Assembly: GCF_035083965.1 (NCBI RefSeq)
Contig: NC_089732.1
Location: 15,259,424-15,323,423 of the forward strand
Source: Branchiostoma lanceolatum
Lineage: Eukaryota; Chordata; Leptocardii; Amphioxiformes; Branchiostomatidae
Direction: 5' to 3'
Length of the DNA: 64,000 nucleotides
The notes under the pieces were generated by a model. The model saw only the letters and a program-made list of their open reading frames with translations, ran no database searches and was not told where the DNA came from. This document shows positions 1 to 64,000 of the stretch, piece after piece. Position numbers and translations under genes: made by a program. Numbering within the stretch: position 1 is the first letter of the stretch; each line of letters opens with the position of its first letter.

Positions 1-22
1 GCCCTATTTGATAATCTTTTAA

Positions 23-677
23 CCCAATCTAGACCGGGGGGGGGGGTAAAAGTGCCCGCGCCAACTTTGACATCGTATAACTGCCAAACGACGTATGGTA
101 GGACTACCAAACTTGCTGACTTTTCCTAGAATTTAGTTAGCAAAAATATTATGATAAAAGTATAAGTTTATCATTTTTCGTGTTGCCATGGCAACGGGTT
201 TCTGAAGAGGCATTTTATGCAAATGTCACTAATGTCGATAAAAACATAGTTGTTTCCAATGTTTTCTTGCTCAACAACACTAGTTTCCTACATGTATAAC
301 ATCACATGTGATTTAATGTAACTGCCACGATTAAATATTCATAAATTATGCAAACAACACATGACGTCATTCTCCGACGTCAATTTGACGTCAACTTAGT
401 CACCACTGACGTCAAATGTCTTGGCACACCTTTAAATCAATAAAACGCACTATTTTGTCTTATTTTTAGAAATTATGGGAATTCCCTATTTAGCCAATAA
501 AATCACATCGATGATGTCATAATTACGTCATATTACGTCATAACGTCACCAAAATTACAGGAATTATAAAACTTTACGTGAGCATCACTCCCTTGGTGAT
601 TATACAGCTTACCGTTCGGAAGTTATGATGGCCCCCCCCCGTCCAAGAAGTCTAAAAAAAGCCCGGTCTAGATAGGG
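23..677. mobile_element. piggyBac-like MITE (655 bp, TTAA target duplication)
   Basis: Both ends carry an inverted repeat that begins CCC.ATCTAGACCGGG and reads out as CCCGGTCTAGATAGGG. Each end is flanked by TTAA (19-22 and 678-681). TTAA duplication with CCC..GGG termini is the established signature of the piggyBac superfamily. No open frame of useful length lies inside, so it is non-autonomous. The interior holds a G run near 39-47, a C run near 632-640 and many TGACGTCA / TTACGTCA-like words between 360 and 550. Confidence 0.8.
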
Positions 678-1052
678 TTAAAGACATGACATTGACATAT
701 CTACTTGCATATAATAGAGAATGTCTACACTGAATTAGTAGTTTTGCAAATAAAAAAACATCAAAAGCCGGACAAACATATACGCCATAATAAGGCACTT
801 ACCCTCTTGTATGTATATGATCGAATCGTCCAGACCCTTGCGACAGTTCCACAAAGTGCAAGTATGTATCTGTTGCACATGTGTATTATGTGATCGTAAA
901 CCCTGCACCAATTGATGATCATCACTAGAAATACTGTCATTTCAGGGGGAATTTCTGACCTATAAAACATCATTTAATATATGTATGCATATAATACGTA
1001 GTATATTGATAAGACAGACTTTATAACATGATGTGAAGTGAAATTATTCATT

Positions 1053-3474
1053 TCAAAACCACGTTGATTCGGTCGAAGCACACATTCTTGGTCGAATCCT
1101 ATTACTGCATTCTCCATCTTGATTTTGTTTTGTGCCGCCTTCTTGAATATCACCATGTGGGCCCCGTGAGCACGCATGCGCAGCGGCCCAGGGCTGCCTT
1201 TCCCCGCTCCCAAAGACGCCATAGAACAGAGCCGTGGCAGCAAACACACAGGCAATAATCAGGACAACATGGGACCACTCTTCACTCGTCTGAAAACAGA
1301 TATTTAAATCCCAGTTAAACCTGTAACGTTTTATAAAATGATACGTGTAAGTGTACATGTGTTCTCTGCAAATTTACACCAATTTATTTTTCAAACCTTC
1401 CACAACTTTCAAATCATTTGGAAAATATTTGAATTAGTTCTTCATCACGGTAAAATGAACAAAGGCAGTTAAGAGCAAAAGAGATAAAGGGTACAGAAAA
1501 AAAAGACATTTTTGCATAGAAAAGCACAAATGCGAATATAGCTAAAGCAAAATCAATTGCGATGAAGCATGGCTCTGTTTCTTCCAGCTAACAATTATAA
1601 AATGAGGCTTCGCCATGGCTAAACGTTTGTAAATAATCTTTATGATGGTACTTGTGTTTGATACAGATGCATATCTATACTAGTTATGCACACTTGTACG
1701 TACTTTGTTCCTGGTAAGTGCTGTTACCAGGAGTGGGAACGCGATTCCCACCACACGACACGGAACCCGACATATCCCACCTAGCACGCTGGCGAAGCGG
1801 GGGGCAATGTCAAACGGGTTGGCATCAGCAACTGCAAACAACAAACACGACTTAATCTGTAATGAGGAATGGACTAATCTCAAACTCAAAAAAAATCACT
1901 CATGAATTTTCAACGGCATCACTCGGTCTTCATCAGCTATTTGACCTGTAGTCACGTGCTTTCGCACGTGTGACGTTAGCACTGGGTCAGAGTTCGTAGG
2001 AAGTCAGTGACCCCGCCCGACCCGGCTGAGAGAAGGTAGGTATAACCTGATGTAGCTGGCCTCCTTTACTTCTCTCACTCCTCGACTTCCGACCTAATTA
2101 TGTATTTTACTGAATTTTAATGCAAAGTCTAGGTGAAACTGCTTGATGGCTACATAGTCGGCTCTTATAAAAATGTTCATGTTCAGATGTAGTGCATTTT
2201 AATCTCAATAACGGGAATAGAATGGGTGAGTCCGTCTCGTCTTGCCATACGTTTGGAATAAACATTCTATTATAAATCTGGATCAACAAAGTCAGTAGAC
2301 TAACCCCAATGACCCGCCAGCTCAGGATGTTCCTGTCAATAGGAATGTTGTTTGCAATATTGTACACACACCATTACCAGTGGATAAGCACCATATTGTA
2401 TAACCCTGAAGAGCCCAGTGGCTATAGAAAAGCAGATGAGTACTTCCCCTATACGTGAAAAGATGGGAGGATTTTTTTTTACCTTTCTTAGATAACGTAT
2501 CTTTTGCATCAAGCAATGTACAACCAGGTTACACACACTGCTTGTCGTCAGGCATACTTTTGAACCCACCTGCTGCCCTAGCTGCAGAACTCCCGTAAGC
2601 TGCGGCGACAAAACAGGCTGCCACGACTGAGTTGGAGGTAAATGTAGCCACAAGTAGACATCCAGAAACACCAAGGCAGCCTTGGTTAGTAAAGAGAAAA
2701 GACATATGCATATGCTATCATTAAGAAAGTCCATTTCTTTTGACGCAAAACACTATGGAAAATTATTCAAAATTCTTCCAACAACAATCAAAACAAAATA
2801 TAGAAGAGTCCACTCATCGAGTTTTTAAACATTGTTCTGGTCTTCCTCATTATCGGGGTAACATAGAAATCGGCCGTCATTGGATGATAAATAAGTAAGA
2901 ATGATAAGATTTTTTGTGCCTTATCTCTTTGTATTTTTACATTTCCTCCCCCGTTTTGTTTTCATTTTTTTGAACATGCCTAACAGCACGTGTGCCTGGA
3001 AAGGTTTTAATATTTTGAGCATACTGTTACTGTACCTGTCACAGCCAGAGCTTTCCGGGCGATCGTTGTTGAAAAGCGCTTGCTCAAACGGTTTCCGACC
3101 AAAGCGAATAGCGGTTCTAAAGCGCCAAATATCAGTACAGGAATCCCGGCCAGCACGCCTACCTAATATGAACATGGCAAATATGAACATATGATACCAG
3201 TACCTTACTCCTAAATATAAAGACATGGTGATTACATGGGACTGACTCACTCATCTTAATGAATCATATCATGAAATGGGTAAAGTCAAATTTCGAAATA
3301 CAAAACAAGTAAAGTTGAATAAGCAAAAATCACAAGCTTGTTGCTTAACTTTTTGTTTGCTTACTTGGTCACTTCATTTACAATCTTTATTGACACAACA
3401 AAAGTACAGCGACTTTCGTAAGGTCTATCACATAAACGTATGGTACTTCAATTAAACATGCACACACACACACG

Positions 3475-3512
<38 letters not shown>

Positions 3513-6500
3513 CACACACACACACGTACACACACACACATACGTACATACAAACCTACCAGCTCGATACTTGCTCCAAAGTTTTGGTTGAAGTACAGAG
3601 GTAGAATATTTGGTTCCCACCAGTAGGCCGCCACTAGTAGCAGCATGAAGGCCCAAACGGCGGGGGATGCGAAGATGCGACGAAAAGGTATACTTTTCTA
3701 TAAGACAAAATGGAGATTTCTAACATTTATATGATTATTTGGTGATCTCAATTTTGTATCAATATGTTTTGGTAAATTGATGAAAGAAATCAACAATTCT
3801 TTGGACGTTTGCGTTATGCCGTGTTCCGACATTTTGGTAATACAATTGAGTGAATCTGAAGTAACTGAATGGATAAATGTTGCCATAGTTATATTTATGT
3901 TCGCACTATGCTCTTTGTTTTGTCTTCATCCTGCTCATTTGTTTTGCTGACATCATCGTCTTTCCTCCTGGTCATTCCTTCAAATCCGACCAGTAGGGCT
4001 GTCCATGTTATGCCAAGGCCTCCTGTGTAGCACATATAGTTAAGAACAAATCTCATAAATCATAGAATTTCATCGAATTCTATGTGGCCACGTACTACTA
4101 CAAGTGCGTTGCTTCATTAGGCAGAAACAGTTTGTTCCGTTTATCCAGGTCAATGACATATCATTACAATAATAAATCAAGAGCCTACAGAAAAAAATAA
4201 CTTAGAGATATCTAACATTACTGTATCACGCTACATAATGGGTATTTAAGTCATATGTGACTCAGATTCAGACTCACCGAAAACGTAAAATGGTGCCTGC
4301 CAGACCAGCCGTTGTGTTATGAAGCCGGTCGCGATTATTCCAAGGAACTGGCCGAGGTAGAGCCCTAAAAGATACAAAGATTACAAATATACACAAAAAA
4401 GCCAAAGTTATTAGGCACGTGAAAAGAAGCAAAGAACAAGCCAGCGTCATCATCTATGAACACCAATGCACGAATATCCACGCATTGGCCGACCTCGATA
4501 AACACATGCCCTTGCCCAAGACTCTCGGATGACAAGAATTAAGGGTTAATAATAGAACGGTCGAACGGGTGTGTTATGGCGTCATAACACATGGGCAATG
4601 GAGGCCTCTGATTGTTCGACGCCATCCGGCTATGTGATAATGGACTTTGTCCGTGAAATCAGCCGACATGATGCTGATGATAATGACGACGATATAGTTA
4701 CAATAGATTACATCTTATAGATGTTATTGCATTACACAGTATTAAACAACCTCGTTACCTCCAATGACGAATGGGGAAACCTTTGCACTTTGCATCGGCA
4801 GCAAGCGCTCACTGAGAACGCCATAAGCAGCGGGCTCACACAATCCCTGCAAATCGTAAAAACATTACATATATATCAAAAGATCTACCACCTAGATAAC
4901 CAAAGGATGACCATCTGACCTTACTTGTTTCAATGTGCGTATGACTCCGTCTTCCTAGATTATATTTGATACTATATTTGAGTCAAATAATGCATGTCAA
5001 GATAGCGTTGAAGATGAATATCACTTCCTAATGACATGCCCCGCATATACTGTAGATAGACAAAATGAATGGATATGATCACATGTAAATCCAGTAAACC
5101 CTTGCCAAAGGCAAACACAGACATTTTTAATCTATGTCTTGCCCCGACACCATATCTAAGTACTTAGGCCAATACATATGTAGCGTTTTACAAAAGAGAG
5201 AATGTACTGTAACATACAAAAACGTGTAACGTATATTACATCGGTACGCCATTTACGTTTTATCTTGTAGTTATTGTATTGATTGCCTTGTCATTCTTGC
5301 CATACATTGTGCCACGTTCGATTGTCGAGCAATAAAGTTCATTCATTCATTCATTCAATTATTGGAAAATATAAGACTTGAAGGTAGAAATATATATCTG
5401 TATCGTTCCACCAGGTACTATCTTCATGTGCCAGAGCCTTGATTGACCACGTGACAGAAACTAATTCAATTGTCTCCTTATAATGATATGCAGTTGAGTT
5501 CTCTTGATGAATAGTGTACAGACCTAAAAGGATTTGCATATATGTAAAATACTTTACCTCTGCCAATCCTGCTACAACGCGATGGGCTACTGCAGCTTCG
5601 AAGTGTTGAAAAACAAATGGTGCTGCCATGTGGACAACAGAACTGACACCGACTGAGAACAACAGCACCCTAAAAATTCAATATACTTTAATCATTCTTG
5701 CTTTTTTTTCTTTCCTTTTTCTTCATTTCGTTCTTTCTTTCTTGAAAAATAACAAGATATCTAATATAGTTAGTTCATGATTAATCCTTCTCCACTACAT
5801 GGTGCTTTATATCTCCGTTTCAAAATCTCTCTTAGGCCACACAGCTCACAAAAAGGATTATATCAGGAAGACAATGGTGTGCTTCCAAATGCCATACTAT
5901 TTCCCAAATGCTGATTGTTAAGCAGAGAAATAAGAATGTACCACTTTTAACGTATTTGCTATGACTCGGCTGTGAATCGAACTTATGACCTACTGAATAC
6001 AAGGCAAACTCTAAATTACCTACCTAATAGCGGGATATCGATAGGCAAGGTAACCCCCGATGAAGCTCGATGGCAGCAACCCAATGTAGACGGAACTCAG
6101 TATCACTCCAACCTGGAACTGACTGTACTGTACCCGCGACTATAGCAAAACAACATGGACAAGCTCGATTGGCTCTGACAATAATTTTTTTCATGAAGAT
6201 ACCCATATTTGACATATAAAAAAGCTACTACTCTGTCAATACCAGTTGTTTGAGAGTGGCACAATGTAAGGTAGAATATTTTTTCACATTCCATAACTGT
6301 TGTTCCATACATAATACATAAACGATTTAACAACGTTTTTCTCAGTCAGACATTGAGTATGGCAACGTCTATTTTCCTGAGGCTGAGGCCTAAGGTCGCA
6401 AAGATCTTATCCGCCAAGCTTATGGACTACCCTTTGTGGTGTAGCCAAAAAAATTGGGAACGCATGCTTGGACTCTCACATAGGCGGCGCCAAAGCAAAA

Positions 6501-6805
6501 AAGAAATTTATCAGTAAAACCATCTTGCATTAGTCAGCAATATAATATCTAGAAATAGCGAGGAAATCCGTAAAAGGTTATGGCCACAAAACAAAATCCA
6601 GGCATCGAGGGTTTAGGACTAAACCGACCTTAGTTACGTTCAACTTGGTGTTTGTCGTGTTGTCACTCGAAGGTTCCTGCAGTTCCAGGAGAACCACCGA
6701 GACGCTGGTTCTCCCTGCGTACAGAAATAGAATCCCGCTGAAGAGTAGAACACACAGCAATCTGTTGGATGTGGGTATGGCCTCTGTTGAATGATCTTCT
6801 GCCAT
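1053..6805 (-). CDS. SLC17-family (sialin/VGLUT-like) major facilitator anion transporter, 11 coding exons
   Basis: Eleven minus-strand exons join in frame with GT-AG boundaries: 6638-6805, 6024-6127, 5558-5669, 4759-4846, 4278-4364, 3907-4022, 3556-3697, 3036-3158, 2570-2680, 1704-1831 and 1053-1289. They total 1416 bp (471 residues plus stop), close to the family's usual size of about 500. The order of hydrophobic segments follows SLC17 transporters, which move organic anions or phosphate using H+ or Na+ gradients or membrane potential. Landmarks are the TM4 region AHRVVAGLAEGLCEP, matching the family's R-x-L-x-GL-x-EG motif with its conserved Arg; ANPFDIAPRFASVLGG, matching the family's N-x-x-DIAPxxAG-x-L-x-G region; and EEWSHVV near the C-terminus, matching the family's W-x-x-VF. 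The His that follows the TM4 motif in sialin and VGLUTs is Tyr here. The exon 6 donor (GTGCGA at 3906) is weak; reading through it would stop after three codons. The ATG at 6805 follows a likely 3' splice site at 6823, so the 5'UTR is probably split. The C-terminal tail after the last helix is long and polar. The specific substrate cannot be called. Confidence 0.82.
3458..3545. repeat. (CA)n microsatellite
   Basis: An interrupted CA/CG dinucleotide run lies in the transporter intron immediately downstream (minus sense) of the exon 7 donor. The long cysteine- and valine-rich minus-strand frames over it are artefacts of the repeat. Confidence 0.9.
4990..5356 (+). mobile_element. 5'-truncated LINE 3' end with (ATTC)n tail
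   Basis: This lies in an intron of the transporter, on the opposite strand. A short frame reads VEDEYHFLMTCPAY, the C-terminal block typical of several non-LTR reverse transcriptases; stops follow. The segment ends GTCGAGCAATAAAGTTC followed by ATTC repeats, a tandem tail as many LINEs carry. The same 3' family, with a TTGAC tail, occurs at 11946-12090 and 41894-42192. Confidence 0.7.
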
Positions 6806-6934
6806 GGTGACAGTTACGACGTCTGTAAAATAAGATCAGATGGTTGCATTTACCATTCAAAAGTCGAATACCTTAGTTCGTCACGGAGTCACACCTGTCT
6901 GTTGATTTACTGTGAGGCATTTAACATGTCAAAG

Positions 6935-8163
6935 TTTCACCTCTGACATGCATTGTGGCCGTAATAAAAACAAGACAAATCATTGCTTTCTCATGAGTGC
7001 ACCTGATAGTTTCGTTGATATTTGATGGTACCAAATACATTCCTACTTATATAAATTTCTTTAAAAAAACTGACGTTTTAAACCGTCCTCAGATGTAATA
7101 GCTGAAAGATGCAACGTATTTGTCGTAAGATGTTGTATGATGAGGTCATGGTATTGTATATGACCACACCCAAGCTAACCTTTCATTGACCCCATGTCCT
7201 TACCTTACCTTAAACCTTAGATCCTCCCGTGTAGGTAAAAACAAAATATCACTCACAGAAATGCTGTCTTCTACAGGAATGGACTTAAGGCTACCACGTT
7301 GCTGTTTTTTTAAACTACAGTGTAGTACAGTGTGTCCATACTTCATTACTTTCTCCTTTTACATCTCCAGTTCAAAGGGTCATGCATAAAGTCGGTTGCG
7401 ACGAGCCAGAAAATTTATTAAGACTATTCCACTGAGGTAAGCTGTGAGTCTACATGCTGGAAGTTTTTTTTTCTATTTTTTTGTTTCCATTGTGTCATAA
7501 ATCCTTGTATTTTGTGGCAAACTATCACGATACAATAATCCAAGAGTAACTGTCACAGGTGTTTTCTACCTGACGACTTCTCCAGGTAGGTACTAAACCT
7601 CATCCTTCACCTTACCTATCTTTTGACCTCATATCAGGTCGTTGGGGCCGTGCGGTCCACTCGTTATGTACAAAGGGGTGGTATATAATTTGAGTTTTAC
7701 TTTCATGTTTTTTCTTGATGATTTATATGTGCTAGAGTATAGCGGGTGCGCCTTATAGATACATCAAGGGGCCACAGCATCTAGCCTAGGCACATAGGTA
7801 GTAAGCTACATTCCTTTAACGACCTCTACCGGGAGGTGTTCAGCTTGGTAGAGGTGAATATGGCTACTCTTGCATTCGAAGCTGTACGTGTAAACAGTCA
7901 TTTTGGAACAATTTCTCCTGAATGATTTCTTTGTCATTAAGCACACTTTTGCTTCTTATTAACTTCTCCATAAACCCCAAGCTGTTGTCTTTGTAGATAG
8001 ATACATACTAGGTACTGAATAATCTATGGCAGTCATATAAGTTTGAAAATAGGGGAACGGTTTTTTGGTGAACGCTTATTTTCCTGAATAAATTGTATCA
8101 GAACATTTTTTCTAGATGATAAATTCTTTGTAACATACTCAAGGACCTACTTTCTGCTATCTT
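6935..8163. repeat. Tandem duplication, copy 1 (about 1.23 kb)
   Basis: The segment recurs immediately downstream at 8164-9395 with only a few substitutions and small indels, all near the start. From about 7390 to 8163 I see no difference from the second copy. It lies upstream of the transporter's first coding exon. No gene is recognised inside; a 67-residue frame is present in both copies but has no sign of selection or homology. Confidence 0.85.
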
Positions 8164-9395
8164 TTTCACCTCTGACATGCATTGTGGCCGTAATAAAAAC
8201 AAGGCAAATCATTGCTTTCTCATGAGTGCACCTGATAGTTTCGTTGATATGTGATGGTACCAAATACATTCCTACTTATATAAATTTCTTTAAAAAATAC
8301 TGTGACGTTTTAAACCGTCCTCAGATGTAATAGCTGAAAGATGCAACGTATTTTTTGTAAGATGTTGTATGATGAGGTCATGGTATTGTATATGACCACA
8401 CCCAAGCTTACCTTACATTGACCCCATGTCCTTACCTTACCTTAAACCTTAGATCCTCCAGTGTAGGTAAAAACGAAATATCACTCACAGAAATGCTGTC
8501 TTCTACAGGAATGGACTTAAGGCTACCACGTTGCTGTTTTTTAAAACTACAGTGTAGTACAATGTGTCCATACTTCATTACTTTCTCCTTTTACATCTCC
8601 AGTTCAAAGGGTCATGCATAAAGTCGGTTGCGACGAGCCAGAAAATTTATTAAGACTATTCCACTGAGGTAAGCTGTGAGTCTACATGCTGGAAGTTTTT
8701 TTTTCTATTTTTTTGTTTCCATTGTGTCATAAATCCTTGTATTTTGTGGCAAACTATCACGATACAATAATCCAAGAGTAACTGTCACAGGTGTTTTCTA
8801 CCTGACGACTTCTCCAGGTAGGTACTAAACCTCATCCTTCACCTTACCTATCTTTTGACCTCATATCAGGTCGTTGGGGCCGTGCGGTCCACTCGTTATG
8901 TACAAAGGGGTGGTATATAATTTGAGTTTTACTTTCATGTTTTTTCTTGATGATTTATATGTGCTAGAGTATAGCGGGTGCGCCTTATAGATACATCAAG
9001 GGGCCACAGCATCTAGCCTAGGCACATAGGTAGTAAGCTACATTCCTTTAACGACCTCTACCGGGAGGTGTTCAGCTTGGTAGAGGTGAATATGGCTACT
9101 CTTGCATTCGAAGCTGTACGTGTAAACAGTCATTTTGGAACAATTTCTCCTGAATGATTTCTTTGTCATTAAGCACACTTTTGCTTCTTATTAACTTCTC
9201 CATAAACCCCAAGCTGTTGTCTTTGTAGATAGATACATACTAGGTACTGAATAATCTATGGCAGTCATATAAGTTTGAAAATAGGGGAACGGTTTTTTGG
9301 TGAACGCTTATTTTCCTGAATAAATTGTATCAGAACATTTTTTCTAGATGATAAATTCTTTGTAACATACTCAAGGACCTACTTTCTGCTATCTT
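8164..9395. repeat. Tandem duplication, copy 2 (about 1.23 kb)
   Basis: Second copy of the block starting at 6935. The junction repeats the sequence TTTCACCTCTGACATGC. Near-identity implies recent duplication, recent gene conversion, or two haplotypes placed side by side in the assembly. Confidence 0.85.
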
Positions 9396-11945
9396 TTTCA
9401 TGGTAACAATGTCTGAGTCTATTTTCCACTGCTAGGTTCCGTTTTAGTGAAAAGAATGTAGTCCCAAACGTAACTAAGTTTGTAAATTCCATCCTAATTT
9501 TAGGAAACTCTTTCAGAATCATGGAAGGCAATGAACCTGGTGCAGCATGCACTACAGTTTCCAACATGGTCCATGGTTTGAAATATTTCCGGTGGAATCC
9601 CTTTACGTATCCGCCGGGATCCGAGGCCATTTCGTGCAGTGTTACTTAGTTAGTATATACTAGTAGTAGTAGTTGTTGTTGTTGTTGTTGTTTTAGACGT
9701 AGTAGTAGTAGAATAAGCAGTTAAGTAGTAGTAGTTATTTTATTTTATTTTAATTAAATTAAATTTACTGTAGTAGTAGTATATTAGTAGTGGTGGCAGT
9801 AGTAGTAGTCAAAGGAAACAGACCGGGCAACGTAACGGCTTTCTACCACTGTAACAGCATTTGCTTGGAAATTACAATAAAATGATATTCACCCGACTAA
9901 CCAGGAGAGGAAGACGTCCTTGACTGGCTACACCATCAGCGATGTGGTGCGGAGTGGAGTTGAAGTCCCCAGCAGCAGTGTTGGGGTTTACGCAGGAGAC
10001 GAGGAATGTTACCTTCTGTACAGGCCCCTCTTTGAGCCTATCATAAAGTAACCCTTTTTCCATTATCCTTGACGGTACAATCGTCCTCTCACTTCACTTG
10101 GGAGAGTACACTCAACTTACTTCTGGTACATTTGCCAGCATTTAATCGCTGATGCTTTCGCCTTCGAGTAGCTGATGCTTTCGCATCATCTCCTTTGGAT
10201 AATAAAAGTGGACTTTTATGAGTGAATTATTGAATATCAACATGATCAATCGTCAAAAGCTTATACTATTTACATGAGACCACAGCAGCTGTTATGAATT
10301 TTTAACGATCTGTATAACAATGAAATTTGATTAATGTCCTATTTGGAGCAATTGATGACACTTCAAGGACCATTGAGTGCCATTAGAATGATGAAATAGC
10401 ACCTGTAAAAACGGGGCTGACGTTTTAAATATTCATATAGGCAAAGGAAACATTTTCTGGTCGAGTAAAAGTGACCATTCCTACGTTTAGCCGTTTGTCT
10501 GAAACTCCAGTATTGTAGTGTTCCTGCAACGTGACCTCGGGTAACCCGAATGGAACACGTGTTCGATGGCCAACTGCAGATTGAACGGATCCAAAAGTGG
10601 CCAAATAACATCAATAAAATGATTTTAAAGTCCTATACAACAAAAATGAAAAAAGACGCCTTTGTCCTTGCCTTGTGCTGTGTTGTAAATAATACCACCA
10701 TAAGGTGCATTTATCGACTACTCAAAGCAAAATATTTGAAACATTTCTCATACTTTGACAACATGTATCGAAATATTTTGGTTAATCTGTCCCATTTTTC
10801 TTCATCATTCCACGTCAGGGAATACCATGGAATTGATGAGATCCCTGCTCATGTATCCAACCTGGATCCTGGCTGTTTGACCTCCGTGATTCAGAACGAA
10901 GCACCAATCCCGTCTACCAGATGCAGAGTGGCCAGGAACCTGTCTGGATACGGTATGATGAGACTCAAAATTTGATTATCACGTTGAAGTGATTCATCAG
11001 TCACGTGTAATAACAGTTACAAGAATATCCATCAATCAGTGTTTTAGAAAATGTAACGAGATACACACCTCCAAATTTTCGATGTCTACTGTACATCTTG
11101 ATCACATCTTAATTATAACGACATCCAAATCTTCTTCACATCCACCCTTATGAAAACAATTTAACTTCGCCATGCTCATAGAGAAGCACAACAATTGCAA
11201 AGGAACTTTGTCCAGACTAGCGGAGCTCACATCAATGTCTTACAAGGTGATCATGAAGAAGGTTAAAAAAGATCTTAGCTTGGAAGTTTCTTATCATTAT
11301 AAAGCAAAGTTGAACTGTAATTTCCAACACATAAAATTGAACTTATGCAAATTCTCCAGTCTTTGTGATTGTGAACCGATTAACAATCCACCGGTTCTGC
11401 GACGTCACGTTATGCAATTAGAACATTTTTAATACATCTTTATGTCAATCTGCACAATATAATAAACATAAGTATCAACCAGAGCTACTTTGTGCATTTT
11501 CATAATACAATGATTTACACGTAATGGTATAGATAACTAAATTAAATGCATTTCCTAACATCTCTATTCATATCAAACAATAACATTCTAGGGAATTAGC
11601 ATACAAATAATATAACAGTATTTGTTGCTATTTCTCAAAAATATTTAAGCAGTTTGTCTTTCATCGTTTGATGCATTATTTGTCTTCTCCGCAAGGAGGT
11701 ACTTACAAAAGGTAGTTTCAAATTAGCTACTAGTAAATAGTTTACATGTTCGATATCACAAGTACTACATTTACATCATTATAAGAATATGTTTCCCGAG
11801 TTAGAACATAACAGCAAATCATAAGTTCCAAAAGGTTTATGTCTCTCGCCGTCTCTGCTAAGCGATGCTTGTAATGCCCTGGTGTAAATTACTCTTCTAG
11901 AAATCATTCCAAGGTTAAGAAAATGTGCGTTGAATGGAAAAATAT
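9396..11945. other. Gene-poor stretch with trinucleotide repeats
   Basis: No confident gene. From about 9655 to 9815 there are TAG/TTG trinucleotide runs and an ATTTT-rich tract. Minus-strand frames of 83 and 63 residues (9379-9630 and 9872-10063) and a plus-strand frame of 141 residues (10550-10975) are open, but I do not recognise them. The end of the 141-residue frame faintly resembles a phosphagen-kinase motif (see findings). Confidence 0.5.
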
Positions 11946-12864
11946 TTTAGTCAAGTCAAGTTTATTGCACAACAATTGCATCAGGTACAATGTACGGCAA
12001 ATAACATGGAATATTAACAACTACGGACTATCTATACTAGTGCACTAACCCTGACATCATTACTCGATACATAAGATAATGGCGTGATATATTTCACGTT
12101 ATGGCGCGGCTTCTCTTTTGCATAGCATTATATATGAATCGGCCTAGGTAGACAGATACAGAGTCAGGACATGACAGAAGTACATCAAATATTTCTCTAC
12201 TTGTTCCAGGTAGTGTTATTTCCTTCTTACATGTAATCATCAGTCTTTTCCTTTCTTCATTATAAGATCGACATATCATAAGGAAATGGTATTCATCTTC
12301 AATATTTTCTTTGCAGGTGGGACACATTCTCTTTTCGGCTGGTATATTTTTGTGACGACCCTTTTAAATTTCTAAGCAATGCGCACCAATTCTCAGCCTT
12401 GTTATGCTATTTGTAAAGGATTTGTTTTGAACTGCCAAAAGATAATTCTCCAGAGCGAAGGTTGTCTTAATTTTTGAATATGTTCCAAGTTTACTAAAAC
12501 TCCTAATCTTTTGTCTCCAGTTGGAAAGAAATGTGTCCTTCAGACGTTCCTTGAACATGTTACCAAAATAGTTGGCGTTGACATTAGGGTTTAGCCAAAT
12601 ATTTTGGAAACCGTGTCTTGACAGTATATCTTGTACATGGGTACTCCAGTCGTGTTCTTGTATAACAGCAGTGTCGTATGCTTTTTTAACAATTCTTTCG
12701 TTAGACATATTATGTAATCTTAGCCAATATTTAATCAGTCGTGTTTGAGTATCTATATACAGTGGAAACATACCTAACTCTCCGTTAAAGAAAAAAGGGA
12801 TAAGAGGGAGGGCAGGAATACGCAGTGTTGGGGGGCAACCGAGAGGTTTAGAGAGTGTAAGCAC
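11946..12864 (-). pseudogene. Decayed LINE 3' end (reverse transcriptase C-terminus)
   Basis: Reading the minus strand from 12864, one frame runs to 12094 and is interrupted by a single in-frame TAA at 12364-12366. It gives the C-terminal part of a non-LTR retrotransposon polyprotein: a basic segment with SNWRQKIRSFSKLGTY, then CPTCKENIEDEYHFLMIC, the Cys/His-bearing block common at the end of such proteins. The 3'UTR ends TTGTTGTGCAATAAACTTGA with a TTGAC-type tail at 11946-11957. Catalytic reverse transcriptase motifs are missing, so this is a 5'-truncated, dead copy. Confidence 0.78.
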
Positions 12865-12879
12865 GCGTCCTAGGACCCG

Positions 12880-15130
12880 ATTTTGAGTTCTTTTTTGGTT
12901 TGTCGTGCTTAACGCTTAGGACTTCGGACCCACACTTCTCGTCCCGCCGCCGGCCCGGTCGAAGGTTACCCGGGGGGTTGCTGCGGGAAACTTACGAGTT
13001 GGATGCTCAGGTGGAAACTATCGCCCTATGAAAAGTAAAGCAACACACATTTCTGAGCTTCTATTGATTCTGTGATTTTTCTTCACCGTTGCCTATTTCT
13101 AAGCCGGCTATCACAGGGCAACTCCTTTCGATGCCGGGCTTATAAAATGTGGTAGGTTAGACCAGGTTCACTTGGGCACTTTGCTCAAAGACTGACCAAA
13201 TGATCGGTTAGCGGTGTGTTGGCTAAATCAAGAAGCTCGTTAAAGAAAGGGGAAAATTGCAGGAGCGGGAATTCTGGAAGGAACCCCACAAAGCGGACGT
13301 CACTACCTAAAGGTGGTAGGAGGTAACCAGGCTAGGGCCGCCATCTCCCTACTAGACAGGCTGATATATACATTTTGGGGTCCATCCCGGCAGCGAAGTT
13401 TCTCGGTGTCCGACGGTCTCTAAATTTCCAAGGAATGCGAAGTCATCTGATCGCTGTTTCATTATGTAAAGAGTCTTCAGCCTCACATCCTTTTTCACTA
13501 CAAAGATTCAATTTCACCTACTGGAAATGCCCCATTATTGACAAGCGGGGAAAGGTTTTTCCCCAGCCTTCAAACACGGCTGCTAAATAATGCCGGCAAA
13601 GTCCATTAATTTGGTCTTGAGTTTTTTCTGGAAACGACTGTTTACAGAGCACGCATAAAGTCAGTTTACAGCATACAAGTGTTCAAAGGCCTACAGACAC
13701 GTAGTAAAGTGGCGTGAGAAATTTAGTTGACAAGGAGTATGGTATGATCGGGAAAGTTCGACGTTGAAAAACCCAGATACGAACACGAAGGTTTCCATAC
13801 ACATACTGTGATTCTCAAGCTTCAACTATAAAATCCGCTGTTCGTATGTCAGAAATCCACTTTTGTTTTAGTCGTTAGTCCCTTCGTATGTTCTCGCACC
13901 TACACGAGAAACGCTAAACCAATCTTACTGTTACCCGATCAGTGGGTGCGTTATCAGTCCCAATCCAACATCCAACCACGAGGCAAAACACCATGATTAT
14001 GAGACAAAACGTTTTGAAGGGAAATTGTGAGTGACGTAGAAAACATCTGCCATTTCTACGTCGAAGAGTTCCATAGGGCGCCACTATCAAGTGGACCCCA
14101 AAATGGCCGACAGTGCTCGTTGGCTAGGGGGAGGGTCACGTGACTGAATACGCCTTTGGGTAGACGGATCAACTCCCCGGGGGCAGGGATCAGGTTTACC
14201 TAAAAGTTGTCATTATTCTCAGGGAATAGGGGACAAGAGTTATCCCATTTATTGACCCACCAAGTACTGCGTTGCCCATTAACAGCGGGTTAATAGTAAA
14301 CCCTCGGAAAAATGTTAACAGGGAGGCGTTCAGGGGTTTTTGCGATGGTTGGTTGCGCGAATAGGCTCGTGTGCCCAGTTGAGGCAATTGAATGGTACAA
14401 AGAAGGGACAGGTGTAATGGTGGGCCGGTTAACGGGCGGCCTCCTGTTTGTAACAGTCTAGGGAATCGGGCGTGAGAACAGGCCTTCCGCACAAAGGCAG
14501 CTGGAGCAAGGCAAGTTCTATCCCAAAGGCTGGGAGACACCAGCCATGGTGGTCTGCTTCAAAAAATCGCGTGAGTTCTAGATTATCCCACACGTTGGAT
14601 TATTTTAGTTGTAGGAAAGCCCTCATTGGACACTCAGCTCGCCACTTTGTTAAAAGGAATGATTTCCTGCCAGATTTTCGAGCAGGTTTTCATCACGTGT
14701 GCTCGGATGGGAGTTGGTTTTAAGGGACGGAGAGGGGGTAGGGGTGTAGTAAACGGTGTGGAGAAAGAAGAGATAGGATCGGAGACACGATTGATGGCAG
14801 ATGTAAAAGAATTCATGTGTAGCGCGGGAAGAGTATGAAAGAATTGGGTAATAGTCAGGATAGTAGGACGTCCAGGTTAAAGAGAGAAAAGAAACCTCTC
14901 TACAGTCTTCGGTCTCAGTAGGTGAGGTTTGGGGCTAAGGTGATATGAAAGGGGAAAGTCTCGGCAGTTAAGGTTTGGAGAAGTTGAGGTTTGGGAAAAG
15001 GGGGAATTGCGGAAGTGAAAGGGAAGGAGGTAATTAAAGATTGGGGAGAGGTGGAGAAATAAGAGAGGATGGTACATCCTAGGAAAACGTAGGATGTATT
15101 TCCACAGGCCAAAATTGAGAAAGAGGACCG
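12880..15130. other. Non-coding, locally GC- and purine-rich DNA
   Basis: Many short frames but no recognisable gene. The stretch 14720-15110 is strongly purine-rich on the plus strand. A CpG-containing segment at 12930-12990 stands out from its AT-rich surroundings. I see no inverted repeats that would bound the region as one element. Confidence 0.45.
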
Positions 15131-15131
15131 A

Positions 15132-15183
15132 GGTCTTCGCACCCATTCCTTAGTCTTTATCGAGGTTCATCAGGGTAAATCTA
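15132..15183. repeat. 52-bp direct repeat, copy 1
   Basis: Starts GGTCTTCGCACCC and ends GGGTAAATCTA. It recurs without a mismatch at 15453-15504, 321 bp away, and the pair brackets the symmetric CRE/CGCG dyad. Confidence 0.9.
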
Positions 15184-15196
15184 AACATATTCCCAC

Positions 15197-15264
15197 TGAC
15201 GTCACAATACATGAAATCTCGCGAGATAACTATTTCTCGCGAGAGAACATGGAAAGTGACGTCA
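15197..15264. promoter_or_regulatory. Symmetric dyad: CRE - TCTCGCGAGA - TCTCGCGAGA - CRE
   Basis: Two full CRE palindromes (TGACGTCA at 15197-15204 and 15257-15264) enclose two full TCTCGCGAGA palindromes (15217-15226 and 15235-15244). All four sites are centred on the same point, 15230.5, so spacing is mirror-exact although the spacer sequences differ. CRE binds CREB/ATF proteins. TCTCGCGAGA is a known core-promoter motif of CpG-rich vertebrate promoters. No gene is confidently assigned to either side; function as a bidirectional promoter or enhancer is inference. Confidence 0.6.
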
Positions 15265-15452
15265 TCACCATCTATCAGCCTCTTTGCGGCGAACCCGCGG
15301 AGGATAGGGAAAGGAGAGTTTAGGGCTAGGTAGTGTCACATTGGGGTAAGGAAAGGGAAGGTTTAAGGCAAGGTCTGTGTCGGTTTTCCCCACCCACCCG
15401 CCCACCTTTCCAGTTCTGTACTTCTGTAGGCCTTTTAACCTGTTTGGACCTC

Positions 15453-15504
15453 GGTCTTCGCACCCATTCCTTAGTCTTTATCGAGGTTCATCAGGGTAAA
15501 TCTA
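15453..15504. repeat. 52-bp direct repeat, copy 2
   Basis: Identical to 15132-15183 over 52 bp. Flanks differ. Confidence 0.9.
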
Positions 15505-16750
15505 TACAAAATGACTCTGAAAGTCCTTACATGACAGAAGTGTCAGAAATAATCATATGATTGCATTGGCTTACACTATGTTACTTCATGGAGGCTTATC
15601 TGCTAATAGAAATACTAGCCTCACCTTCGAGAATAAGTACGGTAAGTAAAGAACAAATCCCAAACGTAAACTCAATTTTCAGGACTCGTTGTAGCTAGTG
15701 TGCAATTTAGTCATCACAAATAATCTGCATTTGCACTGTGTATAAAGGTAATCTAATGTACCGCACAAGATGGCGACTTAACTCGTGTCCCGTGATCTGT
15801 CCAGTCCAATACTCACATGTCCAAAGTACACCCACACCTGCGGTCATAAAACGCTAAGGCCTATATCTGGAATAGGGGCTATTGGGGCTTATTGGTATGC
15901 TATCAAAGTTTTTAACGTCCCTCTAGGACCGTCAACACTGAAATTAATATTCTATTAGATGCCTTACGTGTTAATTTAAATGATTAATGTAGCTCACCTG
16001 TCCCCATAGTGATTGACAGTTGTGACGTCGGGAAACTTAGACGTCCGGTAGGATGAGGCGGATTGACTGCGGTGTGTCTATTAGCCTAAGGGAATTCGAA
16101 CGTTAATTATGTCATTTTCCACCCAATGACACTCGGATTACGATGTAGTGTTTATGCCAATAACACCCATTGAGACTTGAGATGGGGATTCTTTCTGTTA
16201 CACAGCTAAGGGTAAAAGTCACTTCCAGTGGTATAAATGACACCAACACATCGCGTGCGAAATGATACATAACAGTTACGTATATCTATTTACCTTTATG
16301 CATACAGAATATACATATCCATACAACAAGAAAATCGTCCATACCACATTACGGTAAGTGTGATGTTCTTGGTGTTTTCTCTCAAGAATGAAACGAATTT
16401 GGAAAAAAAGGTAAGTAAAGAGGGTCATGAATGATTTTGTTTTTTATTGCAGATATATGTATATTTGCTTTCATCATAAAAACAGTAGCATTTCTTCCCT
16501 TGACCTAATCAATACGCCACATGGTTACATGTAATAGCATTCTCTAGCAATTGCGTTAATACAAGACTATTTTCTCACATTCTCAATGAAACTAACTCTC
16601 TTGTACATTCAATCATCAATATCTTAACATAATTTGTTAGTATAAAGACAATCTTCTATGCTATATAGAATGAAGATAAATTTGCTACAGAAACAGTATG
16701 GAATATGATCTGTGACAAGGAAATCTTTCAAGCCTATTTACCAGCTTACA
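15505..16750. other. Intergenic, includes 3' flank of K1
   Basis: No gene seen. The part from about 16530 to 16750 aligns by eye with the 3' flank of K4 (about 43580-43820), showing that the duplicated unit extends past the stop codon. The rest is unassigned. Confidence 0.5.
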
Positions 16751-16751
16751 G

Positions 16752-18507
16752 TTACAGTTTTGTTAAAGTTACACTGATGTGTCTGCACAATGGAATGGGT
16801 ATATCTTGAACTCTGATCATCGTATCACTGTTCACATTGTAACACCGAGACTTACGTGACCTACCAAGCTTGGGATAATCCTCATTACCCCAGCCACCAG
16901 TGAAGAATATCTCAGACCCACACGCTGTGGCGCTACTTAAATCCCATTCAAACAGTGGTTCAGCCATTTCCTCATAGACGTCTTCTTGAGGATCATAGCA
17001 CAGGACATGCTCCAACTCGCCACCGACCAAATAGATCCTAGAGTTGATTGTGAAGGCTTTAATGCCTTCTAATGACTTTGGCAATGGTGTTTCAAAAGTC
17101 CATTCATTCGAATTCAGAGTTGGGTTGTAGCACTGAATAGCAGCAGTTTTTTCATCGCGTCCAGTCCTTCCACCGAGCACATAGATTTTTTCACAATAGA
17201 TGGTTATGCCGAAACTGCTGACGGCTTGTCGAAGTGGTGCAACCTCGTCCCAACTGTCTGTCAATTCATTGTACACCTCTGCCCCCTCTGTGAATAACAG
17301 AGGCCTGGGTAACAGCCACCTATCACGATCCCCATACCTGACACCACCAACAACGTACACCTTTCCCTGCAACACTGCCATCCCATGATTATATCTTTCC
17401 GTCCTCAGAGATCCTAACTTAGTCCAAGAATTGAGAGATGAGCTGTACCTCCATGCTTGAGACAGAGACTTCTTTCCCCCAGTAACAATTACATCATTGT
17501 TAACAGCACATGCAGCAATTCCTTCACTCTCACGAAGGGACTGTGGTAGTTGTGGTAGTGGAGCGTTGTCAACACGGTGGCAGTGGACGTCAAGTCTGTA
17601 CATGTCACAGTTTGGTTGATATCTGTCTGTGAGACCACCAAGAATCAGAATTTCTCCTTGAAAAAGTTGACAAGATCTTGCCGGTAAAGACTGATCATTG
17701 AACAGTTCCTTGATTCCAGGAACTCCTGCCAAAACCTTGTCTGACTCCATGATGTCCTTGAGATAGTCTTTGTCCACACGTGTGAAACGAACACACTCCA
17801 GCAGCTCACCGAGATGTGTTTCTCTTTCCTCAAGATCATGTCCTCCCCAAAGCATGATTGCCTCTATCACTTGTTCCTCCTTCTTAGCATGAAGTTCATT
17901 GTCCGAAATATATGTATTCAGGAAGTCCACAGGTAGCTCAAGGAAATCCTCAGTTTTGCATACGTCTTCAAAAAATTTCAAAGCAAAACTCTTTGCCATT
18001 TCAGACAAATATGTATTTGATACTTTGTCTGCCAGTGCCCAAGTTGCCAAACAAGTGTCAGGACTCAATCGGCCAGTCAGGAAATCTTCGCAATACCCTT
18101 CAACAGGCTTGACCTGCAACATGTTAGCTGCCTCATACAGTGTCTGGACATTATCAGTGGTAATGGTGACTTTGGCTGAGTAGCCAAAGTCCACCAGCAG
18201 TTGTAGTGCCTCTGCACTCACTCCTCCTATCTCGATCTTGTCCTTCTTACTCTCGCTGTGTGCACCACTAAACATAGCCTGGAAGTACGCAGTGTAGGTG
18301 AACAGAACCAGTCTGTGACAGGGGATCTCCTTCCCTTCAGCACACAGGGTCACGTCCACCAGGTGACCCCTAGACCTGAACTCCTGTAAGCATTCAAGGA
18401 ACCTGGCTGGATACCAGCTTGAGCCATCACACTCCAGGCCGTCGTCCACTGTCTCACTGACTTGCGTGGTCTGACTGATTGTCGTCCATTGACTGATTGT
18501 CGTCCAT
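16752..18507 (-). CDS. Kelch-like protein K1 (BTB-BACK-Kelch), N-terminus frameshifted
   Basis: A single open exon encodes a BTB domain (about residues 25-125, DVTLCAEGKEIPCHRLVL then NVQTLYEAANMLQ), a BACK domain (to about 240) and kelch blades seen as ILILGG, NDVIVTGG, KVYVVGG, KIYVLGG, RIYLVGG and EIFFTGG. KLHL proteins of this design normally act as substrate adaptors of CUL3 ubiquitin ligases; the substrate is unknown. The start is damaged. The paralogous ATG (18507) opens a frame that stops after 17 codons, because four extra bases relative to K4 lie just downstream. The long frame contains no ATG before the middle of the BTB domain (about residue 59), and its open region from 18449 begins at a GTG. 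Its closest relative in the window is K4, sharing for example EVAPLRQAVSSFGIT. It may be a pseudogene, use an unannotated start, or reflect an indel error. Confidence 0.75.
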
Positions 18508-19440
18508 TGTCTAACAAAGAGAAGGGAAAATTTTTAAGTTGAAAAAGTGACTAAATCAAGGACCATGCGTCTTAGAATTCAAAATACCTTATGTCTCTTA
18601 GGATTATATCTTATAATATTTAGTTTGAGGGTGCTTGACACCCAGTGTAAGGCAATGTTAGGAGAACCAACATATACATATACCCCGTTTAGAGATGAAG
18701 GCCTCCCCTGAGTTTGAATTTAGAACTACCTAAACACCTCACCTGGACTCATCCGAACTCACAAGGGTTTAACATGCAGTGCATAATGGGGCAAGGACCT
18801 TATGTGACACTGTGGATACATTTGCCTAATCAATCATGAATACAAAACATGTATCAAGTCTTAAGTATTTGTCAGTGTTTTTTTTTTTTAACCGGTTGGT
18901 TCTAAGATGGACGGAATCTGTGCATGCCAGATTGAATCGTCATTTATATTGTTAAGGTCTACAAGTACATGTGGAAGTTATTTAATTTCCTTTTTCTTAT
19001 TTTAACAGATGACAGGACGGTGGTTACTGTTTGGGTCATAGATAATACTATAGCACAATCTTATAACAACCTACTCATAACAACAGTTAAAGAACTGCAC
19101 AGTGTTTTTCAGCCTCAGATACAAGCATATTTTTGTTATCTTGGAAACGAGCGGAGTAATATGGACGAAAAAATTGGTAAATACTTAGGACTTGCGGCAT
19201 ATCTCTTATTCATAATTGCATAAACAATGCAACCGTTATCCAGAGCGTCACATAAATGTCTTGCCCGATGTACACTGCATATTAGACCCGGATGAATTCG
19301 GGTGAGATGTTAGGCACATCCTTTAGCACTGTGCCCCCCTCCCCCACCAACTTGAATCATCTGTAATACTGTAGTCCCAGCCCCTTGATGTGAGCACAGT
19401 CCCTCAGTTAATCATGTCTCATTCTACCTATACGCCTACC
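18508..19440 (-). other. K1 5'UTR intron
   Basis: Minus-strand intron between the first-exon donor at 19440 and the acceptor just before ACAATGG at 18510. Its 5' and 3' parts align with the corresponding introns of K2 and K3, for example the segment ending CAAAATACCTTATGTCTC. A plus-strand 84-residue frame at 18969-19223 is open but unrecognised. Confidence 0.55.
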
Positions 19441-19690
19441 TCTTCTGGGGGTGGAAGTATGACGGAAAATTGACATAAAATGAGCAAATATGATTCGAAC
19501 AAAATATGGTTCCTACCGCACCACCACACAGGTCATAGGTTGAAAGATACGGGCGCAATGCATTGTGGGTATAATATTCGACCTCATGTTTTATAATCGG
19601 GATAATATCACTGTTTGTCAGTTTATCGATGTTATACGTCGAGGTTATAAGCGGTTAACATCTGTTACCAGTTTCTGCGTTCTAGTTATT
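19437..19690 (-). promoter_or_regulatory. K1 promoter / first non-coding exon module with Staf (ZNF143) site
   Basis: Read on the minus strand, a conserved block ends CCCCCAGAAGAG followed by a donor (GTAGGC, exon end 19440). Upstream, 19554-19571 reads TACCCACAATGCATTGCG, which satisfies every position of the Staf/ZNF143 consensus YWCCCRNMATSCMYYRCR. Further upstream is the conserved word ATCGATAAACTGACAAA. The same arrangement recurs upstream of the other units. The transcription start is not defined. Confidence 0.65.
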
Positions 19691-20089
19691 TGAGATCAAA
19701 TGTTATTTCTCGCAATATTGCTATTTAAAAGATCACTTATTTCCAGTTTATCCATGTTATAATTGGAGATTACAAGTAGGTAGTGTACCCAATTTGAATA
19801 TCAAGTAGGAACACCTGTAAGTAGGAACACCTGTTATCAGTCTTCCCATTCTAGTTTCAGATAAAATGTTATTTCTTGCTATATCACACAGTTCACCCAG
19901 GAAAGGTATTATTCTGTTTACTCGCAAGAACACCACAACTAATAGATTACATATGGCTTATAGATGTTCTGCGGCAGAAAAGCATTATTCTTCGCTATCC
20001 CAGCTATTCAGCTTGTTTGTTTATCCATTAGCTACCATAGAGAGCCATAAACGCACCCTAGTGGACTAAGCTATTATATTAATATGTTT

Positions 20090-20424
20090 ATCATTATGAT
20101 TACCTTTGTTTATATTTATGTTCAGTTCATTCAATTATGTTAAACAACTTTTGGTATTGCTTCTGGGTTTCCTTGCTGTGTACATTATCTATACAATGAT
20201 TCCGTTTTAATGTTGACCTCTGACCTTTTCGCTCATTTTAAGTTCATTATGTTTGATCTTGTATGATTTACTATCTAGCAATTGTTTTCGTTCTTCCTGT
20301 ATTTGAATTAATTGTATTGTTCCTTTATTGATATTCTTGTATTTAGTTAGCCGGACTCCAGGAAGATTAGTGTATTAATTGTTATGATTGTACACTAATG
20401 GAGATCTTAAAAAAAAAAAAAAAA
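20090..20424 (+). mobile_element. Probable retroelement 3' tail with poly-A
   Basis: An AT-rich, non-coding stretch ends in about 16 adenines at 20409-20424. The tail suggests a retrotransposed 3' end, but no coding remnant is visible. Confidence 0.35.
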
Positions 20425-20484
20425 CAAGCTGTTCGGGCGAGCGGGCATCACTCCCAGCCAAAGAGATATCGGAAAGCCCCCAAT

Positions 20485-21005
20485 AGTATTGTTTCCAGCT
20501 AGGTTGAAAGCTATGTATGTCAAACTAAGGGAACATGGCACATGGGATGCAAGAACGGAGAGACCTGCACCTACGATTGCAAGGACAATCATTCTAAAGA
20601 GTCTGGAACCAAGACGACCGTCTGTGTCGACGGCTCGTGCCGTGGTCTGGGACCCCGCTGGTGTGCCGACCTAGCGGTAGGTACTACTACATAGTCTTGA
20701 CGTCATATGGTACGTACTACTACAATAGTCATGAGGTCATCTGTAGGTACTATTAGAATGGTCCCGACGTCATCTGGTACGTACGTTATCTGGCGTTATC
20801 TGGTGCGTACTACTACAATAGTCCTGACGGCCCTGTGATGGCCCTCCCCCTAGTGGTGATGACATCATAGGGGGTTGTGACTATCCGTACGAAGAAGGGG
20901 AGACGTGCACGTTACAATGCCTCTTCTCGGAGCCGAAATCTGGGAACACCAAGACCACCTGCATCAACGGGAAATGGACAGGGCCCCCGCTGGTCTGCAA
21001 GGAGA
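20485..21005 (+). pseudogene. Two degenerate sushi-module exons
   Basis: Around 20545-20690 one frame gives CKNGETCTYDCKDNHSKESG and the end of a sushi-like module, but the acceptor at 20489 feeds a different frame and the first cysteine is gone. Around 20871-21003 a better copy reads GCDYPYEEGETC and later TTCINGKWTGPPLVC, but it lacks the N-terminal cysteine segment and has no clear donor. Both resemble the intact exons at 23.2-24.6 kb and look like remnants of an older tandem exon array. Confidence 0.6.
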
Positions 21006-21767
21006 AGGGCTTGTCTTACCGTGTGTTTACTTTTCCCGCTCGCGCTAGATTCAAAATGGCCCCGGTATTTGGAAAGGGGTCTATTGGTGTAAGAAGCTGT
21101 CCTGTACATGTTGTATTTCTTAAAAATGTCGTCAGAAGAACATAAACCTGCTAATAGCTCTATCTAAACCCTTGCCAGTCTCAAAAGTTTGCCTTTGATC
21201 TCTACATCTCAAGTAAAGGTGGTTGTAATAAATATCTCTTGCGTGACCTAGTAGAACTGCAAATGGATGAACCAACGTTTGTGATATCGATACACTGACA
21301 AGTTTCAAATATTTTGAGCTAGCTCCAGTGTTGTCGGCTTGTCGCACATTGTAATTGCGATGAAAATAATAAATTACTGAAAGAAACTGCAAATATCCAG
21401 CTCAAAACCACAAGTTTGAGTCACAAGAAAGCGATGTGCCGTGGGCCATTGCTTCTGCATGATTACCGACAGAAAGGGAACAACTCTCAGTATCACTGTG
21501 TCCTATAGTCTCTTCTCCCATACCAATTACATTAGAAGAAGCACGATTCTAGTATATCCGTCCGCACCGGCTTCGTTATATACAAGATGAATCTAGTTTT
21601 CGGTCCGATACGTATGACGAACAAAAGGTCGTCTGTACAGACCGTGGAATGATTCATGTTCACTGGTGTGGAACCCACCTAGAATTCTAAAGATCTAACA
21701 CTCAACTGCACACACAGTACTGGACAAGCAACTTCCCGCGAGAGAACAATACATGGGGCGGTTTGTA

Positions 21768-21900
21768 CTTATTTTTTCACCATAAAGAGTTACCCGATTC
21801 TCTTTCTGGTAAAAATAAGACTTGCAGGGGTATTTATCCATTTTTTCACCATAAAGAGTTACCCATTTCTCTTACTGGTAAAAATAAGGCTGGCAGGGGT
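21768..21900. repeat. Two-copy tandem repeat, about 70 bp
   Basis: The motif TTTTTTCACCATAAAGAG followed by a TGGTAAAAATAA segment occurs twice in succession with few changes. It lies in the 5' flank of the sushi gene. Confidence 0.7.
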
Positions 21901-22141
21901 CTAACAATTTCTCCAATGGACAAAGAAAAATGTTGTCCTTGAAAAGAAGCTGTTCTGATGATCGTCTTACGCGTTTGATGTACATTTTGATGGTCAATTG
22001 TACAGAAATGTGCTAACAGGCAATGTGTAACACGTCGTTAGCAAGTTACTTTTTATTTATTTGTTAAAATGTCTTGGTGATTTATTGAGAGGGAAAAAGT
22101 AATAGAATAGGCATTACTTACTGTGTTATTAATACAATGAA

Positions 22142-24846
22142 ATGATACTAGGAGCCTTAACGTTTACTGTAAGTGAAGTGATTCATGTCTATATCTACTA
22201 CAGGGTGAGGGTGTTGCTGACCTTGGTGCTGATAGCTGCTATGGTGTTGCAGTCGGAGGCCCGCGGGTTAAGTAAGAGGGCACAGCCGAGATGTACGTAC
22301 GCAAACATCCGCACAACTTGCGGTCTCTTCAGATTATTTGGAAACGTTGTTTTCTGTTTGCAAAGAACTTATTGCCGCTGTGGTCAGATAGGTTTATCTG
22401 AAAGTATTTCTCATTATTTCTTGTACTGCCCAAACTCACTCAATACCGTTCCTTACTCTTCAGCAATTTAAAAGATCTGGTAGGATCAGTCACAAATCTC
22501 AATGATCTAATATGACAATGTCCTAATTCAATTATTGCTTAAAGGCTCACCCTTCCTAATGAATTCAAACAATGCCGAACTCTTACAGTATGTCCAACTA
22601 TTCATTAAAGAAACCAAAAGATTTGAGTAGCCAACCCCCCTATCCTACCAGTCTTGTAGTACCTGCCCACATATTTATCTGTTTTATTGATTTCAATTTT
22701 CTTATATTTCAAGATTTCTTTCATGTAGTTTATTTCAGACAATTTGTTGCTCTTATGCTTTGCATGTCCGCACTTGCTCTTTTTCAGTATTTGTAATATT
22801 TGTTTTGTACCTCTGTAATGTATTCTGTCGATGACGACACGAAAATAAGCTGTGAGCTTGAGTCTGTCGTCATGTATTTAAATTTTGCAATAAAAAAAAA
22901 GATAGGTTTATCTCAATGTACAATGCTTGGCAACAAGAAAGACCGCACGAAGTAACCACAAACTGTCATGTTTCTGCTGTATCTTTTAGCGGTGCATTCC
23001 TACCTTCTGGCAGGAAGGGGGGGGGGGGTAGTCATGCGGACAGACGGGGGGGGGGACTTTTGGATTAAAAAACTAACCACAAACTCTCCTGTTTCTGCTG
23101 TCTCGTAGCGACGTGTTCCTGACGGGGCGTCATGCGGACCGGCTAAAATCGTAACAACTATTTCAAGGTGACAACTTGCAAAACATGTACGTCAAGAGTC
23201 TAGATACTAGCACTATGGTACAAATGTATTTATGATATCTTGTTTCCCAGCTGGATGTGACCGACCACCTAACACCGTGGGTTCTCGCCGGGAGGGATGC
23301 CGGTACCCTTACGAAAACGGAGAGAACTGCACCTACAAGTCACTTGCAGGAGACTCCAGCATCACCTGTCAGGACGGTTTCTGGTCCGGACCACCACTCA
23401 TCTGTATCTACGGTAAGTACCTTTATATCCTTATTGAGTACCACTGCGTGTAAAAATGGCATCTTTAGAAGAACGAACCCGGATGTGGAAGAGATGAAGG
23501 AATATTCCAAGGAGAAAAAACAAAACCATGTGCATAAATGTTAAACCGGTTATTAAAATCGACTTGTGCCATTCTTTTTCAGCTGGATGTAAGCGGCTAC
23601 GTTTCACGGGAAGCCGGAGCGAGGGGTGCCGGTGGCCTCACGAGAACGGAGAGACCTGCACCTTCACGTGCAGGGAGGGACACTCCAGAGTGTCTGGAAA
23701 CTCGACCAGGACAGGAGCACCGCTGGTCTGCACCTGGAGCAGCGCTAGCAGTAAGAACTCTTCTTTCATCTAATTTATGAAAGTATCTGTCCTCCATTTC
23801 TTGAAAAACTTAAGCCTGCGAATGGCTATATCTCGACCTCTGCAATCCTTAGCTTTATCTCCACATTACCTATCGAAAGTAGATAAAAGACGATCTCTAT
23901 TGTATCTCTTTAACTTAACCAAATCGTTCTTAAGGTACAGCTGCAGGGTGGCTGAGGAGTTTTGGGATGTAATTGAAAAAAAAAACCTTTCTTAAGCTTT
24001 ATAAACCTTCCTCAACCTTACTTTTTTCAGGTAGTACCTAATAGCAAGGTGATAACTTATGCAAATTAGTATGACGTCATGACTACGTCATCAAGATTCA
24101 TAAGGCCACGTCCATTTTTAGAAAAAAAGCCTCTCTTTGGCTTGTACTTCTATTTTTATAAATATCATTTGCAGGGATGCACCTGATAGTAATACATCAA
24201 GGATTCTGCGCTCCTACGAGTATATATTGAAATTACGATTTTTGGTGATTTTTTTTGTTATTAAACAAAAAAGAAAAATCGCCCAAAAGACAAAAGATAG
24301 ATAAATATAATATGTGTGTGCGTGTTTATATATATATGTGTGTGTGTATATATGTAACAATTTTAGAATTACATGCACGTTGATGTTCTTTCCAAAACGT
24401 TTCACTTTTCTAGCTGGTTGTGAACCTCCCAGTTATCGACGATATGGCGCCCGGCCTCCTCGGGGTTGTCACCGGCCGTACGAAGAAGGGGAGACGTGCA
24501 AGTTCGGATGCCGGTTTGGGTTTGAGCAGCAATCCGGAGACACCACTACCACCTGTAAAGGCGGGAAGTGGACAGGGCAGCTTCTGGTCTGCACCAGGAT
24601 CCCCGGTAACAACTATTCTTTCATCTAATTGGTAAAAGTGTCTGTCCTCCATTTATTGAAGAACGTAAGCTTGCGAATATCTATATGCAAACCCGTGCCA
24701 CCCTCAGCGTCATCTCATAAAGTTCATTCATTCAGTCATATTCAGAACCAGCTCAAATGTTGTCTTACTTCGAACTTGCGATGAGAACAATCGATTGTTG
24801 AAATGATTGCTTTTTTTTGCATTGAAGTAGATTTTCTGCTATTGAT

Positions 24847-24924
<78 letters not shown>

Positions 24925-24968
24925 AACAACTGACTGATTTGTTCTTAGGCTACGGACGGAGACGTTAA
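22142..24968 (+). CDS. Small secreted protein with three six-cysteine-type sushi modules
   Basis: Proposed exons: 22142-22292 (signal peptide), 23251-23412, 23583-23750, 24414-24605 (one sushi module each) and 24949-24968 (terminal). All internal boundaries are phase 1 and the sum is 693 bp, 230 residues plus stop. The first exon contains VRVLLTLVLIAAMVLQSEARG, a plausible signal sequence. Each module starts GC after an acceptor and follows C..GCxxPxExGExCxF.C..SG..TTCxxGxW(T/S)GxxLVC. Sushi (CCP) modules are extracellular binding folds in complement, adhesion and coagulation proteins. Here an additional GC...TC pair precedes the usual pattern. Module 2 lacks the TTCxxGxW stretch through an in-frame loss of about seven codons, and module 1 lacks the second C of the ETCxFxC pair. 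The last exon adds only GYGRRRR. Start and final exon are the weakest parts of the model. Confidence 0.5.
22310..22905 (+). mobile_element. LINE 3' fragment with poly-A tail
   Basis: Lies in the first intron of the sushi gene. A short frame gives CRCGQIGLSESISHYFLYCP, similar to the terminal Cys/His block of non-LTR reverse transcriptases; the rest is eroded. It ends TTTTGCAATAAAAAAAAA at 22887-22904. Confidence 0.55.
24838..24922. repeat. (AT)n microsatellite
   Basis: About 80 bp of uninterrupted AT dinucleotides, shortly before the proposed terminal sushi exon. Confidence 0.97.
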
Positions 24969-25372
24969 GACCTCTACCAGACCACGTTTGGAGCCAGCAA
25001 CGTCACTGCGTCATGACATCAGCACTCATCGCTTTCTTATATTTGATTACTCTGATGTTAGAATTTGATTACTCTGATGTTAGAGCTTAATTCAGTCATT
25101 CACTCAACTGGTTGTATGCTACATATAGTTCAGGTGTCACTTTCGTGTGTTCTAAAAACCTTTGGATTGAATTATGTCCGAATCTGTTGTTCCGTTATAG
25201 CCAGCTAGATGAATATGAAAGAAAATAGCATTCTCTGGCATTGGTGTAGAGCTATTCTATGTCGACGATTATTTTATTTCAATCTAACTGAACCTGTAAT
25301 ACTGTAGTCCTAACCCCTTGATGTGAGCACAGTCCATCAGTTTAACATATCTCATTTCACAGATATGCTTAC

Positions 25373-25980
25373 CTCTTCTGGGGTGGAGATATGACGGAAA
25401 ATAATTAGTAGACATAAAATGAGCAAATATGGTTCGAACGAAAATATAGTTCCCGCCGCATCACCACACAGGTCGAAAAATATCATAGAAATCTGTTGTT
25501 CCTTTGTTCCGTTATTCTCCTTGGAAGATTTTCACAATAATGCCCCTGCAGTTCCAGAGCAAAATGCTAGGGGGCCCAAACCTACATTACTTCTTTATTA
25601 CATCACAAGCTGTCATCCACCCAAAAATCAAGACGTCCAGGTCAAAAGATACAAAAATTGAAGTTCTGCTGCAGTATCAAGGTCACATACCAGGGGACCC
25701 TAAATCGACCTTAAACTTCGGCTTCACAACACCTGCCCACATACCGAATATCATCGTAATCCATCAAGAGGTTCCTGAGTTATGCTGACTACAGTAGTGC
25801 GGGAACACCAACAGACAAACAAACACACACAGACACACCCAAAACAATATCTCCATTTTCATGGAGATAAATATGGGCGCAATGCATAGTGGGTTTGATT
25901 TTCGACCTCATATTTTGTAATCAGGAAAATATAAGTTTATCGATGTTTACGAAGCTTAACTTAAGAGGTGATAACAGGGT
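25373..25980 (-). promoter_or_regulatory. Orphan kelch-like promoter / first-exon module
   Basis: The block contains the conserved minus-strand first-exon end CCCCAGAAGAG with donor GTAAGC (exon end 25373). A Staf-like word AACCCACTATGCATTGCG lies at 25878-25895, and the upstream conserved segment follows. A dispersed repeat (25480-25862) sits between exon and Staf site. It points towards lower coordinates, where no kelch-like coding exon remains until K1, beyond K1's own module. Confidence 0.55.
25480..25862. repeat. Dispersed repeat ending CTCCATTTTCATGGAGATAA
   Basis: The same family occurs at about 39695-41085 (several units) and 58900-59575, with part at 53700-53990. Shared landmarks are GGGGCCC/GGGGCC segments, CCACATACC.AATATCAT and the small terminal palindrome CTCCATTTTCATGGAG. 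No coding capacity. Confidence 0.6.
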
Positions 25981-26834
25981 AGTATATACGTAACAAGTTA
26001 GAATTCGTAGTGCGAACATCTGTAACCAGTTTCTGCGTTCAAGTTTAACACCAAATGTTTTTTCTAGCAATATTGCTGTTCAAAAATATCACTTTTTTTC
26101 CAGTTTATTCATGTTATACTTGGAGACGACAGTCTGAATTATTTACCAAGTAGGGACACCTGTAAGTAGGGACGTATGATATTCGTTCCCATTCTAGTTT
26201 TAGATTAAATGGTATTTTTTGCAATGTTATACAGTTCAGCCAGGAAAGGTATTATCCTATTTACTGTTAAGAACACCATAACTGATAGATGATATACGGC
26301 TTACACAGGTTCTGCAGTAGATGAGCGTTAGGAGCTATTTAGCCTGTATGTTTATTCATTTCAAAGAACTAATGCGTGAAATGGATGCTTGCTTCAATCA
26401 ACTGGGCATGATCACAGACCAAAGTTCATGTTGAGCCTTGCCTGGTTGGAAGCTATGTAGGGCACATTAACTGTACAAATTGTCTTCACTGACTGGAATG
26501 CATGTTTGTGTATTCTTTTTCATCTTTATTGATTTCTGTATTATTCTATTGATGATATATGCATAGTAAGCCCAGAGTGTAATCAAATATTGGTCTTAGA
26601 TTTCTTTCCTTTTAACATAAGCAGTTAGAAGTTCTATTTCTATACTGGCCCTATTCCCAGTCAGCTTATGAACATCAACAAAGCCCTTTCACCAAAACAC
26701 TGTCATATATGTAAAAATTACTAAAGTAACAACTATTTCTTCCTTCCGATCAGAACACAATTCTCATTGAGCCACTACACCTTTCTTTTACAAGGCATAT
26801 ACATTTGTATCTTGGGAAATGTACCCATCAAGGA

Positions 26835-27000
26835 GGTCCTTAAAATACTCTTGGTCCACATTTGGGAAATGAATACACCCCAACTGCTCCTTGAGATGAC
26901 TCTGACGTTACTTAAGATCATCATGTCTTATCCAAAGTATAATCACTTGCAAGGCTCCAACACTCACATGAAGGCCATTATCTAAGATGTATGTCTTCAG
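26835..27000 (-). pseudogene. Kelch-like gene relic (BACK-domain fragment)
   Basis: About 165 bp align by eye with the BACK-coding part of K2 (28380-28560), including the words CTCCTTGAGATGACT and ATGAAGGCCAT, but with frame-breaking changes. It lies in the 3' flank of K2 within sequence otherwise shared with the 3' flank of K3. Confidence 0.7.
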
Positions 27001-27356
27001 AAGGTACAATAAGTAATGTAATCAAGTTCTGAGGACAAGAAACTTACTAGTACAAGTAGAATGTTCTACCGCATTGTCACTGCAGACAGATCCTTTATAC
27101 ATTCTGTCAGCAATGCTCATATATGGTTTGTTGGTAGAATGAGAATTGAATATTTTAGCAACCACAGTCAATAAACAACTTGAACATAGAAAGAAACCAT
27201 TGGACCCGTGGGCTAACTGTGACAAGGACATTTTCTTTTTTCAATTGAGGGCTGGATACACTTATATATCAAAATGGCACATGCTACCCTTAACATCCTA
27301 GCCTGCAATTTTTTTTACTTCAAATCTACTACTGTGACATCTGGAGTTAACAGATC

Positions 27357-29117
27357 CTATTTACCAGCTTGTGATTTTGGTATTGTTACACTGATGTGAT
27401 CCCATATTGGAACTGGTAATTCCTTCATCATAATCATGGTATCACTGGTTACATTGTAACACTGGACTGTAGCAAGTGGAATCTCATCATTATCATCAGG
27501 TTCAATGAGTGAAGGCCTTCTGTCAAGGCCACCGGTGATGTAGACCTCCGAGCCACACACAGTGGCACCGCAGTCAGCCCATGAGGCTAGACGATCAGTC
27601 ATTTTCTCATAGCAGTCTTCCTGAGGATCATAGCACAGAACATGGGCTAACTCTCCACCAACCAGATATATCTTAGAGTTAACTATAGATGCTATGATAC
27701 TATCCACTGGATTTGGCAACGGTGCAGCAAAAGTCCACACATTTTGAGTAGGGTCGTAACATTGAACAGCATTAGTGTTGTGACTGTTGTCAAATGGCCA
27801 AAGGGTACACTTTCCAGTTTTCCCACCAAATACGAAGACTTTTTCACAACAGCTAGCTATGCCAAAATCCCTGACTCCCTCTTGCAAGGGTGCTACCAGA
27901 TTCCAACTGTCTGTCATTTCACTGTACACCTCAACATCAGGTAGTGTATACAAGGCAATACCACCAACTACATACATCTTTCCATGCAAAACTGTCATCC
28001 CATGATAAAATCTGTCTTTGTTAAGGGATCCCAGTTGAGTCCAAGAATTCAGAGATGGTTTGTACTGCCATGCCCATGCTTTAGATTCATTAGTTACACC
28101 ACCTGTTACAACTACATCATTATCAACAACACATGCTGCATATGAATAGCATGTCACAAGAGATTCTGGCAAGGGGCACAGGTCAACACAATCACAGTTG
28201 AGGTCAAGTGTGTATATAGAACATGAATCAATGTGGTCATCCCTTCGTTCATCTGATACTGTGTTACCACCAATAACCAGAACTTCCTGCTGCTGAATAT
28301 GACGAGGTCTTGCATGTCTGGATTGGTCCTTTATCAGTCCCTTGAGTCCGGAAACTCCTGCCAACACCTTGTCTGACTCCATGATGTCCTTGAGATAGCC
28401 TGGGTCCACATGTGAGAAACGAAGACATTCCAGCAGCTCCTTGAGATGACTTTGACGTTCCTCAAGATCATGTCTTACCCACAGCATGATCATCTCTAAC
28501 ACTCGTTCTTCTTTCTTAGCATGAAGGCCATCATCTGAGATATACGTCTTCAGAAAGTTCAGGGGTAGCTCAAGGAACTCTTCCGTTAAGCACACTTCTT
28601 CAAAATGTTTTAGAGCGAAGAGCTTTGCCCTGTTACACAAACGTTTACGTAACACCTTGTCCGCCAATGCCCAAGTTCCCAAACATGACTCAGGGCTCAA
28701 ATTGTCTGTCAGAAAATCTTCACATAACTCTTCAACAGGCTTAACCTGAAACATGTTGGCTGCTTCATACAGCGGCTGAATATTATTGCTGGTGATGGTG
28801 ACATTGGCTGTGTAGGCATAGTCCACCATTAGTTGTAGTGCCTCTGCACTCACCCCTCCTATCTCTATCTTGTCCTTCTTACTCTCGCTGTGGCCTCCAC
28901 GGAACATGGCATGGAAGTAGTCAGAGCAGGCGGACAGAACTAGTCTGTGACAGGGGATCTCCTTCTCTTCAGTAAACAGAGTCACGTCAAACAGGTGACC
29001 CTCGGTCCTGAACTCCTGTAACCGCTGCCATTACTGGGCTGGATACCAGCCAGAGTCATCGCACTCAATACTGTTGTTCACCGTCTCATTGTTGTCTTCA
29101 GAATGATTGTCGTCCAT
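27357..29117 (-). pseudogene. Kelch-like K2 with a premature stop at codon 29
   Basis: From the paralogous ATG at 29117 the frame runs 587 codons to the stop at 27357, interrupted only by TAA at 29031-29033 (codon 29). K3 reads PAQLWQRLQEF there; K2 reads PAQ-stop-WQRLQEF, a single T-to-A change in TTA. The rest is a complete BTB-BACK-Kelch protein: DVTLFTEEKEIPCHRLVL, NIQPLYEAANMFQ, and blades VLVIGG, NDVVVTGG, KMYVVGG, KVFVFGG, KIYLVGG and EVYITGG. An acceptor (GTTAG) lies just before ACAATGG. No in-frame ATG rescues the BTB N-terminus. Its 5' intron carries a LINE and a MITE, and its promoter module has lost the Staf motif. Confidence 0.8.
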
Positions 29118-29394
29118 TGTCTAACGAAGAAAAAGGAAACGTTTGGAACTGAAAAGGTTGCAAAGTGCAAAAATCAAGGACCATGTGTCTGACCAACCTC
29201 CTTGGTCTGACACAATTCAAAATACCTTATGTCTCATTATAATTCTATATTTGATATTGATAATACTCAATTTTAGGTACCTGGACAAAGCTAGCCTCAG
29301 TGAGTGCTTGACACCCATTGAAAGGAGATACAATGGGACCAACAAATATCTATTTTTCATGCCCCGCTCAGAAACCCTACCCTGAGTTAGAAAT

Positions 29395-29468
29395 TAGTAC
29401 TCTCCGACTAGGGGTTGGCCCGGCTAATTTTTTATGTGTTTTTAGGCGTTTGTGTCAGGCTTTCTATT
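29395..29468. repeat. Left arm of an imperfect inverted repeat bracketing the K2 intronic LINE
   Basis: Starts AGTACTCTCC and includes GTGTTTTTAGGCGTTTGTGTC. It continues after the MITE at 29757-29797 (TTTGTCCCGC.., GTCGCCAACCTACAT). It pairs in inverted orientation with about 34000-34117. The K3 intron has the same two arms at 39110-39230 and 41091-41157. Confidence 0.6.
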
Positions 29469-29756
29469 GGGCTGTTCCAAAAAATAGTTGAAAAGGGGGG
29501 GTGGAAGAGGCTGGATTGGAAGGGGGGTAGGGTTCAAGCATCTGGATTAGGAACCAGGGAGGGTTTGCGTAATTTTGGATTAGGAACTAGGGGGGGTTGA
29601 GCAATTTGTGACCTGGAACTAGGGTCAGTTGGGCCATTTTGGATTAGGAACTAGGGGGGGGGGTTGGCCAATTTCTGGATTGGAGCTAGGGTAGGGACAA
29701 AACCCGATTTTGTACCTCTTCCACCCCCCCTCCACACTTTTTTTTTGGAGCAGCCC
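29469..29756. mobile_element. 288-bp MITE with internal minisatellite
   Basis: Ends GGGCTGTTCCAAAAAA and TTTTTTGGAGCAGCCC are inverted repeats flanked by ATT (29466-29468 and 29757-29759). The orthologous position in the K3 intron reads TTTCTATTTTGTCCC without the element, which defines the insertion. Inside, a roughly 40-bp motif (TGGATTAGGAACTAGGG) repeats about five times. Superfamily not assigned. Confidence 0.75.
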
Positions 29757-30074
29757 ATTTTGTCCCGCTTTCTTTATGTCGCCAACCTACATTATAGTAA
29801 GTTTATTGATTCGATCATTCATACATCGCTGAAGTACATGGCAGCGTCCTCAGAAAAGGATGCTGAATTGCGTACATTAGGCGTATTACATTTAACAAAT
29901 CTAACTTAAATTCAAACAACTAGAGCTATTCAAAATCTAGAAACAAGAAAAGGATAACGTATTGTACGAGGAATAAGAAAACAAATACAGAAATTCTTGA
30001 CAACAAATGATAAAAGATGAAACAATGTCTAACATCAAACTGTAAACTAAATGAATAAACGTCGGGAGATTTTA

Positions 30075-32759
30075 TCAGGTGTGTGTATTCAATAGATGTG
30101 TAAAGTATGGAATGGGACTGTTTTTATAGCGATTTGTTTTTGTCAAAGGGATACAAAGTTGGTGGGCGCCTTTTAGATTTCTAGCGTGGATGTCCGATCG
30201 GGTTGGGGGTAACCAACTCCTGAAGGTAGGATTTCGAAGTAAGGATTTGGCAAACCGAAGGCTAAGGTTTTTCCTCCTGTTTTCCAAGGAGGGGAGACAT
30301 AAAAGTGTTAGGGCTTCGTTATAAGATATATATTGGGGGCCGAGGATAATTCTCAGGGCTCGTTTTTGTATTCTCTCGACCTTCATGGATTGTTGTGCAG
30401 TGATACTAGGGCTCCAGACTGGTGCGGCGTATTCTAAAGTGGGCCGAATGTACCCTTGGTAAAATTCGAGAAGATCTTGTATGGGTAGTCCAAAACGTTT
30501 TAATTTCTTTAGCCAAAAAAGTCGTGAGCTTGCCTTTTGTGTAATGATGTCAACATGTTTTCCCCAACTTAGGTCATGAGAGAACCATAGGCCAAGTATG
30601 CGTGCTGTTTCAGTGTATTCCAGGGACGTATTATTAAGTGAAATTTCGGGGGGTAGGGGGCAGTCTCTCATAAACGAAATCATCAATAACTTGCATTTTT
30701 CACCGTGAAGTATCATGTCATTTTTTGAGGCCCAGCTATTCAATTTATCGAGGGATGTTTGTATAAGACTGGGTTGATAGAACATTCTACTTTCACAAAC
30801 TGATAAATCGTCGACAAATTTATAACGGTCTAAAACGTCTTCGCTGAGGGCATCATTTATATAAATCAAAAAAAGGATGGGGCCTAATTTTGTCCCCTGG
30901 GGGACGCCGCACGAAATATCTTTCCAACTTGAGGTCATGCCATTGTAGCGGACGCACTGTAAACGGTTGCTGAGAAAATTGCAGAGCCATGGCAAAATTG
31001 AAGTGCGCACGCCGTATTGTAGCATTTTATTTATTAGAGTGGTATGGTTGATTCTGTCGAAGGCTTTACTAAAATCTGTCAAGAGGATTGTTTGGATACT
31101 TTTAGGGGTTTCGGCACCGAGGAGGATCGAATTCACCAAAGCAGTTAAGTAGTGGACGGTGGAAATTCTTTTCCTACAACCAAACTGGTTGGGGTCCAGT
31201 ACATTGGCCACGTCCTGGAGAACCCATTTCGTGACAAACGATTCAAATACTTTGATGAGAACTGAGGTTAGAGAGATGGGCCGTAGATTATCAAGTGAGG
31301 TTGGCGACTTTTTAGGAACCGGAGTGATGACTGCCTGTTTCCATTGTTTTGGAATGTAGCCTTCCTCTAAAGAGGAGTTGAAAATATGAGTGAGGACATC
31401 GCTAAATTCGGCCGCATACTGTTTGACAATTCTAGGGGGCAAGTTGTCTGGACCGTTGCTTTTATTAGGGTTGAGGCGTCTTAACGTTTCATAGACCTCC
31501 CATGGAAATATACGTGGTGGCCTAGAAGGAGATGGTAGGTATGAGGGTAAGGAGGCAAGATCTAAACGGGGCAATTCGTTCACTATTGATGAGAAGTGAC
31601 TATTGACTAGCTCAGCAATGTCTTCGTCATGTAAGTGGGCGTTGTCTGGGAGACGAATGGAAACAGATGATCTACCTGAATTTAGGATCTTACGCAAACT
31701 ATGGTGCAATTTAGCTGGGTTATCTTTCTTTAGCGATTTAACTCTGGAGACATAATGGCGTTTTTTAGCCTTTGAACATAGACGAATTACCCGATTTCTG
31801 ATATTTTTGTACAAGACCATGTTTCCTGACTGAAAGGCTTTTTGTCGTCTTCTAATTGCAGACTTGATCTGCGGGGTCATCCATGCTTTGTCACTGTTAT
31901 GTTTGGTAAACGTTTTGTAAGGGAAGTGATGGTCAATTTTTGTTTGTAGAATATCGTATAAGTTGTCAACTTTAGTTTGAGTATCTGGGGCGTCCAGGAC
32001 TTCAGTCCATAGGTGGCATGAAATCCATTGTCCAAAAGAGCGTATATTAGAATCTCTCATCTGCCGAAAAGTCACTTTAGATGTAATGTTGGTGGGTCTG
32101 TGATCTACGGGATACCATAACACAGTGTTATGATCGCTCTGACCTAGGGGCTCTTCAATATGTGGGTTTTGGTAGGATGACTTTAAATTAGTAATTATTA
32201 GGTCGAGTACTGCTTCTCCTCTGGTGGGGTGTTTGACGACTTGGTTTAGCTTGCTTCCATGAAGAATGGGTGAGATTTCGAACCTGTTAAAATCTCCCAT
32301 GATGCATATTCCCCCGTGCGGATGTTTGGTGTTAATCTTGTCAATACTATTGAGAAGATGATCACCTAACATATCCTGGTACTGATTATTTGGGGGGTTA
32401 TAAACAACACAGATAGCTAGGTTTGTAATGTGCCTTGGTGTCCAGTGTGGTTTAAGTAGAATCCAGAGGCACTCAAGCTCAGTAGGAGTTACTATAAAAT
32501 CAATAATTTCGGCGGGTATATTCTCACGTACATAAATAGCGATACCTCCGCCGCGGCTGCCTAAGCGGCAGCGGGAAAAGAGTGTGTAACCTTCTATATT
32601 CGTACATTCTACGGGATGGCTAGGCGTAAACCATGTTTCTGCTACAACTCCTATATCAATATTATGGCCGGTCATACAGTCGGACAAATCATCGAGCTTA
32701 TTTACAAGGGAACGTGCATTACAGAGTAAAAACGATGGTAAGGATTTGACCTGTTTCGC
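30075..32759 (-). CDS. LINE ORF2: endonuclease and reverse transcriptase
   Basis: Residue numbers count from the TTG at 32687; the frame is open further upstream (CNARSLVNKLDD) and no ATG is obvious. The N-terminal part is an apurinic-type endonuclease with AETWF, GSRGGGIAIYV, IMGDFN and SDHN (about residue 184). The reverse transcriptase follows: LRPISL, LTDFSKAFDRI, GVPQGTKLGP and the catalytic FVDD (about 620), the variant usual in CR1-like elements in place of YADD. The C-terminal thumb-like region ends near residue 860. It nicks target DNA and copies the element's RNA. ORF2 begins directly at the ORF1 stop (GCG at 32759 shares a base with the TAG) in another frame, so it probably depends on reinitiation or frameshift. 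Confidence 0.9.
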   Translation of the reverse strand, partial: AKQVKSLPSFLLCNARSLVNKLDDLSDCMTGHNIDIGVVAETWFTPSHPVECTNIEGYTLFSRCRLGSRGGGIAIYVRENIPAEIIDFIVTPTELECLWILLKPHWTPRHITNLAICVVYNPPNNQYQDMLGDHLLNSIDKINTKHPHGGICIMGDFNRFEISPILHGSKLNQVVKHPTRGEAVLDLIITNLKSSYQNPHIEEPLGQSDHNTVLWYPVDHRPTNITSKVTFRQMRDSNIRSFGQWISCHLWTEVLDAPDTQTKVDNLYDILQTKIDHHFPYKTFTKHNSDKAWMTPQIKSAIRRRQKAFQSGNMVLYKNIRNRVIRLCSKAKKRHYVSRVKSLKKDNPAKLHHSLRKILNSGRSSVSIRLPDNAHLHDEDIAELVNSHFSSIVNELPRLDLASLPSYLPSPSRPPRIFPWEVYETLRRLNPNKSNGPDNLPPRIVKQYAAEFSDVLTHIFNSSLEEGYIPKQWKQAVITPVPKKSPTSLDNLRPISLTSVLIKVFESFVTKWVLQDVANVLDPNQFGCRKRISTVHYLTALVNSILLGAETPKSIQTILLTDFSKAFDRINHTTLINKMLQYGVRTSILPWLCNFLSNRLQCVRYNGMTSSWKDISCGVPQGTKLGPILFLIYINDALSEDVLDRYKFVDDLSVCESRMFYQPSLIQTSLDKLNSWASKNDMILHGEKCKLLMISFMRDCPLPPEISLNNTSLEYTETARILGLWFSHDLSWGKHVDIITQKASSRLFWLKKLKRFGLPIQDLLEFYQGYIRPTLEYAAPVWSPSITAQQSMKVERIQKRALRIILGPQYISYNEALTLLCLPSLENRRKNLSLRFAKSLLRNPTFRSWLPPTRSDIHARNLKGAHQLCIPLTKTNRYKNSPIPYFTHLLNTHT

Positions 32760-34027
32760 TATGGCAGTCTCCAGGGGGGGCTTCTTCCTAGAAAACCCCG
32801 CGGCATTAGTGGTGGGACTCTCAGGGCATCTGCGAATGATACTCCGGTGCGGACTCTGGCCTGGCGATCACCGTTCAGGAAGCTTATGAAGTTCTTTGCA
32901 AGCTGGATAGTTCCTTGTCTATTCAGGTGAACTCCGTCGTGGCTGATGTGATGCAGTCTGATGTTGCTATTGTCGATAAAATGCCAGCCGTTCCTGTCGC
33001 ACATCTGCTGCATGCCCATGTTGACCTGGCGGGTCCATTCTATATTACCATTGGCCCGCATGATTACACCTGACACGGCGATGTTCTTCGCGCCAGAATG
33101 ATGGAGTGTCGAAGCCAGGTGGAAGGCCTTTTGTGTTACCAGGTGAGCTGGCTCATTGTTGTTGTTTGTTCCTGCATGGATAATGACTGTGCTGGGGTTT
33201 TCATTCCGGACAATTCTTTGTGCAGGTGGAGTCAGCTGTTCTAGGCGTGCTCCGCGGTGGGTATAGCACTTAACGTTGTTTCTTCTTGGCATCTTCTTGC
33301 TTTTGAGATGCTTGATCATGGAATCCCCGATGATGGCTGTTTTCTCAGGTGCTGTGGTGTTGTAGAACCTGTCTCGCTGGTGTTTTCTGTACATTCCGAT
33401 TTGTTGGACGATCGGAGTCTGTTGGGTTTCTCGTTGGGACGTATCGCTCTCGTTAATGGAGTCAACATCAACATCAACACTGCCTGGGGTGGACAGTGGA
33501 GAGAACCTATTTGAGGTTCTGATCGCCTCTCGTGAAGGTATGTTGACTTCCACGTCGCTTCGTGTGCGTCCTTTCCCAGGCGTTTTCCAGTCATCAGACT
33601 TTTGCTGTTGTTGTTGTTGTTGTTGTTGTGTTAACTCCTCGATGATTCTCAACAGCGAGGCATTTTCGTCACGAAGCCGCTGTACTTCGGTGGCGAGATC
33701 ATCTCTCTGGTTAAGCACATTAAGGGTGCAGTTTTTGTCATCCTTCAGTGTCTTTATCTCTGCCTGAATTTGCTGCATCGTTTGTGTTAGGCTCCGTACA
33801 GATTTGGGGAGTACTTTGCACGCTGCACATACTCTATGGGTGGATTCTTCAGGGAAAGACACCGTGTCGCATAAAATACAAGAGTCTGAGTTCGTTAATG
33901 GGAATTGTTTACTTGTTGTTTGTTTTGGTGGCTGCGTTTCATTCTCGTCCTCAGGTACGTGTCCAGCTGTAGCACTGTACATTCCTATTATTGTGGGTTG
34001 GTGACAACAACAAAACACAGACAGCAT
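32759..34027 (-). CDS. LINE ORF1: zinc-binding / coiled-coil / SGNH-esterase protein
   Basis: 422 residues starting at ATG 34027. A C-x2-C ... C-x2-C motif (CILC about residue 50, CAAC about 67) is followed by a coiled coil (about 75-135) that runs into a polyglutamine tract, then a charged linker. An SGNH-hydrolase-like domain follows with GDSMIKHL (about 234), GTNNN (about 286) and DGVHLNRQG (about 365), matching the Ser, Asn and Asp/His blocks of that fold. Such esterase-type ORF1 proteins are known in CR1-like LINEs and are thought to bind RNA or lipid. It lies directly upstream of ORF2. Confidence 0.85.
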   Translation of the reverse strand: MLSVFCCCHQPTIIGMYSATAGHVPEDENETQPPKQTTSKQFPLTNSDSCILCDTVSFPEESTHRVCAACKVLPKSVRSLTQTMQQIQAEIKTLKDDKNCTLNVLNQRDDLATEVQRLRDENASLLRIIEELTQQQQQQQQQKSDDWKTPGKGRTRSDVEVNIPSREAIRTSNRFSPLSTPGSVDVDVDSINESDTSQRETQQTPIVQQIGMYRKHQRDRFYNTTAPEKTAIIGDSMIKHLKSKKMPRRNNVKCYTHRGARLEQLTPPAQRIVRNENPSTVIIHAGTNNNNEPAHLVTQKAFHLASTLHHSGAKNIAVSGVIMRANGNIEWTRQVNMGMQQMCDRNGWHFIDNSNIRLHHISHDGVHLNRQGTIQLAKNFISFLNGDRQARVRTGVSFADALRVPPLMPRGFLGRSPPWRLP

Positions 34028-34232
34028 ATAAAGCCCGACAAAAACGCCTAAAAACTTGTTGTTGTTGTTAAAAACACGTCAAAAACCAGCCGGATCTCTG
34101 CTTGGAGAGTAAGAAATTGTGCCCCCCTCCCCCCACATGGATTTCCAACTTGACCGCTCGTTTATAGTTCCAACCCCTTGATGTGAGCACAGTCCATCAG
34201 TTCAATATGTCTTATTCTACAGATATGCTTAC

Positions 34233-35580
34233 CTCTTCTTGGGATGGAAGTATGACGGAAAATAGACATAACTAGAGTTCCACGACCTCATACCTTCGCC
34301 AAATGATTTTAACCTTTATGACTGACGTATTAGGAGTGTTTCTCATCAGTACTAAATCATACCAGTTGATTGTCGTAAAATATAACATGTCCGAAGTATC
34401 AGCTTAACGAATTATGAGCCTACGGTTATGCTAATATTTATCATCAATTATGCAAAAGAGGCCCTTATTAACATGATTTGATTCAACGATGTGAACATTC
34501 ACATAACTTCCCAATGCCACAAAAAAGTATTAAATGTATGAAATTGCCGTCATTTGCCAGTGTGGAATAATACTGTTACTCATGTAGTATGCAAATGAGG
34601 CCCACATTTGCATATTTTCTATCTATTAACAGTCCTCTCTTTCTCAGTTACAATTTGAATAGTCATATCATGGGACAAAGCGGATTTTTAAAGTTGCCTT
34701 ATCAATTATGCAAATTAGCATCTGATTTGCATAATTATTGTCCAATCATGCTAAGCATCACACAAGCTATCCACATACCAAAAATGATGACCATCCATCA
34801 AGGCCATCTTGTTATAGTATTTTCTCATTAATTATGCAAATGAGGTCTTCATTTGCATAGTTCATATCAATTAATATTTCTCTCTTCCTCAGTTACATAT
34901 GTCAAATGTTTCAGAGTCCTATCATGGAATTTGGCGGAAGTATAAATTTTCCTCATTGATTATGCAAATTAGATACTGATTAGCATAAGAAGTATCTAAT
35001 CATGGACATCATCACTCAAGCTATCTACCTACCAAAAATCATTACCATCCATCAAGCCCTTTTTGAGTTATTCCCTTTCAAAGTCAGACGCAAAACCTGC
35101 TCCTGCAGTTCCAAAAAAGCCGCTAGGGGGCCCAAACCCACACCACTTACTCTCTGTCCAAAGATCTATCTACCACTCAAAAATAAGTTCCATAGCATGT
35201 CCGGAACACGAGTTATCAAAACAGGAAGTTCCGCTGCAGTACCGTAAGAAGCTGCTAGGGGGCCCAAAATCTAATCGTTTTTAGGTCTCATCAAAACCTA
35301 CCAACATACCAAATATCAAAACAATCCATCAAGGCATTCTCGAGTTATCCTGTGCCACTACAAACAAACAAACAGACAGACAGACAGACAGACAAACGCT
35401 ACCGTCTGCATAACCTTCTCGGCGAAGGTAAAAATTTCCGAAATATGGCTACTGACGCGTCGCACCACCAGAAAGGTCACAGGTCGCGGACTTTGACCTC
35501 ACAATTTGGTTAATTTATAATCAGGAAAGTATCACTTTTTGTCAGTTTATCGATTTCAACTTGGAAACGGCAAGAGGGTA
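34233..35580 (-). promoter_or_regulatory. K2 promoter / first-exon module, Staf site lost
   Basis: The conserved first-exon end CCCAAGAAGAG with donor GTAAGC (exon end 34233) is present. Upstream conserved blocks (ACGCGTCAGTAGCCA, then AAACTGACAAAAAGTGATA) lie at about 35447-35555, displaced by a repeat at 34273-35435. Where K3 has CACAATGCATTGCG, K2 jumps from GTCGCGGAC straight to TTTGACC, a deletion of about 22 bp that removes the motif. Confidence 0.65.
34273..35435. repeat. Dispersed repeat with TACCTTCGCC/GGCGAAGGTA ends
   Basis: Starts AGAGTTCCACGACCTCATAC and ends near GGCGAAGGTA; the 10-bp end motifs are inverted. The inside has alternating segments with many TTATGCAAAT words and a (CAGA)n run at about 35360-35395. 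Other copies: 41600-41760 (5' part) and 63506 to the window end. It sits inside the K2 promoter module; K3 and K1 lack an insertion at that point. Confidence 0.65.
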
Positions 35581-35639
35581 TTATAATGTAGTTAGGATAC
35601 AAAGAGGGGACGCCGTTTATCAGTATAAGCACTCAATGT

Positions 35640-36720
35640 TTTGATTGAATGTTATTTCTAGCAATATTATAGAGAAGATAACTTTATCATTTTATGCTTG
35701 GAGATTACAAGTGGGTAGTGTTACCCAGTTTCAATACCATGTAGGAATACCTCCTATCAGTTTCCATAGCCTAGGTTACGTAATGCCAGCATTTGTTTGT
35801 GTGTGTCTTTCCGTCTGTGTACATATAAAAAGACTCCAGAATGCCTGAATGGATTGTTTTGGCATGTGGGTAGGTCTTGGTGAGACTTCGAAATTATCAG
35901 ATTTTGGGCCCCTAGTGACTTTCTATTGTACTGTAGATGAACTTGCAGTAAAAGACCATCACAATAAATCCATCAAGTAATGTATTTATACAGGCCATAG
36001 CCAAGTTTAACTTTAAACTTGTTACTTTTGATACTATAATATTATGCACAGTAGCAGTAAAAATACACAGACTGGAAGGCATGTTTGTGTTCATTCTTAG
36101 CTTTATTGATTTTTGTTCTAGTGATAGTGTAGGCAAGGTTCACCCAAAGTGTTAGCAAGTACTAGTTGTAGAGTTTTCTCCCTTGCACATAAGCAGTTAG
36201 AATATCTATACAGTTACTGGTCCCTTATCCAATCTACTTATGAACATTATTAGCCTTTTTCACCTTAACATCTATATGTGACATTTCCTCCTTATATTAA
36301 GCGCACAATTCTGCTTTAGCCATCTTACCTAATGTTTACAATGCATGTATCTAAGGAAATGCACTCAGCAAGCAAGGTTGACTGAAGTCAGTTAAAGACA
36401 TACAATCAAGTTCTTACTGCAATATCTTACAATGTTCTCAATGTACCATCAAGTCCGCTTGTACATTCCATAAGCAATACTCATGATAAGGTTTGTTAGT
36501 AAAAAGATTCTTTGATCAATAAGCAACCTGTATGCAAAAACGGCACCATGGCAAAAAGGCTATCTGTGACTAGGAATCTTCTTCAACTTGGCAGTAGGCA
36601 CTGAATGCATTAATATCCCAATATCGTTATGGATGCTACGCCTAGCATCACATCCCGCACTTTAACTGCAAATCTACAACTACGAATGGTCCTCAACTGA
36701 CACAGCTGGAGTAATGGGTT
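35640..36720. other. Intergenic, 3' flank of K3
   Basis: No gene. From about 36060 onward the sequence aligns by eye with 26490-26830 beyond K2 (shared ACATAAGCAGTTAGAA and CTTATGAACAT), so it belongs to the duplicated K2/K3 unit. Confidence 0.55.
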
Positions 36721-36724
36721 TCCA

Positions 36725-38467
36725 TCATAGTTTTGGTACTGTTACACTGATATGACAATAGAGTGGAAGAGGCAAATTGTTAACCATTATCATGGTATTG
36801 CTGCTTGCATTGTAACACTGGACTGTAGCAAGTGGAACCTTATCATCAATATCATGGCGTGGTAAGTCATAGCCACCAGTAATGTAGATCTCAGAACCAC
36901 ACACAGTGGCACTACAATAATGCCACGAGGCTAGTCGACCAGTCATTTTCTCATAGCAATTTTCCTGAGGACTATAACACAGGACATGGGCCAACTCTCC
37001 AACAACCAAATAGATTTTAGAGTTGATTGTGCAAGCGTTTATGTCTCTCGTTGAGTGTGGCAAAGGCGTTGCAAAAGTCCACATATCCTGAGTGGGGTCA
37101 TAGCACTGAACAACAGCAGTATTTTCCTTGAGGTTTATCCTACCACCAAGCACATAGATTTTTTCACAACATGTAGTTATGCCAAATTCACAGACTTTCT
37201 GTTTCAGTGGTGCCACCAACTCCCAATTGTCGATCACTTCGCAGTACACCTCTACATGAGGATGACTTGAACTTCTATGATAACCTCTACGACCACCAAC
37301 AACATACACCTCTTCCCGCAAAACTGCCATCCCATGATAACATCTTTCTCTATTGAGGGAATCCAGCTCAGTCCAAGAATGTAGAGATGGTTTGTATTGC
37401 CAGGCATTTTTGCCAGAACTGATACCCCCTGTTACAATGACATCATTATCAACAACACATGCTGCATATCCTGCAGTTTCCTTTACAGATTCTGGCACCA
37501 GAGAAATGTTAACACAATCACCGTTCAAGTCAAGTCTGTAAATGTCCGGATTATCTCCAACATGAATCAGAAGGTTGCCATCCAAGTCATATTTTGATGG
37601 TGCAGTACCACCTAGAACCAGAATTTCCTCCTTCTGAATGTGGCGTGGTCCAACATGTCTAGATTGGCCATGGTCCTTTAGCTTTATCAGTTCCTTGATC
37701 CCAGAAACTCCTGCCAACACCTTGTCTGTCTCCGTTATGTTCTTAAGATAGTCTGGGTTCACTTGTGAGAAACGAACACACTCCAGCAGCTCCTTGAGGT
37801 GTCTTTGCCGCTGTCTTAGATCATGTCTTGACCAAACCAAGATCACCTTCACCACTTGTTCTTCTTTCTTAGCATAAAGACCATCACCTGAGATGTATGT
37901 CTTCAAAACGTCCACAGGTAGCTCAAGGAACTCTTCTGTTGAGCAAACGTCTTCAAAGTGTTTTAGAGCATAGAGCTTTGCCTTCTCAAACAAACGTTGA
38001 CATGATACCTTGTCCGCCAATGCCCAGGTTCCCAAGCATGTCTCAGGCCTTAAGTTATCCGTCAGAAACTTCTCACATCCATTTTCAACAGGCTTGACCT
38101 GCAGCATGTTGGCTGCTTCATACAGCGGCTGGACATTATCAGTGGTGACGGTGACTTTGGATGTGTAGGCATAGTCCACCAGCAGTTGTAGTGCCTCTGC
38201 ACTCACCCCTCCTATCTCTATCTTGTCCTTCTTACTCTCGCTGTGTGCACCACTAAACATGGCATGGAAGTAGTCGGAGCAGGCGGACAGAACCAGTCTG
38301 TGACAGGGGATCTCCTTCCCTTCTGCACACAGAGTCACGTCCACCAGGTGACCCTCGGTCCTGAACTCCTGTAACCGCTGCCATAACTGGGCAGGATACC
38401 AGCCAGAGTCATACTCCAGACTGTTGTTCACTGTCTCATTGTTGTCTTCAGAATGATTGTCGTCCAT
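36725..38467 (-). CDS. Kelch-like protein K3 (BTB-BACK-Kelch), intact
   Basis: 580 residues from the ATG at 38467, directly after a 3' splice site (..GTTAG then ACAATGG). BTB spans about residues 35-135 (DVTLCAEGKEIPCHRLVL, DYFHAMFSG, NVQPLYEAANMLQ) and BACK about 140-245. Six kelch blades are visible as ILVLGG, NDVIVTGG, EVYVVGG, KIYVLGG, KIYLVVGE (blade 5, second Gly replaced) and EIYITGG. Family knowledge predicts a CUL3 adaptor that presents an unknown substrate for ubiquitination. This is the only member of the array with an intact ATG, frame and stop plus a promoter module keeping its Staf-like site, so it is the best candidate for a working gene. It is closest to K2. Confidence 0.9.
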   Translation of the reverse strand: MDDNHSEDNNETVNNSLEYDSGWYPAQLWQRLQEFRTEGHLVDVTLCAEGKEIPCHRLVLSACSDYFHAMFSGAHSESKKDKIEIGGVSAEALQLLVDYAYTSKVTVTTDNVQPLYEAANMLQVKPVENGCEKFLTDNLRPETCLGTWALADKVSCQRLFEKAKLYALKHFEDVCSTEEFLELPVDVLKTYISGDGLYAKKEEQVVKVILVWSRHDLRQRQRHLKELLECVRFSQVNPDYLKNITETDKVLAGVSGIKELIKLKDHGQSRHVGPRHIQKEEILVLGGTAPSKYDLDGNLLIHVGDNPDIYRLDLNGDCVNISLVPESVKETAGYAACVVDNDVIVTGGISSGKNAWQYKPSLHSWTELDSLNRERCYHGMAVLREEVYVVGGRRGYHRSSSHPHVEVYCEVIDNWELVAPLKQKVCEFGITTCCEKIYVLGGRINLKENTAVVQCYDPTQDMWTFATPLPHSTRDINACTINSKIYLVVGELAHVLCYSPQENCYEKMTGRLASWHYCSATVCGSEIYITGGYDLPRHDIDDKVPLATVQCYNASSNTMIMVNNLPLPLYCHISVTVPKL

Positions 38468-38561
38468 TGTCTAACGGAGAAAAAGGAAACGTTTGGAACT
38501 TAAAAAGTTGCAAGGTGCAAAAGTCAAATACCATGTGTCTCATAATTCAAAATACCTTATG

Positions 38562-38940
38562 CAGAGCTTGAAATTCATTTTTGGAAATAGGTGCACTGGT
38601 TCACCCTACCAAAAAAATAGGTGCACTGAAAAAATTTGGGCTGCACCACATAATAGTAATTTGATTAAGTTGAATGTCAGCAGATCAAAATTACAACATT
38701 TAATGCTTTGAACTTCATGATCAATATGTTATTCTATAGTTAGTTTCAAAATTTCAAACAAGTAATAACTGTACATCAAATAAAATACAAAAAGGGTTAT
38801 ATTGCTTTTTCTGATACTTACATTTCAAGAATATTATGTATAGTATATTGACCATTTAACGTTCAAAAATATCTAGGTGCACAGTCAAAAATTAGGTACA
38901 CAGCTCCAAGATGCACATGCACCCAGTATTTCCAGACCTG
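38562..38940 (-). mobile_element. hAT-like MITE (379 bp) in the K3 intron
   Basis: Ends CAGAGCTTGAAATT and AGTATTTCCAGACCTG are inverted and resemble the CAGGGCTCGAAAT termini of hAT elements. The interior repeats GGTGCAC words. K1 and K2 introns read TACCTTATGTCTC across this point, so this is an insertion; flanks ACCTTATG and ATAATATG look like a decayed 8-bp duplication. A second copy is at 59171-59515. Confidence 0.7.
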
Positions 38941-39104
38941 TATAATATGTCTCATAGATTTGATATCTTATATTAGTACTCACTATTTGAGGAACCTGGA
39001 CAAAGCTAGCCTGGGTGCTTGACACCCACTGAAAGGTGATACAAAGGGAGCAACAACTATACCTGCTTTTCATGCCCCGCTCAGAAACCGTACCTGAGTT
39101 AGAA

Positions 39105-41157
39105 AATAGTACTTTCCAAGCTTGGGTCCGGTTGGTTTTTGACATGTTTCAGACGTTTTCGTCAGGCTTTCTATTTTGTCCCGTTTTCTTTATGTCGCCA
39201 ACCTACACTATTTTGTGGGTTGGTGACCAAAAAACAATACAGACAAAACAAGAGTCTCAGGACCCAAAATCGTGTTTTTTATTAAACCAGTTCCCCCCAT
39301 TCTATATCGCTCAATGGTATGACCCACATCCTTTGTTCCACAGAAACTGATCGTGACCTCTTCTTTGCCATTTTCCCATGCTATTCAACTGGGGTCGTCA
39401 AACATACAGACAGACTGGGATGTGTTGCCTTACACTAAAACCATGTAAAGCTGTTCCTTTCACTACCTGCTGTCAAGCTTCTAGTCTGGTCAAATCAGTC
39501 CCTACAGACTGTTAAGCGCCAACAGCTGTTAACAACCAACAGTTGCTAAATTGATGGGCTTGGCAAGCTAGAGCCAACAGCTGTTAACAGCCAACAGTAG
39601 CTAAATTGATATGCTTGGCAAGCTAACAGGTGCTGCAACAGCAATAACAACCAGAATACTGACAGCCAGCCTTGGAATCGGTTTCAACAAAATTTACATC
39701 TCTGTCCAACCTACCTGCGTACCAAATAAAATGAAAATCTGTTGTTACTTTCGTCAGTTATTCTCCTTACAAGATTTTTACAAATAAAAATTCCGCTCCA
39801 GTGACACAACCAGGAAGTTCCAAAACGACCTTGAACTTTCCCTTTCCAACATTACAATCCATCTACAGGTTCTACAGTTATGCTGACATTGAGCATCGGG
39901 TGACGCAAACATACACACAAACACGTAAATGCACCCAACACAGTATCTTCAGTTTCCCCCATTCTATATTGCTCTATGGTATGACCACCACCTGTGGGGC
40001 AAAGGACAAGTGACCCACTTACGCTATAAATAGCTAGTAGCTACTAACAAAGCGCCACAATATACAATGGCCAACACTGCAAGTATAGATTTTCCCATTA
40101 CTTAGGAAAATTAAGTCCTATTTGCATAATTTGCACTTCATTGTATACATCCCTCTCTAAGCTATCTGCCAAGTAAATAACATGAAAATCTGTCGCTCCT
40201 TTCTTCAGTTATCCCCCTTAGAAGATTTTGACAAATACGACATTGCAGTTCCAGTGACACATACCAGGGGGCCTAAAATCGACCTTGACCTTTCTCCTCC
40301 TGACAACTACCCACATACCAAATATCATTACAATTCACGTACACGTTCTCCAGTCCAGTTATGCTGACTTTACACGTCCGGTGACACAAACATACACACA
40401 CGGTAACAAAAACATACACACACGTACACACACACGCAAACACACTAACTTTGCATGATTTGCACTTCAGTGTGTACATCTAAGTCCAACCTATCTGCGT
40501 ACAAAATAACATGAACATTTGTTGTTCCTCTCTTCAGTTTTTCTCCTTTAGAACATTTTTACAAATAGATAATTGCAGTTCCAGGGACACAAACCAGGGG
40601 GCCAAAAATCGACCTTGACCATTCTCCTCCCAGCGCATACCTACATACCAAATATCATTACAATCCATCTACACGTTCTACATTCATGCTGACTTTCAGC
40701 ATCCAGCGACACACATGCAAACGATTTACCTCTTTACTTATGCAAATTCAACCTCATTTGCATAGTTTGCACTTAAGTGTGTACATCTTGGTCTAACCTA
40801 CCTGTGTACCAAATAAGATGACAATCTGTCGATCCTCTCTTCAGTTCTTCCCCATTGAAGATTTTTACAAATACGCCATTGCAGTACAAGTCACACATGA
40901 CAGGGGCCCAAAGTCGACCTTGACCTTCCTCCTCTTAACATCCACCCACATACCAAATATCATTACAATCCATGTACAGATTCTACATTATGGTGACTTT
41001 ACGCATCCGGTGACACATACATACACCAAACGCACGCAAAACAGTATCTCCATGAAAAAGCTTTTTTTTCATGGAGATAAATGAGATAATAAAAAGCTCG
41101 AAAAACACGCCTAAAAACACGTCAAAAACTGGCCGGACCTCTGCTTGGAGAGTAAGA
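39105..41157. mobile_element. Inverted-repeat-bracketed segment in the K3 intron
   Basis: Arms at about 39110-39180 and 41091-41157 are inverted (TACTTTCCAAGC.. and ..GCTTGGAGAGTAAG) and match the arms that bracket the K2 LINE. Here the interior has no LINE reading frames. A short inverted stem (GTCGCCAACCTACAC / TTGTGGGTTGGTGACC) remains at 39194-39232, followed by the dispersed-repeat units. Confidence 0.55.
39695..41085. repeat. Array of about four dispersed-repeat units, roughly 330 bp each
   Basis: Units recur at about 39.70, 40.14, 40.47 and 40.77 kb. They share ACCTACCTG.GTACCAAATAA, TTACAAATA..CATTGCAGT and CCACATACCAAATATCATTACAA. The last ends with the CTCCATG..CATGGAG-type terminus seen at 25862. 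No coding capacity. Confidence 0.6.
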
Positions 41158-41291
41158 AAATGACAGCCACCCCACCCCCGGCCCCCTCCCCCACATGGAT
41201 GTCCAACTTGACTGCTCGTTTAATAGTCCTAGCCCCTTGATGTGAGCACAGTCCGTCAGTTTAACATGTCTCATCCTACAGATATGCTTAC

Positions 41292-41525
41292 CTCTTCTGG
41301 GGGTGGAAGTATGACGGAAAACTAGCGAAAAATGGGGAAATGTGGCTACTGACGCGTCGCACCACCAGAAAGGTCACAGGTCGCGGACGCAATGCATTGT
41401 GGATTTAAACTTTGACCTAACAAATTGGTTAATTGAAAATCAGGAAAGTATCACTTTTTGTCAGTTTATCGATGTAATACTTGGAAATGCCTAGAGGGTA
41501 ATGTACATGTAGTTTGGATACAAAG
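41292..41525 (-). promoter_or_regulatory. K3 promoter / first-exon module with Staf-like site
   Basis: Minus-strand first exon ends CCCCCAGAAGAG with donor GTAAGC (exon end 41292). AATCCACAATGCATTGCG at 41388-41405 fits the Staf consensus except at two positions. AGGTCACAGGTCG-type half-sites lie beside it (41371-41384) and the conserved ATCGATAAACTGACAAA block upstream. Confidence 0.65.
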
Positions 41526-41861
41526 TGGTGAGTGAGGACACCTCTTTTGCACTAAATTTTTAGATTAAATGCTATATCTAGCAATATCATAGAGAAAATA
41601 AGAGTTCTACGACCTCATACCTTCGCCAAATGATTTTAACCTTTATGAGTGTTTCTCATCAAACATAAATCATACCAGTTAATCGTCTTCACTCAAATAA
41701 CGTACGTTTTCCAAAGTATGAGCTTAACAAAGAAGCTTATGCTAACATTGACCATTAATTATGCAAACCCTTCTGATGTTATCTAACATTCAACCATCAG
41801 AAACCATACTTCCATGGATCCAGCTCTTTATTCTTATCTGATCTTCTCACCAGGTGATTAC

Positions 41862-42428
41862 ATTAATGAGTGACTAATGCCTGCTCATGACGTGAAATAG
41901 CGATTTAGTTGTATAAGACATTCATCTCTTCGCCATGTTATTGTATAATTGACATATACGGCTCCATATTGTATCACCTGTTGATATTTTCTACCTCTGA
42001 TAATATTATATAGATAGTGCTTTCTTGTAGTTTGAAATGGAACATTGTACAGCCTAGAACCTAATCATTGTATAGCATTGAACCTTCCTGTAGCTTTTAG
42101 TAGTTTGATATAAGTAGCCAGTAGCATTTTATCTTTGCCTTACATTGTACCTGTTACAATCGTTGTGCAATAAACTTTGACTTGACTTGACTTGACGTCA
42201 CAATGAAGACGGCAGCCGGTTCGGAACCTTACACAACGGCTTGCGAAAAACATTATAAAATGAGGAAACAGTGCTTAATTATCGTGATAACATTTAATTA
42301 AACGACATAACAATATCTATTTCGTTTCCTTGTAAAAACAACGTTCTTTCCGAGCCGTTGTGCAAGGTTCCAAATCTGCTGCCATGTTCGTGTGTGACGT
42401 CATGAGCAGGCAAGTCACTTAATGACTT
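41862..42428. mobile_element. MITE with about 80-bp inverted repeats, split by a LINE fragment
   Basis: Left arm: 41862-41893 plus 42199-42240. Right arm: about 42345-42428. Shared words are GCCTGCTCATGACGTCAC and GGAACCTT.CACAACGGCT. The left arm is interrupted after TGACGT by 41894-42192. Confidence 0.75.
41894..42192 (+). mobile_element. LINE 3' fragment nested in the MITE, TGACGT target duplication
   Basis: Ends TTGTGCAATAAACTTTGA with CTTGA repeats, the 3' end family seen at 11946 and 5356. TGACGT at 41888-41893 is repeated at 42193-42198, giving a 6-bp target duplication. Confidence 0.75.
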
Positions 42429-42429
42429 T

Positions 42430-43820
42430 TTAATGTAATTTCCTGGTGGGAAGAATCAAAAGCTGGAGGTATGATGTTTTTATGGATGATGTTTTCATGG
42501 GTCGATGTTCAATAACATCCGAAGTATGAATATGTTGTGAAAATGTCTGTTATTAAACAATAGTATTATGTTTTATGTATTTTCCGGAAATTCTCAATGT
42601 TTATGTCATTGGTGTCTACGTCTTATACCCTTAAAGCTAGTGATGTTTGTTCCCACCGTTAGAATTAAGCACCGTAACCTACTCCATTTCCCCACAATCG
42701 CAATGTTTTCCTGTCACTATATTGAAGTGACTTACAGTATTACACCCACCCATCATCAAATATTTCTTCAGCAATACATATCCATATAGTGCACACTTCC
42801 ACACAACCTCCATGTACACCATACAGTATGACGTATACTCTTCCTTCCCAGATATAACATGGTTAGCTCACCTACCCCGAACACCGTCCTATCCCCATGC
42901 TGTGACACTGGACTAATGACTGTTCTTCCTCATATAAGGCCGTGTATATACAACTTTTTTCTCCCTCCACCACATTCCAGACCACTTTCTGCAGCTTATA
43001 CCTTTCTCATATCTGGAAGAAAGCTCACCAGTCCTGTTATATCAGTTTCTGCATTCTAATTTTTTTCTTCTTCTTGCAATATTATACAGAGCACCGGGGA
43101 AAGATAAAAGTAATTTATTCATAAGGCATGATGTACAAAAGTTCTGCTGTAGATAATGATTGGGTGGTAGTACTCTCTACTAGATACCTATTGACTTTAG
43201 AATATCAACTTATTGGTTTGTTGGTTTATGTATTTAACCAGGGGAAACATATCGTCTAATGGCTTTCCAATGTACCCTGGGGGAAAAATCCCAAACAAAA
43301 GTTTTTTAAGTTATGCAAATAACTAATCAATACAAAACAAAAGTAACTTATATAACATAAACTCTACCAAAGAGTGAAACAATAGAGTAACCTTAACATG
43401 ATATAGCAAAGAACAAAGTAGAATGAAATCAGTATTTATATACAAATAACTGTGTTATGCAAATCTGTTCTACCTATATATTGGTTAACATCTAATCAAC
43501 GCATGCAAAATAGGTTACAAATCTTGATATGCCATCTGCAATTTGAAAAGCTAATAATGCTTTGCAGATCTCTTAATGTAATAGTATTCTCTAGTAGATA
43601 TTGTCAGCTGGTTCAGAAATCCAATTGTGTTCTGAATACAAGACTAATTTCACACATTCCCAATGCAGCTATCTCCCTTGTACATTCTATCATCAATATC
43701 TTTACATAGTTTGTTAGTATAACATAAAGACATTGAATCTTCTAGGCTATATACACTGAAGATAAATTTGCCACAGAAACAGTATGGAGTATGACCTATG
43801 ACAAGGACATCGTTCAAACA
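42430..43820. other. Intergenic, 3' flank of K4
   Basis: No gene recognised. The stretch 43580-43820 aligns with K1's 3' flank (16530-16750), sharing for example ATAAATTTGC.ACAGAAACAGTATGGA. Confidence 0.5.
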
Positions 43821-43823
43821 TAG

Positions 43824-45607
43824 TTAGAAGCTTACACTTACAGTTTTGGTATAGTTACACTGATGTGCCTCCACATTTGGAACGGGTAAATCTAGAACCC
43901 TGATCATTGTATTACTGTTCACATTGTAACACTGACCGTCACGGGAACCATCACTAAGAGCATCCTTCTCATCCTCTTTGCCACCAGTTATGAAGATCTC
44001 AGACCCACACACTGTAGCACTACATAGCTCCCATTCAAACAATTGTTCAGCCATTTCCTCGTAGACATCTTTCTGGGGATCATAACACAGGACATGCTCC
44101 AACTCGCCACCAACCAAATAGACCTTAGAGTTAACTGTGCAAGCTGTTATGTCTCTCGTTGAATGTGGCAAAGGTGCTGCAAAATTCCACACATTCAGAG
44201 TAGGGTCATAACACTGAACAACATCAGTTTTTTCACTGCGACCAATCTCACCACCAAACACATAGATCTTTTCACAACAGGCGGTTATGCCAAAACTGCT
44301 GACTGCCTGTCGAAGTGGCGCGACCTCGTCCCAACTGTCTGTCGCCACATCATACACCTCTGTCTGCTCTCTGAATAACATACGGGGTAACAGCAGCCTC
44401 CAATCATGCCCCATATCCTTAACACCACCAATAACGTACACCTTTCCCTAAAGCACTGCCATCCCATGATCATATCTTTCTGTCCTGAGGAATCTCAGCC
44501 TAGTAGAAGAGTTATGAGATGCCCTGCACCTCCATACTTGAGACGAATACTTCTTCCCCCCTGTCACAATTACATCGTTGTTAACAACACATGCAGCGGA
44601 TCCTTCGTTGTCACCAAGGGACCGTGGTAGTGAAGTAATGTCTACACAGCAGCATTGGACGTCAAGTCTGTATATGCAATTGTTTGGTTTGGAATACTCC
44701 CCATCTTCATCTTTTGTGACACCACCAAGAAGCAGAATTTCTCCTTGAAAAAGTTTACAAGTTCTTGGCTGCACAGATTGATTCTTTATCAGTTCCTTGA
44801 TTCCAGGAACTCCTGCCAACACCTTGTCTGTCTCCATGATGTCTTTGAGATGGTCTTGATCCACATGTGAGAAACGAACAAACTCCAGCAGCTCCTTGAG
44901 ATGTGTTTCTCGTTCCTCAAGATCATGTCTTGCCCAAAGCATGATTGCCTCTATCACTTGTTCCTCCTTCTCAGCATGAAGGTCATTGTCGGATATGTAT
45001 GTCCTTAGAAATTCCACAGGTAGATCAAGGAAATTTTCATTCACACACACTTTATCAAAAAATGTCAAGGCAAAATTTTTTGCCATCGCAGACAAATTTT
45101 TATTTGATACTTTGTCTGCCAATTCCCAAGATGCCAAACATGTGTCAGGCCTCAAGCGGTCTGTCAGGAACTCTTCACAACTCTCTTCAACAGCCTCAAA
45201 CTGCAGCATGTTGGCTGCTTCATACAGTGACTGGACATTTTCAATGCTGACTGTGTATTTAGGAGTGTAAGCAATGTCCACGAGCTTCTCTAGTGTCTCT
45301 CCACTCACCCCTCCTATCTCTATCTTGTCCTTCTTGCTCTCACTATGGCCTCCACGGAACATGGCGTGGAAGTAGTCGGAGCAGGCGGACAGAACCAGTT
45401 TGTGACAGGGGATCTCCTTCCCTTCAGCACACAGAGTCACGTCCACCAGGTGACCCTCGGACCTGAACTCTCGTAGCCGCTCAAGGAACCAGGCTGGATA
45501 TTCATCAGTGTCATCACACTCATGGCTATTGTACACTGTCCCATTTTCGTCCACTGTCACACTGACTTCTGTGGTCTGACTGTCGTTCACTGGCTGATTG
45601 GTGTCCA
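43824..45607 (-). pseudogene. Kelch-like K4 with one nonsense codon in the kelch domain
   Basis: From the paralogous ATG at 45607 (an in-frame ATG also exists at 45641, before the likely acceptor CCATCAG) the frame runs to 43824, broken only by TAG at 44448-44450. K1 reads GMAVLQGKVYVVGG; K4 reads GMAVL-stop-GKVYVIGG, so CAG became TAG. BTB (DVTLCAEGKEIPCHKLVL, NVQSLYEAANMLQ) and BACK are complete, and the stop falls in the third blade. A truncated product would keep BTB and BACK but not a closed propeller. The promoter module is eroded at the Staf site. It is closest to K1. Confidence 0.8.
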
Positions 45608-45787
45608 TTGTCTGATGGAAAGGAAGGAAAATTGTTGACATTCAATAATTGCAGTTTAGAATATACAACAGTAGTGCAAAGCCTATCATACCAAAATCAA
45701 CAACCATGTGCCTCATTATTAATAACACTTAAGATTATATTTGATAAGACCAAAGCGAAAGACAGAATAATTCTGTGAAGGAAGTGG

Positions 45788-46030
45788 CTACTGACAGGAT
45801 GATCTTGTCAGCAGTAGGCTACTAACAGGATAATCCTGTCAGCAGTAGAAAAAAAGTGCTGCTGACAGGACGATCCTGTGAGCAGCGGAAAAATCGCCGC
45901 TGCAGGATCATCCTGTCAGCAGTGCATTTTTTTTACTGCTCAGCAGTGCCTTTTTTCTACTGCTGACAGGATCATCCTGTCAGCAGTGCAGATTTTTCCA
46001 TTGCTGACAGGATTTTTCCTGTCAGCAGTG
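45788..46030. repeat. Array of about seven short palindromes (left cluster)
   Basis: Repeated units are built on CTGACAGGAT-N-ATCCTGTCAG, extended by GCAG/CTGC on each side and separated by A or T runs. Most units are near-perfect palindromes of 21-33 bp. It lies in the K4 5' intron, with a second cluster at 47049-47180. Confidence 0.9.
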
Positions 46031-46644
46031 ATCATTTGGAAAATATAAATTTCCTGATAAAAAGCAAGTGTTTGCCTGCTATTCGTCTATATGTTAGAAG
46101 AGTACAACTACAAATGACTCATACTTACAAACTCGTACTACTTACTAACTTAGATCAAAATCACACGTGTCTGTGAATTCATGGGATTTATCGAACATGG
46201 CAAAGATTCAGTAATCAATATACCCAGTGGGAGGGGGGTGGCTTCTTTGTACAACCTGCTTTTTGAGACTCGGTCCAAATGGCTCAGTTTTCAGCATACA
46301 AAGTGACTCCGAGTTGTGGCAACAAACAGCTGTTTGCGTTGACTACTTGGACGTCAAGGGACAAATGTGCGTCACGCATGGCTAAGTTCAGCATAGAATC
46401 TCTAAGGCTCGGGCGAGAGTAGCTATGGTGATTGTTGTTTGCTTGTATGACCCTTGTATATTTAGTGTCCTCCAGCTGATGTCACTGCGGCTATGGTTGG
46501 AGTAACCTGGCATCCAGTCTATCATGGAATGGCCAGGCGCTCTTCGCGGCTGAAGGGACATTCCTCCGCAGTGATAATCTCTAGCGTCCGGTAGGAGTTT
46601 ACACGGGATTGCTGCGGCATTACTACCACTACTGGATACTACTG

Positions 46645-46680
<36 letters not shown>

Positions 46681-47048
46681 GTTGCGGCAAATTACAGGGT
46701 GCCAAAGATAATCCCTGCAATGGAATACGCCTTCCGCCCCGTAAAGCGCCTGACCGGCCTTTGAACGACAATCTTAAATATTCTAGATTGAATTCCAGGT
46801 TAGGTAGGCCTAGTGTTGAAGTTTTCTGGACATGTGTTCAATGTAACATTCAAACGCGTTATAATACGTTAACGCATGTTGAAACTTGGCGGTTAAAAGG
46901 ACTTAAGAGACAAACCCCCACTATCATCCTAAATATGTCCCACGCATCGGTTTACGGCCAGATGAACACAGTTAAAATTGTAAAACATCCAGTGAAACAC
47001 CAATACCCATTGGTACAGTAGCATATGCAAACAATTTGAAATAAGAAA
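46031..47048. other. Spacer between the palindrome clusters
   Basis: About 1 kb, with a (TAC)n run at 46625-46680 that makes the polyvaline stretch in a 127-residue minus-strand frame. An 86-residue plus-strand frame lies at 46761-47021. Neither is recognised. The spacer and both clusters may form one element. Confidence 0.4.
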
Positions 47049-47180
47049 ATCCTGTCAGCAGTTGAAAAATCTGCACTACTGACAGGATGATCCTGTCAGC
47101 AGTAGAAAAATTGCGCTGCTGTCAGGATCTTCCTGTCAGCAGTGCAATTTTTTTCTACTGCTGACAGGATAATCCTGCCC
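47049..47180. repeat. Array of about four short palindromes (right cluster)
   Basis: Same unit as the left cluster: a half unit at 47049-47062, full units at about 47072-47104 and 47114-47144, and a final unit ending at about 47178. Confidence 0.9.
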
Positions 47181-47184
47181 TTGG

Positions 47185-48015
47185 CTGGCCGGTCCCGACT
47201 AGCTTTTGGGGGGAGAGGGGTTGAGTCAGGGGAACAACATACACCTAATCTTTATTTACAGCATTGGTTATTTCTATTCGTTACCCCTAAAAGAGCCACG
47301 ATATAAATTCTTATCAAGTCGAACTATAGCACCGGAAAAAACTAGCTCGTTTCCCTGTGCTTACTACTCAGACACTTGGTAAACTCTGTAAACTCAGACT
47401 CTGTAAAGGTATGAGTACACAGTATTTCGCCGCGACCCCCGGAGTCTGTGACGTAGGGGTAAGAAAATAGTGCGCCCTAAATCTTGAACCGTATGTAAAA
47501 TCGTTGAAGTGAATGCCAGCGAGGCGCAAACTTTACTGTATGGTAGTATAATAAGTGGGCTTTTAGATCGTAGGAATGAGATTGTGCAATTTTCCCATTC
47601 GGCGTATAAATGCGCGTGACATTTGCAGCTGCCTGCCGAGGTAAGTCGGCTTCACTTCCACATGACCCCGCATGACCCCATATCAAAGTGGCCGTCAAAT
47701 TGTTAAAAAACCATAACTTTTTTTGGTTTTCAGTTTTTTTGTAGATAGTACCCTCGACTTCAACATATTCGTTTGTCTTGATTTTGTAGGGTACCCTAAT
47801 ATGATTTTATCCACGTCGATGTGGATCACTTTGTGGTCCTTAACTATAGAAACCCCCATAGGCCGAAAACTGTGTTCTGCTACCTAAACACTGTTGGTTA
47901 CTGCGCCCCCCTCCCCACGTGCATTTTTAACGTCATCACTGAATGTTAGTCGCATTCTCTTACTCTGTAATGTGTGCACTGTGTATGTCATCAATTACCA
48001 ATGGAGCATTAGACA
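47185..48015. other. K4 5' intron remainder
   Basis: No gene recognised. The segment near 47900-47925 (GCGCCCCCCTCCCC) matches the flank of the K2 and K1 modules. Confidence 0.4.
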
Positions 48016-48024
48016 TATACTTAC

Positions 48025-48215
48025 CTCTTCTGGGGATGGGAATACCACCGAATAAGACGAGCAAAATGTGGTCGAAATGTTATAGTTATCGCCACAAAGG
48101 TCAAAGGTTGACACATTGCAGGTTTGACCTACGACCGCATATTTTCTGTACAAATAGTTTCACTTTACGTTAGTTCATCGATGTTAACTCTAAGATTACC
48201 ACTGGGTAGTGAACC
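48025..48215 (-). promoter_or_regulatory. K4 promoter / first-exon module, Staf site eroded
   Basis: First exon ends ATCCCCAGAAGAG with donor GTAAGT (exon end 48025). Upstream AAGGTCAAAGGTTGACA and the CATCGATG..TAAC block are kept, but the Staf position reads only ACATTGCAGG. The left half and centre of the motif are deleted relative to K1 and K3. Confidence 0.6.
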
Positions 48216-49940
48216 AAGTTTGATTAACAAATGATAAAATATGGTATATGTTTCAAGTATTCTATTGTCAAATTAATGTTATTTCTTAAAATGTAACGGG
48301 GGGTGCCCAACCATCGGACGTTTTTTTACGCGCTGGAACTCACGGCGCTCCATTGCTGGTTGCCAGAGAGTGGTCAGGTTTTAATGAATGAATTTTGAAC
48401 ACATTCATCTAAAGACCATACTTGGACAAGAAATGTATTCATACTGTTCATGGGCCCTTCATGCTCCGCGTTACATGCGGAAGACGCTGTGAGACATTTT
48501 CACGAATGTACCTTCTGATTTAGTGCTACGCCAGATAGTGTGCCTAACTTAGTACGCTTTGGTAATTTTGCTCTCTTCGGAAGTTGGTGATGAAGTTAGG
48601 GAAATGTAAATAAGGCTTGAAGTCTGCTATATTCTAGCTTTCTTTTGACCGGAAAATTTTGACTGTGTGCACTTCTAACGTCATGTGAGAAGGGCTATAT
48701 CTAGCGCATCCCAGCTCATGTTCCCACGGGAAATAGGCTACTACGCGGCCCGACGTACGTATTGAATGCGGCCCGACTTACGAAATCATTACGAAAAAAC
48801 GACACCGCTTACATCAACAATACTCCGTCTACTTATTGGGAAACATCTTCGCCATCTGTGTATTCAGTTTCCTTTTCATAGACGGTACCAATCACATGTT
48901 AGAGCGTAACAAAGCTGTGCGTTGAATCGTCCCGCCACCATCGCGGTCCAAAAAAATGGCGGGAAAACAACGTCGTCAGACGACAGCAATGTTTACGTTG
49001 TTTTTCTTTGGTCGGTTTTCTTCTCAACAAACACTTAAAGACCCAAATTTTTAGTGTTTTATGAAATTATTTTTCTTATGTGTATGATAGCTGTGTGACT
49101 TATGTATCTGCTTGGCACAGGTCGTATATTTAGGTGCCGGGCCGTCTAGCTACGCAGTGACCCTCTACTCAGCGTTGCCATCATTATTGTCAAAATACTA
49201 CTTTTCGACAAAACAAGAAATGAATATGTACACATATGTTTTGAATGTAAATGACAATTATGTGCATGAACTTGGGTTATTTACCTTCCTTATCAGCATA
49301 GTCATTGGACACAAACACGGCGTACTTATGCAAAATAAGATCAGTAAAAAATCCGTGCGATGTTCGGGCGCGTGCGAGGTTCGGGCGGCCCCCGTTACTG
49401 TAATGGAAGGTAATTTTAATCAACAACTTGTTGATGGTAATTATATGATTTGTTATGTTGTAGGTAATTATAACCATAACGAATTACATTTTGTAGTTTG
49501 TTGATCTACAGTATTACAGAATACTTGCTGTAAATGACTGACACAATCAATTGATTAAACAAGACTCATTTATATAACAGTCCACTTCAATTTTTTTAAC
49601 CAACCTTTATTTACAAATGAGATTTACATTCACATGATAACTACATCACCTATAACAAGCAGTAATCATATCAAACTTCTCAACATGCATTCAATTTCAA
49701 ACTGTATAACAATTTTTCCGTTGTTTGTATCATACTTATACTTGCAAATTGTAAACTTTCCAAGCAATAACAATACGTCAATATTATGATATTTTTTTTT
49801 CAATTCTTCAAAGTTTATGATCAAGAATTATATATTGCACGGATAATGATTATTCACTTCTATGATTTATCCATTAAGGTTTTTCTACTTCTAACCATAT
49901 TGGTTTTAAAATATCACAATAATAGAAAAAGTGTTGTTGG
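48216..49940. other. Non-coding stretch, contents unassigned
   Basis: A 130-residue plus-strand frame (49112-49504) has no recognisable domain. The part from about 49560 on is AT-rich. No repeats tie it to other parts of the window. Confidence 0.4.
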
Positions 49941-49944
49941 GGGT

Positions 49945-50110
49945 GTCACCCATTGCCTAACAAAGAAAACATTTTAAACTGCACAAGGTAACGTGCCATG
50001 TTCCTCGAATGAAATACATGACTGATGTCTCTTGTGATTATATTTGATGATACTCAATTTGAGGAACCTGGACAAAGCTCAGCCTGAGTTGCTTGACGGT
50101 TACGGAGAAT
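49945..50110 (-). pseudogene. Ghost of a kelch-like unit (start region and 5' intron only)
   Basis: CCCATTGCCTAACAAAGAAAA at 49950 corresponds to the start-codon/acceptor segment of K1-K3. It is followed by the shared intron words TTTGATGATACTCAATTT and GAGGAACCTGGACAAAGCT. The coding exon expected below 49950 is absent. Confidence 0.6.
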
Positions 50111-50354
50111 GCTGGACTGTCTTCCTGGCCTCACTGCGGCCTACCATAGTCTGTTCACCCTTGGCAAATGAAGTATTCCTACCCGTCAAATGCCGCCGCG
50201 TTTCCAAGCTTACGTTACGCTCGTTTTTGAAATTCAATGTTTGGTGTCAAATTTGTAAACTTCTTTCCGATCCAGCTCCAAAACTTCTACTTGGATACAA
50301 GTACCAGGTGTCCCTAACTTGGTAATCAAACATCTCAGGCTAACTTGAGGTAAA

Positions 50355-50603
50355 ACGTCGACAAGCTGACTACAGTGATGTTATTTTGAAAATGAGGTTA
50401 CGAGTTCAAAGGTTAAAGGCCACAGCAACAATGCACTGCGCGTATCTGTGACCTCGACTTGTGGTTTGGCGCGTGTCTTTATTTTGTCAGTTTTATTTCC
50501 CTTCTCGGTTGAATTTCCAGTTATGGAAGATTTTCGTGCACGTGTACCGGTACACAGAATGTTGCGCAAGTGGTCCAACAAGTCTCTCCAGTCCCAGAAA
50601 AGT
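50355..50603 (+). promoter_or_regulatory. Plus-strand promoter module and possible coding first exon of K5
   Basis: Plus-strand counterpart of the K1-K4 modules: ACGTCGACAAGCTGAC, then CAGCAACAATGCACTGCG (50423-50440; ATGCACTGCG core kept). A likely first exon ends TCCCAGAAAAGT with donor GTAAGTA at 50604. From ATG 50523 a frame of 27 codons runs to the donor in phase 0 and could join K5's exon at 59741 without a stop. The 9.1 kb intron this implies is inference. Confidence 0.45.
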
Positions 50604-50689
50604 GTAAGTATGTTCATGATACTGTCTGTTTACATATTACTGATTTTGTTCATGCAACCTCCTTGGTTCATGTCAGGGAGAGACTAAAG

Positions 50690-51838
50690 GGGTACAATAA
50701 ATGGCAGTAATGCATGTAGCCCTATGGGGAAGTTTAGAAAAAGAAGGTGTCATTATCTCAGGAATCAAAAGATCAGACTACAATAACTTACCCTCAAATA
50801 CTAACCAGTTATGTCAACTGTCATCAGATTCATCCCTGACAAATTCTATACGGCTATTCTCCAGATAGACTCCCCCTAATCAGAGCCCTTGGTTAGGTCC
50901 TACAGGCTTCAAACACCAAGTTGAAGACCATCCCACTATATCAGGGGGGTGCCAAACCCAACAAGGTAGAGAAAGACCATTGATTTTAACTAATTCAGCA
51001 AATACAGAGTCTATCCTACCACAGCCACTCCTATACTGCCCAGATTTCACACAAAAATCCCACCAAAAAAGGATTTTCAATGGTTTAAACCATGTTTTTT
51101 ACTTGGGGTCTCTCATCGTGCGGTCTGGGCGCAGGCGCAATCCCTTTAGTCTCCCCTCAGGGGGTTCTTTTAAGGTCTCGCTTTGGAGTTTTTTTTACGA
51201 TTCGAGGCCGACCAGACTAGTTCCCAGAAAGACAATTGCGCTTCTCCAAACATCGTTTCCCTCGAAATTTTGTGTTTCCCAGGATAGAGGTGCCTTGCCA
51301 CTGACCGACAGACGCATTATGATTTGATATTTTCTGTGGAGAGGTCATTTTTTGGTGAAAACTGTCATTAAAGCAATTGCCCCCCCCCCCCCCAAAAAAA
51401 AACTGCTATTTTGGGGGCATTCTCCCAAGGCCGTGCACGGAAAAGACAAATTTTCCCAGTATAATGATTGACACGGAAATAAAGGTCATCATTATGAACC
51501 TTATAAGCCTATTCGTAATTCCAACTACGCATGTGTACTAGTAGTGTTAAGGGTTAAGGTTTCTGGCTTGTAAACAGTTCTCGTCTCTAAATTGTTAAGA
51601 TTTGCGTAAAAATGCCCAGGCACGTTTTGATATCGTCTCAGGGACTTTACCTTTGACGCTGCACATGCGTAGTCTGAATTACGATTGGTCTTCTAAACGA
51701 GTATGATGATGTTAGAGACGGCCTGCAGTGGTCCCTTCTCTACAAAAGGAGAAGGAATGCCCGCCTCACCACCAGGGGTGCACCCAAGGGCCGCTATCTG
51801 TTTTTGTTCCAAATTTAACCAAGGCCAGACCAGACATA
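50690..51838. other. Non-coding stretch, contents unassigned
   Basis: Contains a poly-C run (51380-51394). A 115-residue plus-strand frame at 50980-51327 is open but unrecognised. No element boundaries seen. Confidence 0.4.
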
Positions 51839-53182
51839 CAGTCAAACCTGCCTAGGCGACCACCTTTTCAACGCGACCACCTGGCCATGGCGACCGCTTT
51901 TTCTCGGTCCCGAAAATTTTCCCCATAGGCACAAGCATTAAGCTGCCTGCCCAAGGCGACCACCCGTCCAACGCGACCGCGACCGCCACGAATTGGGACC
52001 GCACAGAGCACAATCCCTGCCCATGGCGGTCGCCTAATTTTCAAGCGTGTGGTGACATCAGATCATTTTGCTGTCGGATTTCACGGAAATGTTTTCAAGA
52101 CTTTAAAGGACAAAAATAAGATCAAAAATATATGGAATAGCAATGTTATACCATCGATTCCTCCATGAAGTGTTTTAATAAAACGTTCCCCCTATAAACA
52201 TTGTAAAGACAAATGTTTGTGATGTTGTTGTGCCTATCGTAATCTTATAGTTTAACGTGAACTCAGTTTCGTTTAAACTCAACTTTCAAAACGAATACGT
52301 AGTGCATGGCGTCAAAAAGTCAGATTTCACAGAAATTACTATCTATTTCTTGTATTTTCAACAAAAATGTGTCTGTATCTTGCTAAATTCCGCCGAAAAA
52401 TGACTTCGCGGCGGGCAAAACATCAGGCGAGAAATGTTGTTCCTTGGTCCCGACGCCATCTTGGATTTCGGGCGGCCCGGATTTGGCGTACCGCTGACCT
52501 TTGTAAAACACGATGATTTTGTGTATGAACATTTACGAATACTCTAGTTATTGGTGAAAATCAAAATTCTTATTTTCTTTTTATTTCCATGAATCTCACA
52601 AACCTTTATTGGACGCTGTGCGTTCTGCTGCACTGACTTACCCTTCGATGCGGTGGCACAGAGCTTCGCGGCGCGGCGCGACGAAATCACCGTTTTCATC
52701 TTTAGTTGTCAGATCGAACATTTTTTGACCCTCAGGTTCATCCAGCGGTCGGCGACCCAAAAAAGGCTGGGACCAGCAGGCGTTTTCTAGGGATCTGTCT
52801 TAGGCCTTAAAACTTCGATGATGTGCGTGCCTTGTTTGTACTATTCAATGTAACGTGTGAATGCGGGAGGGCGCTGCGAGATCATCGAGGCAACCATCGT
52901 TTTGTAGTCAAAATTGTGACGAAAATTTGGACACGATGTAGCGGTATACAATTATTACATCGATAACGGAAAATGTAATTTTTGTAGGATCTTTCTGTCA
53001 ATGAGAATTGAACCTGGTGAGGGTCATGCTGTCTAAATTCACATAATTTTTTCATCATTTACGTACTGTATTTGAAAACCTCGACCTGGAAACATGTGAG
53101 TGGAATCCTCTTCATGGCGACCACCTGTCCATCGCGACCGTTTTTGCCCGGTCCGCCGGGTGGCCTTGGGCAGGTTTGACTG
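51839..53182. mobile_element. Tc1/mariner (pogo/Tigger-like) MITE, 1.34 kb, TA target
   Basis: Ends CAGTCAAACCTGCCTAGGCG and CTTGGGCAGGTTTGACTG are inverted and flanked by TA (51837-51838 and 53183-53184). Subterminal GCGACCACC/GCGACCG motifs repeat at both ends. CAGT..ACTG ends with TA duplication are typical of the pogo branch. No transposase frame inside. Confidence 0.8.
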
Positions 53183-53369
53183 TACATGCAAATACTCATA
53201 TTTCCTCCGTACCAATTTCCACACTGGAATAAATGCCATGCCTGACATGATTGTGACAACTCCCACCATTGAGTCATTCCATGCCAGGCTGTTAGGGCTG
53301 CCTGCCCTAGCCCGGGACCTCACCCCCTCCCCCTACTTTGCCCCTGATGGGGCCATATGGGGTAATGAT

Positions 53370-53658
53370 GTAACAGTGGGGTTCAAGCCCTCCAACTGAC
53401 CAGTCTAATTGGTCTAGACCTTTTACTTTTAGCCTAGTGGTTAAGGCGCACAGCCTGTGGACTGGTGGGCCCGGGTGCCAGGAGTCTGTTTCTACTAGCC
53501 TCTTGTGTTTCACTGGTTCCCATGCCGGGAATCTAACAAGTACAGATAGGCTCTGAACCTGGGATCGAACCCGGGCATGCCAGTCCACAAGCCGCATGCC
53601 TAAACAGGTCTAGAGCAGTAAGACTGGTCAGTTGGAGGCGCTCGAACCCCACTGTTAC
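53370..53658. mobile_element. Fold-back element made of two inverted tRNA-like halves
   Basis: Outer arms GTAACAGTGGGGTTCAAGC and GCTCGAACCCCACTGTTAC are inverted. The left half has an A-box-like TAGTGGTTAAGGCG. Read on the minus strand, the right half has a B-box-like GGGTTCGATCCC. The shared GCCTGTGGACTGG / GCTTGTGGACTGG shows the halves are inverted copies of one tRNA-derived sequence. Confidence 0.65.
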
Positions 53659-53978
53659 TTACTAAGTACACTATAATGATGGTGAGATGCAAATGAAGGA
53701 GCATTATTTGCATGATTGGTATATGTTTATGTTTATGTACATATGTTACATGTAGTCAAGGCTTACAATGGAAAACACTGCAAATACAGATTTTTCTTAT
53801 TAATAATGCAAAGTTAGTCATGTGGTTTGTACTTTATCATGTGTATCTCTGTCTAGGCTACCTGCATACTGAATATCATGCAAATCTGTCTTTCCTTTGT
53901 TCAGCAAAATTTTGACCCCTGCACTTCCAGAGCAAGCTGCTAGGGTGCCCAAACCTGCACCACTTCTTCATTACGTGA

Positions 53979-56900
53979 CAAGTTGTCTTCCCTGCTAGTG
54001 TGCCGTGGTCAAGATAGCATTATTCTTGCCTTCCATCAATGCCACAAGCTCTTTGTAGTCCCTCCCCGGAAGCAGAAATGAACCATCCCTACCTCCGGCT
54101 CAAGTGGTCCCCTCCGGATTCCCATCACTCTTTTCTTAGCTCATCGATAGGTGTCACGCGGAAATAAATTCCAGCTCTGTTTCATTCGTTTTTTTTCCCC
54201 TTTTTAGGCGACCGGGTTTTATTTTGAGATACAACTCTCACCGGTCGCATAGTCCCTCAAGTTAAGTCGAGTTTCGTGAGTCCTATGTAGTATTTACGTT
54301 CACGGAAGAAAGATTGCCGCCTGGAAGACGACATGCCTCATGGCGGGGTTGCACGCCGCCTTTACCGCCCCCCTTCCCCCCTTGGAGCTGCCGGGAGAAA
54401 ACGTCGTGCTGTAGACACAGTTTTCCCGGCCGATATTTCAGGGAGACGATGGCGGCACAGGGGGATGCGGCAAGGTGTCTTCATTGGAGGTTACGTCGGA
54501 CGGAGGCGTAAGCTGCGACGCAAGTCTGTGCCAGCTCCAGACTACCAGTCCATTACGGCGGAACACGTGCACGTGCTGCACTGGAGCGGAATCTCTTCAT
54601 TGTCGGCCATCATATGATTGGCCAAGATAATGTGCCAGCGGACCATAGGTCCGAGACCTTTTACTCGCATTTCAGAGGGTACCCAGACCTCCGTTTTAGC
54701 GGTTGGCGTGGTCCTCGAAAACCCCGGCCGAACGGGTCTAGATGCGGCGAGAGCGGAGGACCGGCCGCCGAAAATACAGACAACGCATCACGGTGTTCGA
54801 GGCCAGACCCCGCAGATATCGTGCTTACCGGCTGAACAAGCCTACAGGCGGGGAGACCAGAATTTTTGGCCGTGGGTTATAAGAACGACACCCCACGTGG
54901 TGTTCGAACCCAGACTCCGTTTTAATAGCGGAGGTTGTGGTACTACTTACCGGCCGAACAGGCCTAGAGGCGGCGAGAACGACGTTTCGGCCGCCCGAGT
55001 GTTTGAGCCCACAGCAGACTCCGGTACAGTTGGCGTGGTCCTACAGTATGGCTTTACAGCCAGAGGTGACGGGTAAGGAAGAACCAGTCACCGGAATATT
55101 GACAACACATTGAAAGGCTCCGTATAGCGGACGGAGTGGTGGCGACAATGGCTGAACAAGCCACCGATTGTGAATACTGTCGACACTTCAACAGGGTGTT
55201 CGAGTAAGACGAAGGAATCTTCAGGTGAGTTTTTGCTCTTTCTACACAGGTAATTAACGTTGAGCAACCACCGTAAACAAGTTCCTCAGTGTGTTTCACA
55301 CGCTACTGAAGTGAGTACTTGGCAGTCCAGAGCGGCACATCGGACGGTATGTCCAACTTTAGCAGCGGGTTTATTCATCACCGCCTTGCCGCTGGAAGTT
55401 TCTGACTCACCGTTCCTGGACTGTACAGTGTGTCGTACTTTCACGACATAGAGGTATGTCAAGGGTTTTTTACCTTGGGTAATACAAATTCGCACATACC
55501 TGAGATTTGTGTTACCATGACTGGACTTTGATGTAAATGTCGCCCGTTTGTTTACATTTTTATGTAAATTCACTGGTTGAGACGACTCTAACGGATACAG
55601 CTGTTTGATCTCCGTTTATCTGAATAAGAATTCCTTATTGACACAAACTTTGCATTAATTGCATTTTTGGTCATCAGGGCCATACGTAATTCAATGTCGC
55701 GACCTTGTTGTCAGCTAGTGGATCACTAGGTCTGTTCTTGGCGAGCGGCGTTACCCATTATTTCATTACTTCCGCCTTGTCCACGTTACCTTCGGGTTCA
55801 GCTATACTGGTTGTCTGAAGTGTTTCCCAAGTCGCTACATTTTTTGACGATCATGACGTCAGTTCGTGAGTTTCAAGGGCCAAACCTAAAACAATGTTTC
55901 AATGACCAATCTCCTTGCAAGGACCAAACATTGTCCTTCGCATGTTTTTTCACCCGGCCCGGACAAGTCCGGGTGAGCGTAAATTCACCGTTGTTCGGTA
56001 GTTTTTCACCCGTTTTTTTTTTCTCGGTATTCACCCACAGTCTTCGGCTAGAGCGAACCATGTTGTCATAATGTTAGTTCGTTGACTTTTTTCCCTCGAG
56101 TTGTTAACATTCGCTACTCAGTCTACTAGCACCAGCTAGGTTCAGCCTCTTTACTCTTAATGGGTACCTACTGGCTGAACTAAAAGGTGAATATTCAAGG
56201 TGAATATTCCACGGTTCAACATGGCCTTTCTTTTTCGGGTTTAAACCAGCGCATTGCGCATGTCCGATGACCTTCTCGGGGTCAGGTTAATACGTCATCT
56301 CAGGTTTGGTGCGCATGTCAGATGACCTCGGGTCATTTCCCGACGTCATCTGTGGGGTTGTTTTTTTCGCCATTTTCCGACGTTTTCTTTTTCACCAGAC
56401 TCCCCTTTTCACGCCGAGCTTGTTTTTATCGTGTCGCATTAGCTAGTTTAAGCTTTGTGTTGTTTTTGTTTCACGGGGTAAACATCCTTTTACCCTAGCA
56501 AGCGAACTTAGCGTGTTCTTCATGGAGTCGGCGGCTACATCATGTAACGTGACATGTCGGGAGCGCCGGGTTCCGTCTCCGTTTTCGGCTGTCTCTCGTT
56601 TCTTCGACTTTGCCCATTCACCCTGAATGCCGCCGTAACAAGTGTGTTTCGTCTTCTGCATCGTTTTCCTGTTCAGTTTTGTTACAGTTTACGTCACAAC
56701 GCGGCGTTGTAGGACTTGTAGCGTCCGAGCGTTAAGCCGTCTTTTTTGTTGTAAATCTTTTGGCGGGCTTAGCCTAGCTCTTACATATTTTTCGCTAATT
56801 TTTCGCTAATTTTTCGAGTTTGAGTGCCTTCGGACTTTTTTGGGCTTGTTTTTTCGGTTGACTAACATCAGTTACTCTGTTCAGCCCACAGCATCCTGTT

Positions 56901-58585
56901 AGGAACTGTTTTTTCGGCCAAGCTAGTAAGTTTGCAGATAGGTTTTCCCCTCACTGGGATATACGCGGCTACCTTTCAGTTTTCAGTAAATTACTCTCCG
57001 ACGTTTTCCCTTTGCTAGGGTTAGCCCGTTTTCCGTACGGATTGAATCAAGTCTGTGTTCAACAGAAGTTACTTTTTTTTTTTTTTTTTCCTGACGCAGT
57101 GCTTTTTCAAAGTACCTTTTTTCGTTAGGACTGACTCTTAAACTAGAGTCCTTTTATGGAGAGAATTTTTTCTTTCGGCCTCTATAAACCTGGCCTTTAC
57201 GTATATACTCTCACCTCTCAAATAGGAGGTGAGAGTAGGCTTTGCCGTTCAGAGTTTTAAGGAGCACTCGGCAATTTACGAGTTGCTCGCATCATCTTTT
57301 TTTTGCAAAACCTCTTGGAAGTTCCTAGACTCTGCCAGTCAGTTACCTACGTTCCTTCGGGACCCTTCGGAACCAGTGACATACACTTAATATTTGTACG
57401 ACTGAAGTGTACTGACATAGGATGGGTATATAAATAAAATTCTTGGCACGCGGAGGTGCTTTAATAACACTGTTCTAGGACACATCATCCTGGTTGTATC
57501 ATTGCTTGATGTTTCCTACTCTTTACCCTACAACTGTAGGGTAGGTTTTCATTATGAGTTTGTCATGGTCAGCCTTGACCAAAGGGAACCTTTTTACTCA
57601 TTAACCGAGAATTCGGTCGAGCTCAATAGACCGTGAGGTCTCCACACCCTCTAGACAAGTCCGTTCCACATGAGGTTCGTCAGCAGAGACGGTACTAAGA
57701 ATCTCATCTCTCAGACGGAATACAGGGATACACCTGGGTTCACTGAGACGGACAGAGACTGAAGACAAGCAGGGTTTCTCCTCAGTGTGGAGTACTTGGT
57801 CTCGCTAGCGCCATTGGAAAGTGTTTTCGGTTTCACAAATGCTGAACAAGGTATTTAGTATCATTGAGATCATGCAAGACGACTTGCAGTTCACATGTTT
57901 ATAGTTAATATCCTGCCTAGATATTTCTTTGACCCATTGAGTATCGTTGGGTACACTCCTATTCCATGTTATGAAGGATGTTTATAATTACTTTACACAT
58001 GTTTATGTGTGCTTAGAGTTTCACATGCTTTGTAGTTTTCTTCACGAGAAGTGTGAGAGACTTGGCGGTTTTATTTACCGTATAGCCTAGTAACATGATA
58101 GGGCATATGTGGTGATTTAAATAGTCATGAATCACCTTTTTCGGACCAGCCTATTCGTTATAAATCGAATTATCAAGCTGTGTGCAGGGTCCTTTTTCAA
58201 ACATGTTTCAGTTGACAACAATTTTCCTTTTCAATTGCCTTGTCTTTACGATTTCTTCTTTTTTACTCCCACGGTCATCAATTTGATCACATGTATGTGT
58301 ATTTAGTCTTGTTTTCACAAACAGGTTTGGTCTCCAGTTGTCCAGATCCTTCCCAGTAGAAGTTCTACGCCCTCGGCTGCCTACAAGAAGTTCTACGCCC
58401 TCGGCTGCCTACAAATCCGGGGTTCAGTTATCGGTTGGGACAACAGACAGGCGTCACATGATTCAACGGTGCAGGTTTTTCAACCTTCCGTCACTCAGAC
58501 GTTTCGCTCAGTTGGTCAGACAGTACTGGCCTCAGCTTCAAAATCATGCTATCTTGACCACGGCACACTAGCAGGGAAGACAACT
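53979..58585. mobile_element. 4.6 kb region bracketed by inverted repeats (possible large non-autonomous element)
   Basis: AGTTGTCTTCCCTGCTAG at 53979 continues GTGTGCCGTGGTCAAGATAG, and the whole is inverted at 58548-58585. A longer inverted match, 54010-54137, pairs with 58710-58825. No frame above about 150 codons and no known domain. The interior has CpG-rich tandem repeats (54684-55060), T-rich stretches, small hairpins (CTCTCACCTC / GAGGTGAGAG at 57209-57236) and a 28-bp tandem pair at 58359-58414. Family unknown. Confidence 0.5.
54684..55060. repeat. Three degenerate CpG-rich tandem units, about 105-125 bp
   Basis: CGGC(C/T)GAACA.GCCTA.AGGCGG-type words recur at about 54726, 54829 and 54952, and CAGACTCCG..-type words at about 54684, 54910 and 55015. 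The 152-residue frame through it follows the repeat. Confidence 0.6.
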
Positions 58586-58621
58586 TAAAATTAGGACAAA
58601 CTTACGTGCAGGACACTTGTA

Positions 58622-58849
58622 GTTGTCTTCCCTTGTGTGCCGTGGTCGATCCCACCCTTTCTTTCTTTTTCCCAGCCCTCCGATTATTCGGCCAGTACTG
58701 GACGAAAAGAGTGATGGGAATCCGGAGGGGACCACTTGAGCCGGAGGTAGGGATGGTTCATTTCTGCTTCCGGGGAGGGACTACAAAGAGCTTGTGGCAT
58801 TGATGGAAGGCAAGAATAATGCTATCTTGACCACGGCACACAAGGGAAG
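58622..58849. mobile_element. 228-bp short inverted-repeat element
   Basis: AGTTGTCTTCCCTTGTGTGC at the left end is inverted at the right (..GCACACAAGGGAAGACAACT). Immediately outside, a 36-bp segment beginning ACAAGTGTCCTGCACG at 58850 occurs inverted at 58586-58621, extending the palindrome. Related to the ends at 53979 and 58585. Confidence 0.65.
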
Positions 58850-58899
58850 ACAACTACAAGTGTCCTGCACGTAAGTTTGTCCTAATTTTAAGTTATCTG

Positions 58900-59070
58900 C
58901 CACTAAAAAATCATAGAACGTTCAGGTCAAAAGATACAAAAAACAGGATTTCTCTGGAGTACCAAGGTCACATACCAGGGGGCCAAAAATAACCCATCGC
59001 CTTCCTCTTCCAAACACCTACCCACATACCAAAGGCCATTACAATCCATCAAGAGTTATGCTTGCAGAAA

Positions 59071-59138
<68 letters not shown>

Positions 59139-59575
59139 AACACACACAAACACACACACTCACAAACACACAGGGCTCGAAATACTGGGTGCATGTGCAC
59201 CTTTGTGCACCCAAAATTGGAGCTGTGCACCTACTTTTGACTGTGGGTGCACCAGTGCACCTAGATATTTTTGTAGGCTATAGGTTAGAGGTAATACTAG
59301 TATTATATACAAGTGCATTCAGAATATTCTTTGAATTTAAATGTCTAAAAAAGTAGTATTACCTTAAAGTTTGCTGTATTAGATTGATGTATTACTTTGG
59401 CATTTTGAAGTTAGCTATAGAATTTCAGATGAAGACTTTATCTCAAGTTGTGCACATGGATTTTTAGGTAAGGTGCGCCAGTGCACCTATTTCCAAAAAT
59501 GAGTTTTAAACCCTGCACACACACACATCCAAAACTATATCTCTTGTTTTCATGGAGATAATAAGAGACTTCAAG
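58900..59575. repeat. Dispersed repeat with nested (CA)n and hAT-like MITE
   Basis: Same family as 25480-25862 (ends TTTTCATGGAGATAAT at about 59545-59560). It contains a (CA)n microsatellite at 59076-59170 and a MITE at 59171-59515. Confidence 0.65.
59171..59515. mobile_element. hAT-like MITE, second copy
   Basis: Starts CAGGGCTCGAAATACTGGG and ends GAGTTTTAAACCCTG. It contains the same GGTGCAC-rich interior as 38562-38940, in the opposite orientation. It inserted into CA repeats, so the target duplication cannot be read. Confidence 0.7.
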
Positions 59576-59740
59576 TTTAAGTTCCCAGAATGCCAGATAT
59601 TTAGTTATTATTCTATCTATTTCTTTGTACTAAGTAGTCAAATATATTTTGAAGAAATGTGGGCCACAATTTCCTTGACTTTACGATTTCCAAAACTGAA
59701 ACTGTATTTCATCAATGACTGTTTTTCTTCTGTTTGCAGG

Positions 59741-61452
59741 TGACAGGTGACAGTCAGATAGAGGAGATCATCCTTGAGTGTAATGAAAGTTGGGTATACC
59801 CAAGGTTGTTTATGGATCAGTTAATGGCGTTAAGGTCTGAGGGTCACCTGGTGGACGTGACCCTGTGTGCTGAAGGGAAGGAGATCTCCTGTCACAGACT
59901 GGTCCTGTCGGTTTGCTCTGACTACTTCCACGCCATGTTCCGTGGAGGCCACAGCGAGAGTAAGAAGGACAAGATAGAGATAGGCGGAGTGAGTGCAGAG
60001 GCACTACAGCTGCTGGTGGACTATGCATACACAGCCAAAGTCACCATCACCAACATTGCTATTCAGCCTTTGTTTGAAGCAGCCAACATGCTGCAGTTTA
60101 GATCAGTCGAAGATATATGTGAAGATTTTCTGACAAAGCACTTAAGCCCTAAAACATGTTTGGTAACTTGGGCATTGGCAGACAAGGTGTCATGTAAAGG
60201 GTTGTTAGGGAAAGCCAAGAGCCATGCTCTGAAAAACTTTGAAGACGTATGCACAACAGATGACTTCCTTGCTCTACCCGTAGACTTTCTGAAGACGTAC
60301 ATCTCAGATGATGGCCTTCATGCTAAGAAAGAAGAACTAATCTTGGAGGCGATCATACTTTGGGCAAGACATGATCTTAAGGAACGTCAAAGTCACCTCA
60401 AAGTTCTGCTGGAGTGTGTTCGCTTCTCACTTGTGGACCAAGACTATCTGAAGAACATCATGGAGAGGGACAAGGAGTTAATGCTGTTAGCAGGAGTTGA
60501 GGAACTCTCAAAAGATCAATCTACACCAGGAAGACCTCGCCAGATTCACCAAGAAGAAATTCTTGTTCTAGGTGGTCGCACACTGTCAACACAAGGAGAT
60601 AAGTTTAAGCGTAATCGTAATATGTACAGGCTTGGCCCCCACTGTGATTGTACTGCTATTACTCCGCTGCCAGAAATCCTTCAAGTAAGCAGGAAATTTG
60701 CAGCATGTGTTGTTAACAATGATGTGATTGTAACAGGGGGGGACATAATTGAGTCTGAATTTGAAGCATGGAGGTACAAACCATCTCTGAATTCTTGGAC
60801 TGAGCTAGGGTCCCTCGTTAGAGGAAGATATGATCATGGGATGGCAGTGCTGCAGGGACAGGTTTATGTCGTCGGTGGTCGGTACGATGATGATGATATC
60901 GTAGGTCTTCCTGACGTTGAGTTGTACAATGAAGGGAACAACAGTTGGAACGAGGTAGCACCACTGCAACAGGGAGTTTGTGAGTTTGGCATAACGACCA
61001 GTGGTGACAAAATCTATGTGTTCGGTGGTAGGATCAGTCACACTGAAAAAACTGCTTTTTGTCAGTGCTATGACCCCACTTCGGATCTGTGGACTTTTGT
61101 AACACCATTGCCAAAGTCAATGTTTGACATAAAAGCTTGTACAGTTAACTCTAAGATATATCTGGTTGGTGGACAGTTAGCCCATGTCCTGTGTTATGAT
61201 CCTCAGAAAGACTGCTTGGTGGAAATGACTCGTCCACTAACTGCGTGGTGTAAAAGTGGAGCAACTGTGTGTGGCTCTGAGATCTACATCACTGGTGGCT
61301 GTGGTGAACGATTCAGAACAACAAAAGATATCATTGCCACAGTTCAGTGTTACAATGTGAGCAGTAATACCATGATTATGGTTAAAAACTTGCCTCTTCC
61401 ACTACTGGGACATATCACTTTAACAGTGCAAAAACCACAGTCTTGTAAATAG
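59741..61452 (+). CDS. Kelch-like protein K5 (BTB-BACK-Kelch), start codon lost or in an upstream exon
   Basis: An uninterrupted frame of about 570 codons follows a strong 3' splice site (TTCTGTTTGCAG, 59728-59739). BTB (DVTLCAEGKEISCHRLVL, DYFHAMFRGG), BACK and kelch blades ILVLGG, NDVIVTGG, QVYVVGG, KIYVFGG, KIYLVGG and EIYITGG are complete. K1-K4 have ACAATGGACGAC-like sequence after the acceptor; K5 reads ACAGGTGACAGTCAG, with no ATG. The first ATG in frame is 59812 (27th codon from 59734), just before the BTB core. An upstream coding exon at 50523-50603 would join in frame. Opposite strand to K1-K4. Likely role: CUL3 adaptor, substrate unknown. Confidence 0.82.
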
Positions 61453-63040
61453 GGACGTATCTGAAATAGCTCTGTTTGAGCAAGATGTCCCTGGCATTTT
61501 GCAGCCATAGATGTTAAAAAAGTTTTTTCCTTTTGAGATGTGAATGCATTCCTCACCAAATTGAAAACAAAAAAAATGTTCTTGTCACATATATAACCCA
61601 TAGGACTAGATTATGGTCTCTTTTATAATAGACATATGTATTCAAGCTGTTTACCTTGTAACAAATAGGGCTGTGGGGTGTTTGGTATCTTAGCCCCTAT
61701 CTTAGCCATATATGAACTCAGCCTAACAGTCCGATTGCTATCTGTGAGTCTTGCATTTATTGATCCATATAATACTCAACACTAACATATACAGGTCTAG
61801 GGTAATATGCTGAGGATGCAATGTACATATAGATAGATGTTAGTAGGTATATCAGGTCTAGGGTTACAGCACAGGGTCTATATGGAACTAAGTGTTATGG
61901 ATAATTATGCATATAACAAACTACTGAAGATCATGTATGTTACAACGTTATTAATCTTGGATATCAAAAGATTTGACATTTTTACCAACAAACCAGATCT
62001 GAGTATTTCTAATAGAATATAGGAGGAGATTAGATACATTGACAATGTAAGAGAACATTGTAATTTACTTGTATTAAGAACTCTAGTACATTCCTTACCC
62101 AATTAAACTTTCTTGCTGGGTACCTTTCCTAAGATACATAATAAATGTTAAAGAAGGTGAAATGGCTTAAAGAGAATTTTGTATACTAGATAAGGAGGGA
62201 GTGGTTATTCGTTAAAGTTTTAAATCTAGCAGTGTTCTGGTGATAAGGCTTTTATAATGTCCATTAACTGATTAGATATGGGACCAGTTACCTTATAGTA
62301 TAGTAGTAATTGTAGTTGCTTGTGTTAAAAAGGGAGAAATCTAAGAGTTATTTTTGATAACATTTTAATAGAGTGAACCATGTACATTGCATTACTAGTA
62401 ACACAAAGATCAATCAAGCTAAAGATGAACACAGACATGCATTCCAGACAGTCATTAACTGATTTGATATACTTAGTGTTTACTGTTACTGTTAACCTTT
62501 ACTGTTTCTATTGTTAACTGTTACTGTTTGTTTTATTACTGTTACTGTTTGTTTTATTACCTTTACAGTTGATATTGTTTACTGTTACTGTTTAGCTTTT
62601 TTGACTGTTGCTGTGCTATACATTAAAGCTGAAAGTGACAAGACAAGGCTCAAACTGAACTGGGCTTTGGCCTGTGAAAATGAGTTCTAAGTAATTGACC
62701 AATTGTCAGGCATCTATTGATGCAAGTATTTTGAATAAACTAACAAGGTCAAGACTCAAATTCATCTGAGCGGTACATTTCAATTACTGATTCATAGATC
62801 AATAAATGGTGATGGCTAATCCTTGGAAATATTTTACGAGAAGCTAACAAATCAATTATTAAAGACTAATTATTATCAATTGCAGATTTTCTTCCTTAAG
62901 CCCTGCTCAAGTTATAGATTATATCGTCCAGGTCTTTTTGGGGGAAATGTTTCAATAAACATCACCCGGTTCTCTTAAAAAATCTTAGTCCAATACTTGT
63001 AGAAACCGGTAAGAGTTGGTACTGACTGTGTAATCAAATC
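61453..63040. other. 3' flank of K5, no gene seen
   Basis: AT-rich. TTACTGTT-type short tandem words occur at 62475-62600. An AATAAACTAAC word at 62731 could be a distal polyadenylation signal, but nothing decides it. Confidence 0.45.
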
Positions 63041-63045
63041 AGCTA

Positions 63046-63200
63046 ATTTGAGGTAGAACGTCGATAAGCTGACAAAAAGTGATATTTTTCGAGTAATAAG
63101 GTTAGGAGTTCAAAGGTGAAGTCACGTCCACAATGCACTGCGCATTTCTGTGACCTGTTTGACGCTTGGGTCTTTGTTGTCCGCTTTCTTCCTATTTTCA
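63046..63200 (+). promoter_or_regulatory. Plus-strand promoter module for a gene beyond the window
   Basis: Matches the 50.36 kb module: GAGGTAGAACGTCGATAAGC, AGTTCAAAGGTGAAGTCACG, then CGTCCACAATGCACTGCG (63125-63142) and TCTGTGACCT. No kelch-like coding exon follows before 64000. Confidence 0.5.
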
Positions 63201-63505
63201 TCTACTTAGTACATAATTCCACCAGGGTACAGAATTTAACCACCCTGAAAAGATACGTCCAAACAGATCTCCAACCCGACTAGCCTGGGTGCCATGCTAT
63301 TTCTACCGGGGCTCCTACACTCGCTTCTTCGTAATAATTCTTTGTATGCTAAGAATGCATTTAGTGTACCAAACATGCCGGTATACACTTTCAGCACTGG
63401 AACCAAGTGCTGAAAAAGGAGAGCGTGGTTTTCGTAGTTTTGCAAAACAAGGTAAAGCAGTTGAACCTCAGACTGAGGACGAAGAATGACGCTTTCTTAA
63501 ATGTA

Positions 63506-64000
63506 ACAAGAGTTCTACGACCTTATACCTTCGCCAAATGATTTTGACCTATATGACTGAGTGTTTTTCACCAATCATCAATCATACCAGTTGATCACCT
63601 TCACCCAAACCTCCTTGTTATGACTATGAGCTTAACAAAGAAGGTTATGCTAACATTTATCATCAATTATGCAAATAAGCTCCCATCTTATTAGCATAAG
63701 TTGATTCAATGGTGTTCACATTCACACAACTTCCTAATGCCACAAGTATGAAATTGCCGTCATTTACTAGTATGGAATTATAGTAGTTTCTCATTAATTA
63801 TGCAAATTAGGCCCACATTTGCATATTTCCTATCTATCAACATTCCTCTCTTCCTTAGTTACAAATGTCACATATTTGAATAGTCATATCATGGAACACA
63901 GCAGATTTTTAAAATCGCCTCATTAATTATGCGAGTTAGAATTTGATTTGCATAATTATCATCCAATCATACAAAGCATCACGTAAGCTATCTACATACC
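63506..64000. repeat. 5' part of the TACCTTCGCC dispersed repeat, cut by the window end
   Basis: Starts AAGAGTTCTACGACCTTATAC and aligns with 34273 onward, including the TTATGCAAAT words. It continues past the last base. Confidence 0.7.

Follow-up and report, generated by a model that had tools for sequence, protein, structure and literature searches.

The 64-kb stretch of DNA analysed here (the window) contains five genes with a BTB-BACK-Kelch body, each in one exon, and seven copies of a putative promoter, and it raises the question of whether loss of a Staf/ZNF143-like site from a promoter copy goes with decay of the gene behind it. The presence of a LINE and the splicing of the kelch genes make an animal the probable source, conceivably a lancelet-like one. 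A first-pass annotation had proposed that it does, with K2 and K4 as the two genes that lost the motif and carry nonsense codons. We consider it probable that the locus is a birth-and-death tandem array whose members share a promoter with a conserved, probably ZNF143-type site; the data give no support for more than chance in the coincidence seen in K2 and K4. One promoter and a short first exon would have been copied by descent into the seven modules along with the kelch-like genes, and loss of blocks, first exons or reading frames would strike individual copies separately, the usual course of birth-and-death evolution. The core ATGCA(T/C)TGCG, which adjoins a conserved GACCT half-site and a RTCGAYRARCTRAC block, would be a functional transcription-factor site upstream of the first exon, most likely of the ZNF143/Staf type. 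The duplicated cassette of putative promoter plus first exon, with its Staf/ZNF143-like site, has good support as a sequence feature and deserves to be recorded; the causal claim lacks support.

The seven modules reported at 19.44, 25.37, 34.2-35.6, 41.29 and 48.03 kb (minus strand) and at 50.36 and 63.05 kb (plus strand) proved to be homologous by BLASTN and alignment of these seven places (Table 1), the K4 module being the weakest relative, with BLASTN pieces of 38-60 bp. The M50 module is inferred to belong to K5 from one feature, a matching splice phase across 9.1 kb, and is called the K5 module below. The blocks described as common to all seven are less uniform than that. GACCT is present in 7 of 7 modules, while exact copies of the core ATGCA(T/C)TGCG are found in five (K1, M25, K3, K5 and M63), of CCAGAAGAGGTA in four (K1, M25, K3 and K4, with variants in K2 and K5), and of ATCGATAAACTGAC in three (K1, K2 and K3; K4, K5 and M63 carry a relaxed version of it, and the M25 version is truncated). 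A first exon with a donor, also attributed to every module, could be placed in six. M63 has no recognisable first exon; compared with the K5 first exon, it matched in TCTGTGACCT and nowhere else, a score equalled by 32 of 300 shuffles, and it had no GTRAG donor within the 381 bp inspected. The four modules aligned for this purpose (K1, M25, K2 and K3) have an identical GGACTGTGCTCACATCAAGGGG near the start of intron 1, and part of it is retained in the K4 module. An Rfam search at a loose threshold gave no match on 41150-41330, which covers the K3 copy of this region. Across the window, a search for RNA genes gave no Rfam match, and ARAGORN under the bacterial code found no tRNA.

Table 1. Features of the kelch-like array, in positions of the window. 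Stop codons in K1, K2 and K4 are counted from the exon-2 ATG.
Feature	Position	Strand	Description
K1 exon 2	16752..18510	minus	open body frame without usable ATG; frame from conserved ATG stops after 17 codons
BTB part of K1 exon 2	18510-18150	minus	candidate gene-conversion tract, with K3
K1 module	19430..19640	minus	block A; 18/18 Staf-like site 19554-19571; first-exon donor after 19440
M25 module	25363..25950	minus	core 25878-25887; donor after 25373
Repeat in M25 module	25490-25855		about 370 bp
Kelch-like relic	26791-27021	minus	BACK pieces in two fragments
K2 exon 2	27357..29120	minus	stop at codon 29
LINE in K2 intron 1	30075-34078	minus	same direction as K2
K2 module	34223..35555	minus	core gone by 22-bp deletion; donor after 34233
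Element in K2 module	34291-35430		1140 bp; perfect 10-bp inverted ends
K3 exon 2	36725..38470	minus	intact; 580 aa from exon-2 ATG
BTB part of K3 exon 2	38470-38110	minus	candidate gene-conversion tract, with K1
K3 module	41282..41480	minus	16/18 site 41388-41405; donor after 41292
Region of GGACTGTGCTCACATCAAGGGG	19330-19440, 25270-25373, 34130-34233, 41190-41292	minus	just inside intron 1
K4 exon 2	43824..45611	minus	stop at codon 387; frame change near C-terminus
K4 module	48015..48190	minus	eroded site, 12/18; donor after 48025
M50 module	50350..50612	plus	16/18 site 50423-50440; first exon with ATG; donor after 50603
TTCCCAGAATGC	59582-59599	plus	15/18 to Staf consensus
K5 exon 2	59740..61452	plus	open; 597 aa spliced in silico to M50 first exon, 9.1-kb intron
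M63 module	63050..63160	plus	16/18 site 63125-63142; GACCT; no recognisable first exon

The core occurs in the window more often than expected. Exact AATGCAYTGCG has 4 occurrences, where 200 first-order Markov simulations averaged 0.07 and reached 2 at most. The 18-position SBS consensus, quoted as YWCCCRNMATSCMYYRCR in passages of PMC5006282, gave 8 matches with no more than 2 mismatches where 2.85 were expected, and 0 of 100 shuffles reached 8; five of these matches lie inside modules, and the 3 elsewhere are at about the background level. At no more than 3 mismatches there was no enrichment of the 18-mer, with 22 found against 26.2 expected and 83 of 100 shuffles reaching 22. In an alignment of K1, K3, K5 and M63, which leaves out K2, K4 and M25, CAATGCA(T/C)TGCG is the best-kept 12-mer, with a mean pairwise identity of 0.944 compared with 0.488 over 366 windows, one window that ranked above it having been set aside as a gap artefact. 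With K4 added, the core ranks under the RTCGAYRARCTRAC block, the adjoining AGTGATA block and GACCT. Modules that have the core thus keep it well, in support of a function, yet other blocks survive in more copies. A further match to the consensus, TTCCCAGAATGC, lies about 140 bp before K5 exon 2, and a match of that quality is expected by chance.

As had been reported, the K1 module meets the Staf consensus at 18 of 18 positions, and it is the sole full match; M25, K3, K5 and M63 match at 16, the K4 site is eroded to 12, and that of K2 is deleted. In this agreement, and in the distance from site to first-exon donor (96 bases in K3, 114 in K1 and 163 in K5), the array resembles the ZNF143/Staf SBS of vertebrate promoters; in M25, where a repeat splits the module, the distance is 505 bases. 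SBS positions 3-6 (CCCR), described as critical for ZNF143 binding in passages of PMC3936768, are kept in K1 and M25 and depart from the consensus once in K3, once in M63 and twice in K5, so that the call of a site as present or absent is soft. The array sites are also unlike the composite ZNF143/THAP11 motif (M4), of which the ACTACA module is the THAP11 part according to passages of PMC5006282, in that neither ACTACA nor ACTAYR was found in the 40 bp preceding each of the five 18-mers (M25, K1, K3, K5 and M63). The sequence ACTATG does occur inside the 18-mer of M25 itself. ZNF143 is a good candidate binder of the core, and we put its chances at about even. Some other factor may bind there, the likeness of the K1 site to that of ZNF143 being partly fortuitous, and most of the work may be done by the ATCGATAA block and the GACCT half-sites, which we take to be of nuclear-receptor type. 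The presence of GACCT in every module, the deviations at positions 3-6, the missing ACTACA/ACTAYR and the lack of enrichment at 3 mismatches are all consistent with this, but the full match in K1, the 16 of 18 positions in four more modules and the ranking of the core among its four carriers make it the more doubtful reading.

The kelch-like bodies were then compared for the state of their reading frames. BTB, BACK and Kelch domains scored above the Pfam cut-offs in four of the five genes; in K4 the scan covered the part before the stop, where it found BTB and BACK, and the 3' part of the gene can be aligned with the kelch part of K1. These domains are those of the BTB-BACK-Kelch (KLHL) genes, and the closest solved relatives of K3 include KBTBD2, KLHL22, KEAP1 and KLHL3; the differences noted from KLHL genes are the coding body in one exon and a dN/dS of about 0.4 among paralogues. 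A pattern search for relatives of the K3 protein gave 0 matches in viral contigs and 9 in genome contigs, none of which was confirmed as a relative. Splicing in silico at the module donor and the acceptor gave open frames for K3 and K5. The nonsense codons described in K2 and K4 are both there, but the damage is not limited to these two genes. Translation from the exon-2 ATG ends after 28 aa in K2, after 386 aa in K4, and after only 17 aa in K1. There the conserved ATG and the long body are in different frames, and the break falls at an 18-bp tandem repeat. The 400 bp before the K1 donor contain 6 ATGs, none of which reaches the body frame of K1 when spliced in silico (longest product 65 aa), and neither does any of the 10 ATGs in the 400 bp before the M25 donor when spliced to K1 exon 2 (longest 67 aa). 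With frame lesions in K1, K2 and K4, the damaged genes number three of five, not two.

Coding constraint was similar throughout the array, with dN/dS between 0.37 and 0.48 in all 10 gene pairs. Six lineage comparisons found no relaxed constraint in K2 (against K3) or K4 (against K1), with p values of 0.23-0.86 and the low power that five genes allow, and the terminal branches of the gene tree are alike (K1 0.142, K2 0.161, K3 0.141 and K4 0.140). Within this low power, the results suggest recent or still unfixed lesions, and the order of site loss and frame loss cannot be read from the data. Equal constraint is also what would be seen if the lesions were assembly errors or minor alleles and no gene of the array were truly dead. 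There is one lesion each in K1 and K2 and two in K4, in frames that are otherwise open, and the K1 lesion sits at a tandem repeat; nevertheless, this explanation needs five separate changes, the K2 deletion included, and we consider it improbable.

Both site losses were borne out by the alignment. Compared with K3, the K2 module lacks exactly 22 bp, and the missing stretch holds the core; the K4 site has eroded. K2 and K4 are therefore the two genes without the core, and both have a stop inside the BTB-kelch body, as would be expected if loss of the Staf/ZNF143 site had silenced them and coding decay had come afterwards. The claim that site loss tracks coding decay is nonetheless not supported, since K1, which carries the best site, is itself broken, and site loss is thus not reliably tied to broken genes. 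With K1 scored as intact, as it had been earlier (two of five genes damaged), the one-sided Fisher test gives p = 0.10, the lowest value that five genes allow here; with K1 damaged, so that the site is lost in two of three damaged genes, it gives p = 0.30, and once M25 is entered as a site that has no gene, p = 0.40. A coincidence of site loss and stop codons beyond chance is not supported. M25 retains the core, and the interval from its module to that of K1 yielded no kelch-like coding region. A profile of the five proteins, run over 2,833 stop-to-stop fragments of 15 aa or longer at E values up to 1, recovered only the five genes and one relic, between K2 and the 25.4 kb module, and the idea of a gene hidden behind M25 was rejected. 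Together with the unrelaxed constraint in K2 and K4, these results make silencing by site loss an unlikely account of the array.

The K2 module is also disrupted in other ways. It is split by an element with inverted ends, parts of which recur at 63.5-64.0 kb and 41.6-41.8 kb, and intron 1 of K2 contains a LINE whose two ORFs, measured from stop to stop, span 930 and 439 aa. RVT_1 and endonuclease domains were found in ORF2 and a GDSL match below the cut-off in ORF1, a domain make-up that is presumably that of CR1-type elements. With this insertion and the intronic LINE, the 22-bp deletion is not the sole candidate cause of any silencing of K2. The M25 module is likewise split, by a repeat with relatives elsewhere in the window whose borders were judged by eye. 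The exceptions posed by K1 and M25 would disappear if the K1 break came from an assembly error or a minor allele and M25 served K1 as an alternative first exon, and the whole array could then be wired to one inherited ZNF143-type switch, with the state of the site marking the live copies; of the readings considered here, we give this one the least credence.

The birth-and-death array that we favour has a parallel in the mouse olfactory receptors, which, in passages of PMC3247239, form tandem arrays with common promoter motifs and both intact and broken members, as does this tandemly duplicated kelch family. The present case differs from that one in comprising five kelch-like genes in 64 kb, known from sequence alone, and the passages of PMC3247239 contain no comparison of motif state with pseudogene state. 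A literature search, with most subscription journals outside it, found no paper that deals with this array or with ZNF143 sites in an array of this kind. The modules form a natural series of one putative promoter, from full consensus through slightly changed and eroded to deleted, with some copies split by insertions, and since they stand beside genes of known frame state, expression data could show which goes first in a gene array, the promoter or the coding region. The array is also a warning against inferring cause from two losses that coincide.

Two minor features of the array were also observed. The K4 and 50.36 kb modules lie head to head and diverge, approximately 2.3 kb apart (48025-50431). 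In the comparison of K1 with K3, the synonymous difference is 0.24 in alignment columns 0-120 and 0.44-0.55 in the windows from column 120, suggesting that the BTB part of exon 2 may have undergone gene conversion between these two genes.
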